In this document: positions 1 through 64,000 of the stretch, one piece after another
Numbering within the stretch: the first letter of the stretch is position 1
Layout of the letters: every line of letters begins with the position of its first letter
DNA from: Argopecten irradians
Taxonomy: Eukaryota; Mollusca; Bivalvia; Pectinida; Pectinidae
NCBI RefSeq assembly: GCF_041381155.1
Contig: NC_091134.1
Location: 3,592,001 to 3,656,000 of the forward strand
Direction: 5' to 3'
Length of the DNA stretch: 64,000 nucleotides
Notes under the pieces: model-generated
Told to the model about the DNA's origin: nothing
Seen by the model: only the letters and a program-made list of their open reading frames with translations
Databases searched by the model: none
Translations under genes and position numbers: made by a program

Positions 1-252
1 ATTACATGTTACATTTACAGGTAACACATAACACACCATGTAATTAAAGGTTTATTTCTCATATGTATCAAATCCATCACTGTAAGTCTAATGACTTAGA
101 ACTTATCCTGTCTGATATACGATAATTCGTCTGATCTTATCTCTATACTGATTTACACATCCAGGTGTATTTTAGATCAGCTACAAACATTGAAATCTGG
201 CATATGATTATACATTTAAGTGCATACATCTTGTAAGATTATCTCCCCTTAC
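1..252. other. Intron sequence after cassette 6 exon A
   Basis: AT-rich sequence directly downstream of the exon A donor on the minus strand. A single TTATCTCCCCTTACC unit lies at the donor, but no array is expanded here, unlike in the other five cassettes. I see nothing else. Confidence 0.5.
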
Positions 253-371
253 CAAGCCCTTTCTCATCCTCAATAGTGGAATCTTCCACTGGGGGGTTCA
301 TTGTTTCTAAGGCAATTCTAGCCTTAGCCAGGATTTGGGTAACACTCCTTGCATCTTCTGTAAACACATTC
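253..371 (-). CDS. Cassette 6 exon A
   Basis: A 119-nt exon (1 base + 39 codons + 1 base) encoding NVFTEDARSVTQILAKARIA and ending EDEKGL. The acceptor is TTTCAG and the donor GTAAGGGGAG. It aligns with other A exons (TLTKAKLTAES region) and shows that the cassette series continues beyond the left window edge. Confidence 0.74.
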
Positions 372-466
372 CTGAAAGTGATACAAGAAAACAATTAGGC
401 TATGTAATTTTAGAAGAGTCATGAACATTAATAAATTTTCACGTTGGGGAACTTACAGGACGGGGC

Positions 467-545
467 GGGATGGCGGGACGGGAGGCAGGACGAGGCTGTA
501 TGGGGTGGGATGGGGCGAGATGGGATGGAACATATGGGATCGGCA
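467..545. repeat. G-rich GGGACGGGGCGGGAT-type tract
   Basis: About 80 bp of imperfect GGGA(C/T)GGG units in an otherwise AT-rich intron (exon 5I to 6A). The plus strand has many G-runs of three or more and could form G-quadruplexes; it is the most GC-rich stretch of the first 2 kb. Confidence 0.7.
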
Positions 546-689
546 GGACGAGATTAGTGAGAACCCTCCTTGAAATTTTAACATGCAAATATATCATGTA
601 AATGACAAAAAAATATTTTATTTTTAGGTTTGTTTAAAGAGCCTTAATGCTATGGTGACCTACAGAGTAAGGTGATTAGTCAATCATAC

Positions 690-733
690 CTGTTTCTCTG
701 TAACTTTTTGGCAAAATTCTCAGCACGGACATT
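690..733 (-). CDS. Cassette 5 exon I
   Basis: A 44-nt exon encoding NVRAENFAKKLQRN. The acceptor is TTTCAG and the donor GTATGA. Intact, ends in phase 2. Confidence 0.75.
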
Positions 734-1505
734 CTGAAACACATATAACAATGAACCAAACACCAAATGGATAATGAATGGCTTAAGAAGGAAATATGAC
801 TCATAGATCCACTCGATACTTCTACATATTTGTGCCTTTACTAATGATACTTTACCCTGCTTCTATTTCAATCAAATTAAAATATCAACATTAAAGTCTT
901 AAAACATGAATTTAAGGTGTCTTGCAAGTAAATCAGCCAATAAGCAAATGTTTCAAGATGAAAATAGTCTGGTTAGAATTAGAAATAAAGTCTCCTTTTT
1001 TTGGTGTTTTGATTGAAATATGTAGGTCAGCGCTGTCATATTTGCTATTTGGTGAAAGTATATATTTAAATATGTCAGAAAAAATGTACTGATTCTGCTG
1101 TACTAAGATGTTTTTCATGGTGATTACACACAGGTGCAAAATGACCAGGTTTTTTCCACAATAGCATCAGTTGTGCATGCATGTAAACACGTCTGTTTCT
1201 CAGTTCTGACAGCTGTCAAATTTTTAGAATGCTTTAAACCTATCAATTATTGGGTTTTAAATCATGTATCAAGGTTTGTATCAGAGACATTAGTATAAGG
1301 ATATATTGACTTTTTTCTTGTGAGAGACTTTGTTCTTTTTTTGTATCTTACCACCCCAATCAAGAGTTCAATAAAATTTTAAAATTTGTGTATAGGAAAT
1401 AATTTAAAGTGTCAAAATACTCATTTTTGTCTCCATACATTATCAATTTTGTTACATAAACATGAATAAGGGTTTAGAATCTGTGTCAAACAAGATAAAA
1501 CCTAC
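734..1505. other. Intron between exons 5H and 5I
   Basis: AT-rich, non-repetitive sequence. A 68-residue open frame at 933-1139 is low in complexity and matches no other cassette; I do not regard it as coding. Confidence 0.5.
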
Positions 1506-1565
1506 CTCTTCATATGAGATCTTGTAGCACACCTGTGTTACAGGCCAGATGACTGTACTTCTCCT
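1506..1565 (-). CDS. Cassette 5 exon H
   Basis: A 60-nt exon encoding RRSTVIWPVTQV and CYKISYEE. The acceptor is GTCAG and the donor GTAGGT. The (I/V)IWPV core is kept while the rest is diverged. Confidence 0.72.
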
Positions 1566-1580
1566 CTGACAACAAAAACT

Positions 1581-1722
1581 CTAATTATATAGACAAGACA
1601 ACCTCGTCACAGACAAAATATATCTAAAAAAATTTATAAGTAATAAGTCTAATTATACAGACAAGACAACAATACCTTGTCACAGACAAAATATATCTAA
1701 AAAGTAATTATGAATAATTACT
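1581..1722. repeat. Two-copy direct repeat, ~70 bp
   Basis: Two tandem copies starting CTAATTATA(T/C)AGACAAGACAA and ending ACAAAATATATCTAAAAA, differing by a 4-bp insertion and a few substitutions. It lies in the intron between exons 5G and 5H; the remaining sequence to 2060 is AT-rich without features. Confidence 0.75.
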
Positions 1723-2060
1723 TATTTGTTAATTACAATGCATTTTAAATTCTTCAAGATATTTCAAAAATTATTAATGAGCAAACTAATTAATAAGTAA
1801 TTTGAAATTCATATTGCAAAGCAACTCATGTAAGATCCTACTCTTTTAATACTATTCCATCATGGATGAAGATGTAAGAGGGCATTTGTTGTTTGTCCAA
1901 ACACATCTCAAATCTTGTAAAAATATCTTCATTTAAAATGATACAGTGACTAGAAGTGTGTGTAAAACAGAAATATCACCACCTCATATCCATATGGGAT
2001 TAGAGAATCAGTTATTTATGGAAAAGAAACACAAAAGAAGACAGCCTATGGATAAGTTAC

Positions 2061-2179
2061 CGTTAAATCTGCCCAGCGTCTTGTATCTCTAGGATAAGGG
2101 AGAACCTTCACTGTTGTAAATCTCCTTATGTTTGTGAGTTCCACTTGTACAAAGTCGTGCTTCACAGAATCGTCAATGT
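2061..2179 (-). CDS. Cassette 5 exon G
   Basis: A 119-nt exon encoding IDDSVKHDFVQVELTNIRR and VKVLPYPRDTRRWADLT. The acceptor is TAAAG and the donor GTAACT. Diverged from cassettes 1-3 (about half of residues shared by eye), with the LPYP and W positions kept. Confidence 0.78.
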
Positions 2180-2323
2180 CTTTAGATATGAAAATGAAAT
2201 ATCATATCTTATACATTTCAATTTTGATTTATTTGGAGACATTTCGTAGGTAGTTTCTATTTACATTGTGAAGGGTTATAAAAAAAAGATTTGATTTTAG
2301 AGAAGTTAGATATGTTTACCTAC

Positions 2324-2397
2324 CATACTCTAATGGATACTGTTTAATCCTCGCTACGGCAACAGCGTGGTCATCATGGAATAGTGAAACTTCTAAT
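2324..2397 (-). CDS. Cassette 5 exon F
   Basis: A 74-nt exon (1 base + 24 codons + 1 base) encoding LEVSLFHDDHAVAVARI and KQYPLEY. The acceptor is TATCAG and the donor GTAGGT. One codon shorter than other F exons; the Gly after HAVA is replaced by Ala. The 19-bp array ends ~40 bp upstream of its acceptor. Confidence 0.78.
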
Positions 2398-2438
2398 CTG
2401 ATAAGTAAACAATAAACAGATATATAGCTACTACTAAT

Positions 2439-5400
2439 GTATTGTCTTGTATGTAGTGCATTGTCTTGTATGTAGTGTATTGTCTTGTATGTAGTATATT
2501 GTCTTGTATGTAGTGTATTGTCTTGTATGTAGTGTATTGTCTTGTATGTAGTGCATTGTCTTGTATGTAGTATATTGTCTTGTATGTAGTGTATTGTCTT
2601 GTATGTAGTGTATTGTCTTGTATGTAGTGTATTGTCTTGTATGTAGTGTATTGTCTTGTATGTAGTGTATTGTCTTGTATGTAGTGTATTGTCTTGTATG
2701 TAGTGTATTGTCTTGTATGTAGTGTATTGTCTTGTATGTAGTGCATTGTCTTGTATGTAGTATATTGTCTTGTATGTAGTGCATTGTCTTGTATGTAGTG
2801 TATTGTCTTGTGTATTGTCTTGTATGTAGTGTATTGTCTTGTGTGTAGTGTATTGTCTTGTATGTAGTATATTGTCTTGTATGTAGTGTATTGTCTTGTA
2901 TGTAGTGTATTGTCTTGTATGTAGTGTATTGTCTTGTATGTAGTGCATTGTCTTGTGTATTGTCTTGTATGTAGTGCATTGTCTTGTATGTAGTGTATTG
3001 TCTTGTATGTAGTGTATTGTCTTGTGTATTGACTTGTATGTAGTGTATTGTCTTGTGTATTATCTTGTGTGTAGTGTATTATCTTGTGTGTAGTGTATTG
3101 TCTTGTGTATAGTCTTGTATGTAGTGTATTGTCTTGTATGTAGTGCATTGTCTTGTATGTAGTGTATTGTCTTGTATGTAGTGTATTGTCTTGTATGTAG
3201 TGTATTGTCTTGTATGTAGTGTATTGTCTTGTATGTAGTGTATTCTTGTATGTAGTTGTATTGTCTTGTATGTAGTGTAGTGTATTGTCTTGTATGTAGT
3301 GTATTGTCTTGTATGTAGTGTATTGTCTTGTATGTAGTGTATTGTCTTGTATGTAGTGTATTGTCTTGTATGTAGTGTATTGTCTTGTATGTAGTGTATT
3401 GTCTTGTATGTAGTGTATTGTCTTGTATGTAGTGTATTGTCTTGTATGTAGTGTATTGTCTTGTATGTAGTGTATTGTCTTGTATGTAGTGTATTGTCTT
3501 GTATGTAGTGTATTGTCTTGTATGTAGTGTATTGTCTTGTATGTAGTGTATTGTCTTGTATGTAGTGTATTGTCTTGTATGTAGTGTATTGTCTTGTATG
3601 TAGTGTATTGTCTTGTATGTAGTGCATTGTCTTGTATGTAGTATATTGTCTTGTATGTAGTGTATTGTCTTGTATGTAGTGTATTGTCTTGTATGTAGTG
3701 TATTGTCTTGTATGTAGTGTATTGTCTTGTATGTAGTGTATTGTCTTGTATGTAGTGTATTGTCTTGTATGTAGTGTATTGTCTTGTATGTAGTGTTCTT
3801 GTCTTGTATGTGTGTATTTTTTTGTAGTGTATTGTCTTGTATGTAGTGTATTGTCTTGTATGTAGTATATTGTCTTGTATGTAGTGTATTGTCTTGTATG
3901 TAGTGTATTGTCTTGTATGTAGTGTATTGTCTTGTATGTAGTGTATTGTCTTATGTAGTGTATTGTCTTGTATGTAGTGTATTGTCTTGTATGTAGTGTA
4001 TTGTCTTGTATGTAGTGTATTGTCTTGTATGTAGTGTATTGTCTTGTATGTAGTGTATTGTCTTGATGTATGTAGTATGTGTTATTGTCTTGTATGTAGT
4101 GTAGTGTTTGTTGTCTTGTATGTAGTGTATTGTCTTGTATGTAGTGTATTGTCTTGTATGTAGTGTATTGTCTTGTATGTAGTGTATTGTCTTGTATGTA
4201 GTGTATTGTCTTGTATGTAGTGTATTGTCTTGTATGTAGTGTATTGTCTTGTTGTATTGTTGTTGTAGTGTATGTTGTTGTGTTTTGTCTTGTATGTAGT
4301 GTATTGTCTTGTATGTAGTGTATTGTCTTGTGTAGTGTATTGTCTGTAGTGTATTGTCTGTATGTAGTGTATTGTCTTGTATGTAGTGTATTGTCTTGTA
4401 TGTAGTGTATTGTCTTGTGTATGTAGTCTTGTATGTAGTGTATTGTCTTGTATGTAGTGTATTGTCTTGTATGTAGTGTATTGTCTTGTATGTAGTGTAT
4501 TGTCTTGTATGTAGTGTATTGTCTTGTGTATTGACTTGTATGTAGTGTATTGTCTTGTATGTAGTGTATTGTCTTGTATGTAGTGTATTGTCTTGTATGT
4601 AGTGTATTGTCTTGTATGTAGTGTATTGTCTTGTATGTAGTGTATTGTCTTGTATGTAGTGTATTGTCTTGTATGTAGTGTATTGTCTTGTATGTAGTGT
4701 ATTGTCTTGTATGTAGTGTATTGTCTTGTATGTAGTGTTTTGTCTTGTATGTAGTGTATTGTCTTGTATGTAGTGTATTGTCTTGTATGTAGTGTATTGT
4801 CTTGTATGTAGTGTATTGTCTTGTATGTAGTGTATTGTCTTGTATGTAGTATATTGTCTTGTATGTAGTGTATTGTCTTGTATGTAGTGTATTGTCTTGT
4901 ATGTAGTGTATTGTCTTGTGTATTGTCTTGTATGTAGTGTATTGTCTTGTGTGTAGTGTATTGTCTTGTATGTAGTGTATTGTCTTGTATGTAGTGTATT
5001 GTCTTGTATGTAGTGTTATTGTCTTGTATGTAGTGTTTTGTCTTGTATGTAGTGTTTTGTCTTGTATGTAGTGTTTGTCTTGTATGTAGTGTTTGTCTTG
5101 TATGTAGTGTATTGTCTTGTATTGTCTTGTATGTAGTGTATTGTCTTGTATGTAGTGTATTTTGTCTTGTGTATTGTCTTGTATGTAGTGTATTGTCTTG
5201 TATGTAGTGTATTGTCTTGTATGTAGTGTATTGTCTTGTATGTAGTGTATTGTCTTGTATGTAGTGCATTGTCTTGTATGTAGTGCATTGTCTTGTATGT
5301 AGTGTATTGTCTTGTATGTAGTGCATTGTCTTGTATGTAGTGCATTGTCTTGTATGTATTGTCTTGTATGTAGTGTATTGTCTTGTATGTAGTGTAGTGT

Positions 5401-6115
5401 CTTGTATGTAGTGTATTGTCTTGTATGTAGTGTATTGTCTTGTATGTAGTGTATTGTCTTGTATGTAGTATATTGTCTTGTATGTAGTATATTGTCTTGT
5501 ATGTAGTGTATTGTCTTGTATGTAGTGTATTGTCTTGTATGTAGTGTATTGTCTTGTATGTAGTGTATTGTCTTGTATGTAGTGTATTGTCTTGTGTATT
5601 GTCTTGTATGTAGTGTATTGTCTTGTATGTAGTGTATTGTCTTGTATGTAGTGTATTGTCTTGTATGTAGTGTATTATCTTGTATGTAGTGTATTGTCTT
5701 GTATGTAGTGTATTGTCTTGTATGTAGTGTATTGTCTTGTATGTAGTGTATTGTCTTGTATGTAGTGTATTGTCTTGTATGTAGTGTATTGTCTTGTATG
5801 TAGTGTATTGTCTTGTATGTAGTGTATTGTCTTGTATGTAGTGTATTGTCTTGTATGTAGTATATTGTCTTGTATGTAGTATATTGTCTTGTATGTAGTG
5901 TATTGTCTTGTATGTAGTGTATTGTCTTGTATGTAGTGTATTGTCTTGTGTATTGTCTTGTATGTAGTGTATTGTCTTGTATGTAGTGTATTGTCTTGTA
6001 TGTAGTGTATTGTCTTGTATGTAGTGTATTGTCTTGTATGTAGTGTATTGTCTTGTATGTAGTGTATTGTCTTGTATGTAGTGTATTGTCTTGTATGTAG
6101 TGTATTGTCTTGTAT
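2439..6115. repeat. 19-bp minisatellite array, ~3.7 kb
   Basis: About 190 tandem copies of TGTATTGTCTTGTATGTAG, mostly identical, with common variants TGCATTG and TATATTG, partial units such as CTTGTGTATTGTCTTG, and occasional indels. It fills nearly all of the intron between exons 5E and 5F. As 19 is not divisible by three, three units form a 57-nt period; the minus strand is stop-free in all frames, which generates long spurious HYIQDNTLHTRQ-type open frames. No equivalent array occurs in the E-F introns of other cassettes. Confidence 0.95.
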
Positions 6116-6276
6116 ATAATGATTTGTCATATGTGTTGAGGAAAAAGACCCTAGGCTGTTCGCAATCCTCACAAAACAATCAAGGAAATAGAACAAATAT
6201 TATATAACTTCAACAGAATTTCTATAAAAAAATCTTAATTTTCTCCAATGACAGAGTGACAATTAGCAGGACTTAC

Positions 6277-6378
6277 TCAGGCCTTAGTCTTTCCTTAGGG
6301 ACAAACTTGGGGACAAAATAGAGCCTCTCAATAGGTAAAGGTAATGCCCCTTTTGGTGGTGCATATTCATTGTAAGAT
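6277..6378 (-). CDS. Cassette 5 exon E
   Basis: A 102-nt exon encoding SYNEYAPPKGALPLP and ERLYFVPKFVPKERLRPE. The acceptor is TTTCAG and the donor GTAAGT. Intact; followed by a 3.9-kb intron filled with the 19-bp repeat. Confidence 0.78.
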
Positions 6379-6884
6379 CTGAAAGTATCAGCAAAGACAT
6401 ACATTAGATACAATTTGTGAAAGAGATGACAGACACCAAACAAACTGATTTCCTACAAATAGTTATATCCTACAAACATTTTTATAATTAACAACAATTA
6501 CATGTAATTAATTGCCTAGTCTATCCAACTTTGCATATGATATATCATGATAATATGTATGTGACAAAAGAAAAATACAAATATTCATTTCTCTGTAAGA
6601 TTGATCCCATGTATATGATGAGAGTAATAAGAATTTGACCAAGTCTAAGTCCAATTTAGATCAAAAATTAGCATTAACACAAATTCTCAAAAACCTAAAA
6701 TTCTGAGTTTTCACCACAAGAGTACAAGAATCAGGTTTCATACAGAAATTAGAAAGTGAATCGAAGGGAACAGCGGAAACAATAACAGCCAACTACCTGA
6801 AGGTAGCCAAGGTAACTAACACACTACCATATAGGATACAGCCCATCAAAAATGCTACAACCAATTCTTCTTACACCTTTGTTT

Positions 6885-7197
6885 TTTTACCTGTCAGATT
6901 GTTTTTCACCTGTCCAGGTTTTTTTTTACCTGTCTGACTGCAGACTGTTACATCTTTGTTTTTTACCTGTCAGATTGTTTTTCACCTGTCCGGGTTTTTT
7001 TTACCTGTCTGACTGCAGACTGTTACATCTTTGTTTTTTACCTGTCAGATTGTTTTTCACCTGTCCAGGTTTTTTTTTTACCTGTCCGACTGCAGACTGT
7101 TACATCTTTGTTTTTTACCTGTCAGATTATTTTTCACCTGTCTGTTTGGTTTTTTTTTACCTATCCGACTACAGACAGTTACATCTTCGTTTTTTAC
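6885..7197. repeat. ~75-bp repeat seeded at the exon 5D donor
   Basis: Four copies with 75-79 bp spacing, each with pyrimidine tracts and the plus-strand motif TTTTACCTGTC(C/T)GACTGCAGAC. Reversed, this is the last bases of exon 5D plus its 5' splice site (GTCGGACAG|GTAAAA). The array starts at the exon border and extends into the intron. Confidence 0.85.
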
Positions 7198-7307
7198 CTG
7201 TCCGACTGCAGACTATTCCTTGACCTTATCCTCTGAGAGACCTTCTTTCTAACCTCTTTCATCATTTCAGGTGAGTTTAAATCAATGGCTGGACACTTCT
7301 CCTTGAT
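7198..7307 (-). CDS. Cassette 5 exon D
   Basis: A 110-nt exon (36 codons + 2 bases) encoding IKEKCPAIDLNSPEMMKEVR and ending SLQSD plus AG. The acceptor is CACAG and the donor GTAAAA. The last bases of the exon with the donor (CTGCAGTCGGACAG|GTAAAA) recur four more times in the adjacent ~75-bp tandem repeat. Confidence 0.76.
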
Positions 7308-7628
7308 CTGTGAAAACAGAAAATTCAATATGCAAAGCTTTGTTTATAAAGGTGGACCTACATAAACAGGAATAATAAATTGATCCTACATAAACAGGAA
7401 TAATAAATTGATCTTTCACTCGAGATCCATAAGATATTAAGAGTGTTTAACTACTGCCAAAATGAAGTGAATAGATGCGAAAAGAAGTTATCTATAAACA
7501 GATACTTGTTAAATAAAATTTGTTATACACATAGTTGTATTACTAATAGTAAATAGTGCTGGGATCAATTTTTTTTTGTACATGGAAATTTATTTTAAAA
7601 TATTATTTTCATGATTTATTGTACTTAC

Positions 7629-7706
7629 ATATCCTATCACTTTTTCCACATTCTTGTCTCTCATGGATTTCACCTGAACTTTGTCCAATCCTCTTCTGAT
7701 CACCTT
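7629..7706 (-). CDS. Cassette 5 exon C
   Basis: A symmetric 78-nt exon encoding KVIRRGLDKVQVKSMRDK and ending EKVIGY. The donor is GTAAGT and the acceptor AATAG. Intact. Confidence 0.78.
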
Positions 7707-7783
7707 CTATTGAGTAAGTAAAGAATAGGATTGATAACACAACATTAAACTTTAAAACAAACAAGAATAATGTGAAGGGGCAA

Positions 7784-8468
7784 AGGTGGTCAAGTGTTGT
7801 GTGCTATGATGGCCAAGTGTTGTGGGCAATGGTGGTCAAGTGTTGTGGGCCATGGTGGTCAAGTGTTGTGTGCTAAGATGGTCAAGTGTTGTGGGCTATG
7901 ATGGCCAAGTGTTGTGTGCCATGGTGGTCAAGTGTTGTGTGCCATGGTGGTCAAGTGTTGTGTGCTATGGTGGTCAAGTGTTGTGGGCTATGATGGTCAA
8001 GTGTTGTGGGCCATGGTGGTCAAGTGTTGTGTGCCATGGTGGTCAAGTGTTGTGTGCCATGGTGGTCAAGTGTTGTGGGCCATGGTGGTCAAGTGTTGTG
8101 TGTCATGGTGGTCAAGTGTTGTGGGCCATGGTGGTCAAGTGTTGTGGGCCATGGTGGTCAAGTGTTGTGGGCCATGGTGGTCAAGTGTTGTGGGTCATGG
8201 TGGTCAAGTTGTTTGTTGTGGGAAATGGTGGTCAAGTGTTGTGGGTCATGGTGGTCAAGTGTTGTGTGCTATGATGGCCAAGTGTTGTGTGCCATGGTGG
8301 TCAAGTGTTGTGTGCCATGGTGGTCAAGTGTTGTGGGCCATGGTGGTCAAGTGTTGTGTGCCATGGTGGTCAAGTGTTGTGTGCCATGGTGGTCAAGTGT
8401 TGTGTGCTATGATGGCCAAGTGTTGTGGGCCATGGTGGTCAAGTGTTGTGTGCCATGGTGGTCAAGTA
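7784..8468. repeat. 23-bp minisatellite
   Basis: About 30 copies of GTGTTGTGGGCCATGGTGGTCAA with variants (TGTGTGCCATGG, GTGCTATGATGGCC). It lies in the intron between exons 5B and 5C and abuts the 33-bp array. The 150-250-residue plus-strand open frames across it are repeat artefacts. Confidence 0.93.
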
Positions 8469-8475
8469 TGGTGTC

Positions 8476-9196
8476 AATGAAAGCTATATTCATATTTATA
8501 GATGTGTCAATTGAAGCTGTATTCATATTTATAGATGTGTCAATAAAAGCTGTATTCATATTTATAGATGTGTCAATAAAAGCTTTATTCATATTTATAG
8601 CTGTGTCAATAGAAGCTGTATTCATATTTATAGATGTGTCAATAGAAGCTGTTCTCATATTTATAGATGTGTTAATAGAAGCTGTACTTACATTTATAGA
8701 TGTGTCAATAAAAGCTGTATTCATATTTATAGATGTGTCTAAAAAGCTGTATTCATATTTATAGATGTGTGTCAATAATAGCTGTACTTACATTTATTGA
8801 TGTGTCAATGAAAGCTGTATTCATATTTACAGATGTGTCAAAAAAGCTTTATTCATATTTATAGATGTGTCAATAGAAGCTGTATTCATATTTATAGATG
8901 TGTCAATAAAAGCTGTACTCACATTTATAGATGTGTCAATAAAAGCTGTATTCATATTTATAGATGTGTCAATAAAAGCTGTATTCATATTTATAGATGT
9001 GTCAATAGAAGCTGTATTCATATTTATAGATGTGTCAATAAAAGCTGTATTCATATTTATAGATGTGTCAATAGAAGCTGTACTTACATTTATAGATGTG
9101 TCAATAAAAGCTGTATTCATATTTATAGATGTGTCAATAATAGCTGTACTTACATTTATAGATGTGTCAATAATAGCTGTACTTACATTTATAGAT
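8476..9196. repeat. 33-bp minisatellite in frame with exon 5B
   Basis: About 22 copies of TCAATAAAAGCTGTATTCAT followed by ATTTATAGATGTG (plus strand). On the minus strand each unit reads as an 11-residue block DTSIN(V/M)(S/N)TA(F/S/I)I in the frame of exon 5B. Units near the exon carry GTAAGT or GTGAGT at the exon-end position; most others have ATGAAT instead, which removes the donor but keeps the frame. The frame is open from 9269 to 8830. Confidence 0.93.
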
Positions 9197-9269
9197 GACT
9201 TATCTGCTGTTTCAAAGACTTCTGATTGATCAGAATCTCCACCATTCTCATCATCATTGTTGTCATCTT
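9187..9269 (-). CDS. Cassette 5 exon B, continuous with a 33-bp repeat
   Basis: With the first donor (GTAAGT, GT at 9185-9186) the exon is 83 nt: two bases + 27 codons, encoding DDNNDDENGGDSDQSEVFE and ending DKSSIN. The acceptor is TTTCAG. The reading frame does not close at the donor: it continues through a 33-bp repeat as DTSIN(V/M)(S/N)TA(F/S/I)I units down to a TAA at 8827-8829. Further consensus donors occur in frame at 9152, 9086 and 8921, which would add 11, 33 or 88 residues. The 3' end is therefore uncertain and may be alternatively spliced. Confidence 0.75.
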
Positions 9270-9379
9270 CTGAAACATTTAGCTACATGGTCAAAATTAT
9301 CCCAGAAATACATACACAGTAACTAAACAATAAGCTACATTCTCAAAATTATCCCAGGAATATATGCAAAATTATTCCC

Positions 9380-9486
9380 CTTACCATGAATTGTCTCTGC
9401 ATGATTATCTCCCCTTACCATGATGTCCTTCATCATGATTATCTCCCCTTACCATATCTTGTCTCAGCAAGATTATCTCCCCTTAC
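9380..9486. repeat. 34-bp donor-site repeat, cassette 5 (~3 units)
   Basis: About three units of the TTATCTCCCCTTACCATGAT repeat directly after the exon 5A donor. Each unit reproduces CATG|GTAAGGGGAGATAA on the minus strand. Upstream, 9283-9380 holds a two-copy repeat around AGCTACAT-TCAAAATTATCCCAG. Confidence 0.85.
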
Positions 9487-9635
9487 CATGAATTGCCTCA
9501 TCTGTGACATCCATAGTTGAATCTGCGATAGAAGTGTTTCCACTGCCATCCTTCCTCTGACTGTTCAGAGACTCAGCAGTAAGCTTAGCTTTAGTCAATG
9601 TTTCAGAAATGTCACTGCTGTGTTTACTCAGTTGC
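9487..9635 (-). CDS. Cassette 5 exon A
   Basis: A 149-nt exon (1 base + 49 codons + 1 base), the longest A exon. It encodes QLSKHSSDISETLTKAKLTA, then a Ser/Asp-rich tail ending DEAIH. The acceptor is TCTAG and the donor GTAAGGGGAG. Read past the donor, the frame gives GKGR and then TAA, so failure to splice here would truncate the protein. Confidence 0.78.
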
Positions 9636-9907
9636 CTAGAATAATACCGAAAACAACCATTTAAGTCCTGACAATGCATTTTTAGTATAATTTCAAATAG
9701 GATTTTATTTCATCTTTTTAAATGATTTAATCACTCAATTTATGACACATTTCTAATGTTAAATGTTTAATGTAAAATTTAAATGTTTAATGTAAAATTA
9801 TCTTCCATATAAATTGCCAAAATATACTATAGATATCGATATAGAACTATAGTAATGTGACAAAAAATTCATAACTTTTCCTAAAATCATTATGGTAAGC
9901 AGCTTAC

Positions 9908-9951
9908 CCTCCCCTCTGTAATTTTTTGGCCATATTCTCGGCATCAACATT
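9908..9951 (-). CDS. Cassette 4 exon I
   Basis: A 44-nt exon encoding NVDAENMAKKLQRG. The acceptor is TTCCAG and the donor GTAAGC. Intact. Confidence 0.75.
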
Positions 9952-12309
9952 CTGGAAAAGAATTGAGATAAAAAGAAATTTTAAATTTTGTCCCCTTAAT
10001 CCTTGTACTAATTGGGTGGTATGGATCAACAGGAAAAGGGTCCAAAATCAAATGAAATTAGAAATTGATTTGAGTGCTGTATTGATATCTATTATATCAA
10101 TGGAGAAGTCATTTATATAAATAAATCCAAACTTTCCTTTTGTGTACCAACTCCTCAGACCTAACTATTCGTATTGGAATTCAGAATCCTCTACCCATTG
10201 GGAGGTTAATAGACAATTTTTGTTAAATTCTTATCAACCTGTTTTTTGAAGAAGTGTGATGACTGATGCTGGCCACGATGGTGAGCCATATCAAGTACTA
10301 CGGCCAAAACCGTCATCTAACATATATATCTTATATCATATTTACCATAATGAGTGCCCATGGGGTGCTTAAAAAAATTGTAACACAGGGAATCTAAATG
10401 TAAGTTGTGGACATTTTTAAATTTCAGCCATATTTTAACTGTTTCTGCACTCACATAATCGGTTACTATCGCAATGATACTGCTGGTATGTCTTTTCCCC
10501 TTCAAGACACATTATTACGTCATTATTCACATTTTGTAAGCTTCACACAGTTGTTCGTAGGATAAGGGGTATTTATATAACTTCAACTCCTTCAGATGAG
10601 TGGATCGAGGGTTGCTTATAGAGGAGGGGGGGGGAATCAAAACCTTCTCAAGCCTACATGAATCCGAACTTTAAAAGATCAGAAAACAAACCTCCCGAAA
10701 AGATGCCACGTGACACAAGTCCTTTACCGGCCAAATGATGGTTTTTCCCACCTGAAAAATCAGTGTGAAAAACAATAGTAAGTAATGAAAATTTACGCAG
10801 TAAAAATATCCAATATCTTGGTACATAAGAAATACATTACAGTAAATGCAGAAACACCAAGTTCTTGTTATGTTAAATGTTATCTTATCCCATAACTGGC
10901 TTGTCCAGCCATGTAATATGGTCATGTCATAAATATCATAAGACACATGTGTAATAACACTATTATGGTAGTTTTGACCTTATAATCAATATATGATATA
11001 TCGCATGATTGTCTCAGAAGACAGAAACGTCACATCCGTGTCAAATTTCTTATGTTTTTATATAGAGACGAAATTAAAACTTTTACTTATATTTCTACTA
11101 ATAAAAGTTATATGATAAATAGCAACTTACACTCATGACTAAGTGATTTGAAATTTATTAAATTTGTTAAATAGTTTTCATATGCCACTCACCTAAATGC
11201 TTGTGGCATATCAAATTGTTGAACTTATTTGATAAATTTCATAATCACATAATCACTCATATAAGATACTCTATTTATCCTAATTCACAAACAAACTGGT
11301 GATTCCTTAGTACAGACTTCTAAGTGTCTAATCTTCACTATAATAACTAGAAATATGTCTGTAAGACGTTAAGTGATCGCAAATCTATACTTCCAAAAAC
11401 TCTAATTCCTGAGAAAAAGTTCCACAATATTAAATAATCTTGTACTTAAACCTAGGAATGTAACTGCTGTGTGAAATCCGTTCTTTGCACCATCTACACA
11501 TAAAACAAGAGTACCACTGTCCTAGCCATCAATTAAATACAATGTGTGATGTGTAAGTCAATGATGTCAGTCATATAATAAACATAATAACCCGCGGATA
11601 TATCCACAAGCCAACATGAAATAAGTCAAACACAAGATAAACAATTACATATATCGCTTTTAAATGTCTTTTTGGATGTTGCTAAAATTTATCATTTTTT
11701 TCCTTTTTCTTTCACTCGACTTTATATAAACTTAATATGAATTGCATCGATTCCGAAGCTTCTATGAGATATCTATCATGACAAAACAAATTGCAGTTGG
11801 AATTTGCTCATAGTCGAAGTATCACAGACACCCATACCCATCAATGAAGTAATAATGCCAAGAATACTATTTCAACGCAAATGAGACCCCTAAAATCCCG
11901 CAAATAAGACATTTTTCTATCCCCACCTGATAATTAAAAACATGTATTATTAAATGCTAGTAATACTCACACTAAAACTTTAGGATATGGAGAACATACA
12001 GTTTGAGTAACTCCTAAATTTAACAAATGGCTCTTTGCTTGACAGTTTTTCATTTCCTATTAGTCTACAATGATACAGTAAAACATGGTTAAGGGGAACA
12101 AAGGATGTTAAAACTTACACCTTTATATAACTGACCAACTTCTGTTCATTATCTTTACATAGGAATATGGGTAAAGAACTTCGACAGATTGAGTATCTGA
12201 AATTGATCTCCATGCATAATTTCGTCATAGGAATCTTCAATTGCTAAAATCAATAACAGTAAAGACAATGGTTCTAACAAACCGCTGGGGACCACCAATT
12301 CACTTGTAT
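9952..12309. other. Introns around exon 4H; no exon G seen
   Basis: AT-rich sequence on either side of exon 4H. I searched 10752-12309 on the minus strand for the exon G signatures (IEDS, LPYPKDK, SW) and found none. A poly-G run lies at 10625-10635. No mobile element is evident. Confidence 0.5.
10692..10751 (-). CDS. Cassette 4 exon H (IIWP motif)
   Basis: A 60-nt exon encoding VGKTIIWPVKDL and CHVASFRE. The acceptor is TTTCAG and the donor GTTTGT. It lies 10.5 kb from exon F with no exon G found between. Joining F (ends phase 1) to H (starts phase 0) would break the frame. Confidence 0.75.
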
Positions 12310-15300
12310 TGAGTTGTTTCATTATTAGACTACATGGAATGAAATTGACTATGGACCGTGGAATTGGTTGTAAACAATGTTCATTATAGACTAACGTTTA
12401 TAGCACAGTGAATTGGTGTAAACGTGTTCATTATAGACTACGTAAAAGCTTGTAGAGTAATTCGTTAAACGATGTTACATTATAGACTACGTTATAGCTT
12501 TGTGAATTGGTTGTAAACATGTTCATAAAGACTACGATTATAGCTTGAATAAGTTGTAAACGGTGTTCATTATAAGACTACTCGTTTATGAGCCATGAAT
12601 TGGTTGTAAGACATGTTCATTATAGACAAACGTTATAGACCATGAATTGGTTGTAAACATGTTCATTATAGACTACGTTATAGCTGTGAATTGGTTGTAA
12701 ACATGTTCATTATAGACTACGTTATAGCTGTGAATTGGTTGTAAACATGTTCATTATAGACTACGTTATAGCTGTGAATTGGTTGTAAACATGTTCATTA
12801 TAGACTACGTTATAGCTGTGAATTGGTTGTAAACATGTTCATTATAGACTACGTTATAGCTGTGAATTGGTTGTAAACATGTTGTTCATTATAGACTACG
12901 TTATAGCTGTGAATTGGTTGTAAACATGTTCATTATAGACTACGTTATAGCTGTGAATTGGTTGTAAACATGTTCATTATAGACTACGTTATAGCTGTGA
13001 ATTGGTTGTAAACATGTTCATTATAGACTATGTTATAGCCATGAATTGGTTGTAAAACATTTGTTCATTATAGACTACGTTATAACTGAATGGGTTGTAA
13101 ATTGGTTGTAAACCATGAAATTGTATGTTGTTCATTATAGACTACGTTATAGCTGGTGAACGTGTTTGGTTGACTAATGTTGTACAACAATTGTTCATTA
13201 TAGACTACGTTATATCAATGTGAATTGGTTGTAAACATGTTTCATTTATAGACTATGTTATAGCTGTGAATTTGGTTGTACGTGTTAAACATGTTCATTA
13301 TAGACTACGTTATAGCTGTGAATTGGTTGTAAACATGTTCATTATAGACTACGTTATAGCTGTGAATTGGTTGTAAACATGTTCATTATAGACTACGTTA
13401 TAGCTGTGAATTGGTTGTAAACATGTTCATTATAGACTACGTTATAGCTGTGAATTGGTTGTAAACATGTTCATTATAGACTACGTTATAACTGTGAATT
13501 GGTTGTAAACATGTTCATTATAGACTATGTTATAGCTGTGAATTGGTTGTAAACATGTTCATTATAGACTACGTTATAGCTGTGAATTGGTTGTAAACAT
13601 GTTCATTATAGACTACGTTATAGCTGTGAATTGGTTGTAAACATGTTCATTATAGACTACGTTATAGCTGTGAATTGGTTGTAAACGTGTTCATTATAGA
13701 CTACGTTATAGCTGTGAATTGGTTGTAAACATGTTCATTATAGACTATGTTATAGCTGTGAATTGGTTGTAAACATGTTCATTATAGACTACGTTATAGC
13801 CATGAATTGGTTGTAAACGTGTTCATTATAGACTACGTTATAGCTGTGAATTGGGTTGTAAACGTGTTCATTATAGACTACGTTATATGCTGTGAATTGG
13901 TTGTAAAAACGTGTTCATTATAGACTACGTTATAGCTGTGAATTGGTTTGTAAACGGTGTTCATTTATAGACTATATGTTATAGCTGTGAATTGGTTTGT
14001 AAACACTGTTCATTATAGAACTACGTTATAGCTGGTGAATTGGTTGTAAACATGTTCATTATAGACTATGTTTATAGCTGTGAATTGGTTGTAAACATGT
14101 TCATTATAGACTACGTTATAGCCGTGAATTGGTTGTAAACATGTTCATTATAGACTACGTTATAGCTGTGAATTGGTTGTAAACATGTTCATTATAGACT
14201 ACGTTATAGCTGTGAATTGGTTGTAAACGTGTTCATTATAGACTACGTTATAGCTGTGAATTGGTTGTAAACATGTTCATTATAGACTACGTTATAACTG
14301 TGAATTGGTTGTAAACATGTTCATTATAGACTACGTTTATATCTGTGAATTGGTAGTAAACGTATTCATGTAATAGACTAAACGTTATAGACCTACTTGT
14401 TAGCTGTGAATTGGCTGTAAACGTGTTCATTATAGACTACGTTATAGCCTGTGAATTGGTTGTAAGCCGTGTTTCATTATATAGACTACGTTATAGCTGT
14501 GAAGTTGGTTGTAAACTTGTGTTCTTTATAGACGAACGTAATAGCACATGAATTGGGTTGTAAACGTGTTTCATTATAGACTACGTTATAGCATGTGAAT
14601 TAGGGTTGTAAGCGGTGTTCATTATAGACTACGTTATAGCCTGTGAATTGGTAGTAAACGTGTACATTATAGACAAACGGTATAACTGTGAATTGGTTGT
14701 AAAACGTGTTCATTGATCTAGTTACTAATTAGTTCCCGTAGACATTACTTTATAGCTGACGTGAAATGGTTGTAAACCGTGTTCAATTATAGACTACGTT
14801 ATAGATGATGAATTGGTTTGTAAACGTATTCATTATAGACTACGTTATAGCTGTGAATTGGTTGTAAACATGTTCATTATAGACTACGTTATAGCTGTGA
14901 ATTGGTTGTAAACATGTTCATTATAGACTACGTTATAGCTGTGAATTGGTTGTAAACGTGTTCATTATAGACTACGTTATAGCTGTGAATTGGTTGTAAA
15001 CATGTTCATTATAGACTACGTTATAGCTGTGAATTGGTTGTAAACATGTTCATTATAGACTACGTTATAGCTGTAAATTGGTTGTAAACATGTTCATTAT
15101 AGACTACGTTATAGCTGTGAATTGGTTGTAAACATGTTCATTATAGACTACGTTATAGCTGTGAATTGGTTGTAAACGTGTTCATTATAGACTACGTTAT
15201 AGCTGTGAATTGGTATGTAAACAGTTGAATTTGGTTCATTATTATTGACTACGTTATAGCTGTGAATTGGTTGTAAACATGTTCATTATAGACTATGTTT

Positions 15301-17045
15301 TTGCTGTGAATTGGTTGTAAACTTGTTCATTATAGACTACGTTAGTCGGTAAACTGGGTTGTGAACCTGTTGGTTGTAGAACGTTCATAGCTGTGTTGGT
15401 TTATAGACTATTGTTATTATAGACTACAGTATGAATTGGTTGTAAAAATGTGTTCATTATAGACTACGTTATAGCTGTGTTTCATCTTTAAGCTGTTTGT
15501 AAATTGATTGTGTGTTCATTATAGACTACGTTATAGCCGTGAATTGGTTGTAAACATGTTCATATATAGTACTTACGTTATAGCTGATGAATTGGTTGTA
15601 AACATGTTCATTATAGACTAACGTTTATAGCTGTTGAATTGGGTTGTAAACGTGTTCATTATAGACTACGTTATAGCTGTGAATTGGTTGTAAATAGTGT
15701 TCATTATAGACTACGTCTATAACTGTGAATTGGTTGTAAAATGTTCCATTTCATTATAGACTACGTTATAGCTGTGAATCTGGTGGTTGTAAAACATGGT
15801 TATTTATAGACTTGTTTAGCCATGGGAATTTGTTGAATTGGTTGTAAACATCGTGTTCATTATAGACTACGTTATAAACTGTGAATTGGTTGTAAACGTG
15901 TTCATTATAGACTACGTTATAGCCGTGAATTGGTTGTAAACATGTTCATTATAGACTACGTTATAGCTGTGAATTGGTTGTAAACATGTTCATTATAGAC
16001 TATGTTATAGCTGTGAATTGGTTGTAAACATGTTCATTATAGACTACGTTATAGCTGTGAATTGGTTGTAAACATGTTCATTATAGACTATACGTTATAA
16101 CCAGTGAATTGGTTGTAAACGTGTTCATTATAGACTACGTTTAATAAGCTGTGAATTGGTTGTAAACATGTTCATTACGTTAGACTAATCGTTCATTATA
16201 GTCTATGTTAAAGCTGAATTGGTTGTATCATTATGGTTGTAAATGGTATGTAAAACTTGTTCATTATAGACCTACGTTATAGCACTGTGAATTGGTTGTA
16301 AACATGTTCATTATAGACTACGTTTATAGCTGTGTATTGGTTGTAAACGTGTTTTCATTATAGACTATGTTTATAACCTTATGAATTGGTTTGTAAACAT
16401 GTTTCATTATAGACTACGTTATAGCTGTGAAATTGGTTGTAAACATGTTCATTATAGACTACGTTGATAGCTGTGGAATTGGTTTGTTAAACATGTTCAT
16501 TATAGACTACGTTATAGAGCTGTGAATTGTTTGTAAACGTGTTCTTTATAGACTACGTTTATAGCTGTGAATTGGTTAGTAAAACGTGTTCATTATAGAC
16601 TACATTATAGCTGTGAATTGGGTATGTAAACCATGTTCATTATAGAATTACGTAATATTCTATGAATTGGTTGGGTTGTAAGACAACGATATAGCAGATT
16701 ACTGGTTGTAAACATGTTTCATTATAGACTAACTTATGTCTGAGAATTGGAGTTGTAAACTATGTTCATTATAGACATATGGTTAAAGCTGTGAAATTGG
16801 TTGTAAAAGGGATGTTCATTTTAGGACTACGTGCTATAAGCTGTGACAGTTGGTTGTAAACATTGTTCATTATAAGACTACGAAGTTTATAGCTGTGAAT
16901 TGGTTGGTAAACGCTGTTCATTATTGACTGACGTGATAGCCATGATTGTAGTGTAAACATGTTCATTATAGACTATGTTTTAGCTGTGATTGGGTTGTAA
17001 TCACATGTTCATTATAGACTATGTTATAACTGTGAATTGGTTGTT
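12310..17045. repeat. 44-bp satellite block
   Basis: About 107 copies of a 44-bp unit, GTTCATTATAGACTACGTTA followed by TAGCTGTGAATTGGTTGTAA and ACAT. Long uniform runs (12.65-13.05, 13.3-13.85, 14.1-14.33, 14.83-15.2 kb) alternate with stretches dense in 1-2 bp indels (14.34-14.8, 15.2-15.9, 16.1-17.0 kb). It lies in the intron between exons 4F and 4H. Confidence 0.95.
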
Positions 17046-17069
17046 AATATTATAGCTATTTTTGATCCC

Positions 17070-20000
17070 TACCTGTGAATTGGTTGTAATTACCTTATAT
17101 TGACCCCTCCTTAATTGGTTGAATTACTTTTTCCCCTCCTTAAGTTGAATTACCTTTATTTCCCCTCCTATAAGTTGATTATAGACTAACGTTATAGCTG
17201 TGAATTGGTTTACATGTTCTCTTATTTCCCCTCCTTAAGTTGAATTACCTTATTTTCCCCTCCTTAAGTATGAATTACTTCATTATTTCCCTCCTTAAGT
17301 TGAATTACATGTTCTATTTCCCCTCCTTATAGTTGAATTACCTTTATTTCCCCTCCTTAAGTTGAATTACCTTTATTTCCCCTCCTTAAGTTGAATTACA
17401 TTCTATTTCCCCTCCTTAAGTTGAATTACCTTTATTTCCCCTCCTTAAGGTTGAATTGTAAACCTTTATTTCCCTCCTTAAGCGGTGAATTACCTCTATT
17501 CCCCTCCTATAAGTTGTATTACCTTCTATTTCCCCTCCTTAAGTTGAAACTACCTTTATTTTCCCCTGTTCCTTATGTTGATTACCCTTTATTTCCCCTC
17601 CTTAAGTTGAATTATGTTCTATTTCCCCGCCTTAAGTTGAATTACCTTTATTTCCCCTCCTTAAGTTGGATTTACCTTTATTTCCCCTCCTTAGAGTTGG
17701 AAGTATCTCTTATTTCTCCTCCTTAAGTTGATTTATCTTTAGTTCTCCTCCTTAAGTTTAATTACCTCAATCTACCGTATACCTTAAGTTGAATTACCTC
17801 TATATTTCCCCTCCTTAAGTTGAATTACCTTTATTTCCCCTCCTTCAAGTTGGAATTACCTCTATTTTCCCCCTCCTTAAGATGAAATTGACTCTATTTC
17901 CCCTCTTAAGTTGAATTACCTTTATTTCCCCTCCTTAAGTTGGAATTACCTCTATTTCCCTCATTATGTTGAATTACCTTTTTTCCCTCCTTAAGGAATG
18001 GAGATTACCTCTATTTCCCCTCCTTAAGTTGAATTACCTTTATTTCCCCTCCTTAAGTTGAATTACCTTTATTTCCCCTCCTTAAGATGAATTACCTTAA
18101 ATGAATTACCTTTATTTCCCCTCCTTAAGTTGAATTACCTTTATTTCCCCTCCTTAAGTTGAATTACCTTTATTTCCCCTCCTTAAGTTGAATTACCTTT
18201 ATTTCCCCTCCTTAAGTTGAATTACCTCTATTTCCCCTCCTTAAGATGAATTACCTTTATTTCCCCTCCTTAAGTTGAATTACCTCTATTTCCCCTCCTT
18301 AAGTTGAATTACCTCTATTTCCCCTCCTTAAGTTGAATTACCTCTATTTCCCCTCCTTAAGTTGAATTACCTTTATTTCCCCTCCTTAAGTTGAATTACC
18401 TTTATTTCCCCTCCTTAAGTTGAATTACCTTTATTTCCCCTCCTTAAGTTGAATTACCTCTATTTCCCCTCCTTAAGTTGAATTACCTTTATTTCCCCTC
18501 CTTAAGTTGAATTACCTTTATTTCCCCCTCCTTAAGTTGAATTACCTTTATTTCCCCTCCTTAATGTTGAATTACCTTTATTTCCCCTCCTTAAGTTGAA
18601 TTACCTTATTTCCCTCCTTAAGTTGAATTACCTTTATTTCCCCTCCTTATGTTGAATTACCTTTATTTCCCCTCCTTAAGTTGAATTACCCTTATTTCCC
18701 CTCCTTAAGTTGAATTACCTTTATTTCCCCTCCTTAAGATTGAATTACTCTTAAAGTTGAATTTCTATTTTCCCTCCTTAAGTTGAATTACCTCTATTTC
18801 CCCTCCTTAAGTTGAATTACCTTTTTCCCCTCCCTAAGATGAATTACCTTTATTTCCCCTCCTTAAAGTTGAATTACCTTTATTTCCCCTCCTTAAGTTG
18901 AATTACCTTTATTTCCCCTCCTTATTAGAATTGAATTACCTCTTGTTTCCCCTCCTTAAGTTGAATTACCTCTATTTCCCCTCCTTAAGTTGAATACCTC
19001 ATATTTCCCCTCCTTAAGTTGAATTACTCTTTATTTCCCCTCCTTAAGTTGAATTACCTTTATTTCCCCTCCTTAAGTTGAATTACCTTTATTTCCCCCT
19101 CCTTAAGTTGAATTACCTCTATTTCCCCTCCTTAAGTTGAATTACCTCTTATTTCCCCTCCTTAAGTTGAATTACCTTATTTCCCCTCCTTAAGTTGAAT
19201 TACCTCTATTTCCCCTCCTTAAGATGAATTACCTTATTTCCCTCCTTAAGTTGAATTACCTTTATTTCCCCTCCTTAAGTTGAATTACCTCTATTTCCCC
19301 TCCTTAAGTTGAATTACCTTTATTTCCCCTCCTTAAGTTGAATTACCTTTATTTCCCCCTCCTTAAGTTGAATTACCTCTATTTCCCCTCCTTAAGTTGA
19401 ATTACCTTTATTTTCCCCTCCTTAAGATTTAATTACTCTTTATTTCCCCTCCTTAAGTTGAATTACCTTTATTTCCCCTCCTTAAGTTGAATTTACCTTT
19501 ATTTCCCCTCCTTAAGTTGAATTACCTTTATTTCCCCTCCTTAAGTTGAATTACCTCTATTTCCCCTCCTTAAGTTGAATTACCTTTATTTCCCCTCCTT
19601 AAGATGAATTACCTTTATTTCCCCCTCCTTAAGTTGGGAATTACCTCTATTTCCCTCCTTAAGTTGAATTACCTTTATTTCCCCTCCTTAAGATGAATTA
19701 CCTTTATTTCCCCTCCTTAAGTTGAATTACCTCTATTTCCCCTCCTTAAGTTGAATTACCTTTATTTCCCCTCCTTAAATGAATTACCTCTATTTTCCCC
19801 TCCTTAAGTTTAATTACCTCTATTTCCCCTCCTTAAGTTGAATTACCTTTATTTCCCCTCCTTAAGTTTGAATTACCTTTATTTCCCCTCCTTAAGTTTG
19901 AATTACCTTTATTTCCCCTCCTTAAGTTGAATTACCTCTATTTCCCCTCCTTAAGATTGAATTACCTCTATTTTCCCCTCCTTAAGTTTGAATTACCTCT

Positions 20001-21058
20001 ATATTTCCCCTCCTTAAGATGAATTACCTTCTTTATTTCCCCTCCTTAAGTTGAATTACCTCTTATTTCCCCTCCTTATGAGTTGAATTACCTTTATTTC
20101 CCCTCCTTAAGTTGAATTACCTCTATTTCCCCTCCTTAAGTTGAATTACCTTTATTTCTTCTCCTTAAGTTGAATTACCTTTATTTCCCCTCCTTAAGTT
20201 GAATTACCTTTATTTCCCCTCCTTAAGATGAATTACCTTTATTTCCCCTCCTTAAGATGAATTACCTTTATTTCCCCTCCTTAAGTTGAATTACCTTATT
20301 TCCCTCTTATGTTGAATTACCTTTATTTCCCCTCCTTATGTTGATTTACCTTTATTTCCCCCCTCCTTAAGTTGAATTACCTTTATTTCCCCTCCTTAAG
20401 TTGAATTAACCTTATTTCCCCTCCTTAAGTTGAATTACCTTTATTTCCCCTCCTTAAGATGAATTATCTCTATTTTTCCTCCTTAAGTTGAATTACCTCT
20501 ATTTCCCCTCCTTATGTTGAATTACCTTTATTTCCCCTCCTTAAGTTGAATTACCTCTATTTCCCCTCCTTAAGTTGAATTACCTTATATTTCCCCTCCT
20601 TAAGTTGAATTACCTCTATTTCCCCTCCTTAAGTTGAATTACCTTTATTTCCCCTCCTTAAGTTGAATTACCTCTATTTTCCCCTCCTTAAGTTGAATTA
20701 CCTTTATTTCCCCTCCTTAAGTTTGAATTACCTTTATTTCCCCTCCTTAAATTACTTTATTTCCTCCTTAAGATGAATTACTTTATTTTTCCTCCTTAAG
20801 TTGAATTACCTCTATTTCCCCTCCTTAAGTTGAATTACCTTTATTTCCCCTCCTTAAGTTGAATTATCTGTATTTCCCCTCCTTAAGATGAATTACCTTC
20901 ATTTCCCATCTTTAAGTTGAATTACCTTTATTTCCCATCCTTAAGTTGAATTACCTCTATTTCCTCTCCTTAAATTGAATTACCTCTATATCCTCCTTAA
21001 GTTGAATTACCTCTATTTCCTTCCTTAAGATGAATTACCTTTATTTCCCTTCCTCAAG
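17070..21058. repeat. 29-bp satellite block
   Basis: About 135 copies of TTGAATTACC(T/C)TTATTTCCC plus CTCCTTAAG. It directly follows the 44-bp block, with a transition zone (17.05-17.46 kb) where pieces of the two units mix. It ends ~170 bp before exon 4F. The open frame at 17391-17726 is repeat translation. Confidence 0.95.
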
Positions 21059-21230
21059 GTGAAGGGTCAGAGCCAAGATTTATAAAATCTCTGTTCCCCT
21101 TCCACTCTGGCAAAGGTAGATAACCCATTCACAATTATATGACTAAAAGCGGTTAAAGAAAACATTGACAGATTAACGGACGACAGATGGAGCCGCTATG
21201 GCATACCAGGCGAGCTAAAATTTTACCTAC

Positions 21231-21307
21231 CGTAAGTCTGCAATGGATACTGGATAACCTTGCCTAAAGCAACAGCGTGGCCATCATGGAAGAGTGAAAC
21301 TTTCAGT
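21231..21307 (-). CDS. Cassette 4 exon F
   Basis: A 77-nt exon encoding LKVSLFHDGHAVALGKV and IQYPLQTY. The acceptor is TTCAG and the donor GTAGGT. Open. It is followed, on the minus strand, by the 29-bp and 44-bp satellite blocks where exon G should be. Confidence 0.78.
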
Positions 21308-21744
21308 CTGAATGCAAAGCATGTTCAAATGAGTATTTTGTATGAAAATAATTTTTTGTTACAAATATATTTGCTATATTCAACAAGAATTCTATGTGCA
21401 CATTGACTATGCACTTTAGCACACTTCATGGTATCAAAAATGTGCGTTTATCTTTAATAATATTTTTTTGTTTGTTTTGATTTTAGTGTGATTATTGAAA
21501 GCATATTGATTCCGTATCAATTGAAATGGGTGAGTGAATAATGACTTATTGTATCTGTGTATTTCACTGGGTTTATCCCCTCTTGATGGTAGGATTGTAA
21601 GGATTGTTACATCAGTAATTTGTGAGACAAAAAAAATGAGACATAAATTAGTTTTTAGGCTATGGTGCGCGTATGCTTACTAAATATAGGGAATTATGTT
21701 GAAACTTAACATTTTTCCACAAGATAACTCTACCATAGAACTTT

Positions 21745-22060
21745 TAATTATATACATATCAAAGAAACATAATTTAACAAAGGATGACAATTTATTGATT
21801 ATAACTCATGCTCTCTCTGAGCCTCTAACTCACAATCTACGACACCCAATTGCCAGACATACCTGCTCCTTTTACCACCACGCCACATCCACGAGGCCCG
21901 GATAAGGCACGAGAAATAACCAATACATTGTCATCCTTTGTTAAATTGTGTGTCTTTGATATGTCTAATTACTTAAACACAATGTATCTTTGTTGATCCA
22001 AAGCTTTAATTTGAATTTCCTGTTGGAGCTGTACTTCATTGATGATTATATAAAATATGT
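21745..22060. mobile_element. Inverted SINE-like copies (tRNA-derived head on minus strand)
   Basis: On the minus strand, 21905 to 21823 reads as a tRNA-like head (GATGTGGCGTGGTGGTAAAA, later a degenerate B box in GTGAGTTAGAGGCTC), followed by a tail containing TTAAATTATGTTTCTTTGAT. A second tail copy lies on the plus strand at 21929-22055. The two tails form an inverted repeat (21749-21792 against 21929-21966). Confidence 0.6.
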
Positions 22061-22202
22061 GTACAATTCGTATCCATGTGTGTATATACAATGCGATCCA
22101 AGAATTCAAACAATTTTAATAAATCTAATTGACAATTTACAACGTGATCAAGTATATCGAACCGACTACCACTTCATCATTTAAACATCCTTTTATGGGG
22201 AC

Positions 22203-22410
22203 ACTGATGTGGCGCGGTGGTAAAATGCGCAGGTATGTTTGGCTAGGCAATTTGGTGCCGTAGATCGTGAGTTCGAGGTCTGGATAGAGATTGAGTTAAA
22301 TTGTGTTTCTTTGATGTCTGATTACTTAAACACAATGTATCTTTGTTGATTCAAAATATTAATTTGAATTTCCTGTTGAAATTGTACTTTGTTGATGATT
22401 TTAATTATAT
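22203..22410 (+). mobile_element. tRNA-derived SINE-like element
   Basis: The head at 22207-22287 has an A-box-like GTGGCGCGGTGGTAAAATGC and a B-box-like GTGAGTTCGAGGTCTGG at tRNA-like spacing. It is followed by the tail shared with 21929-22055 (ACTTAAACACAATGTATCTT) and a T-rich end. It lies in the intron between exons 4E and 4F. As its promoter boxes are imperfect, activity is unlikely. Confidence 0.62.
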
Positions 22411-22500
22411 ATATTTTTTTTTTTTCAATCTCTTTATTTTCATTTGTTTATTTTGTTAGCATGTTTACAGATTTTTTTTTTTAATTTCAGAAGTACTTAC

Positions 22501-22608
22501 TTGACCCTTAGTTTCTCTCTGAGAATTGGCCTTGGGACAAAACATAGTTTTTGCAATCTGAGCATCGGATTCAAAGTTCGTTTGGGTTTTGCATTCTCAT
22601 TATAATCC
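22501..22608 (-). CDS. Cassette 4 exon E
   Basis: A 108-nt exon encoding DYNENAKPKRTLNP and LCFVPRPILREKLRVK. The acceptor is TTTTCAG and the donor GTAAGT. Open and in the usual phases. Confidence 0.75.
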
Positions 22609-22856
22609 CTGAAAAAAAAAATACAAAATGGATTGTTTGCGAAACTACTATTGGTGTGAGACTGCAAAATTTGTCATTTTATCAAAAAGGATGGCTACCT
22701 TGAGTGTTACGAATTAGCTGTTATCCAACGGTCAAACTGACCAGATCCCCACTAATGGAACATGAGAAACTAGGTCTTACCAGGGGTATTTAGGACAAGT
22801 ACAATAAAGCTTTGGTGCAAATAAATGTAGCAATGTCAATAACACTTTATCATTAC

Positions 22857-22969
22857 CTATCAGGGACTGTAGAAATCTCCGAACTCTTAACTTCATAGAT
22901 TATCTTCGCTCTTATCATACTTCTACCTTCACGCGAGTTGAAATCAATGGCTGGGCATTTTTTCTTAAT
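22857..22969 (-). CDS. Cassette 4 exon D
   Basis: A 113-nt exon (37 codons + 2 bases) encoding IKKKCPAIDFNSREGR and ending STVPD. The acceptor is TTCAG and the donor GTAATG. Open, with the CPAID motif conserved, although B and C of the same cassette carry stops. Confidence 0.72.
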
Positions 22970-24906
22970 CTGAAAACAGCCGAGGAATATTTAAGATCAT
23001 AGTTAGTTATTTTGGTCAATATAAAAGTCTACAAACTACGGAAGTCGCAGATGCAAACAAAAAAGACTATATTTCTTGTTTTTCCTCAATGTAAATATTA
23101 TTTTTTGGTGTGACACTGGGCAGTTTCCGTAGCAGTTATAAGAATCATACATATACAACATATGAAAGGGCTGCAAGGACTTTTGCTGCAAAATTATAAT
23201 AATATAACAAATGGTAAAAATAGTGGTTACACAAGTGGTTGTTTGGATGTGGAATTTTATTCCACACGATGAGTTATTTTTATATAAATGTTACATTATT
23301 TTAATAGCTTTGGTGGGTTTTTGTACTTCTGGTTCTTTTCATTTATGAACTTATTAAAGTAAGGAATAAATTCCTAGTATCAAACATTCAAGAATCATGT
23401 GAAACCTGTTTTTTACACAAATTATTTTTTTGCTTTTAGCCACAAATAGAGAAATATAACAATCATAAAGTATTGTGTGTTAGCCAAAAATATGATTATA
23501 AGTTGTTGTGAATATTGGTCTCAGCAAAATAAGACACATTTTAGATGCTAAAATTATTAATCATCTTTTGTATAAGATTACAATTGGATATGCTATTCTT
23601 CTTTTACTTCTGGGGATCATCTTCTATAATGGGGGACAACTTTTGGACAATTTTTTCCTCATTATAATGTCTTAATGCTTTTGAAGTTTTCAAAGTTATT
23701 TTTAACAATATAAACATTTGGTCTGGCGGTCTATAATATTATCATAGTGAAAGGCTGGACTGTGTTCGTCTTCTTACTCCGCGACAATTTTTTCCCCATA
23801 AGTTTATTTGTCCCTTTTTCGTTTTGTTTTTAAAAAGTATTACAACAGCATTATTTACAACAACGTTAAGCTTAAAAACGTTACATTTTGTGTCACAACA
23901 CCAAAAACGTTACAAACTAAACTGTTTATATCTGCATTTTGAATGGTCAAAGACGGGGGTGATCACCACATCAGCACACCATTTATTGATGTAGTTGATC
24001 AAAGTGATTTTTGCGGGCACAGAGAATAAGTAGTTCACTCAAAGTTCAAAGGTGATAATTCCGAACAGAATGTGGAGACGAGAAGTAGATCATGTAAAAT
24101 TTCTGAATGTGTCAGAACATACACAAAACTGGGGATGATAATTTTAATCGTTGGTATTACAGATGTGTCTTCGTCATTTATACGACACTAATATATCAAG
24201 AGGGAATAAAATATTTTCTAATCTATAAATTGAATATCTTATCATCATAGGGTTGGTTATCCACATAAAACACTGGAGTAAATAATCAATGTTGTCTATG
24301 CAAAATGTTTAAAGATGGAAATATTTAAAATCTGTACAATACAATTCGTGTTGTTCGATGTAACCCACTTTTTCCACCAGGAGAATCACACCAGGACCGT
24401 ACATAATAAACATCTTGTATTGATATCTCCTGTACCTTTAAGGAATCTACAACCTCTAAATACTTGGTACAACTATTTCCGTCTTTGAATATTACAGTGT
24501 TTGCTCCCTGAGCTGGCGTAAGTAATGATTGTTTAAGTTGTGTTATTGTCGTGCGACGACGCTTTTTTGGCACATCGTTTTCTCCACATTTCGTATGTTT
24601 TTTTGTGTTATGCTCCACAAATTGCTCGACGTCACATTCTAATTCCTATATATATACAAGCAAGTGCAGTTAACTCTGTAATTATGCAAATGACGAAATA
24701 TGAATAATGATTTTTATAGGTCCAAAATAGTTTTAATACCAAATGCTTAAAATTTATTCTTCTGTATGTTGTGGCCAACACAAAAAAACAACCAATCATT
24801 TATTTTGTCATTTCATCAACATTCAAAATTACTTATATCAGGCCCTTTTGGGAATTTTCATAAAGACAGAAAGAAAAAAAAAAGGGAAGAAAGAAATATA
24901 CTCCAC
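22970..24906. other. Intron between exons 4C and 4D
   Basis: Mostly AT-rich unique sequence. It contains one non-repetitive open frame (24325-24650, listed separately). I see no array or complete element. Confidence 0.5.
24325..24648 (-). CDS. Possible orphan exon or protein fragment
   Basis: An open frame of ~108 residues ending in TAA. It starts just after a possible acceptor (TATATATAG at about 24648) with ELECDVEQFVEHNTKK, has a basic, nuclear-signal-like PKKRRRTT, then TNTVIF-like mixed sequence and SIQDVYYVRSWCDSPGGKSG. No ATG begins it; the first apparent start is GTG. Its composition is more protein-like than surrounding introns, but it has no counterpart in other cassettes. It could be a fragment of a mobile element protein or of an unrelated exon. 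I do not recognise it. Confidence 0.3.
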
Positions 24907-24990
24907 ATATTCCATTAGGTTGTCCATCTTTCTTCGCCTTTATTTCATGGTTTCTACATCAAATTTTTCTATTCCTTTTCTGACAAGTTT
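24907..24990 (-). pseudogene. Cassette 4 exon C, with stop
   Basis: At 84 nt it reads KLVRKGIEKFDVETMK, then TAA, then RRRKMDNLMEY. It is 6 nt longer than the 78-nt copies and the donor has become GTGGAG instead of GTAAGT. The acceptor AACAG is kept. It is most like exon C of cassette 1 (VRKGIEKF). Confidence 0.7.
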
Positions 24991-25230
24991 CTGTTGATCA
25001 ATTCATTAAAAAATTAACAAGAGTGTATTGTTCTAGCCTAGGGCAAACAGGATTTAATAAATACGAGAGGCATTGAGGGCCTGTAGGGTATTAATCACTC
25101 GAACTCCTAAGTCTGCAGGTGTAATAGTCAGGTGAATGGGAGTAGAAATTCTGTAGGATGGGTACCTCTTGTCAAAGTTTAGTGACAATTTTGTGACCAA
25201 TAGAAAATAGAAAATAAATATCAATCTCAC

Positions 25231-25338
25231 ATTCATGGCTTTAATTATTCACAAACTCCAAGGTGTCTAAGATATCTGGGACATCTGATTCTTCATCTTT
25301 CTGATGACTGTCATCATCTTCATCTTCAGAATCAGCAC
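25231..25338 (-). pseudogene. Cassette 4 exon B, with stop
   Basis: At 108 nt it is 7 nt longer than the 101-nt copies. It reads ADSEDEDDDSHQKDEESDVP and DILDTLEFVNN, then TAA, so the frame closes before the donor. The donor is the weak GTGAGA. The acceptor AAAG and acidic character are as in other B exons. Together with the stop in the next exon this suggests that cassette 4 is decaying. Confidence 0.7.
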
Positions 25339-25454
25339 CTTTAGACAATGATGTCAATAAACCGATACAAGAATTCCACCGAAGTGTATGTGTTGCCTGC
25401 ACAGCATCACAAAAAATAGTTTTTTTTACTGTTGAAAATATTGTTAATAATTAG

Positions 25455-26036
25455 GAATTTGATCAGTATCGAACCCATCTAAGATCTCATTGATATAAAG
25501 CAAATTACCAAATTTGGTTGAATTCGGACAATAAATACTTAAGTTATCAAGCAGAAACCATATTTAAAACAATTTTAAAGTCCCGCAACTCTTGCAAATA
25601 TCGAAAGATTTTGACCAGTATCTAACCCACCTTAGATCTCTTTGATATTAAGCAATGTACCAGATTTGGTTGAAATCGGACAATAAAATAAAATTAAGCG
25701 GAAACCAAGGATTATGACAATTTTAAAGTACCGTAATTCTTGCAACTACTAACAGATTTTGACTATTATTAAACTCATCTGAGATCTCAATGATATAAAA
25801 CAATTTATAAAATTTGGTTGAAATCGGACCTTTAATATTTATTAAACTCATACTGAGATCTCAATGATATAAAACAATTTATAAAATTTGGTTTAAAATC
25901 GGGACCTTTGATATTTAAGTTATTGAGTGGAAACCAAGAATTTCTATGTTTTTGACGATTTTAAAGTCCTGTAACTCATGCAAATATTGACAGATTTTGA
26001 CCATTATCAAACTCATTTAAGATCTCATTGATGATA
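25455..26036. repeat. ~150-bp repeat, four copies
   Basis: Four diverged copies spaced ~148-152 bp with the core GATCTCA(T/A)TGATAT(A/T)AA and AAATTTGGTTGAA(A/T)TCGGA. It resembles the core of the hairpin-ended elements in other introns (similar period, different sequence) and may be an old, end-less copy. It lies between exons 4A and 4B. Confidence 0.75.
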
Positions 26037-26039
26037 TTC

Positions 26040-26882
26040 ATCCTGATTAACTCCCCTTACCACAATGTCCCTCATCATGATTATCTCCCCTTACCACCAA
26101 TTGCCTCAGCAAAAGATTATCTCCCCTTACCACAATGTCACCAATCGGAACTCCTCGAATGTAAAAACATAACCTCGGATGTGGTAGGTGTAAGAATGTG
26201 AAAGAAACTAAAACATTCTCTTCACCGGAAAACCTAATTACGCACTTACTGCGCTTAAGAAAATGAATGATTATTGAAATGTTAAACTTCTATAATCATA
26301 TTTTAAGAAATTAAATGTAACCATATTTCCTTCGAGATGGACAGCACACAGCATCGATGAACTAACACTCTTTTCCAGTGGCAACCAGTTGTCATGACAA
26401 TAGTAACTTAGTTTCTCAAAATGGATGCCCTTGCGTCACATCCGAGGTCAATATTACAACTGTTACATCTGAGGACTTCCGAGTACAATGTCCCTCATCA
26501 TAATTATCTCCCCTTACCATGATGTTCCTCATCATGATTATCTCCCCTTACCATTAAGTCCCCCACAATGAGTATCTCCCCTTATCATGATGTTCCTCAT
26601 CATAATTATCTCCCCTTATCATGATGTTCCTCATCATGATTATCTCCCCTTTACCATGATGTTCCTCATCATAATTATCTCCCCTTACATGATGTTCCTC
26701 ATCATGATTATCTCCCCTTACCATGATTGTCTCTCATCATAATTAACTCCCCTTACAATGATGATTATCTCCCCTTACCATGATATCTCTCATCATGATT
26801 ATCTCCCCTTATCATGATGTTCCTCATCATAAATTATCTCCCTTATCTTACCATGTTCCTCATCATAATTATCTCCCCTTAC
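26040..26882. repeat. 34-bp donor-site minisatellite, cassette 4
   Basis: About 15 units of TTATCTCCCCTTACCATGAT plus GTTCCTCATCATGA, split by an inserted TIR element at 26145-26482. The last unit merges into exon 4A: each unit carries the exon-end GATCATG and donor GTAAGGGGAG on the minus strand. Confidence 0.9.
26145..26482. mobile_element. Short TIR element (MITE-like) inside the 34-bp array
   Basis: About 338 bp with imperfect terminal inverted repeats of ~45 bp: the left end begins TCGGAACTCCTCGAATGTAA, and the right end, reversed, begins TCGGAAGTCCTCAGATGTAA. Both contain ACCTCGGATGTG further in. ACAATGTC flanks both sides and may be the target duplication or simply array sequence. No coding capacity. 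Confidence 0.68.
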
Positions 26883-27007
26883 CATGATCTCCCTCATCAT
26901 TGTCCATTCTACTGGAATCTTCCATTGTAGTGTTCCCACAGCTATCCTCCCCTTGGCTCGTAAAAGATTCAGCAGTAAGCTTAGCTTTAGTCAAGATGTC
27001 TGAACGT
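26883..27007 (-). CDS. Cassette 4 exon A
   Basis: A 125-nt exon encoding RSDILTKAKLTAESFTSQGE and ending NDEGDH. The acceptor is GCAG and the donor GTAAGGGGAG. Nearly identical to exon A of cassette 3 although later exons of this cassette are much more diverged, which suggests recent gene conversion or unequal exchange here. A 34-bp donor minisatellite follows. Confidence 0.78.
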
Positions 27008-28547
27008 CTGCAAATCAACAATTATTCTACCTAGAAAATTCATTGCAATCAGTAAGTTTTCATTGCCAGGTGAGGCTTTTGTTCCAGCCTTTTAATAACG
27101 GTATTACAGAAATGGTTCTGATAATGTTGTTTTGCGCAAACCATTGTCTTTAAACTGCCCCAAAATACCAGTTTTTACAATCTTTGTTATAACAGCATGA
27201 CAAGCAACACATATTCAATCTCATGGCTTATAACAAAAAGGCTCAGAGGGGCCTTTATTGCTCAACAGGTTTATTCAGGATGACTTATTTCCAATTGCAT
27301 TTACCAGATATTTTTTTAACATTTTCCAAGAATCCCCTCAGCCTCGTGGAGGTCAGTCCAACCATTTGTATAATTTTGAAACTTATACTACCAGTTATAG
27401 TGATATTAATATCTTTGTTTCTGATAAGAAGTTACTTAGATACAACTATAGACAAACTGATCACTTTTGGCCATATTGCACAAGTACCTGGGGATTAGTC
27501 CATCAGTTTTTGATCTTCAACCCATAGGGACATTAGTGTGCAAACATGACTGATATCTCTTGCTAAGTTTTAGATAATCTTTTTCCATGAAATTGGCTAA
27601 ATTACCCCTTTTGGTGCCATTCCTCATTCCTAGGTCGATTAATCAACCTTTACATTCACACAACTTTGAATTTCCACCATCCCATGAGGATGCTCACAGT
27701 CAAATTTTGGTTAAATTCTGATAAGTGGTTATGGAAAAGTAGTAATTGGACACCAAAGTATGTCAGTAACTTACCCTTGTCGCTCAAACTTTTTGGTCAG
27801 TTTCTCAGCTTCAATATTCTAGAAAACAAAGAGATAAAAGGTTTATGTATATATCCATCACTATATCAATGGCGTTGATCTAAAGTGGTCTCTGAATTTC
27901 AATATCATTTTTAGAATTAACTGAGAACCCTTATAGTTACTTGTTGCAACTCCATTTCTCCAGAAATAGCGATAATTTTCTATAATAGTAAAATCAATAT
28001 GATTAATACAATTTGTATTTACTGACACATGAAAATGTGTTGTGTCAGTTATACAAAGACAAGATGATCAGACAAGATCTCAATGCCTGTGCAAAAATCT
28101 GTTGCGAAACAGTCAGAAAGCCTCATGTTTGACAATTTCATTATTCTACCTGACTCGCGTTGAGATTCTGTTGTCTCGCGACAATCATACAGTTTTATAA
28201 TAAAGGCACAGCTAAATAGAATCAGATCCCAGTTTAATGAACATTTCTTAATTTTTAAGGAATTCCTTAACTTAAATTTTGCCATAGAAAAGCATTACAA
28301 AAGTTAGGGAAAAAATCTTAAGGAGTCTTCCTTCAAATCTGTAATGCTTAATGCATGGAGAATTTTAATATAATGGATTCCTTAAATTATTCAAATGTTT
28401 ATGAAACTGGGCCCTTAAAATTCTTTGAAAGCTCAGACATTTTAGATAAAAATGGTTCTTTATATTCACTAGACTTATGACATTTCCAACAATAGTCAGG
28501 GTTCATAAAACACAGAAATACATACAAAATACCAACATAGAACCAAC
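27008..28547. other. Introns around exon 3I
   Basis: AT-rich unique sequence on both sides of the 44-nt exon. Overlapping 90-residue open frames at 27223-27527 show no conservation with paralogous introns and are not called. Unlike the same intron in cassettes 1 and 2, there is no 41-bp array between exons H and I. Confidence 0.5.
27775..27818 (-). CDS. Cassette 3 exon I
   Basis: A 44-nt exon encoding NIEAEKLTKKFERQ, ending in phase 2. The acceptor is TTCTAG and the donor GTAAGT. Intact. Confidence 0.75.
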
Positions 28548-28607
28548 CTTTAGAAACGAGTCCAGATGGCTGATGTCCTTCACTGGCCAAATTATAGTAT
28601 TTCTTGG
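28548..28607 (-). CDS. Cassette 3 exon H, with duplicated acceptor
   Basis: A 60-nt exon encoding PRNTIIWPVKDI and SHLDSFLK, donor GTTGGT. The 22 bp around its 3' splice site are tandemly duplicated (28591-28612 and 28613-28634), so two identical TTACAG acceptors sit 22 nt apart. Only the inner one keeps the exon at 60 nt and in frame; the outer would shift the frame. Confidence 0.78.
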
Positions 28608-28634
28608 CTGTAATTATAGTATTTCTTGGCTGTA
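28591..28634 (-). repeat. 22-bp tandem duplication of a 3' splice site
   Basis: Two perfect copies of ATTATAGTATTTCTTGGCTG plus TA, each containing an acceptor (TTACAG on the minus strand). The inner copy is the exon 3H border. Confidence 0.9.
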
Positions 28635-30845
28635 AAGAAAATATGATATAATTCTGTTTGTTTTCTTCTTCCTTGTGTTTAAGGTTTAAGTGTCCCGAAC
28701 CAGGCAAACCAATTGACCAGTTACTTTATTTTTGGTAATCTATTAAAACCCATCAGTTTTGATGAATTGAGCAGTGAAAATCTCCCACAAAATCAATGAT
28801 TGTGTACACCAAAATAAAACGCTCGGTACTATAAATTCAGTCATTTCCCACATTGGAAACAGCTAGGGTAAACATTGTCTGATATATTATTTTACAGAAT
28901 TTTGTCTATCATACGGCTCTTCTAACAAACTACAATTTCACATTCAGCCAAAAAAAGTCCTGTACCATGCCCTGGTGCTGTTTTTAGCGTGAAAATTGTG
29001 TGGTTTTTCTTAAATAGATTTTTGTTTAACATATACTTGACAAAATTTATTTAAGAGACATTATTTAGCATTAACTGAAATTTCTTCCGAGCCAAGTGGA
29101 CAATGTTTGACAATTTAATATTAAAAAAAGTTTTATACATACGAATGTGACTGACGTTACCGGAAATGGTCCATGAATACAGAGTTGAAATTTGTCTACG
29201 TGATATCTGATAAACACATATTTTAGAAAAGACTCTATACATACTGTATTATCTAAATTTACAAATGTTTTTCAACACCTAGTGAAATACAATCTTAGCG
29301 GTGTTGTTGTCGTTGAAAATACGAAACTTAATGCTGACTGTGCATGGCGCAGTCATGTGACTATCAGGTGATGAAGCAGTCTGCTTCGCTACAAAATGGC
29401 TTATTTTTACTGATCATGCCATCTAATAGTGCTGTCGATTGCAGGTAGAGTTCCTCGGCACATCGGCGGATTGTAGTTAATCTAAATATTTACAGACTGA
29501 AATATTTCAGTAGAGTTATGTACTTGGTTTGGTTAACGCAGGTACAATCTAACGGCGATACAATGATTCAGAAGGAGATTGAAAGTGAAAGTAGAAAAGT
29601 ATCGGTACAAACGAAACATATTTTCTGATGAAGTTACTTCAACACATAGATCCGATTGTTTCAATATTTTGCAGTCTCAACATGAATTTATTTTCAGAAC
29701 CTTTTTTCCTTCTCTTTCTACTCTTGATAAACAACACAAATGATGTTTTTTTTCATGTTAAAAACCTTTGATGTTTAAGATATAACTTTTTAACCTATAG
29801 GAAATAAATTCATTAAATATTGTTTCCATCTATGTTATTTTCCAAAGATAAACAGGGTTTATGCTAAAACATCACAAGTAATAATGATAAGCGACGCGTA
29901 GCGCATCAGTTGTACTGTTGAAAATTTCGCTCACGCAATTTTCTCCCGCATTGCAATTGCTGAAAGTTGACAGGTATGGTAGTTACAGAATTACCTTCAT
30001 GTTTGCCCAACTTCTTTTATCTTTGGGATATGGAAGTACTGGTACTTTGGAATATCTTCTGGTTTTTGTGATTTCAAGCTGTATAAATTCTTCCCTCACA
30101 GAGTCCTCGATGTCTAAATAAAAATTTGAAATATTTCATTCATTTAATTAATACATCAGGTATTTTTTACTTATACATAATGTTTCATGGTATTTCATTT
30201 CAGAGTTTTTTCTAATAACTGTTGTTATTGACTTATTTGATTACAATTTACTTTTATGTGTAAAGTATTAAAAAGGAACTAAGAGTGCTCTGATACCTCT
30301 TGTTTCACAACTAAGTGTGTCAGAGCGTAATAAAGAAATCTGAAACTAACAAAAAAAAAATTAAACTGAGAGGAATTAATTCAATACCCAGTCAGTGGAA
30401 TCAGTTTTCTGTAACTGTAATTCTCATAGATAGTACAAAAAATTACTATCTAGATTAAATGTATCAGTTGTGTTGGGGTTTTTTTTGTCTGAAAAAAAAT
30501 TGGTAAAACCAAAAAAAAAAGAAAAAAAGTCAGGCTATTGTTGTACAATAGGTGTGGAAAACAGATATCTGAATTTTTATCCTTAAAACAGTGCAATGGG
30601 TATGTTGATTTTTTTTTTTTTTTTTTTTTGATTCATTAGAGAATTGATTTTCAAAAAGATAACAAAAAATGAGAACATGAGCTTACTGAAGGTACATAAT
30701 AGTTAGATTGTACCATATATAAATGATAATAATTCAGTTTAAATATGTAAGAGTTCACTTTATTAAATACATGAAAAGCTGATTGAAGTTGTGACACTTA
30801 TGCAGTATATAGCCAGATTTAAAATAAGGTAAAACTTTTACCTAC
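28635..30845. other. Introns around exon 3G
   Basis: AT-rich sequence with poly-T/poly-A runs (30480-30530, 30608-30630) and no recognised element. The intron from 3F to 3G aligns in places with those of cassettes 1 and 2. Confidence 0.5.
29995..30113 (-). CDS. Cassette 3 exon G
   Basis: A 119-nt exon encoding IEDSVREEFIQLEITKTRR and VPVLPYPKDKRSWANMK. The acceptor is TTTAG and the donor GTAATT. Intact. Confidence 0.8.
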
Positions 30846-30922
30846 CAAAAGTATGCAATGGATATTGGAGAATCTTGCCTGTAGCAACAGCGTGGCCTTC
30901 ATGGAAGAGGGAAACTTTCAGT
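30846..30922 (-). CDS. Cassette 3 exon F
   Basis: A 77-nt exon encoding LKVSLFHEGHAVATGKI and LQYPLHTF. The acceptor is CTCAG and the donor GTAGGT. Intact. Only ~230 bp separate it from exon E; this is the shortest E-F intron of the five cassettes. Confidence 0.8.
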
Positions 30923-31152
30923 CTGAGAATTCAAATCAACAGAATACCATTAAAAAAATTACTTTACTAGAGAAATATGAAGATATTAAACTAAGATGTT
31001 CTAATGCATGTACATAGACAGTAAACTTTTAAATACTTTAGTCTGAAAATGTGTGTTATCTTTTTTTCCACATTTTATTCTGGTTTGATGGTTCAGAGAG
31101 CTTGTTATCAATAAGAAAGAAAAAGCTGATAATTAATTAAAGTAGTACTTAC

Positions 31153-31257
31153 TTAGCCGTTAGTTTATCTTTGGGGATTGGCTTGGGCACAAAACGTAGT
31201 TTCTTTAAAGTCAAAGGGTCTGGCATATTTTCAGATTTTGTCTTCTCATTGTACCCC
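31153..31257 (-). CDS. Cassette 3 exon E
   Basis: A 105-nt exon (1 base + 34 codons + 2 bases) encoding GYNEKTKSENMPDP and LKKLRFVPKPIPKDKLTAK. The acceptor is TTCAG and the donor GTAAGT. Intact; the reference copy for judging the damaged exon E of cassette 2. Confidence 0.8.
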
Positions 31258-32082
31258 CTGAAAAACCTTAGAAAATTAACTACTTGCAAAGGGAAAACAT
31301 ATAATTTCCAATATTCATCAATTTGCAAAAGAAATGGTATTATTGTTAAAAACACATGGCCAATGGTCCTTAACGGTCATCTGACAATAAAACCTTAAAT
31401 TGGCGCCATCTGAATAGGAAAATATTTAAACATGTTCCAAGATGGTGACTTTGACATCCATCTTGGATTTATATGCCGAAAATAATAACACTTCTTAGAC
31501 AGCCCTCCCATGCATTCAGAAAAATTTTCAGCATCACAGCTGAAAAACTTAAAAATATGTGTTTCATGAAGGCAGCTGGGGACACATTAATTCAACCTGA
31601 AAAAATAACAACACTTGGTGATCAGGACCATCAGTTCAAAATGTGTTTTCAAGATGGCGGCTCAGGTGGCCACCTTGGATTTGGAATCAACCCGAAAAAT
31701 AACAACACTTTGTCACTACTATTTCATACAAGTTTCTGCTAATTCGAACCAGAACTTGAGAAGAAGTTGAAAATGTGAAAAACTTAAGATGGATAGTGCA
31801 TGGCAGCCTTCGTGTCAGATGACTTGATGATAGTATTTGCATTTCAGTTTGAATTATATAAAGATTTAAGATAACCAAGTTTGTCAGAGACATGTATCAG
31901 TTATCATATTTTTGACATGAACAGGTGTGCAACAAATATTGAACGTATATTGAATTTATATGTTATTCAATCCTTTTAACTTAACATTTTGCCAATAAAA
32001 ACAAACATTGGATTTGAAATGGTGGGCTAGCGAGCAGCCCCATATGTATAAACACAAATGCAAAACCAAAAGTTCACATTAC
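31258..32082. other. Intron between exons 3D and 3E
   Basis: Alignable by eye with 45605-46876 in cassette 2 (shared TTCAGCA(T/C)C, GAAAAAATAACAACACTTGGT and GTGCAACAAA(T/C)ATT). It shows that this part of cassettes 2 and 3 arose by duplication including introns. No coding sequence seen. Confidence 0.6.
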
Positions 32083-32186
32083 TTGTCAGATTGCAGAAAC
32101 CTCCGAGTTCTTAACCTCTGAGATATTTTCTTCCCGATCTCTTTTCTGGTTTCAGGTGAATCAATGGCTGGGCATTTTTCCTGAAT
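32083..32186 (-). CDS. Cassette 3 exon D
   Basis: A 104-nt exon encoding IQEKCPAIDSPETRKEIGKK and ending RFLQSD plus two bases. The acceptor is TCCAG and the donor GTAATG. Intact. Confidence 0.8.
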
Positions 32187-32290
32187 CTGGAAAAAGAAAT
32201 TTTAGTTTTGTTCCCTGAGCCGAATTCCAATGGGTAAACCAAAGATAGCATTCAAATGATGTGTTCAAGGTAGCAGATTATCTAAGTATT

Positions 32291-33601
32291 CAACAAGAGG
32301 CCCATGGGCCTTAACGGTCACCTGAGTTTGAATATAAACACTATATGCTGGGCCTTGAAGTTGGTCAGTGATTTATAAATTTGACTTTTTAGTCTATGAA
32401 GAGTATTTGCTTCCATCAAACCTGTGACTTAGAGGAAGAATTTTTTGAAATATTTTGGTCAATTTGACCCTGTTTGGTCCCACCTCTCTGGTCCCTCAGG
32501 GGGTCATCGAGAACCGATATGGATGTAAAATGCTATATCTCAGGCTAATAATTCTAATCAAGTTTGAATCATTTCCTATGAAAAATTGAGCAAATTATGT
32601 TCATAAATATGTTTTTCCTATATAAACTATAGTAAACTTGACCCCCTCCCAGGGGGTAATGTGAGAAACCCAGGGTCATATGATTCACAATTTTTATAAA
32701 ACACCTTTAACACCTTTCCATCAATAATTATTTGATTCTAACATTTCAAGAATTTTAGAAGAATTTTGAAGTTTTAGCCAATTTGACCCTTTTTAGCCCC
32801 GCCCCTCTGCCCCAAGGGGGTCAGCCAGGACACACATGGATATGATATTGATATTAAAATGCTATATCTCAGGCTAATAATTCTTACCAAGTTTGACTCA
32901 TTTCCTATGAAAATTTAGTAAAAAATGGTCATAAATGTGTTTTCCTATATAAACTATAGTAAACTTGACCCCCTCCCCAAGGGGAAACGTGAGACCCCAG
33001 GGTCATATAATTCACAATTTTCATAAAACACCTTATGACCTTTTCATCTATAAAGTGTATTTGATTCTACCATTTCCAGAATTTTAGAAGCAGATTTTTG
33101 AAGTTTTAGCATATTTGACTTTTTTTGGCCCCGCCCCTCTGCCCCCAGGGGGTCGGCCAGGACCAATATGGATATGATGTTAAAATGCTATCTCGATCAG
33201 GCTAATAATTCTAACCAAACTCGTTGTCAATGAAAATTGAGCAAAAAGTGTGTTTTCCCTATATAAACTATAGTAAACTTGACTCCCTCCCCAAGGGGAA
33301 ACTTGAGACCCCAGGGTCATATAATTCACAATTTATGTAAAGGACCTTAAGACCTTTCTATCTATGAAAAGTATTTGATTCTACCACATCTGTGTGTAGA
33401 GAAGAAGATTATTGAAATTTTACTCAATTTTACCCCTTTTGGCCCCCTCCCATAGCCCTGTGGGGTGGGGACCATATATATTCACAATTTTGATTGGCCT
33501 TATGCCTTAGAAGGTTTGTGCAAAATTTCATTGAAATTGCTTCAGGACAAAAGGCGATTAGAATAGGTCACTTGATACTTCGTTTTCAGGTGACCTAAAA
33601 A
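32291..33601 (+). mobile_element. Hairpin-ended non-autonomous element, 1.3 kb
   Basis: It begins CAACAAGAGGCCCATGGGCC and ends with a hairpin (AGGTCACTTGATA...TCAGGTGACCT) followed by AAAAAG. The interior has three ~325-bp repeats marked by GCTATATCTCAGGCTAATAA and CCCCGCCCCTCTGCCCC. It is absent from the paralogous intron of cassette 2 (~47365), which defines both ends. No open frame. The structure suggests a Helitron/Helentron- or pearl-like non-autonomous element; this assignment is inference. Confidence 0.75.
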
Positions 33602-34236
33602 GAAGAAAGAAATGAAAGCTTTGAGTGGAATGCTGAAAGGAGTAGATATATGACAGGACCAGTATTTGGCCTTAATGTTTTCAGGCCGAAAAAAATGAAC
33701 TTTGATCCCCATCAATTTCATTATCAATAAATACTCTCATACTTGCTATTCATCAAAACATAATTTTTATAACCATGTACACGATGTGTCCCACCTATGA
33801 CGTCATCAAATTGATGATTTTCCTCTTCTCGCCAAATTTTGCTAGAAATTCATCATCTTTAGGTTAGAAAAGGGCTTGAAATGGATTTGGCCACGCCACC
33901 TTGGAGCAACTTTACATTTTGCATGGATATGCGTAAATACACAATACACAACGTGTGAAAATCTCTTTCTGCTCCACGAAGGCGGGGCCACATTCATTTT
34001 TAGAGAAAACCACTCAAAAAGTATGATTTTTCAAGGATTTTTGTGAAAAATGGCGGGAAACTGCATGTTGATGATACGTCATAGTGAACATAATTGCACA
34101 TGCGGGACATTTCGAGATGTAATGTGTTAGCAAATGTATTCAGCTGTTATATGGCAAAATATGTTGTTCTTTACTGGAGAATTAATTTTGAGGCCATATT
34201 CGAGTCTTAACGTTACCTCCTCCTTTGTCTACTTAC
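33602..34236. other. Intron between exons 3C and 3D, right part
   Basis: Sequence following the inserted element. It begins with GCTTTGAGTGGAATGCTGAA, matching 47394 in cassette 2, and contains ~500 bp (33660-34200) not present there, possibly a further insertion without recognisable ends. Confidence 0.5.
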
Positions 34237-34317
34237 ATATTTCATATTTAACTTGTCCAAGTTCTTGTCTTTCATGGATTCCACACAAATTTTATCCATC
34301 CCTTGTCTGATAATTCT
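34237..34317 (-). CDS. Cassette 3 exon C
   Basis: An 81-nt exon (27 codons, one more than cassette 2) encoding RIIRQGMDKICVESMKDK and ending LNMKY. The donor is GTAAGT and the acceptor TATAG. Intact and symmetric. A 39-bp minisatellite lies ~55 bp upstream of the acceptor. Confidence 0.8.
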
Positions 34318-34371
34318 CTATAAAAAGACAATAAAATAATGAACAGGATATCACATTGGGGCAATATTCAC

Positions 34372-34955
34372 TAAGAAGCATAGCCGATCAGTCACCTGGA
34401 TCACTGAATTTAAGAGACTTAGACAATCAGTCACCTCGATCACTGAATGTAAGAGACATAGACGATCAGACACCCGGATCACTGAATGTAAGAGACATAG
34501 ACGATCAGTCATCTGGATCACTGAATGTAAGAGACATAGACGATCAGACACCTGGTTCTATACTGGCGTCATTGAATGTGATATTTAATAGATAGATATA
34601 GACGATCAGTCAGTCCTGGATCACTGAATGTAAGAGACATAGACGATCAGTCACCTGGTTCAGTTGAATGTAATAGATATAGACGATCAGTCACCTGCGA
34701 TCACTGAATGTAAGAGACATAGACGATCAGTCACCTGGATCACTGAATGTAAGAGACATAGACGATCAGTCACCTGGATCACTGAATGTAAGAGACATAG
34801 ACGATCAGTCACCTGGATCACTGAATGTAAGAGACATAGACGATCAGTCACCTGGATCACTGAATGTAAGAGACATAGACGATCAGACACCTGGACCACT
34901 GAATTTAATAGATATAGACAATTAGTCACCTGGATCACTGAATGTGCAACAGGTG
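34372..34955. repeat. 39-bp minisatellite
   Basis: About 14 copies of TCACTGAATGTAAGAGACAT plus AGACGATCAGTCACCTGGA, starting ~55 bp upstream of the exon 3C acceptor. In cassette 2 the same intronic position holds an unrelated-looking 56-bp array. Open frames here (13-residue repeats) are artefacts. Confidence 0.92.
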
Positions 34956-36125
34956 AGCTAAAAATGGACAGCCAGACGAACACAGAAATAATTGTTACTA
35001 TAAGGCCCCCCCTGATCTAGATGGTGCTGAACTAATATATACAGTTAATATGACTGAATGAAGGCAAGGCTTTAATGGGCACAGTCTGATGTTTTAGTAA
35101 CCATTAAAGGGACAATTCAGTGAGGCTATTCTGTTACATAACCACGAAACAAAATATGACATATTTGTATTGTTCTATAATCTTTATGGATCATATAACT
35201 AGAAATATTGACAAATTCCACGACATTTTTAAGTATTCTGATTGATACCATTGGAATTCCAAATCGTTGATCAATACAATTAAGTTGTATTGATTTTATT
35301 GACACATGTTTCTATTGACAGACACATATAACATGTATGTTGTACCCTATCCAAGCTAAAGTCATGTACGTTAATCAAATGCAATACATAGCCACTGAGG
35401 AGTTGGTAAGATCATATTTTGATGTCCGACCACAATGTGCAATGGTGGACAGCAGGCGAGTTTGGACATTTCACATACATTAATTCACGACAGTGGGCTT
35501 TTCTGGATATCACAGTAAAACCAACTAATCTAATTTCCATTAGAACTGGTTTGTTTCCGATATACCGTATAAGCAAATTTTAATGTACTCTTAGACTGAC
35601 TGTTCCTTTAAAGTATGCAATAAAAAAAAAAAATTATGGAAATAAAGGAGCCATTTTTTATTGTTTTTGTATTCACAAACTGCATACACTCTATCTTTCA
35701 TCCCCAAACTCCCATTTGAGAAGAAAGAAATGGTATTTCCGTAAAAGTTATTCTGTATTTGGTCAGCTGATGACACTGGAAGCTTTCCGAATGGTTGAAA
35801 AAATTGCCCCCCAAAAAATTGCTGATGCTTAGAATGGATTAAAAATAACCAGCAACCGATGGCAACAATCATTGTATGTAATAAATAAATCAGTCAAGTA
35901 AAAGAAATCAAATAAATATGTCTACTTCGCCTAGTCACCTGAAACGCTTAGAAATGGAAGTGTGCCTATAATAGTGGCTGGAGATCTTCTGCCAGATAAA
36001 GATTTATGTTCTTCTGAATCACAAGAATGTTTGAAATGTAATATTGAGTTTATTGAAAAGCATCCCTTGTGAATTGGTGAATGAATCCAATATGGCCTCC
36101 GAAAACTTATCAGTGTGCAGACCTG
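34956..36125. other. Intron between exons 3B and 3C, middle part
   Basis: AT-rich sequence partly alignable with 48096-48560 in cassette 2 (for example ATATGACT(G/A)AATG and GATCTTCTGCCAGATAAAGA). Small open frames (35591-35872, 35931-36222) are not conserved there and are not called. Confidence 0.55.
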
Positions 36126-37433
36126 ACAAGAGATCCCAGAGGGATCTTGGCGCCCACCAAAGAATGATCTGGGTCTGACAATGGAAAGAGGGATCTTTTC
36201 CCTGCTTTTCAAACTTTTTCAAAACACACTATATATAAAATTTGAGACAGATCGCTATAGTACTTTCTAACTGGAAAATAACGATAACAAACTTTAAGTA
36301 TCTAAAATCCAAGATGGCCACCTGTCGGCCATCTTTGTTCACCGATCGGTCCCAAAATGCAATATGCACAACAAGGGTCCAAGGGGGTACCTGTATATGA
36401 AATTTGAGAAAGATCCCTTCAGTACTTTTTTGAGAAATAGCGGTAACAAACTTCAACTATCAAAATCCAAGATGGCCGCCTGTCGGCCATCTTGTTGACG
36501 CGATTGGTCCCAAAATGCAATATGCACAACAAGGGGTCCTAGGGGAAACCTGTATATGAAATTTGAGAAAGATCCCTTCAGCAACTTTGATTGAGAAAAT
36601 AGTGGTAACAAACTTCAACTATCAAAATCCAAGATGGCCGCCTGTCGGCCATCTTGTTCACCAATCGGTCCCAAAATGCAATATGCACAACAAAGGGTCC
36701 TAGGGGAACCTGTATATGGAAATTGAGAGAAAATCCATCCTTCTGCAACTTTTTGAGAAATAGCGGGGTAACAAACTTCAACTATCAAAATCCAAGATGG
36801 CCGCCTGTCGGCCATCTTGTTCACCGATCGGTCCCAAAATGCAATATGCAAAACAAGGGACCCTGAATGGGGGAACCTATATATGAAATTTGAGAAAGAT
36901 CCCTTGTACACACATTTTGAGAAATAGCGGGTAACAAACTTTAACTATCAAAATCCAAGATGGCCCGCCTGTCAACCATCTTGTTCACCGATTGGTCCCA
37001 AAATGCAATATGCACAACTAGGGTCCTAGGGGAACCTGTATATGGAATTTGAGAAAAATCCCTTCTGCACTTTTTGAGAAATAGCGGTAACAAACTTCAA
37101 CTATCAAAATCCAAGATGGCCGACTGTCGGCCATCTTTGTTGACCGATCGGTCCCAAAATGCAATATGCACAACTAGGGTCCTAGGGGAACCTAACATAT
37201 TGAAATTTGAGAAAGATCCTTTCAGCACTTTCTGAGGAATAGCGGTAACAAGAATTGTTAACGGATCGGACAGACGGACGGACGGACGGACGGACGGCGA
37301 CGGACGGACGGACGGACGGAACGGACGGGACGGACGGACGGACGGTAAGGACGGAAGGACGGAAGGACGGACGACGGACCACGGACAAAAGGCGATTTGA
37401 ATAGCCCACCATCTGATGATGGTGGGCTAAAAA
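36126..37433 (+). mobile_element. Hairpin-ended non-autonomous element with 159-bp repeats
   Basis: It opens ACAAGAGATCCCAGAGGGATC and closes with the hairpin GCCCACCATCTGATGATGGT-GGGC followed by TAAAAA. The interior has ~6.5 copies of a 159-160 bp unit (36230-37255), each with a smaller hairpin around AAGATGGCCGCCTGTCGGCC-ATCTT, then a GGAC-rich tract (37264-37380). It is absent from the cassette 2 intron near 48575. Open frames inside are repeat artefacts. Confidence 0.78.
37264..37380. repeat. GGAC tetranucleotide repeat
   Basis: About 117 bp of GGAC/GGACG units with interruptions, forming the 3' part of the surrounding element. Similar GGACAGAAGGA(C/T) tracts precede the 3' hairpins of the decayed elements at 42.7 and 55.0 kb, so it is a feature of the family. 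Confidence 0.88.
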
Positions 37434-37576
37434 TTGAAGATGGGGCTCTTTTTAATATTTTCACATTTGTGTTAACTTATAAGTGCTTTGTACTTCATGC
37501 CCTTCAGATTGTACCCTTATTAACTCACAAAGTGGAAGATAAGCAGTAACCAAACAGAATATATAGCTAAACTCAC

Positions 37577-37677
37577 ATTCAAGATCGAATTATCCAAGGT
37601 GTCAAAGACTTCAGAGTCGTCTGATTCTTCATCTTCCTTATAATCACTGTCATCATCTTCCTCTACAGAATCAGCAC
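37577..37677 (-). CDS. Cassette 3 exon B (acidic linker)
   Basis: A 101-nt exon encoding ADSVEEDDDSDYKEDEESDD and ending LDNSILN, with donor GTGAGT and acceptor AAAG. Intact and in phase with exon A: the split Gly codon G|GT gives H-G-A-D-S across the junction. Confidence 0.8.
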
Positions 37678-38206
37678 CTTTAGACAAACATGTCATATAA
37701 CAAGTAACAAGGAATATATATCAACACTGTACCATTGATAGAATATGTATCACTGAATACTTAGGGTCAAGTGTGATAGTAAACAATAACTTGCCCCTCA
37801 AGTTATTCAATAAACACATCTAAATTATATATTCATATCACCTTTCCTTCATCAAAAATGACTGTATTTTAACATACCATCATATTGTTATACAAGGGTC
37901 CAATTGGCCTAAACCATTCACCTGCTATCTGGCTATCATAATGCATACTATAAAGATTTTTCTATGCTTGACCCATTAAATGATGTCATACAGAGTTGGA
38001 CAAGCTGGTTCACCCATTATTAATCAAAATGTAGAAATTGGTTTCACTTCATTGAAGCATCTAACGAGGTTATCATCAGGTTTCTAGTACTCTTAGATAT
38101 TGACAAGATTTTGAAATAATGACCCTTGTGACCTTGAATGAAGGTCAAGGTAATAAATTTGAACAAGTTTAGAAGCCCTTCATCCTAAAATGTTACAAGT
38201 CCATGA

Positions 38207-38795
38207 TGACATTCATCAGGATTACTTCCCCTTACCATGTTGTCCCCAAACAAGATTATCTCCCCTTACCATGATGTCACTCATTATGATTATTTCTCCT
38301 TTTCATGATGTCATTCATCGTGATTATCTCCCCTTACCATGATGTCACTCATTATGATAACGTGTATTTCTCTTTGTGATGTCCCTCCATATACTTAATT
38401 ATCTCCCCTTGCCATGATGTCACTCATCAGATTATCTCCCCTTACATAGGATGTCACTCATCATGATTATCACCCCTTACTAAAATGTCACTCATCATGA
38501 TTATCTCCCCTTACCATGATGTCATTCATTGTGATAATTCTCTTTTCATGTTGTCCCTTATATACATAATTATCTCCCCTTACCATGATGTCGTTCATTA
38601 TGATTATTTCTCTTTTCATGTTGTCCCTCTATATACATAATTATCTCCCCTTACCATGATGTGACTCAATCATGATCATCTCCCCTTACCATTGATGTCA
38701 CTCATCTCAAGATTATGTCCCCTTACCATGATGTCACCTCATCATGATTATCTCCCCTTACCATGATGTCCCTCATCATGATTATCTCCCCTTAC
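38207..38795. repeat. 34-bp donor-site minisatellite, cassette 3
   Basis: About 17 units of the CATCATGATTATCTCCCCTT-ACCATGATGTCACT type running into exon 3A. On the minus strand most units contain CATG|GTAAGGGGAG, a duplicate of the exon's 5' splice site. Confidence 0.92.
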
Positions 38796-38920
38796 CATGA
38801 TCTCCTTCATCATTCTCCACTCTATTGGAATCTTCCATTGTAGTGTTCCCACAGCTATCTTCCCCTTGGCTCGTAAAAGAGTCAGCAGTAAGCTTAGCTT
38901 TAGTCAAGATGTCTGAATGT
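38796..38920 (-). CDS. Cassette 3 exon A
   Basis: A 125-nt exon (1 base + 41 codons + 1 base) encoding HSDILTKAKLTADSFTSQGE, then an acidic Asn/Asp-rich end NDEGDH. The acceptor is TCCAG and the donor GTAAGGGGAG. A 34-bp donor-containing minisatellite follows immediately on the minus strand. Nearly identical to exon A of cassette 4. Confidence 0.8.
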
Positions 38921-39162
38921 CTGGAAATTCAAACAATTATCTAGAAAAAAGTCATGGCAATCACAATGTTTCCAAACAAGGATTTTTTCCTAACTCGTTT
39001 ATCATTTAATAACTGTCTTACGAAAATATTTTTTTTAAAATTGAAAATGTTTTTTAAGACCTATTTTTGTTTCTTTCCTTTACAATTCCAGCAAAATACA
39101 AAACTATGATAATACGTCATATAAGAACTTCTATTCTTCTGAATAATGATACAGCAATATAC

Positions 39163-39212
39163 CTATAATTCTCTGTAGCTTTTTGGCCAGATTCTCAGCT
39201 TCATTAAACATT
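39163..39212 (-). pseudogene. Cassette 2 exon I, with stop
   Basis: At 50 nt it is a type-I exon with four extra bases after the first two codons, creating TAA as the third codon (AAT GTT TAA), and two extra bases near the donor. The remainder reads EAENLAKKLQR in the right frame. The 4-base change is not a simple homopolymer error, so real decay of this exon is possible. Donor GTATAT and acceptor TGTAG are kept. Confidence 0.65.
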
Positions 39213-39454
39213 CTACACAAAACAAAGAGAGTTCTATAGAAAATATTTATGTCAGAAGACTTTAAGTGACCTCGCTGCAGATCGTACAGGTAATCAATCT
39301 ATGGTTAGATGTTTTAATCAGGTAGGCAATAATCTATTGATAGTAAATGACGGCCCTGAAAAGCAGTATTTATTTGATAACTTTGCAAGAAACTTTAAAT
39401 TATGTGGCAATAGAGTCAGAGGATGTGGTAATTAAGAAATGGACAGACCAGAAT

Positions 39455-42450
39455 CAGCAGGGGTTTATAGTGAGTTAATACCTCCCTGACAGAATCAGCA
39501 GGGTTTATAGTGAGTAAATTTAACCTCCCTGACAGAATCAGCAGATTTTGGTTTTATAGTGAGTTAAATACCTCCCTGACAGATTCAGCAGGGGTTATAT
39601 TGTAGTAAATACCTCCCTGACAGAATCAGCAGGGGTTTATAATGAGTAAATACCTCCCTGACAGATTCAGCAGGGGGTTTATAGTGAGTAAATACCTCCC
39701 TGACAGAATCAGCATGAGGTGAAGTAAATATCTCCCCAACTGGAATCAGCAGGGGTTTTATAGTGAGTAAATACTCCCTGGAAAGACCAGAATCAGCAGG
39801 GGTTTATAGTGAGTAAATACCTCCCCAGACCTGAAATCAGCAGGGGTTTATAGTGAGTAAATACCTCCCTGACAGAATCAGCAGGGGTTTTATAGTGAGT
39901 AAATACCTCCCTGACAGAATCAGCAGGGGTTTATAGTGAGTAAATACCTCCCTGACCAGAATCAGCAGGGGGGTTTATAGTGAGTAAATACCTCCCTGAC
40001 AGAATCAGCATGGGTTTTATAGTGAGTAAATACCTCCCCTGACAGAATCAGCAGGGGTTTATAGTGAGTAAATACCTCCCTGACAGAATCAGCAGGGGTT
40101 TATAGTGAGTAAATATACCTCCCTGGACAGAATCAGCAGGGTGGTTATAGTGAGTTAAATACCTCTGAGAATCAGCAGGGGTATAATATAGTGAGTAAAT
40201 ACATACCTCCCCTCAGACAGAATCAGCAGGGGCGTTTATAGTGAGTAAATACCTCCCTGACAGAATCAGCAGGGGTTTATAGTGAGTAAATACCTCCCTG
40301 ACAGAATCAGCAGGGGTTTATAGTGAGTAAATACCTCCCTGACAGATATCAGCAGGTGGTTTATAGTGAGTAAAATAATACAGAATCAGCCTCCCTGACA
40401 GATGAATCAGCAGGGTTTATACCGGGGTTTATAGTGAGTAAATTACCTTCCCTGGACAGAATCAGCAAGTGGGGTTTATAGTGAGTAAATACTCTCCCTG
40501 ACAGAATCAGCAGGTGGGGTTTATAGTGAGTAGTATAAATACCTCACCTGACAGAATCAGCAGGGGTTAGTATAGTGAGTAAATACGTCCCTGACAGTAA
40601 ATCAGCCCAGGGGTTTATAGTGACGTAAATACCTCCCCTGACAGAATCAGCATGGGGTTTATATAGGTGAGTAAATACCTCCCTGACAGAATCAGCAGGG
40701 GTTTATAATGAGTAAATACCTCCCTGACAGAATCAGCAGGGGTTTATAGTGAGTAAATACCTCCCTGACAGAATCAGCAGGGGTTTATAGTGAGTAAATA
40801 CCTCCCTGACAGAATCAGCAGGGGTTTATAGTGAGTAAATACCTCCCTGACAGAATCAGCAGGGGTTTATAGTGAGTAAATACCTCCCTGACAGAATCAG
40901 CAGGGGTTTAGACAGAATCAGCAGGGGTTTATAGTGGAGGGTAAATACCTCCCCTGACAGAATCAGCAGGGGTTTATAGTGAGTAAATACCTCGCCTGAC
41001 AGAATCAGCAGGGGTTTTATAGTGAGTAGTGAAATACCTCCCTGACAGAATCAGCAGGGGTTTATAAGTGAGTAAATACCTCCCTGACAGAATCAGCAGG
41101 GGTTTATAGTGAGTAAATACCTCCCTGACAGAATCAGCAGGGGTTTATAGTGAGTAAATACCTCCCTGACAGAATCAGCAGGGGTTTATAGTGAGTAAAT
41201 ACCTCCCTGACAGAATCAGCAGGGGTTTATAGTGAGTAAATACCTACCCATGGACAGAATCAGCAGTTTATAGGGTTTATAGTGAGTAAATACCTCCCTG
41301 ACAGAATCAGCAGGGGTTTATAGTGAGTAAATACCTCCCTGACAGAATCAGCAGGGTTTATAGTGAGTAAATACCTCCCTGACAGAATTAATGCAGCAGG
41401 GGTTTATAGTGAGTAAATACCTCCCTGACAGAATTCAGCAGTTTATGTGGTTTAATAGTGAGTAAATACCTCCCCTGACAGAATCAGCAGGGTTTATAGA
41501 TGAGTAAATACCTCCCTGACAGAATCAGCAGGGGGTTTATAGTGAGTAAATACCTCCCTGACAGAATCAGCAGGGGTTTATAGTGAGTAAATACCTCCCT
41601 GACAGAATCAGCAGGGGTTTATAGTGAGTAAATACCTCCCTGACAGAATCAGCAGGGGTTTATAGTGAGTAAATACCTCCCTGACAGAATCAGCAGGGGT
41701 TTATAGTGAGTAAATACCTCCCTGACAGAATCATCAGGGGTTTTTATAGTGAGTAAATACCAGAATCAGCAGGTGTTGTATAGAAGATGTAATCTCTCCC
41801 TGACAGAATCAGCAGGGGTTATAGTGAGTAAATACCTCCCTGACAGAATCAGCAGGTTTATAGTGAGTAAAATACCTCCCTGACAGAATCAGCAGGGGTT
41901 TATAGTGAGTAAATACCTCCCTGACAGAATCAGCAGGGGTTTATAATGAGTAAATACCTCCCTGACAGAATCAGCAGGGGTTTATAGTGAGTAAATTACC
42001 TCCCTGACAGAATCAGCAGGGGTTTAATAGATGGAGTAAAAACCTCCCTGAGTGAGTAAATAACCTCCCTGACAGAATCAGCAGGGGTTTATAGTGAGTA
42101 AATACCTCCCTGACAGAATCAGCAGGGGTTATATAGTGAGTAAATACCTCCCTGATCAGAATCAGCTCGGGGTTTATAGTGAGTAAATACCTCCCTGACA
42201 GAATCAGCGGGGTATTTATTAAATAGTAAAAACCAGACAGAATCAGCAGAGGTTTATAGTGAGTAAATACCTCCCTGAAAAAATCAGCAGGCCCGGTTTA
42301 TAATGAGTAAATACCTCCCCGACAGTATCAGCAGGGGTTTATAGTGAGTAACTACCTCCCCGACAGAATCAGCAGGGGTTTATAGTGAGTAAATACCTCC
42401 CTGACAGAATCAGTAGGGGTTTATAGTGAGTAAATACCTCCCTTACAAAA
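39455..42450. repeat. 41-bp minisatellite, cassette 2
   Basis: About 73 copies of CAGAATCAGCAGGGGTTTAT plus AGTGAGTAAATACCTCCCTGA. It fills the intron between exons 2H and 2I. Central units are near-identical; others carry 1-4 bp indels and partial unit duplications. Confidence 0.95.
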
Positions 42451-42513
42451 CTGTAGTGGTATACAGGATTACAATGAGCAATATTTACCAGTGACAAGCA
42501 ACATGAAACAAAC

Positions 42514-42573
42514 CTTTTCATAAGATTCCACGCTGTGCAGATCTTTAACTGGCCAAATTATTGTATTTCCTTT
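42514..42573 (-). CDS. Cassette 2 exon H (IIWP motif)
   Basis: A symmetric 60-nt exon encoding KGNTIIWPVKDL and HSVESYEK. The acceptor is TTACAG and the donor GTTTGT. It lies 60 bp from the edge of the 41-bp array filling the next intron. The equivalent exon is missing from cassette 1. Confidence 0.8.
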
Positions 42574-42672
42574 CTGTAAATAAAATACGAAAAAATAGTT
42601 CAGTAAAGAAATTTGACAGAATAAATTTGTGGATTAATTGCAATAGACTTTTGATGTTATGGAGTTATAATA

Positions 42673-42876
42673 CAACAAGAGGCCCTGAGGGCCTGTATCA
42701 TTCACTGGTCTGGTCTGTGAAGTCATGCAAATTGTAAAGTTTATGTGTTTATCTAATATCCTCAAGGATAAAGGATGGACTAAAAGACCGGCCGAGCAGA
42801 CGGACAGAAGGACGGACAAACCACAGACGAAAGGTAATTTGAATAGCGCACCATCTGATCATTGTGGGTTAAAAAC
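42673..42876 (+). mobile_element. Short, decayed hairpin-ended element
   Basis: About 200 bp: 5' CAACAAGAGGCCCTGAGGGCC, a GGACAGAAGGACGGAC tract, and 3' GCACCATCTGATCATTGTGG-GTTAAAAA. A homologous copy at 54920-55131 occupies the same intron of cassette 1, so this insertion predates the duplication of cassettes 1 and 2. Confidence 0.7.
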
Positions 42877-43331
42877 AAATCACATAATTAAATCTTAACT
42901 TATGCATCGTAATAAATCCAATAGCAGGTCTGTACAAATGTATATTTCTGTTATATTTCCTGGCACGAAAGCCTCAAGGGCAACCTGTCTATAGTGACCA
43001 TTTTTCTGTCTCCCGTTCAGTGGTTGTGCAGACAGGTTCAACTATATTAATAAACTTCTAAATAATCAAACAAAATAGCTACCTGTGGTCATTTTTGTTT
43101 TAATTCAACAGGTAACAAATAAATGATGCCACTGGAATAAATTTGATAAAACCGCCTTGAATTATTGAAAACTTTCACAATGTTCATTTTGAACAAGTAA
43201 CCTCAGTCACTAGTGATGAATGTGCTATTAAATACAGATTGTGCTAATACAATGAGCTTATAATCACATTACAGAGCTAATTACCCTAAAATTCTAATAC
43301 GTACATTTACAGTCCTTAATAGTTTGATTAC
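42877..43331. other. Intron between exons 2G and 2H
   Basis: Aligns with 55132-55990 of cassette 1 apart from the TIR element inserted there (shared GCAGGTCTGTACAAATGTAT and GGCAACCTGTCTATAGTGAC). No coding sequence. Confidence 0.6.
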
Positions 43332-43450
43332 CTTTATCTTTTCCCAACTTCTTTTATCTTTAGGATATGGAAGTACTGGGACTCTGGTAGATCTTCTTGT
43401 TTTTGTGATTTCCAGCTGTGCAAATTCTTCCCTCATAGAATCCTCAATGT
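43332..43450 (-). CDS. Cassette 2 exon G
   Basis: A 119-nt exon encoding IEDSMREEFAQLEITKTRR and VPVLPYPKDKRSWEKIK. The acceptor is AAAAAG and the donor GTAATC. Intact. The upstream intron (43451-43900) still aligns with that upstream of exon 0G (63407-64000). Confidence 0.8.
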
Positions 43451-43941
43451 CTTTTTAAATAAAAATTTGAAATATTTGATTAATTGTATTTCATTAGCAC
43501 ATATTAAGATATTCCATTATCTTAATGTCATCGATAATAGGAAAAGGACAACAGGATCCAGGCTCACTTTTAATGATGTTCTTCTGCTGACAGGGCATAA
43601 ACAATACTCACGATTTGAACTATAATTACTGTTTACTCATATATTGTAAATGTATGTCCAATTAACACAAAAATTGACATAAATAACTTGCTTTGCTTTT
43701 GATGTATGCAAAAAGAGTACTTAAATCCATATAGAGCACAGTGCTATGGACTTTTCTTGGGATGCGATTAATTCTTTTTAATATTTTTATCTTGAAGGAA
43801 AATAAGAAGGTCAACTTTTCAATGCCGGTAATGGTGTAAAATAACTTTCGTTTTTCACAGAGAAAAAAAAATACCATTTTCCATGTGTAAGGAATACTAT
43901 AATTTAAAATTCATAATAGGAAAACATTACAGAAATTAAGG

Positions 43942-44519
43942 AACAAGAGGCCCAGAGGGCCTATATCATTCATCACAGCAAAATTGTCCCTTTTGGCCCC
44001 AATAATTGTACAATTTATTGAATCCTCACCCCATAAGGATTCTACCCAATGCAATAGTTAGTAGGCTATCCAAATCTTAGTTTTATAGAAGAAAAAGACA
44101 ATTTTTAACAGAAATAGTCCATATTGAACCTTTTGACCCTGCCTCTCGGGGGGGGGCCCCGTTAGGCATCAGTCCAACCAATTGTACAATTTTTAATCCC
44201 CACCCAATTAGGATGCCACCATTGCAATATGAGTGCTATCAAATGCTTAACTTCAGAGAAGAAGTCATTTATTTGGAAATAGCCAAATTGAGCACTTTTG
44301 GTCCAACCCCTCAGGCCCCTGGGGGGGGGGGGGGGGAGAGCCCAACAATTTGTACAATTTTCAGTCAGTACCCAATAATGATGCATCCTAATATCATTCA
44401 AATTTTGTTAAATTCCAACCAGCTGTTGTAAAGAAGAATTTGATGGTTGACAGATAGACGCCTGTCGCAGTGGTATCGCATAAGCTCACCTTTGTCCTTT
44501 GAACCAGGTGAGCTAAAAA
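43942..44519 (+). mobile_element. Hairpin-ended non-autonomous element, ~0.58 kb
   Basis: It starts AACAAGAGGCCCAGAGGGCC and ends with hairpin AGCTCACCTTTGTCCTTTGA-ACCAGGTGAGCT plus AAAAA. The interior has two or three ~165-bp repeats with CAATTGTACAATTTT(T/A) and a poly-G tract (44323-44336). It is absent from the cassette 1 intron at ~56279. Confidence 0.75.
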
Positions 44520-44784
44520 TCTTACGTCAAGGACGTTTTTTTAAAATATGTAATGCTTTCCAATGAAGAATTTTACATTAAGAAATCCTTTAATGAATGT
44601 TCATGAAATTGAGCCAATTAAAACCTATCAAAGTCCTTTCTCAGATGAAAACACATTAAATAAAGCAGATGACTAATGTTTTCAATAAAACAATTCAATC
44701 AAGTCAAAGGTGAACTCAAGTTTGCTTAATAAGTAAAATATGAAATCAAACCTAAACTGTAACAAGGTAAAAACATTTACATAC

Positions 44785-44861
44785 CATACTTCCACAATGG
44801 ATACTGGATAATCTCACCTAAAGCAACAGCTTGGCCATCATTGAAGAGGGAAACTTTTAGT
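44785..44861 (-). CDS. Cassette 2 exon F
   Basis: A 77-nt exon encoding LKVSLFNDGQAVALGEI and IQYPLWKY. The acceptor is TTCTTAG and the donor GTATGT. It differs from cassette 1 exon F in His to Gln within the DGHAVA motif. Phases 2 to 1, intact. Confidence 0.8.
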
Positions 44862-45028
44862 CTAAGAATTCAAACCATGTTCAAATGAGTATTTTGTCAA
44901 AAATTAATTTTTGCTATGGAAATATTAAGATATTAAAGGAGAATGTTCTGATATATGTAAGTAGACAGTAAACTTTTAAATACTTTAGTCTGAAAATGTT
45001 TGTTATTCATTTTCTACATGTTTTATTT

Positions 45029-45416
45029 AAGCATTGAAGTCACTATTTTTTAATTTCATCGGGGTATGAAAGAAATTTTGTTTGCAAAGTGTGTGTGAAT
45101 CAGCGTAGCGATTCTCACAAAAAGTTTGCAAACAAAATTTATTTCATAACCCGATGAAATTAAAAAATAGTGACTTCAATGCTTATAATTAATTTTCCAG
45201 GCTAGTTATAAAATGAAATACGTTTACACGTACGATTCCATTTATTTTTTCCAGGGGATTATTTTTTCCAAAACAATATGCAACGTCAATGTTTCTATTG
45301 TTGACTTCACGATAACATCGGGATTTCCGCGCCATTCTCGAGATTTTTTTTTCATCGTGGAATGAAAAAATGAATAGGACCAAATCAGAAAAGCATTAAC
45401 AAAGAGAAAATTAATT
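45029..45416. mobile_element. Foldback element with 60-bp palindromic arms
   Basis: 45029-45088 and 45125-45184 are near-perfect inverted repeats (outer ends AAGCATTGAAGTCACTATTT), with an inner palindrome GAATC-AGCGTAGC-GATTC. The inserted block continues to about 45416, flanked by a second inverted pair (TAATTAATTTTC at 45187 and GAAAATTAATTA at 45404). The paralogous introns at 31080 and 57715 lack it, reading TTTTATTCTGGTTTG; a TTATT duplication is likely. Two nested short elements are possible. Confidence 0.7.
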
Positions 45417-45494
45417 ATTCTGGGTTTGAAGGTTCAGAGTAGCTTGTTATCAATGAGAAAGAAAAAGCTGACAATTAATTTCAGTAGTACTTAC

Positions 45495-45604
45495 TTAGCC
45501 CTTAGTTTATCTTTGGGGATCAGCTTGGGCACAAAAACGTAGTTTTCTTTAAAGTCAAAGGGTCTTGGCAAATTTTCAGAATTAGTCTTCCTCATTGGTA
45601 CCCC
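45495..45604 (-). pseudogene. Cassette 2 exon E, frameshifted
   Basis: At 110 nt it carries five single-base insertions relative to the 105-nt exon E of cassette 3 (for example AAAAAC for AAAAC, GTTTTC for GTTTC, CATTGG for CATTG). The frame of YNEKT...FVPK...KDKL is lost, although donor GTAAGT and acceptor TTCAG are intact. Flanking intron shows the same insertion bias, so sequencing error is the likelier cause. Confidence 0.7.
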
Positions 45605-46876
45605 CTGAAAAACCTTAGAAAATTAAGTTACTTGCAAAGGGATAACATATTAATTTCCAATATTCATCAATTTGCAAAAGAAATAGGTAATTATTGTTAA
45701 AAACACAGTGGCCAATGGTCCTAAACATGTCATCTGAACAAATAAAAACTATATGGCGCATTTGAACAGGAAAATATTCAAACAAGTTCCAAGGTGGGTA
45801 ACTTTGAATCCATCTTGGATTTTGAAAGACATTGCAATGTTGTTTTTAAATGCCGAAAAATAATAACACTCTGTAGAGGTATCAACCAACTAAATAAAAA
45901 AAAAAGACCTTCGAATTGGCCCCTGTGGTATACACGATTGAGCCCCAGATATGAAATTTTAACCCGGCCGCTGATTGGCTGGCTAATTATGAATTTCAAA
46001 AGAAAAAATGTTTTCTGACAGTGTAATTATCCTAGATCCAATTTGGAAATTCATCAATCAATTTTGATAATGAGATGTAGTACAAAAGAAATATGGATTT
46101 CAATATACCATTGGTTGGTGTAAAAAACACATGAGCCAATGGTCCTTAACTATAAAAAACAGGAGTCATTTTTCTGACAATAAAACGCCTTAAAGTTTGA
46201 GTGCTAATTTAATTCATTTGAATCCGAAAAAAGGTAATATCCTATATGGATTAGAGTACATGTGCACGAAAGGGATTTTTTGGTAAACATTTAATTTCCA
46301 TCTTTGTTTTATATGATTTTTGATCTGTCGGGGTGGAGTTCTTTTAATTATAGACAATAGACAAACTAATATTCCCTTTGTTTTTTAATAATACATTATC
46401 AAAACTTTAACAAAAGTTAAACACTGTAGTCTATGTAAAATTATTTAGTTGGTTGCTCTCTTAGACAGATCTTCCTTACATTCAGAAAAATTTTCAGCAC
46501 CAAAGCTGGAAAACTTTAAAATATGTTTTTCATGAAGGCAACTTGGGTGCCCACATTGGACCAACCCGAAAAAATAACAACACTTGGTCAGGACCATGTC
46601 AGAATCATTTCAAGCACCTTATCTAAAACTCGAGAAGGAGTTTAAAATGTTATATAAAGATTTAAGATAACCAAGTTTGTCCGAGACACGTATCGGTTTT
46701 CATATTTTTGACATGAACCGGTGTGCAACAAACATTAAACGTATATTGGCTTCATATTCAATCCTTTTATTTTAACATTTTGTCACTAAAAACAAACATT
46801 AGATTTGAAATGGTGCACTAGCGAGCAGCCCCATATGTATAATAAACACAAATGCTAAACTAAAAGTTCACATTAC
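45605..46876. other. Intron between exons 2D and 2E
   Basis: Aligns with 31258-32082 of cassette 3 but carries many extra single bases in its first ~200 bp and an additional ~450 bp (45890-46430) not seen there. No supported coding sequence; open frames at 45778-46018 are not conserved. Confidence 0.55.
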
Positions 46877-46980
46877 TTGTCAGATTGCAGAAACCTCCGA
46901 GTTCTTAACCTCTGAGATATTTTCTTCTCGATCTCCTTTCTGATTTCAGGTGAATCAGTGGCTGGGCATTTTTCCTGAAT
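46877..46980 (-). CDS. Cassette 2 exon D
   Basis: A 104-nt exon encoding IQEKCPATDSPEIRKEIEKK and ending RFLQSD plus two bases. The donor is GTAATG and the acceptor CTAG. It differs from exon D of cassette 3 by a few substitutions and is intact. Confidence 0.8.
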
Positions 46981-47427
46981 CTAGAAAAAGAAATTTTAGT
47001 TTTGTTCCTGTTGAGAGTTTGATTGATTTAAAATATTCAATATCCAGAAATGGTTAGTTAAAAATCAATTCGCTTATAATTATAGTAAAATGCGTTTTAA
47101 TTCACATTTCTTATACACACCAGGTTTGCAGGTCTCGATATTATACCATGCCAGAAATGTAAACTAAAAAAAACTGTGAACTTTGAAGTAGACTTTGATT
47201 CATGGGAGCATATACTGAAAAATATATATGGAATACATCAAGGAACTTTTGAAAAATTATGAAGAGCAGTTTAATTGGAAATAGTTTTAGTAAATCTGAC
47301 ATAAATCTCAGAGGGCAAACTGAAGATGGCATTCAAACAATGTATTCTAAGTAGCAGGTTATCTTGGAATGAAGGTCAAGAAAAAAACAAACAGCTTTGA
47401 GTGAAATGCTGAAATTTATCTACTTAC
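46981..47427. other. Intron between exons 2C and 2D
   Basis: Unique AT-rich sequence of ~450 bp. It is the empty-site counterpart of the element at 32291-33601 in cassette 3: the flank AGCAGGTTATCTTGGA runs directly into GCTTTGAGTGAAATGCTG. Confidence 0.6.
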
Positions 47428-47505
47428 ATATTTCATTAACTTGTCTAAGTTCTTGTCTTTCATGGATTCCACTTGAATTTTATCCATCCCTTGTCTGACA
47501 ATTCT
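47428..47505 (-). CDS. Cassette 2 exon C
   Basis: A symmetric 78-nt exon encoding RIVRQGMDKIQVESMKDK and ending NLDKLMKY, with donor GTAAGT and acceptor AATAG. Open. A 56-bp minisatellite begins ~40 bp upstream of its acceptor. Confidence 0.8.
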
Positions 47506-47544
47506 CTATTAAAAAAAAAAAATAACAAAATATTATACATGTGT

Positions 47545-48095
47545 ATTGGGGGAATAAGTCAGATATGGCCCCAGCTAAATAACTGACCCACCAAGGCATC
47601 AGACTCTGACACACTTCAGGAAGGGCCCCAGTAAATGACTGACCCACCAGGGTATCAGACTCTACCACACGTCAGGAAGGGCCCCACTAAATGACTGACA
47701 CACCAGGGTATCAGACTCTACCACAAGTCAGGAAGGGCCCCACTAAATGACTGACCCACCAGGGTATCAGACTCTACCACAAGTCAGGAAGGGCCCCACT
47801 AAATGACTGACCCACCAGGGTATCAGACTCTACCACAAGTCAGGAAGGGCCCCACTCAATGACTGACATACCAGGGTATCAGCTCTACCACAAGTCAGGA
47901 AGGGCCCCAGTAAATGACTGATCTACCAGGGTATCAGACTCTACCACAAGTCAGGAAGGGCCCCACTAAATGACTCACCCACAAGGATATCAGACTCTAC
48001 CACAAGTCAGGAAGGGTCCCACTAAATGACTGACCCACCAGGGTATCAGACTCTACTACAAGTCAGGAAGGGTCCTGCTTAACGACTGACCCACC
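47545..48095. repeat. 56-bp minisatellite
   Basis: About 10 copies of a 56-bp unit, CCACCAGGGTATCAGACTCT followed by ACCACAAGTCAGGAAGGGCC and CCACTAAATGACTGAC. It sits just upstream of exon 2C, at the position occupied by the 39-bp array in cassette 3. Confidence 0.93.
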
Positions 48096-48699
48096 ATATC
48101 TAATATGACTAAATGCCTTAAAGGGAACAGCCAGTTGTTTTAGTAACCATTAGGTATGCAGTGTTAAAAAAGTAAATTTTATGGAAATAACCAAACTTTT
48201 AATAGATCATCTTTTATTTATGTACTCTATCTTTCATCTTCCAACCCCCATTTGAAGAAAGAAATGTTATTTCCATAACAACTTGTAATATTGTAAGTTG
48301 GTAGTTCATTATTTAACACCACCAAGAATATATTTCTTTTCCAAACGGGTGAAAAAATTGAAAAAAACAATCATTTTTCCAAGTCACTTGACCACTTGAA
48401 TCCAATATGGCCCACAATATCGTTGAGCTTCTGCCAGATAAAGATTTACGTTCTTTCGAATTACAAGAGAGTATTTGAATGGCTCGGTAATATGAGTTTA
48501 CTGAAAAGTATCATATCCATTGTGAATGAATCCAATATGGCCAATGGAAACTGAATTTGACAGTGTGCAGAGCTGAAAGTTGAAGTTTTTTTTTATCATA
48601 TTTTCATGTTTGTGTTACCCTAGAAGTGATTTGCACCCTCGGACTGCACTCTAACTCACAAAGTACCATAAACCAAACAGAATATATAGCTAAACTCAC
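48096..48699. other. Intron between exons 2B and 2C, left part
   Basis: Aligns with 34956-36125 and 37434-37576 of cassette 3 and lacks the 1.3-kb element inserted there. A short open frame (48604-48834) is exon 2B read into its flanks. Confidence 0.6.
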
Positions 48700-48800
48700 A
48701 TTCAAGATTGATTTATCCAAGGTGTCAAAGACTTCGGAGTCGTCTGATTCTTCATTTTTCTTAAAATCACTGTCATCATCTTCCTCTACAGAATCAGCAC
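48700..48800 (-). CDS. Cassette 2 exon B (acidic linker)
   Basis: A 101-nt exon (2 bases + 33 codons) encoding ADSVEEDDDSDFKKNEESDD and ending LDKSILN. The donor is GTGAGT and the acceptor AAAG. It differs from exon B of cassette 3 at only a few positions. Ser/Asp-rich, with many potential casein-kinase-2-like sites (inference). Confidence 0.78.
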
Positions 48801-49389
48801 CTTTAGACAAACATGTCATATAACAAGTAACCACTGTACCACTGTTAGAATATGTATCATTGAATACTTAGGCTCAAGTTTGATAGCAAACAAACTTGGC
48901 CTCAAGTATCCCATATATAACACATCTAAATTATATATAAGTTAAATCATATCCCATTCCTTCATCAAACATGACAGTATTTTAACATACCATCATATTG
49001 TAATACAAGGCTCCAATTGGCCTAAACCATTCACCTGCTATCTGACTATCATGCTGCATACTAAACAGGCTTTTTCCATGTTTTACCTCATTAAAAAATG
49101 GTCAACTTCACAGAATTGGACAATCTTGTCCAGCCATTATCACTTCGTCGAAGCATCTAACAGGGTCATCATCAGGTTTCTAGTACTCTTAAATATTAAC
49201 GATATGTTATTTTAAAATATTAGCCTAATTAGCCTATTTGACCCCTGTGACCTTGAATGAAGGTTAATGTCATTAATTTGAACAAGCTTAGAAGCCCTTC
49301 ATCCTAGAATAGTACATGTCAAATATCAAGTTTCCATGGCATTGTGAAGTCATATAAAGGGAAGATTTGACTATAGTACAACTTTATAT
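48801..49389. other. Intron between exons 2A and 2B, upstream of the array
   Basis: Aligns with 37678-38206 of cassette 3 (shared ACCATCATATTGT, ACCATTCACCTGCTATCTG and GCATCTAAC) over most of its length. No coding sequence or element seen. Confidence 0.55.
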
Positions 49390-50232
49390 AATGCATCACA
49401 TTATGATTGCCTCTTTACCATAGTGTAATTCATCATGATTATCTCCCCTTACCATTAGGTCCCCCACCATGATTATCTCCCCTTACCATCAAGTCGTCCA
49501 TTATGTTTATCTACTTTACCATGATGTCAATCATCATGATTATCCCCCTTACCATCAAGTGTCTATTATGTTTATCTACCCTTTTACCATGATGTCACTC
49601 ATCATGATTATCTCCCCTTTAGTCGTCTTTATGTTTATCTCCCTTTTACCATGATGTCACTCATCATGATTATCTCCCCTTACCATCAAGTCGTCTATTA
49701 TGTTTATCTACCTTTTACCATGATGTCACTCATCATGATTATCTCTCCCTTACCATCAAGTCATCTATTATGTTTATCTCCCTTTTACCATGATGTCACT
49801 CATCATGATTATCTCCCCTTACCATGATGTTCCTCACCATGATTATCTCCCCTTACCATGATGTTACTCATCATGATTGTCTCTCCTTACCATTAAGTTG
49901 CCCACCATGATTATCTCCCCTTATCATGATGTTCATCAGTCATGATTATCTCCCCATACCATGATGTCTCTCATCATAATTATCTCCCCTTACCATGATG
50001 TCTCTCATCATAATTATCTCCCCTTACCATGATGTCTCTCATCATAATTATCTCCCCTTACCATGATGTTCCTCATCATAATTATCTCCCCTTACCATTA
50101 AAGTCCCCACAATGAGTATCTCCCCTTATCATGATGTTCCTCATCATAATTATCTCCCCCTTACCATGATGTTCCTCATCATGATTATCTCCCTTTACCA
50201 TTATGTCTCTCATCATAATTATCTCCCCTTAC
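49390..50232. repeat. 34-bp donor-site minisatellite, cassette 2
   Basis: About 25 units, the longest of the exon A arrays, with two subtypes (ACCATCAAGTCGTCTATTAT-GTTTATCTACC alternating at 49.45-49.8 kb, and CATGATGTTCCTCATCATAA-TTATCTCCCCTT later). It runs directly into exon 2A. Confidence 0.92.
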
Positions 50233-50359
50233 CATGATCTCGCTCATAATTGTCCACTCTACTGGAATCTTCCATTGTAGTGTTTCCCACAGCTATCCTC
50301 CCCTTGGCTTGTAAAAGATTCAGCAGTAAGCTTAGCTTTTAGTCAAGATGTCTGAACGT
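50233..50359 (-). pseudogene. Cassette 2 exon A, frameshifted
   Basis: At 127 nt it has two single-base insertions relative to the 125-nt copies in cassettes 3 and 4: one in the AAAAG run of the LTKAK codons and one in the GGGAAA run. The first puts a TAA in frame just after RSDILTK. Everything else, including donor GTAAGGGGAG and acceptor GCAG, matches the intact copies. Both changes lengthen homopolymers, so a sequencing error is at least as likely as a real mutation. Confidence 0.7.
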
Positions 50360-50602
50360 CTGCACAATCAACAATTATCTTAGAAAAGTCATGGCAATCA
50401 TTATGTTTCAAACGAGGATTTTATCCTAACTCGTTTATCATTTAATAACTGCATTACGGAAATATTAAAAAATATTTAAATGTTTTTGTATACCCATTTT
50501 TTTGTGATTTCTTTCCTTACATTTCTAGCAAATCTATGAAACTTTGATAAATGTGACATAAAAAGAACTTCTATTCTTCTGAATTATGATACAGCAATAT
50601 AC

Positions 50603-50646
50603 CTATTTCTCTGTAGCCTTTTGGTCAGATTCTCAGCTTCAACATT
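50603..50646 (-). CDS. Cassette 1 exon I
   Basis: A 44-nt exon encoding NVEAENLTKRLQRN, ending in phase 2, with acceptor TTGTAG and donor GTATAT. It is intact, unlike its cassette 2 counterpart at 39163. Its flank and the 41-bp array upstream appear interleaved at 52.0-52.5 kb (see findings). Confidence 0.75.
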
Positions 50647-50869
50647 CTACAAAACAAAGAGATATCTATAAATATGTATGTCAATATGACTTTAAGTGTG
50701 TGCAGATGTTTCAGGTAATTAATCTTTTGTTATATGTTTAGTCAGGTAGGTAATCAATCTATTGATGGTGAATGATCGCTCTGAAAAGTGGTTTGTTTGT
50801 GTAACTTTAGCAAGGAACTTAAATTATGTGGCAATAGTGTCGGAGAATATTTGTATTAGATATGGACAG

Positions 50870-53800
50870 ATAGAATCAGCATGGGTTTATAAAGAGTAAA
50901 CACCTCCCTGACAGAATCAGCAGGGTTTATAGTGAGTAAATACCTCCCTGACAGAATCAGCAGGGGTTTATAGTGAGTAAATACCTACCTGACAGAATCA
51001 GCAGGGGTTTATAGTGAGTAAATACCTTCCTGACAGAATCAGCAGGGGTTTATAGTGAGTAAATACGCCTCCCCTGACAGAATCAGCAGGGGTTTATAGT
51101 GAGTAGAATACCTCCCCCGACAGAATCAGCAGGGGTTTATAGTGAAGTAAATACCTCCCTGACAGAATCAGCAGGGTGTTTATAGTGAGTAAATACCTCC
51201 CCTGACAGAATCAGCAGGGGTTTAATAGTGAGTAAAATACCTCCCTGACAGAATCAGCAGGGGATTTATAGTGAGTAAATACCTCCCTGACAGAATCAGC
51301 AGGGGTTTATAGTGAGTAAATACCTCCCTGACAGAATCAGCAGGGTTTATAGTGAGTAAAATATCTCCCTGACAGAATCAGCAGGGGTTTATAGTGAGTA
51401 AATACCTCCCTGGACTAAAGAATCAGCAGGGGTTTATAGTGAGTAAATACCTCCCCGACAGAATCAGCAGGGGTTTATAGTGAGTAAATACCTCCCCTGA
51501 GCAGAATCAGCAGGGGGGTTTATAAGTGAGTAAATACCTCCCTGACAGATATCAAGCAGGGGATTTATAGTGATGTAAAAATACCTCCCTGACAGCAATC
51601 AGCAGGGCCGGGTTTTATAGTGAGTAAATACCTCCCTGGACAGAATCAAGCAGGAGGTTTATAGTGAGTAAATACCTTCCTGACAGAATCAGCAGGGAAT
51701 TTATAGTGAGTTAATACTCCCTGACAGAATCAGCAGGGGTGTTACCTCCCCAAGTGAGGGTATTTTACCTCCCTGAACTATCAGCAGGGGTTTATAGTGA
51801 GTAAATACTCAGAATATCCTGGGGTTTATAGTGTAAAAACACTCCTGACATGAATCAGCAGGGGTTTATAGTGATGTAGTGACCCCGACAGAATCAGCAG
51901 GGGTTTATAGTGAGTAAAACCTCCCTGACAGAATCAGCAGGGGTTTATATGAGTAAATACCTCCCTGACAGAATCAGATATGAAACCTCCCTGACAGAAT
52001 CAAGGGGGTTTATAGTGAGTAAATATCCCTCTAGTGAGAATTATGATACCTCCCTGACAGAATCACCTATGAGTAAATTCCCTGTAGCAGGGTTTTTTGG
52101 TAAATATTCCCTGACAGAATCAGCTTCAACATTCTACCTCCCAAAAAAAAGAGATATTTATAGTGAGTAAATATGAATGATCAGAATCATGGTTTCAATA
52201 TGAGTAAATACCTCCCCTGACAGAATCAGCAGGGTGTGTGCAAAATTCAGGGGTTTATAGTGAGTAAAATCCCTGACAGAATCAGCAGGGGTTTTTAGTT
52301 AAATACCTTGACAGAATCAGGTAGGTAATCAATCTATTGAATCAGCAGGTGATATGATACCTCTGACAAAAGGGGTTTGTTTGGTATACCTTGACAGACC
52401 TTATCAGCAAGGAATCAGCAGGGGTTTAATTACCTGTGCAATAGGGGAGTCGGAGTAATACCTCCCTGACAGAATCAGCAGGGGTTTATTGAGTAAATAC
52501 CTTGACAGAATCAGCAGGGGTTTATGTGAGTAAATACCTCCCTGACAGAATCAGCAGGGGTTTATAGTGAGTAAATACCTCCCTTATAAAGAGTAAATAC
52601 CTCCCTGACAGAATCAGCAGGGGTTTTTAGTGAGTAAATACCTCCCTGACAGAATCAGCAGGGGTAGTGAGTAAATACCTCCCTGACAGAATCAGCAGGG
52701 TTAAATAGTGAGTCAATACCCTCCCTGACAAGAATCAGCAGGGGTTTATAGGTGAGATAAATTACCTCCCCGACAGAATCAGGCATGGGTTTATAGATCA
52801 ATAGTGGAGGTAAAATACATCCCTTACAGAAACAGTCATGGTTGTGAACAGTTGAGTACAAACCTCGCATCGCCAGAATCATGCAGGGGTTTAAAGTAGA
52901 GTAAATAACTCTCTGCTGGACAGAAACAGCAGGGGATTTTTATAGAGAAGTAAATACCTCGCTGACAGAAATCAGATCAGCAGTGGAATATTTTATATGA
53001 GTAAAAACCTCCCCGACAGAATCGCAGCAGGGTTAAAATGTGATTAAATAACCCGTCCCTGACAGAATCAGCATGGGTTTATAGTTAGAGAAACATACCT
53101 CCCTGCCAGAAACATGGCAGGATTATATATGTTGAGAAAAAACCTCCGCCGACAGAATTCCGCAGGGGTTTATCGTGAGTAAAACATAATCACCCTGACC
53201 GAATCATCATCAGGGTTTTAATAGGAGAGTACATATGCTCCACTTGACAGAATCCAGCAGGGGTTTTTATAGGTGAGTAAATACCACCCGTGAAGTGAAT
53301 CAGCAGTGGATATTTAATGAGTAAAGTTACCTACCCCGCTGACAGAATCATCAGGGGTTTAATAGTGAGTAAATACCTCGCTGACAGAATCTATCAGGTG
53401 TTTTAAATATTGAGTAAATAAACTCCCTGTACAGAATCATCGAGTGGTTAATAGTGAGTAAAATACCTTCGCTGTACAGAATCAGCATGGGTATTATAGT
53501 GAGTAAAAACCTCCACCGACCAGAATCAGCAGGGGTTTATAGTGAGTAAATAACCTCCCTTACAGAATCAGCAGGTTTATGGTAGTTGAGTAAATACCTC
53601 CCTGACAGAATCAGCAGGGGATATAAGTGAGTAAATACCTCCCTGACAAGAAACAGCAGGTGGTTTATAGTGAGTAAAAACATCTCCCGGACAGTATCAG
53701 CAGGGGTTTATAGTGAGTAAATACCTCCCTAGACAGAAACAGCAGGGATTTATAGTGAGTAAATGACACCTCCCCTACAGAATCAGCAGGGGGTTCTATA

Positions 53801-54325
53801 GTTGATAACTAACTCCCTGACAGAATCAGCAGGGGTTTATAGTGAGTAAATACCTCCCTGACAGAATATCAGACAGGGGTTTATAGTTGAGTAAATCCCA
53901 GCTCCCTGACAGAATCATCACGGGGTTTATAATGAGTAAAAATACCTCCCTGACAGAATCCTGCAGGGGTAGTGCCGCGAAATACCTCCCTGATCAGCGG
54001 GTATATCTGTGAGGTAAGGTGGGGGGGTTTATAGTGTCCGGTGTGTCTGCTGACATAATCAACAGGGTTTTATAGGTGAGTAACTACCTCCGCTGACAGA
54101 ATCAGCAGGGGTTTAAAAGTTGAGTAAATACCTTTCCCTGACATAATCAGCAGGTGGTTAATAGTGATGTAAAAACCATCCCTGGGACAGAATCAGCATA
54201 GGGATTATAGTGAGTGAAATACCTCCCTGAACAGAATCAGACAGGGTATTATTTATAGTGAGTACATGACCTGCCCTGACAGAATTAATATCAAGGGGTT
54301 TATGAATTAAATGTTTTCCTGACAC
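50870..54325. repeat. 41-bp minisatellite, cassette 1
   Basis: About 80 copies of the same 41-bp unit as at 39.5-42.4 kb, in the same intron of the neighbouring cassette. Units are uniform to ~51.5 kb, then increasingly irregular. At 52.02-52.46 kb it is interleaved with pieces of the unique sequence from 50580-50880. Confidence 0.92.
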
Positions 54326-54919
54326 ATGAAAAATTATTACAAAGAAAACTAAAGTCTTCATTAAAACCAGTATATTATCCTTAATATACTCTTGTTTCTT
54401 TATTGCACATACACTTATTTTGGTAAAACCATGTACATATGAGGGCAGCCTTATAAGTTATTTTGCCTTTACCTCAGATCTGTGTTTAACATTCATTTAA
54501 AAACATTATTTTAAAGTACACAAAAAGGGCATATGATTTAGTTTACTTTAAAACTCTAAATGTCTAAACTTAAATGTCTATAAGCCTTAGATAGTAAGTC
54601 CAATTTGAATTATCATTAACAGAGATTATGTAAATTGGACAGAGGAGTCACTCAGCAAAAAGTTATGCCCTAGCTTGACTCTGTGTATTCTATAAAGAAA
54701 GTTCCTTCCCATGACTACTAAATGGACAGAATATTATACAATGAATAAGGGGAATTTATGGAATGGAAGTTTGAATGAAATGGTTAGAGTGGTCACCCAC
54801 TTGATAGTAGGGGCCCTACCTGTATCAATAGTAAACTTTACGCTGTCGCGTTGTATTAAAAAATAGTTGAGTAAAGAAATATGACAGAAATAAATTTAGA
54901 TAATTGCATGAGTTATAAC
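54326..54919. other. Unique sequence where exon 1H would be expected
   Basis: About 500 bp of AT-rich sequence with no match to the paralogous intron. From ~54862 (AAAAAATAGTTGAGTAAAGAAAT) it aligns with 42588 onwards in cassette 2, immediately upstream of exon 2H. The 60-nt exon H and its acceptor are thus missing just at the breakpoint. Confidence 0.65.
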
Positions 54920-55131
54920 ACAACAAGAAAGGCCTGTAATCTTTCACTTGGTCTGTGAAGCCATGTATGTGTTATGGTATTTATATATCCTCAAGGACAG
55001 AAGGATGAGATTACAGAGGGACAGACAGGAGGTTGGACAGAAGGATGGACAGAAGGATGGACAGAAGGACGGACAAACCACAGATTAAAGGCAATCTGAA
55101 TAACCCACCATGTGATAATGGTGGGTTAATA
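54920..55131 (+). mobile_element. Decayed hairpin-ended element (cassette 1 copy)
   Basis: Homologue of 42673-42876 at the same intronic position: CAACAAGAAAGGCCTGTAAT, a GGACAGAAGGATGGAC tract and 3' ACCCACCATGTGATAATGGT-GGGTTAAT. It is a shared, pre-duplication insertion. Confidence 0.65.
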
Positions 55132-55461
55132 ACGAGCATAAATCACATAATTAAATCTTTAATGCAAGGTAATAAATATATATAAATATCCAATAGCAGG
55201 TCTGTACAAATGTATATTTCTGTTATATTTACTGGCACGAAATCCTCAAAGGCAACCTGTCTATAGTGACCATTTTCTTTCTCCCCTTTAGTGGTTATAA
55301 TAGACAGGTTTGTACGTACAACTAAATTTCTAAATTATCAAAACAAAATAGCTACCTGTTGGTCATTTTTGTTTTAATTCAACAGGTAACATAAAAGATG
55401 TCACTGGAATAAATTTGATAAAACCATCTTGAATTATTGTTAATATCCTTATATACATAAA

Positions 55462-55875
55462 CAGGGGTCGACATTAAGGCTTGTCCGCTTGTCCTGGTAC
55501 CAGACCAAAATGCTGTCGGACAAGTTCAAATGCTGAAGTACTTTTCCGACCGGACAAGTGGGTTGCTCAGTCATGAAATCAAATTTTATTTATTGACAAT
55601 TTATCTCACAAAAAATATATATATTTCAACAAAATTTCAAGAATTTCTATCAAATTCCTGATGATGTCACTTACATTTTCATATGTCACATCACCGGTTT
55701 TTGTGTATTCATCAGATTTTTAGAAGCATTAAAAAAAACATAAAATCTGCAATTCTATCAATGTGTTAGACCAAAAATTGCAAGATCAAAAGGTTGAAAT
55801 TATATTCGGACAAGTGCATTTACGACGAACTTGTCTGAAAGGGCAAGTGTTGAAAAAAGTTAATGTAGACCCCTG
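55462..55875. mobile_element. Short TIR element, 414 bp
   Basis: Ends are inverted: CAGGGGTCGACATTAA at the left and, reversed, CAGGGGTCTACATTAA at the right. The subterminal sequence contains repeated GGACAAGT in both orientations. It is absent from the paralogous intron of cassette 2 (near 43185). The CAGGGGT start resembles hAT-type non-autonomous elements (inference); the target duplication is unclear. No coding capacity. Confidence 0.72.
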
Positions 55876-55990
55876 ATAAAATTGATTTTGAACAGATTAC
55901 CGCAGTCACCAGTGATGAATTAGCTTAAGTGCATTACAGTGCTAATAGCGCTAAAACCCTAATATTTACAGTCCTTAATAGTTTGATTAC

Positions 55991-56109
55991 CTTTATCTTT
56001 TCCCAACTTCTTTTATCTTTAGGATATGGAAGTACTGGTACTCTGGTATATCTTCTTGTTTTCGTGATTTCCAGCTGTGCAAATTCTTCCCTCATAGAGT
56101 CCTCAATAT
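55991..56109 (-). CDS. Cassette 1 exon G
   Basis: A 119-nt exon (2 bases + 39 codons) encoding IEDSMREEFAQLEITKTRR and VPVLPYPKDKRSWEKIK. The acceptor is TTTAAG and the donor GTAATC. Nearly identical to exon G of cassette 2. No exon H follows before exon I in this cassette, but because G ends and I starts in phase 0 the frame is kept. Confidence 0.8.
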
Positions 56110-56282
56110 CTTAAAACATAAAATTGTAAGTATTTCAGTAGTACCGGTATGTAATATCTTGATACAATTCATTATCTCGATTTTGTTGTTAACAGGAAAA
56201 GAACCCAGCTTCTCTTTAAGGAATTTTTTAATATTAAATTCCCGATAGGAAAATTTTACAGAAGCTAATTAAGGAAAATAAT

Positions 56283-56370
56283 CTTCACATTTTTGTGATT
56301 TCCAGCAAAATCTTTCCTCATAGAACCCTCAATGTCTTAATAAATACTTGAAATATTTCATTAATTACTA
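56283..56370 (-). pseudogene. Partial duplicate of exon G 5' end with acceptor
   Basis: Upstream of exon 1G lies a second copy of its acceptor and first ~50 nt (ACATTGAGG-TTCTATGAGG, then GATTTTGC and GAAATCACAAAAA), plus ~35 bp of the adjoining intron. The copy lacks the LPYP part and a donor. It provides a decoy 3' splice site, presumably not used productively. Confidence 0.6.
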
Positions 56371-56574
56371 ATATGTAATGCTTTCCTATGGAGAATTTTA
56401 AGTTAAGGAATTCCTTATGAAATGTTCATGAAACTAGTACTGGGCCCAGGCAAAATTTAACCTATCAAAGCCCTTTCTCAGGTCAAAACAAATTAATAAA
56501 TATAAAAAAAAAGACTTCAATTTTCAATGAAACACTTCAATCAAGTCAAAGGTGAACTCATGTATGCTTAATAT

Positions 56575-57417
56575 AAACAAGAGGCCCATGGGCCTTAACT
56601 GTCACCTGATATTTGATACAAATTAGTTATGTCATTTACTAGCCAACTGATGCCTTTTGTTCAGGTATTAGGAACATAGATCTAATAGGTCTTCATACAA
56701 AGTTTCATTAAGCTTGGTTGATTTTAACTCAAGTTATCGCATTCACAAGGTCCCATAATAATGATTAGTGCAAAGGGCAATAACTCCGTAAATTACTGAT
56801 GAATCACACTGATTTTCGAACTCCTCAGAGATCTTTTCAATGTTAGTCTACAAACACCAATTTTAGTCTTCAAACAAAGTTTCATTAAGCTTGGTTTATA
56901 TTTACTCAAGTTATCACGTTCACAAGGTCCAATGATAATTATTGGTGCAAAGGGCAATAACTCCGTAAATTACAGACAAATCAAGCTGATTTTTGAACTC
57001 GTCTGTAATATTTTAAATGTTAGTCTACATCAACAGTTTCATTAAACTTGATTTATATTTACTCAAGTTATTGTGTTCACAAGGTCCAATAATAATTATT
57101 AGTGCAAAGGGCAATAACTCTGTAAATTACTGTCTATTCAAGCTGATTTTTGAACTTGTCCGAGATCTTTCCAATGTTAGTCTACAAACAAAGTTTCATT
57201 AAGCTCGATTTATATTTACTCAAGTTATTGTGTTCACAAGGTCCAAAAATAATTACTAGTGCAAAGGGCAATAACTCTGTAAATTACTGTTGATTCAAGC
57301 TGATTTTTGAACTTGATTGAGATCTTTCCAATGTTAGTCGACAAACAAAGTTTTATTAAGCTCGATTTATATTTATTCAAGTTATTGTGTTCACCTATGG
57401 TCAGTTGACCTAAAAAA
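56575..57417 (+). mobile_element. Hairpin-ended non-autonomous element with 157-bp repeats
   Basis: It starts AACAAGAGGCCCATGGGCC-TTAACTGTCACC and ends GGTCAGTTGACCTAAAAAAA. The interior holds ~4.5 units with 157-bp (first one 177-bp) period, each containing AAGTTAT(C/T)G-GTTCACAAGGTCC and GTGCAAAGGGCAATAACTC. The paralogous intron of cassette 2 (44730) is an empty site. Open frames inside are repeat artefacts. Confidence 0.78.
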
Positions 57418-57462
57418 ATGAAATCAAACCTAAACGCTAACAAGGTAAAAACATTTACATAC

Positions 57463-57539
57463 CATACTTCCACAATGGATACTGGATAATCTCGCCTAAA
57501 GCAACAGCGTGGCCATCATTGAAGAGTGAAACTTTCAGT
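57463..57539 (-). CDS. Cassette 1 exon F
   Basis: A 77-nt exon (1 base + 25 codons + 1 base) encoding LKVSLFNDGHAVALGEI and IQYPLWKY. The acceptor is TTCTTAG and the donor GTATGT. With exons G and H it would make a small domain: a strand pair around DGHAVA-G, the LPYP segment and the IIWP end. Confidence 0.8.
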
Positions 57540-57789
57540 CTAAGAATTCAAACGATGTTCAAATGAGTAGTTTGTCAAAAAAAAACAAATTTGTGCTACG
57601 GAGACATTAATATTTCGCCAGTAAACAAGAATGTTCTGATACATGTAGGCAAACAGTACACTTTTCAAGACTTCAGTCTGAAAATGTGTGTTATCTTTTC
57701 TCCACATTATATTCTGGTTTGATGGTTTAGAGAGCTTAGTATCAATGAGAAAAAAAACCCAGCTGTCTATCAATTTCAGTAGTACTTAC

Positions 57790-57900
57790 TTAGCCCTTAG
57801 TTTATCCTTGGGGATCAGCTTCGGCACAAAATGTAGTTTCTTCAAAATCAAATGGTCAGGTGTATTTTCCGTTCTTCTCATGGCAGCCTCACTGTACTCC
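57790..57900 (-). CDS. Cassette 1 exon E
   Basis: A 111-nt exon (1 base + 36 codons + 2 bases) encoding EYSEAAMRRTENTPD and LKKLHFVPKLIPKDKLRAK. The acceptor is TTTTCAG and the donor GTAAGT. The FVPK(L/P)IPKDKL motif is shared by all copies. It is 6 nt longer than exon E of cassette 3, in frame. Confidence 0.78.
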
Positions 57901-58981
57901 CTGAAAAACCTCAGAAAATGAACTGCTTCCAAAAGGAAACAAGAGTTGTTTGAAAACAGCAAAGTTCGCCTCTGGCCTTGCACTAAAATTTTACCCTGGT
58001 CATTTCTCCCAATGGGCCTCTTGAAATTATTAAAATCCAGCATTTGTTTCCTTTAAATGATTGTCGTTACCCATCACAACAATTATAAACCATAACTATT
58101 GCAGAAATCAATGTCAATTATTATGAATAACAGTATTTATCCCATAACTATGCATGTTTCACAATGGAAAAAATCATGTAATATATCCCATAGCAGGTGA
58201 TTATTATTGATGTTTTCACAACAAAGTGTCACTACGGCAACTCTCAATTTGGTCATATTCAATCTCTATTGATTCCAATTGGCTTTCAAATTTAGACTAC
58301 ATTTTATAACGATTATTCTTTGAAATTGCAATTATATCAAGAAGATGCTTATTTAAGTAATAAACAACAGAATATTGCCTCTGTATCTGGGTAGGGTATT
58401 TTATGGCAGAAAGACTATGTTGCAATATACATTGTATATGGTGGCTTTACTAGCATCTCTGAATATTACAAGTAACAGGTGATTGCCATGGACATTAAGT
58501 TAGGGGTAAGCAAGTTCTCTTAAGTATGGGTTTCAAAAGGCAATTTTTATTTCATTTTTCCAATCGATAGTTGTGTTTGAAAATTAAGAGAATACACAGT
58601 GTATAAAGTAGATTAGAGACTGTATCAGACTTAGTCCATGATTAACGTATTCGACCCACAAGCACCCAGCTTGGGGATAAATATTGGATTAAATTGAGAA
58701 GTCCTTAATTTGATCAGATACATGTGGTCAGGTGTATTTTCCGTTCCGTTTATTTCTTCCGTACCTTTCAAAAACACTGTAGGACCAATATACACCAATT
58801 TGCAAAGGAAATGGTATTAATAAAGAAAATATTTGTATTTCAATTGACATTTTATAAAGATTTAAGGCAACAAAGTTTGTATGAGACAGGTATTGGTTGT
58901 CAAATTTTTGACATGAATGCAACATACATTGGTGTACTTGCATATTAATGAACACGAATGCAAAATCAAAGTTGACATTAC
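57901..58981. other. Intron between exons 1D and 1E, with a partial exon E copy
   Basis: AT-rich sequence; at 58726-58790 the string GTCAGGTGTATTTTCCGTTC repeats the 5' half of exon 1E followed by degenerate sequence, a second small exon remnant in this cassette. The rest contains nothing I recognise. Confidence 0.55.
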
Positions 58982-59085
58982 CTGTCAGATTGCAGACACC
59001 GCCAAGTCCTTAACCTCTGAGATATTTTCTTTCTGATCTCCTTTCTCATTTCAGGTGAATCAGTGGCTGGGCATTTTTCCTGAAT
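58982..59085 (-). CDS. Cassette 1 exon D
   Basis: A 104-nt exon (34 codons + 2 bases) encoding IQEKCPATDSPEMRKEIRKK and ending CLQSD. The acceptor AG at 59086-59087 is in TCCAG and the donor is GTAATG. The invariant EKCPA(I/T)D motif with one Cys marks this exon type. A basic stretch (RKEIRKKISQRLR) follows. Confidence 0.78.
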
Positions 59086-60290
59086 CTGGAAACAGAAACA
59101 GAAAATTCAAGATGGTTTGTTCCAGTCCGTGTTTGTGAGGTCCAAAATATTCAAAAACATAAACCATAACCCAAATCTATCATGCATGTATTCGAAGGAA
59201 GCAACTGTAAAAAGAATATCAAATAAAGGTGTCCAAAGCAGAATGTCTATGAAAACAATTAGTCGCAAATTAAAGTGTACCATTATTCTTTGCACTCCCC
59301 TGATGGTGAAACAGCAAAAAGCACACATAAATTAAGACACCAAAATGATATATTCAGAAAGTTTTGGAAAGTTTATTTGAACAAATGTTTTGGAAATGTC
59401 GTCAGTAGAACTGGAGAAGTTTAAGATGGAAGCAGTAAAGGCCAACTTTGAATTTTAGAATGACAAAAAATAGCAATACATGTACTTGTTCTGGACTATC
59501 TGGATATCATTCTAGCCCAATCCCACCAGTGGTCAATGAAAAAAAAAAAATGAGAAAAGTTTACCGACGAAAACACTATAGACAGATAGCAGGCACACTG
59601 AGATGGACAACTCACAACTCACAATGGATGTTGATAAAAAAAGAAATCATTGACTTACATATTTCATTAGCTTGTCCGTCTTCTCCTCTTTCAGGGTTTT
59701 CACCCCAAATTTTTCTATTCCTTTTCTGACAAGTGTCTGTTAAAAAAGAAAAGTAAATCATTTACAAAACATTTTAATACATGTAAATTTTAAAAGGACA
59801 ATATTCAGTGATCTAATTTTGTTACATAACCACGAAGCAAAATATGGCATAAATGTATTGTTCTACATTCCTTTATATCGATAGGAGTTCAAAACTAATC
59901 ATGTCGGTTTTTCATTGTTGCGGGATCTATATGTTTATCTTCAAATTTTTTTTCTTTTATCAAAACAAGTTATGGGCAAAAATTTACATGGCATAGGGAA
60001 ACGCCAAAACACACCAAAATTTAACCAACCTATTTTGACACAAACACGCCAAATTTTCACCGATGGCAAAATATCCCACTTTACGGTATAAATGATCTAC
60101 CAATACATAACTCTGCGATCCAATACCATGATAAATCAACCTCTAATGGAATGGCATTTATAGTGCGACTTTTACAATTATTTATGGATCTTATGATTTA
60201 AAAGAGGGAGTGTAGCAGGAGAAAAACCATCAACCTTCAACGTAGAAGTAGAATGATAACCATGGTGGTGTCAATAAAACCTCAACTCAC
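59086..60290. other. Introns on both sides of exon 1C
   Basis: AT-rich unique sequence. Unlike cassettes 2 and 3 there is no minisatellite upstream of exon C. A 93-residue open frame at 59448-59729 on the plus strand overlaps exon 1C antisense and is not called. Confidence 0.5.
59659..59736 (-). CDS. Cassette 1 exon C
   Basis: A symmetric 78-nt exon (26 codons, phase 0 to 0) encoding TLVRKGIEKFGVKTLKEEK and ending KLMKY. The donor GTAAGT is a full consensus and the acceptor is AACAG. Highly charged, probably helical. The same exon type reads RIVRQGMDKIQVESMKDK in cassette 2. Confidence 0.78.
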
Positions 60291-60421
60291 ATTTAAGGAG
60301 GATTTATCCAACGATTCCAAAATTTCAGATTCATCCGATTCAGCGAATTCATCTGATTCTGATACTTCCAGATAATCACTGTCGCTGTCATTGTTTACAT
60401 TTACATCTTCTAAATCACCAT
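60291..60421 (-). CDS. Cassette 1 exon B (acidic linker)
   Basis: At 131 nt (2 bases + 43 codons) this is the longest type-B exon. It encodes a strongly acidic, Ser-rich segment with SDYLEVSESDEFAESDESE and ends ESLDKSSLN, like the SILN/SSIN ends of other copies. The donor is GTGAGT and the acceptor CAG. It is probably disordered. Length varies between cassettes (83, 101 and 131 nt) with phases kept. Confidence 0.75.
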
Positions 60422-60954
60422 CTGTGAATAATCATATCGATCAATAATTCAGTATCAATTAATTTGTACAAAAATCAGAGAAATAAATACAAGGTTACTA
60501 AACTAAAGTCTTGTTTTACTCAGTGCTTATTTAGGTCCTACAGATTTTCAACTTTATAGTTAAAGTCACCTATAAGAACTGATTCCACTTTTGAGGTGGG
60601 GAAAAAGAAGTGAATGTACCTGCCTCTGTAAACATGAATTAGATGTAATCATTTATCTTGCCTGTTTTCCAAAGGTTAAAAGTCCATTTGACAAAAGGAA
60701 AAGATTGGCCTCATTTATGTAATAATAAAAGTAAGAACATGACCTTGTATGATAGATTTAGACACACTGTCAAAAAGTAGATATTAACATTGTTTCTCCA
60801 ATTCCTCAAAAATAACCAGGTTTTCACCCCCATAGAACTAGCCTATAAGATAAAATATTTTCTTTGTCTATGATGTTCTGATGGATACAAAGTGTATATT
60901 GCCAAATTACCAAACATTTTCAATTAGTTATTAATTCTCAAAACCCATCCTTTG
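60422..60954. other. Intron between exons 1A and 1B, upstream of the array
   Basis: AT-rich unique sequence without recognised features. Confidence 0.5.
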
Positions 60955-61306
60955 TATGTCTCTCCCCTTACCTTGATGTCACTCATCAGTTATCTCCCCT
61001 TACCATGAGGACACTCATCATAGTTATCTCCCCTTACTAGGATGATGCATATCATGATTATCTCCCCTTACCATAATGTCACTCATCATAGTTATCTCCC
61101 CTTACCATGAGGACACTCATCATGATCATGTCCCCTTACTATGGTGTCACTCACCATGATTATGTCCCCTTACTATGGTGTCACTCATCATGATTATCTC
61201 CCCTTACTATGGTGTCCAACATCATGAGTACCTCTCTAGCTTTACCATGAACTGTCCCAACATGATTATCTCCCCTTACCACACTATAATAATTATCTCC
61301 CCTTAC
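60955..61306. repeat. 34-bp donor-site minisatellite, cassette 1
   Basis: About 10 units of TTATCTCCCCTTACCATGAG/GATG type running into exon 1A, with variants TATGTCCCCTTACTATGGTG. As elsewhere, each unit recreates the exon-end plus GTAAGGGGAG donor on the minus strand. Confidence 0.9.
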
Positions 61307-61422
61307 CGTGACTTGTTTCATCCATGACCTCCATAATTAAATCCTTCTCCTGAATGGCCACAGCTTCAGCAGTAATTTTAGCATCAGTCAATATTTCTGA
61401 AATCTCACTGCTACTCTTACGT
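61307..61422 (-). CDS. Cassette 1 exon A
   Basis: An exon of 116 nt (1 base + 38 codons + 1 base) encoding KSSSEISEILTDAKITAEAV, then a shorter acidic tail than in cassettes 2-4. The donor at 61305-61306 reads GTAAGGGGAG and directly adjoins a 34-bp minisatellite made of copies of the exon end plus donor. Confidence 0.75.
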
Positions 61423-61662
61423 CTGAAAATGTTGCAGAAAATAGTTAGCTATGTGAACTTAACATTGCAATAAATACATTTTCCTTTTCAAATGAGGATT
61501 TCATTTCATCTTTGTAAACATTTTATGACTAAATAATCAACAAATTCAATATTAATAACTGTTTTGAATTGTAGCAAGACATCAGCAAGTCTACAGATCT
61601 TTGGTAATGTGAGATTAACAACATATACTTTTATGAATGTTTTGAATCTGTAATGAACTCAC

Positions 61663-61706
61663 CCTGATCTCTGTAACTGTCTGGCCAGTCTCCCAGTGCG
61701 CATATT
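61663..61706 (-). CDS. Cassette 0 exon I
   Basis: A 44-nt exon, 14 codons plus two bases, encoding NMRTGRLARQLQRS. It is the short, probably helical type-I exon (consensus NVEAENLAKKLQR) and is the most diverged copy. The acceptor AG follows TTTTC and the donor is GTGAGT. It ends in phase 2 and joins the one-base start of exon A in cassette 1. Confidence 0.7.
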
Positions 61707-63281
61707 CTGAAAACATCAAGATCAACCAGGAATCTTTATAACCCATGTTGAATGATAATAAGAATACAAATAAGATTGTACAACTAATTAATTAATACCA
61801 TGTTCGAAATTAACTAAGAGCCTTAAACTAACTTTTAAAATTAATATTTGCCCCTTGATTTCCCCGACAATAAGTATGATACAAACAAAATATCAGTGAT
61901 ACATATTATTACCTTCAGAGACGTAATTCATAGCAATTCAGCCATTTAACATCTTTTGGCCCCAACTTACAGCCTAAATATACATATATATATATATTTG
62001 CATATTTTTTAACCATTTTCCAAGGAATTCTATCAGACAAATTTGGTCATGTTTACCGATTAAAGGTCATATTCTGATCAGTGGTTTCAAACACGAAATC
62101 AATTTTGCGAATTGTTGATGACAGGAAGTCGAGGATATGGTATAAACTCATCTTTGTCTGTTGGACCAGGTGAGCTTACAAACACAATCCACCCAACACA
62201 TTCAAATACTTCAAATATCATGTGACAAACATCAAACAAACCTTTAGAAATGCGCTGTGACTACACAGATCCTTCAGTGGCCAAATTATTGTATTTCCTT
62301 TCTGAAAGCAAAAACGAAATCAATAGTTAAGTAAAGAAATTTTATATAACAATATTTTCAGTAAATGCAGTAACAAGAAAGTATAGTTCTGTTCACTGTT
62401 ACTTTATCCTAATCCATGTCATAAGACAAAATGGTCATTGCCAGTACATAGATCTAAATATAACAACAAGATCTGGATATAACAACATTGATAGCTATAT
62501 AGTAACCACTGAGTATCAAGGGTATTTCTTATCACCGTTAATTTGATATATGGCAACCAGATGGCATCTGACATTAATAAATTCTCCTAATTGTAAATTA
62601 CTAGTTTTCTGTCTGTTGAAGCCCTATATGGCAATTTCGACCTTAATCAGACAATTTAACAAGAGACACAATACAACACTATCAGAGTAAACAGTAGCTG
62701 AAACTTAAGGCAATACAAGGAACTCTTTTATAGAAGCTACAAGTTTCTGATATATCTGATAACTTCAGAATTAGATCAAGGTGTTTCATTTAAATAAACT
62801 TGGTAGCCCTTCATCCCAGCAATCTACAGGCCAAAGATAAGGTCTCTTGGAGTCATAGTTATTCACAAGAAGTTACTCAAATGTTTAAGCATATTAACCC
62901 CTACGACCTTGAATGATGATCAAGGTCATTCTCATTGGACAAAGGCTCTTAATTCATCTTAGCATGCTTCAGGACAAATATCAGTACCCTGAAACCATTA
63001 CACCTTTACATAAGCCAAGCAGAAGCGACATTACAAATGTCAACATCATTTTTTTATTGGCTGATAAAGTAAATTTTAAACCTAATGAAAATGCTCTGTA
63101 CATGAAAAGTTGAATTATGTTGGTATATATAATACATCTGTTCATCATATGAAATATAAGATAGGTCTGCCAAAGGAAAAGGCATAAAATATTATTTAAT
63201 GATAAAGATCTGGCACGAATAACGCTAAAATCAGATTATTGATCAGATACATACATTTACAGTACTTAATAGTTTGATTAC
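61707..63281. other. Introns around exon 0H
   Basis: AT-rich sequence. At 62150-62175 GTCTGTTGGACCAGGTGAGCT resembles the 3' hairpin half of the element at 44490-44515, suggesting an old element remnant. No arrays. Small open frames (62913-63113) are not conserved. Confidence 0.5.
62242..62301 (-). CDS. Cassette 0 exon H (IIWP motif)
   Basis: A symmetric 60-nt exon (phase 0 to 0) encoding KGNTIIWPLKDL followed by CSHSAFLK. The acceptor AG at 62302-62303 follows a weak pyrimidine tract and the donor reads GTTTGT. The GNTIIWP core is the best conserved peptide of the whole cassette. The same 60-nt length occurs in every H exon found. Confidence 0.8.
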
Positions 63282-63406
63282 CTTCATGTTTGCCCAACTT
63301 CTTTTATCTTTCGGATATGGAAGTACTGGTACTGTCACATTGGTGAATTTTCTTATTTTTGTGATTTTCAGCTGTGCAAATTCTTCCCTCTTAAAATCCT
63401 CAATGT
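63282..63406 (-). CDS. Cassette 0 exon G
   Basis: An exon of 125 nt: two bases completing a codon, then 41 codons, ending in phase 0. The acceptor AG lies at 63407-63408 and the donor GT at 63280-63281. It encodes IEDFKREEFAQLKITK and VPVLPYPKDKRSWANMK. It is 6 nt longer than the 119-nt G exons elsewhere, giving two extra residues before the VPVLPYP core. It is the most 5' exon of the gene in this window; the preceding exon F must lie beyond 64000. Confidence 0.78.
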
Positions 63407-64000
63407 CTTAAAATAAATATTTGAAATATTTCATTTAAAGATGCTCCACCGCCGACAGAGCATAAATGATATTAATCACTTGAACAATAATTGGTGTTTA
63501 ATCGTGTATATATATATATTTACGCAAAAACTCTACTGCATGGCTGTGACAATTGTGATGAAGAAAAAAATACATATTTATTGCAATGCATATCAGAATA
63601 TATATCTGAAACTAAAAGATTTTTTTAGATTTTTCTACTATGATAGGTTGGGGAGATACACTAATAATAATATTCATTCATAATGTAATGTTAAATGTTA
63701 AAATATTTTGTTGATACACGTAATTGTACTATACCGGATTTGTTTGGAGATGGCTAATATAGGCTTTGCCTGTTGCCAAATCCATTTGCATATTATTTGC
63801 AATAAAATTTGTTGAAATAAGAAATAAGAAATAAGTATATATATGCCTAATTAACACAAAAAAAAAAATCCTTTTTCGGGATGCAATTAATCATTTTTTA
63901 TATTTTTAACTTGAAGTAAAATTAGAAGCTCAAACTTTTCAGTGGTGGCAATGGTGTAAAGTAATAAACTTTTGTAACTGAAGAAAAATACTAAATCGTC
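63407..64000. other. Intron upstream of exon 0G
   Basis: Aligns in part with 43451-43900 of cassette 2 (shared CCTAATTAACACAAAAA, GGGATGC(A/G)ATTAAT and AATGGTGTAAA), so cassette 0 belongs to the same duplication series. The preceding exon F is expected beyond the window. Confidence 0.6.

Follow-up and report, generated by a model that had tools for sequence, protein, structure and literature searches.

Bjorklund et al. 2006 (PMC1553488) describe nebulin as having a tandemly recurring block of four exons, with exon borders that lie inside domains. In the tandem exon duplications for alternative splicing treated in PMC9013439, one exon per group is described as being chosen in a mutually exclusive manner. 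Here, we analysed a 64,000-nucleotide stretch of the Argopecten irradians genome (NC_091134.1, positions 3,592,001 to 3,656,000; referred to below as the window), which represents the middle of what appears to be a single, very large animal gene on the minus strand. We consider it probable that the locus is one minus-strand gene (C1:3676224-3576107, 100,118 bp, 73 modelled exons), that this gene is related to a C2H2 zinc-finger gene, and that it has grown by the copying of exon blocks.

Cassettes of nine exon types

On the minus strand of the window, nine exon types follow one another in an unchanging order (F, G, H, A, B, C, D, I and E in the direction of transcription), and they are present in 47 copies: six of D, six of I and five of every other type (Table 1). 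This agrees with a preliminary description of the window, in which nine exon types were said to recur in fixed order about five times on one strand, and whose outer limits match exon edges exactly, exon 6I ending at 253 and exon 1B starting at 63406. The run of cassettes extends beyond both ends of the window. One cassette comprises about 0.8 kb of coding sequence, in very short exons distributed across roughly 7-19 kb. In the tandem-repeat-masked window, same-strand pairs of open reading frames matching at E<=1e-3 numbered 98 on the plus strand and 118 on the minus strand, and there were none in each of five dinucleotide shuffles. The plus strand was rejected as coding, as the plus-strand pairs that we examined are antisense of the same exons, and the splice sites fit the minus strand. 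A-B-C and two cassette queries matched this locus only, save one match at E=4.1.

As was also noticed earlier, splice phases are constant for each exon type: F(0,0), G(0,2), H(2,2), A(2,1), B(1,0), C(0,0), D(0,2), I(2,1) and E(1,0). In the gene model, 71 of the 72 junctions are phase-matched (the exception is the missing B5), acceptors are AG in 72/72 cases and donors GT in 71/72 (F5 is without GT), and 68 of the 69 cassette exons have both AG and GT, E0 and E4 through weak alternative sites only; since many exon edges were picked for AG/GT and phase, these counts are not independent tests. At the edges set by homology, 45 of the 47 window exons had AG and 44 had GT; D3 and E1 become AG...GT exons after a one-base adjustment of the edge, and F5 and E4 lack the usual donor. 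Exon 6E is 50 nt long, with the donor GTAAGT directly following CCT. The assignment of H7, I7, E6 and -1E (profile scores of 4.1, -1.4, 1.3 and -0.9 bits, respectively) is based more on position, phase and splice sites than on similarity.

Table 1. Positions of the cassette exons in the window, in the order of transcription
Exon	Position	Strand	Remarks
1B	63282..63406	-	AG/GT, phase 1-0
1C	62242..62301	-	phase 0-0
1D	61663..61706	-	diverged; phase 0-2
1I	61307..61422	-	phase 2-1
1E	60291..60421	-	phase 1-0
2F	59659..59736	-	
2G	58982..59085	-	
2H	57790..57900	-	
2A	57463..57539	-	
2B	55991..56109	-	no exon C found between 2B and 2D
2D	50603..50646	-	
2I	50233..50359	-	frameshifted; two extra bases vs I4
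2E	48700..48800	-	
3F	47428..47505	-	
3G	46877..46980	-	
3H	45495..45604	-	frameshifted; 110 nt vs 105 in H4; single-base insertions
3A	44785..44861	-	
3B	43332..43450	-	
3C	42514..42573	-	
3D	39163..39212	-	internal stops; 50 nt vs 44 in other copies
3I	38796..38920	-	
3E	37577..37677	-	
4F	34237..34317	-	
4G	32083..32186	-	
4H	31153..31257	-	
4A	30846..30922	-	
4B	29995..30113	-	
4C	28548..28607	-	
4D	27775..27818	-	
4I	26883..27007	-	
4E	25253..25338	-	open only with weak alternative donor GTGAAT, else TAA
5F	24900..24990	-	broken; in-frame TAA; no GT donor where tried; low end approximate
5G	22857..22969	-	diverged
5H	22501..22608	-	
5A	21231..21307	-	followed by a 10.5-kb stretch without exon B, mostly tandem repeats
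5C	10692..10751	-	
5D	9908..9951	-	
5I	9487..9635	-	
5E	9187..9269	-	
6F	7629..7706	-	
6G	7198..7307	-	
6H	6277..6378	-	
6A	2324..2397	-	
6B	2061..2179	-	
6C	1506..1565	-	
6D	690..733	-	
6I	253..371	-	

Ends of the gene and a sister C2H2 gene

The giant gene, modelled over the window and 60 kb of flank on each side, is composed of one ATG exon, nine cassettes (-1 to 7), the linkers X1 and X2, and a last exon of 749 nt, with the 69 cassette exons located between the ATG exon and X1. Its neighbours on the chromosome are a CARD-caspase gene and a CFAP74-like gene, one on each side. The ATG exon, at C1:3676224, has a phase-0 donor and precedes the first F; the phases of X1 and X2 are (0,0) and (0,1), respectively. 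The last exon, which ends at C1:3576107, encodes a basic KKRK stretch, one C2H2-like finger (C-x2-C-x12-H-x4-H by sight) and the stop; a multi-finger C2H2 array is absent from it.

A search of Pfam gave nothing above the cut-off for single cassettes, A-B-C, F-G, the H-D consensus, the last exon or the 1,456-aa frame. The best sub-threshold families were DUF629 (E 0.0018) and zf-C2H2_6 (E 0.0051, below the family cut-off) for the last exon, and BET (0.13-0.16) for F-G. No family was found for the A-B-C units at E<=10 or for the H-D consensus at E<=1, and the nebulin repeat had no match among the Pfam families listed at E<=10. There was nothing below E 0.26 in PDB when searched by sequence, Rfam had 0 matches in the window, and viral contigs yielded five pattern matches and no relative. 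Thus, as far as Pfam, PDB and Rfam are concerned, the initial impression that no described protein can be recognised here is upheld by the lack of any match of weight. A-B-C, which we had presumed to resemble the plant transposase-associated domain, has no Pfam match, and neither has a trial sequence for that domain, so this candidate was dropped. Among the matches listed in a literature search, there was no paper on the giant gene.

A sister C2H2 gene is located on the minus strand at C1:25.905-25.911 Mb, 22 Mb from the giant gene. Its I-like exon, E-like exon, X1, X2 and last exon have the order and phases of the last five exons of the giant gene, and the C-terminal finger and tail are alike in both. 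However, we found one I and one E in the sister gene, whereas these exons are repeated in the giant gene, and the sister gene has a terminal C2H2 finger array (Pfam zf-C2H2, six stretches), which the giant gene does not have, as well as finger-like exons upstream, recognised by sight. A profile search of 50 kb of the sister locus revealed no convincing F, G, H, A, B, C or D. In a genome search, the sister X1 matched at 52% over 66 aa (E 6e-16), and the sister last exon at 44% over 112 aa (E 1e-18). When exons were compared one by one with the six sister sequences only, the E-values were 4e-27 for X1, 1e-23 for the last exon and 2e-5 for the I profile, and of the seven I exons compared, only -1I found the sister I-like exon well (E 1e-5). 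In this comparison, the X2 match was not significant, and the sister E-like exon stayed at background (0.002, with a chance match elsewhere also at 0.002). Judged by exon order, phases and sequence together, the giant gene belongs to the family of the sister gene, with strong similarity in X1 and the last exon, moderate similarity in I, and agreement by position and phase only in E and X2.

Reading frame, lesions and age of the copies

Contrary to the earlier statement that complete cassettes are multiples of three, only cassette 4 is so among cassettes 2-5, which lie wholly in the window; it is whole, has 801 nt, and depends on a weak alternative E4 donor. In cassette 2, C is lacking and I is frameshifted; the nine exons of cassette 3 are all present but add up to 824 nt, with a frameshift in H and stops in D; cassette 5 is without B and carries a stop in F. 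In the whole gene, six of nine cassettes (-1, 0, 1, 4, 6 and 7) sum to multiples of three. The giant protein built of all cassettes that had been proposed cannot be read from the assembly: with all exons included, the frame is open for 781 residues and then meets a stop in exon I2. Without cassettes 2-5, it is open from ATG to stop, using the weak E0 acceptor, and its length is 1,455 aa with exon 6E at 50 nt, or 1,456 aa with three more nucleotides at the donor edge of 6E.

The hard lesions in the assembly are the broken exons I2, H3, D3 and F5 (2I, 3H, 3D and 5F in Table 1) and the missing B5, while E0 (weak acceptor) and E4 (weak donor) are doubtful; C2 is absent, and its loss keeps the frame. 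Targeted searches for C2, B5 and F5, for H, A, B, C and D of cassette 0, and for H and B of cassette -1 gave weak lines only, none of which was accepted, also when all exon types were sought in cassettes -1 and 0 by profile over open reading frames. The lesions of H3 and I2 are single-base insertions, mostly repeating the adjacent base. Along the H-A segment (961 bases), eight 1-nt insertions and no 1-nt deletion are private to cassette 3, compared with 0-1 insertions in each of the other three cassettes (461-541 bases), an excess of the kind that uncorrected long reads would produce. Assembly error seems to account for some lesions and decay for others. For cassettes 2, 3 and 5, which are broken as assembled, the options are mis-assembly, skipping during splicing, or decay.

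Among the 9 of 36 cassette pairs that were tested, pS exceeded pN in eight (Fisher p 0.023 to 2e-11); for the ninth, -1/0, p was 0.065. Cassettes 1-4 show modest constraint when compared with one another (0.42-0.70), and comparisons restricted to F and G gave 0.88 (-1/7), 0.90 (0/3) and 1.07 (0/7). Values of dS between copies range from 0.18 to 1.59, and the introns of older cassettes are mostly unalignable. Within their types, the copies most alike are A2/A3, H3/H4 and F3/F4; the I exons do not fit the reading of a youngest block given below (I2/I4 91%, I3/I4 88%). The region ahead of X1 probably grew through tandem copying of F-G-I-E and F-G-H-A-B-C-D-I-E blocks, with unequal crossing-over between introns of equal phase as the probable route. 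The youngest duplication seems to have its join in the phase-2 H-A intron, which would have preserved the frame.

Alternative readings and comparison with known systems

A single transcription unit is likely, and separate genes are unlikely, because we saw no start or end exon between the cassettes (the search covered the exons that cassettes share, and there the absence of gene boundaries noted earlier was borne out) and because the sister gene has the same I-E-X1-X2-last chain. A tandem cluster of small genes, one per cassette, is suggested by same-strand tandem copies, as in many gene clusters, and its start and end exons might be ones that the cassettes do not share. Nevertheless, such a cluster is very unlikely: there is no ATG or stop exon among the shared exons, AG and GT flank 68/69 cassette exons (E0 and E4 by weak alternative sites), the start exon and the end exon lie beyond opposite edges of the window, one at each end of the array, with phases that join except at the missing B5, and in the sister gene I-like and E-like exons stand upstream of X1-X2-last in one phase-matched chain. 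These points support the choice of one gene over a cluster in the preliminary description. Least credible of all is an assembly artefact in which one cassette was wrongly repeated; long tandem-repeat arrays do hamper the assembly of this region, but the copies differ a lot, as their dS values indicate, and the introns of older cassettes mostly fail to align.

Within one gene, the fate of the damaged cassettes can be read in several ways. The gene may have worked once and be decaying now, with cassettes 2, 3 and 5 pseudogenised and its RNA truncated or destroyed, a possibility that we take seriously but do not favour: the stops and frameshifts in I2, H3, D3 and F5, the loss of B5 and C2, and the modest constraint among young copies speak for it, whereas the single open frame from the start through cassette 1 and then 6, 7 and the end (with the weak E0 acceptor) and the long-read-like 1-nt insertions in H3 and I2 speak against it. 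It is rather improbable that cassettes are optional splice modules, with broken ones skipped and proteins varying in repeat number. Any nine-exon stretch, H-A-B-C-D (2 to 2), and F or C (0 to 0) could be omitted in frame, cassettes -1 and 0 yielded no H-D block, and the frame is open without cassettes 2-5; however, joint skipping of eight or nine exons requires a mechanism. More doubtful still, a zinc-finger gene might have swapped its finger array for growing, partly expendable, phase-symmetric cassettes, with splicing choosing variable numbers of them and minisatellite-borne 5' splice sites (intronic copies) joining in the choice; broken cassettes would then be tolerated, and copy number would evolve within one gene.

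In the reading that we prefer, of one gene grown by exon-block copying, a single RNA would cover the whole gene, beginning with the ATG exon and ending with the last one. Its product would most likely be a protein of the nucleus that contains many repeats along with acidic linkers (E), as the last exon encodes a C2H2-like finger and a basic KKRK stretch, and it might act as a multivalent DNA/chromatin- or protein-binding scaffold. The locus makes internal gene growth visible at several ages, with a nine-exon block in both young and old copies, the likely crossover intron and a sister gene without the cassette array in the same genome. It also makes it possible to address whether splicing removes damaged internal repeats, or whether these are decaying or are assembly errors. 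Automatic annotation may well divide such a locus into several false genes.

Growth by the copying of multi-exon blocks is already known from what is described for nebulin, and the repeat of the giant gene and its zinc-finger kinship look new within the databases and literature searched. As in the tandem duplications treated in PMC9013439, exons were copied in tandem inside one gene, but here, in contrast to what is described there, whole blocks of consecutive exons recur. In this respect the giant gene resembles nebulin as described by Bjorklund et al., with tandem blocks of consecutive exons and constant phases in one gene, here known from DNA only; it differs in being another protein, with a nine- (or four-)exon unit, no Pfam domain and very short exons.

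The nine-exon cassettes and the probable giant gene that they form

In the window (C1:3592001-3656000 of the 846-Mb assembly), masked for tandem repeats, the comparison of open reading frames with one another at E<=1e-3 gave 98 plus-strand and 118 minus-strand pairs, and the same self-comparison of five dinucleotide-shuffled windows gave none. The splice signals indicate that minus is the coding strand of the cassette array. Nine exon types follow one another in the order F, G, H, A, B, C, D, I, E, with phases constant for each type; they usually measure about 78, 104, 108, 77, 119, 60, 44, 125 and 100 nt, respectively. The window holds 47 cassette exon copies, belonging to cassette 1 (partial), cassettes 2-5 and cassette 6 without E. 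At the homology-set edges of these exons AG was present in 45/47 and GT in 44/47; D3 and E1 have AG...GT one base from the edges, and E4 and F5 are without the usual donor.

The gene model, built from the window and 60 kb of flank on each side, comprises 73 exons across 100,118 bp. Upstream of the window lie an ATG exon encoding MEEKELEVDDYHEDPIFLN, with a phase 0 donor, and two shorter cassettes, -1 and 0, comprising only F, G, I and E; downstream lie E6, cassette 7 and the linker exons X1 and X2, and the chain of exons closes with one of 749 nt that contains TAA. In cassettes -1 and 0 the phases still agree, since G ends and I starts in phase 2, the phase on both borders of the H-A-B-C-D block. 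This block gave only lines below 7 bits in a profile search of flank reading frames in these cassettes, and at most 4.0 bits in a splice-aware search for H, A, B, C and D in cassette 0 and for H and B in cassette -1. Junctions are phase-matched in 71 of 72 cases, the sole mismatch being A5 to C5, the place where B5 was not found in searches of cassette 5; B5 may have been lost or may lie concealed in the two long arrays there (see the table).

Intactness, selection and duplication history

As assembled, the joined frame stops after residue 781, within exon I2, and I2, H3, D3 and F5 are broken. Exon C2 was not found in searches of cassette 2 either, but as exon C is 60 nt with phase 0-0, its loss preserves the frame. 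Two exons are doubtful: E4 contains TAA unless a GTGAAT donor is taken, and E0 unless a weak acceptor is taken. With cassettes 2-5 omitted, an ATG-to-stop frame of ~1,455 aa is open, relying on the weak E0 acceptor. The H-A segment of cassette 3 (961 bases) carries eight private one-base insertions, five of them duplicating a neighbour, and no private one-base deletions, versus 0, 0 and 1 one-base insertions in the other three copies compared (461-541 bases). Similarly, I2 has three (two duplicating a neighbour) versus one in each of two other copies, and comparison stretches have none (B, E) or 0 or 1 (G). This pattern suggests that the H3 and I2 lesions are local sequence error; D3, F5 and B5 show no resemblance to such error.

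Among cassettes 1-7, dN/dS was 0.23-0.70, and in pairs involving -1 or 0, for which just F and G, or just G, were used, it was 0.38 to 1.07. In 8 of the 9 cassette pairs tested, out of 36 possible and non-independent, pS exceeded pN (p 0.023 to 2e-11); for the ninth, -1/0, p was 0.065. Pooled by exon type, the ratio was lowest for E (0.32) and B (0.34) and highest for F (0.70).

Cassettes 5, 6 and 7 are old, with dS of 0.66-1.59 against other cassettes among 1-7. The most recent duplication seems to have involved nine exons, A...H, as one block, with the join inside a phase-2 intron, because exon A is closest between cassettes 2 and 3 (DNA identity of A2/A3 85%, A3/A4 78%), but H and F between 3 and 4 (H3/H4 89%, H2/H3 80%; F3/F4 88%, F2/F3 78%), and the switch falls within the H3-A3 intron. 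Little can be told from exon B (88% and 87%) or exon G (89% and 91%), and exon I is at odds with this reading (I2/I4 91%, I3/I4 88%), so further exchanges are likely to have occurred.

Repeats at donor sites and in the neighbourhood

Counting 72 introns, among them the stretch between A5 and C5 and the one at the broken edge of F5, we found the intron's own donor 12-mer recurring at least twice inside (<=1 mismatch) in eight, and the acceptor 12-mer recurring likewise in none. Tandem arrays touched the donor in 10/72 introns and the acceptor in 2/72. As five of the eight cases are copies of one ancestral case, at exon I, the donor repeats have about four independent origins. The word at the exon I donor, GGTAAGGGGAGATAA, occurs 46 times in the window (<=1 mismatch), always on the minus strand, and 0 times in shuffles; genome-wide it has 283 exact copies, and its reversed form none. 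Two of its arrays inspected elsewhere (stretches L021 and L022) both start at the apparent end of a coding exon; the exon at L022:880-1035, adjacent to a donor array, may resemble actin-related protein 6. An array of a different unit starts at the donor of an exon of the sister gene described below. GGTAAGGGGAGATAA may be preferred as a donor word, or may mark the border of an element that is mobile or creates introns.

Features located in and outside the window (minisatellites are intronic and mostly start at and repeat the 5' splice site)
Feature	Position	Strand	Content or place
Minisatellite	window 9371-9495
Minisatellite	window 8471-9197
Minisatellite	window 6871-7202
Minisatellite	window 26.0-26.9 kb
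Minisatellite	window 38.25-38.8 kb
Minisatellite	window 49.4-50.25 kb
Minisatellite	window 60.96-61.2 kb
Minisatellite	C1:3591655-3591817		outside window
Very long tandem-repeat array	window 2438-6115		between H6 and A6
Very long tandem-repeat array	window 12361-17044		between A5 and C5
Very long tandem-repeat array	window 17222-21063		between A5 and C5
Very long tandem-repeat array	window 39449-42443		between C3 and D3
Sister zinc-finger gene	C1:25905318-25915992 (stretches L023, L024)	minus	I-like, E-like found once; C2H2 array

The neighbours of the giant gene are, on one side, a CARD/caspase gene on the plus strand (CARD E 4e-9, caspase E 2e-17) and, on the other, a CFAP74-like gene whose exons likewise lie on plus (E 2e-16, E 8e-16); one closer exon best fits CFAP65 (E 1e-9). 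A CFAP74-like gene holds a highly similar tandem duplication of ~14 kb (L018-L020, C1:3534-3555 kb). A dispersed repeat, a few hundred bp long and perhaps a MITE, lies beside and inside the giant gene (C1:3693.2, 3683.4, 3656.0 and 3581.0 kb), its copies being about 58-95% alike in translated pieces.

A zinc-finger relative and the apparent novelty of the repeat unit

Tblastn of A-B-C and of two cassettes against the genome, with scores computed for the best candidates only, returned the gene's own locus and one other match (E 4.1). The C-terminal part of the giant gene as a query led to the sister gene at C1:25.9 Mb, matched by X1 (52% over 66 aa, E 6e-16) and by the last exon (44% over 112 aa, E 1e-18), which in the sister gene is a run of C2H2 fingers. 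Its I-like exon matched the I profile (E 2e-5) and exon -1I (E 1e-5), and the other six I exons compared matched it poorly; assignment of the E-like exon, at best E 0.002, and of X2 (E 0.5) relied on position and phase, the exon-by-exon E-values being computed against six sequences only. From I-like to last exon the phases match those of the giant gene: I-like (2,1), E-like (1,0), X1 (0,0), X2 (0,1), and entry phase 1 for the last exon. I, X1 and the last exon are thus old partners in one gene, and so, going by their place, are E and X2. Profiles of F, G, H, A, B, C and D gave no convincing match across 50 kb around the sister gene, and the rest of the cassette, beyond I and E, has no known source.

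The basic stretch and finger of the last exon suggest a nuclear location, and the acidic E linkers with the repeated unit a multivalent scaffold; no family in Pfam, PDB or Rfam supported a closer functional guess. No precedent for the repeat unit, its family or the kinship with a zinc-finger gene turned up in the libraries and literature searched. The copying of multi-exon blocks is itself known: in nebulin, a block of four exons recurs in tandem (PMC1553488), and the giant gene shares with it this tandem copying of multi-exon blocks.
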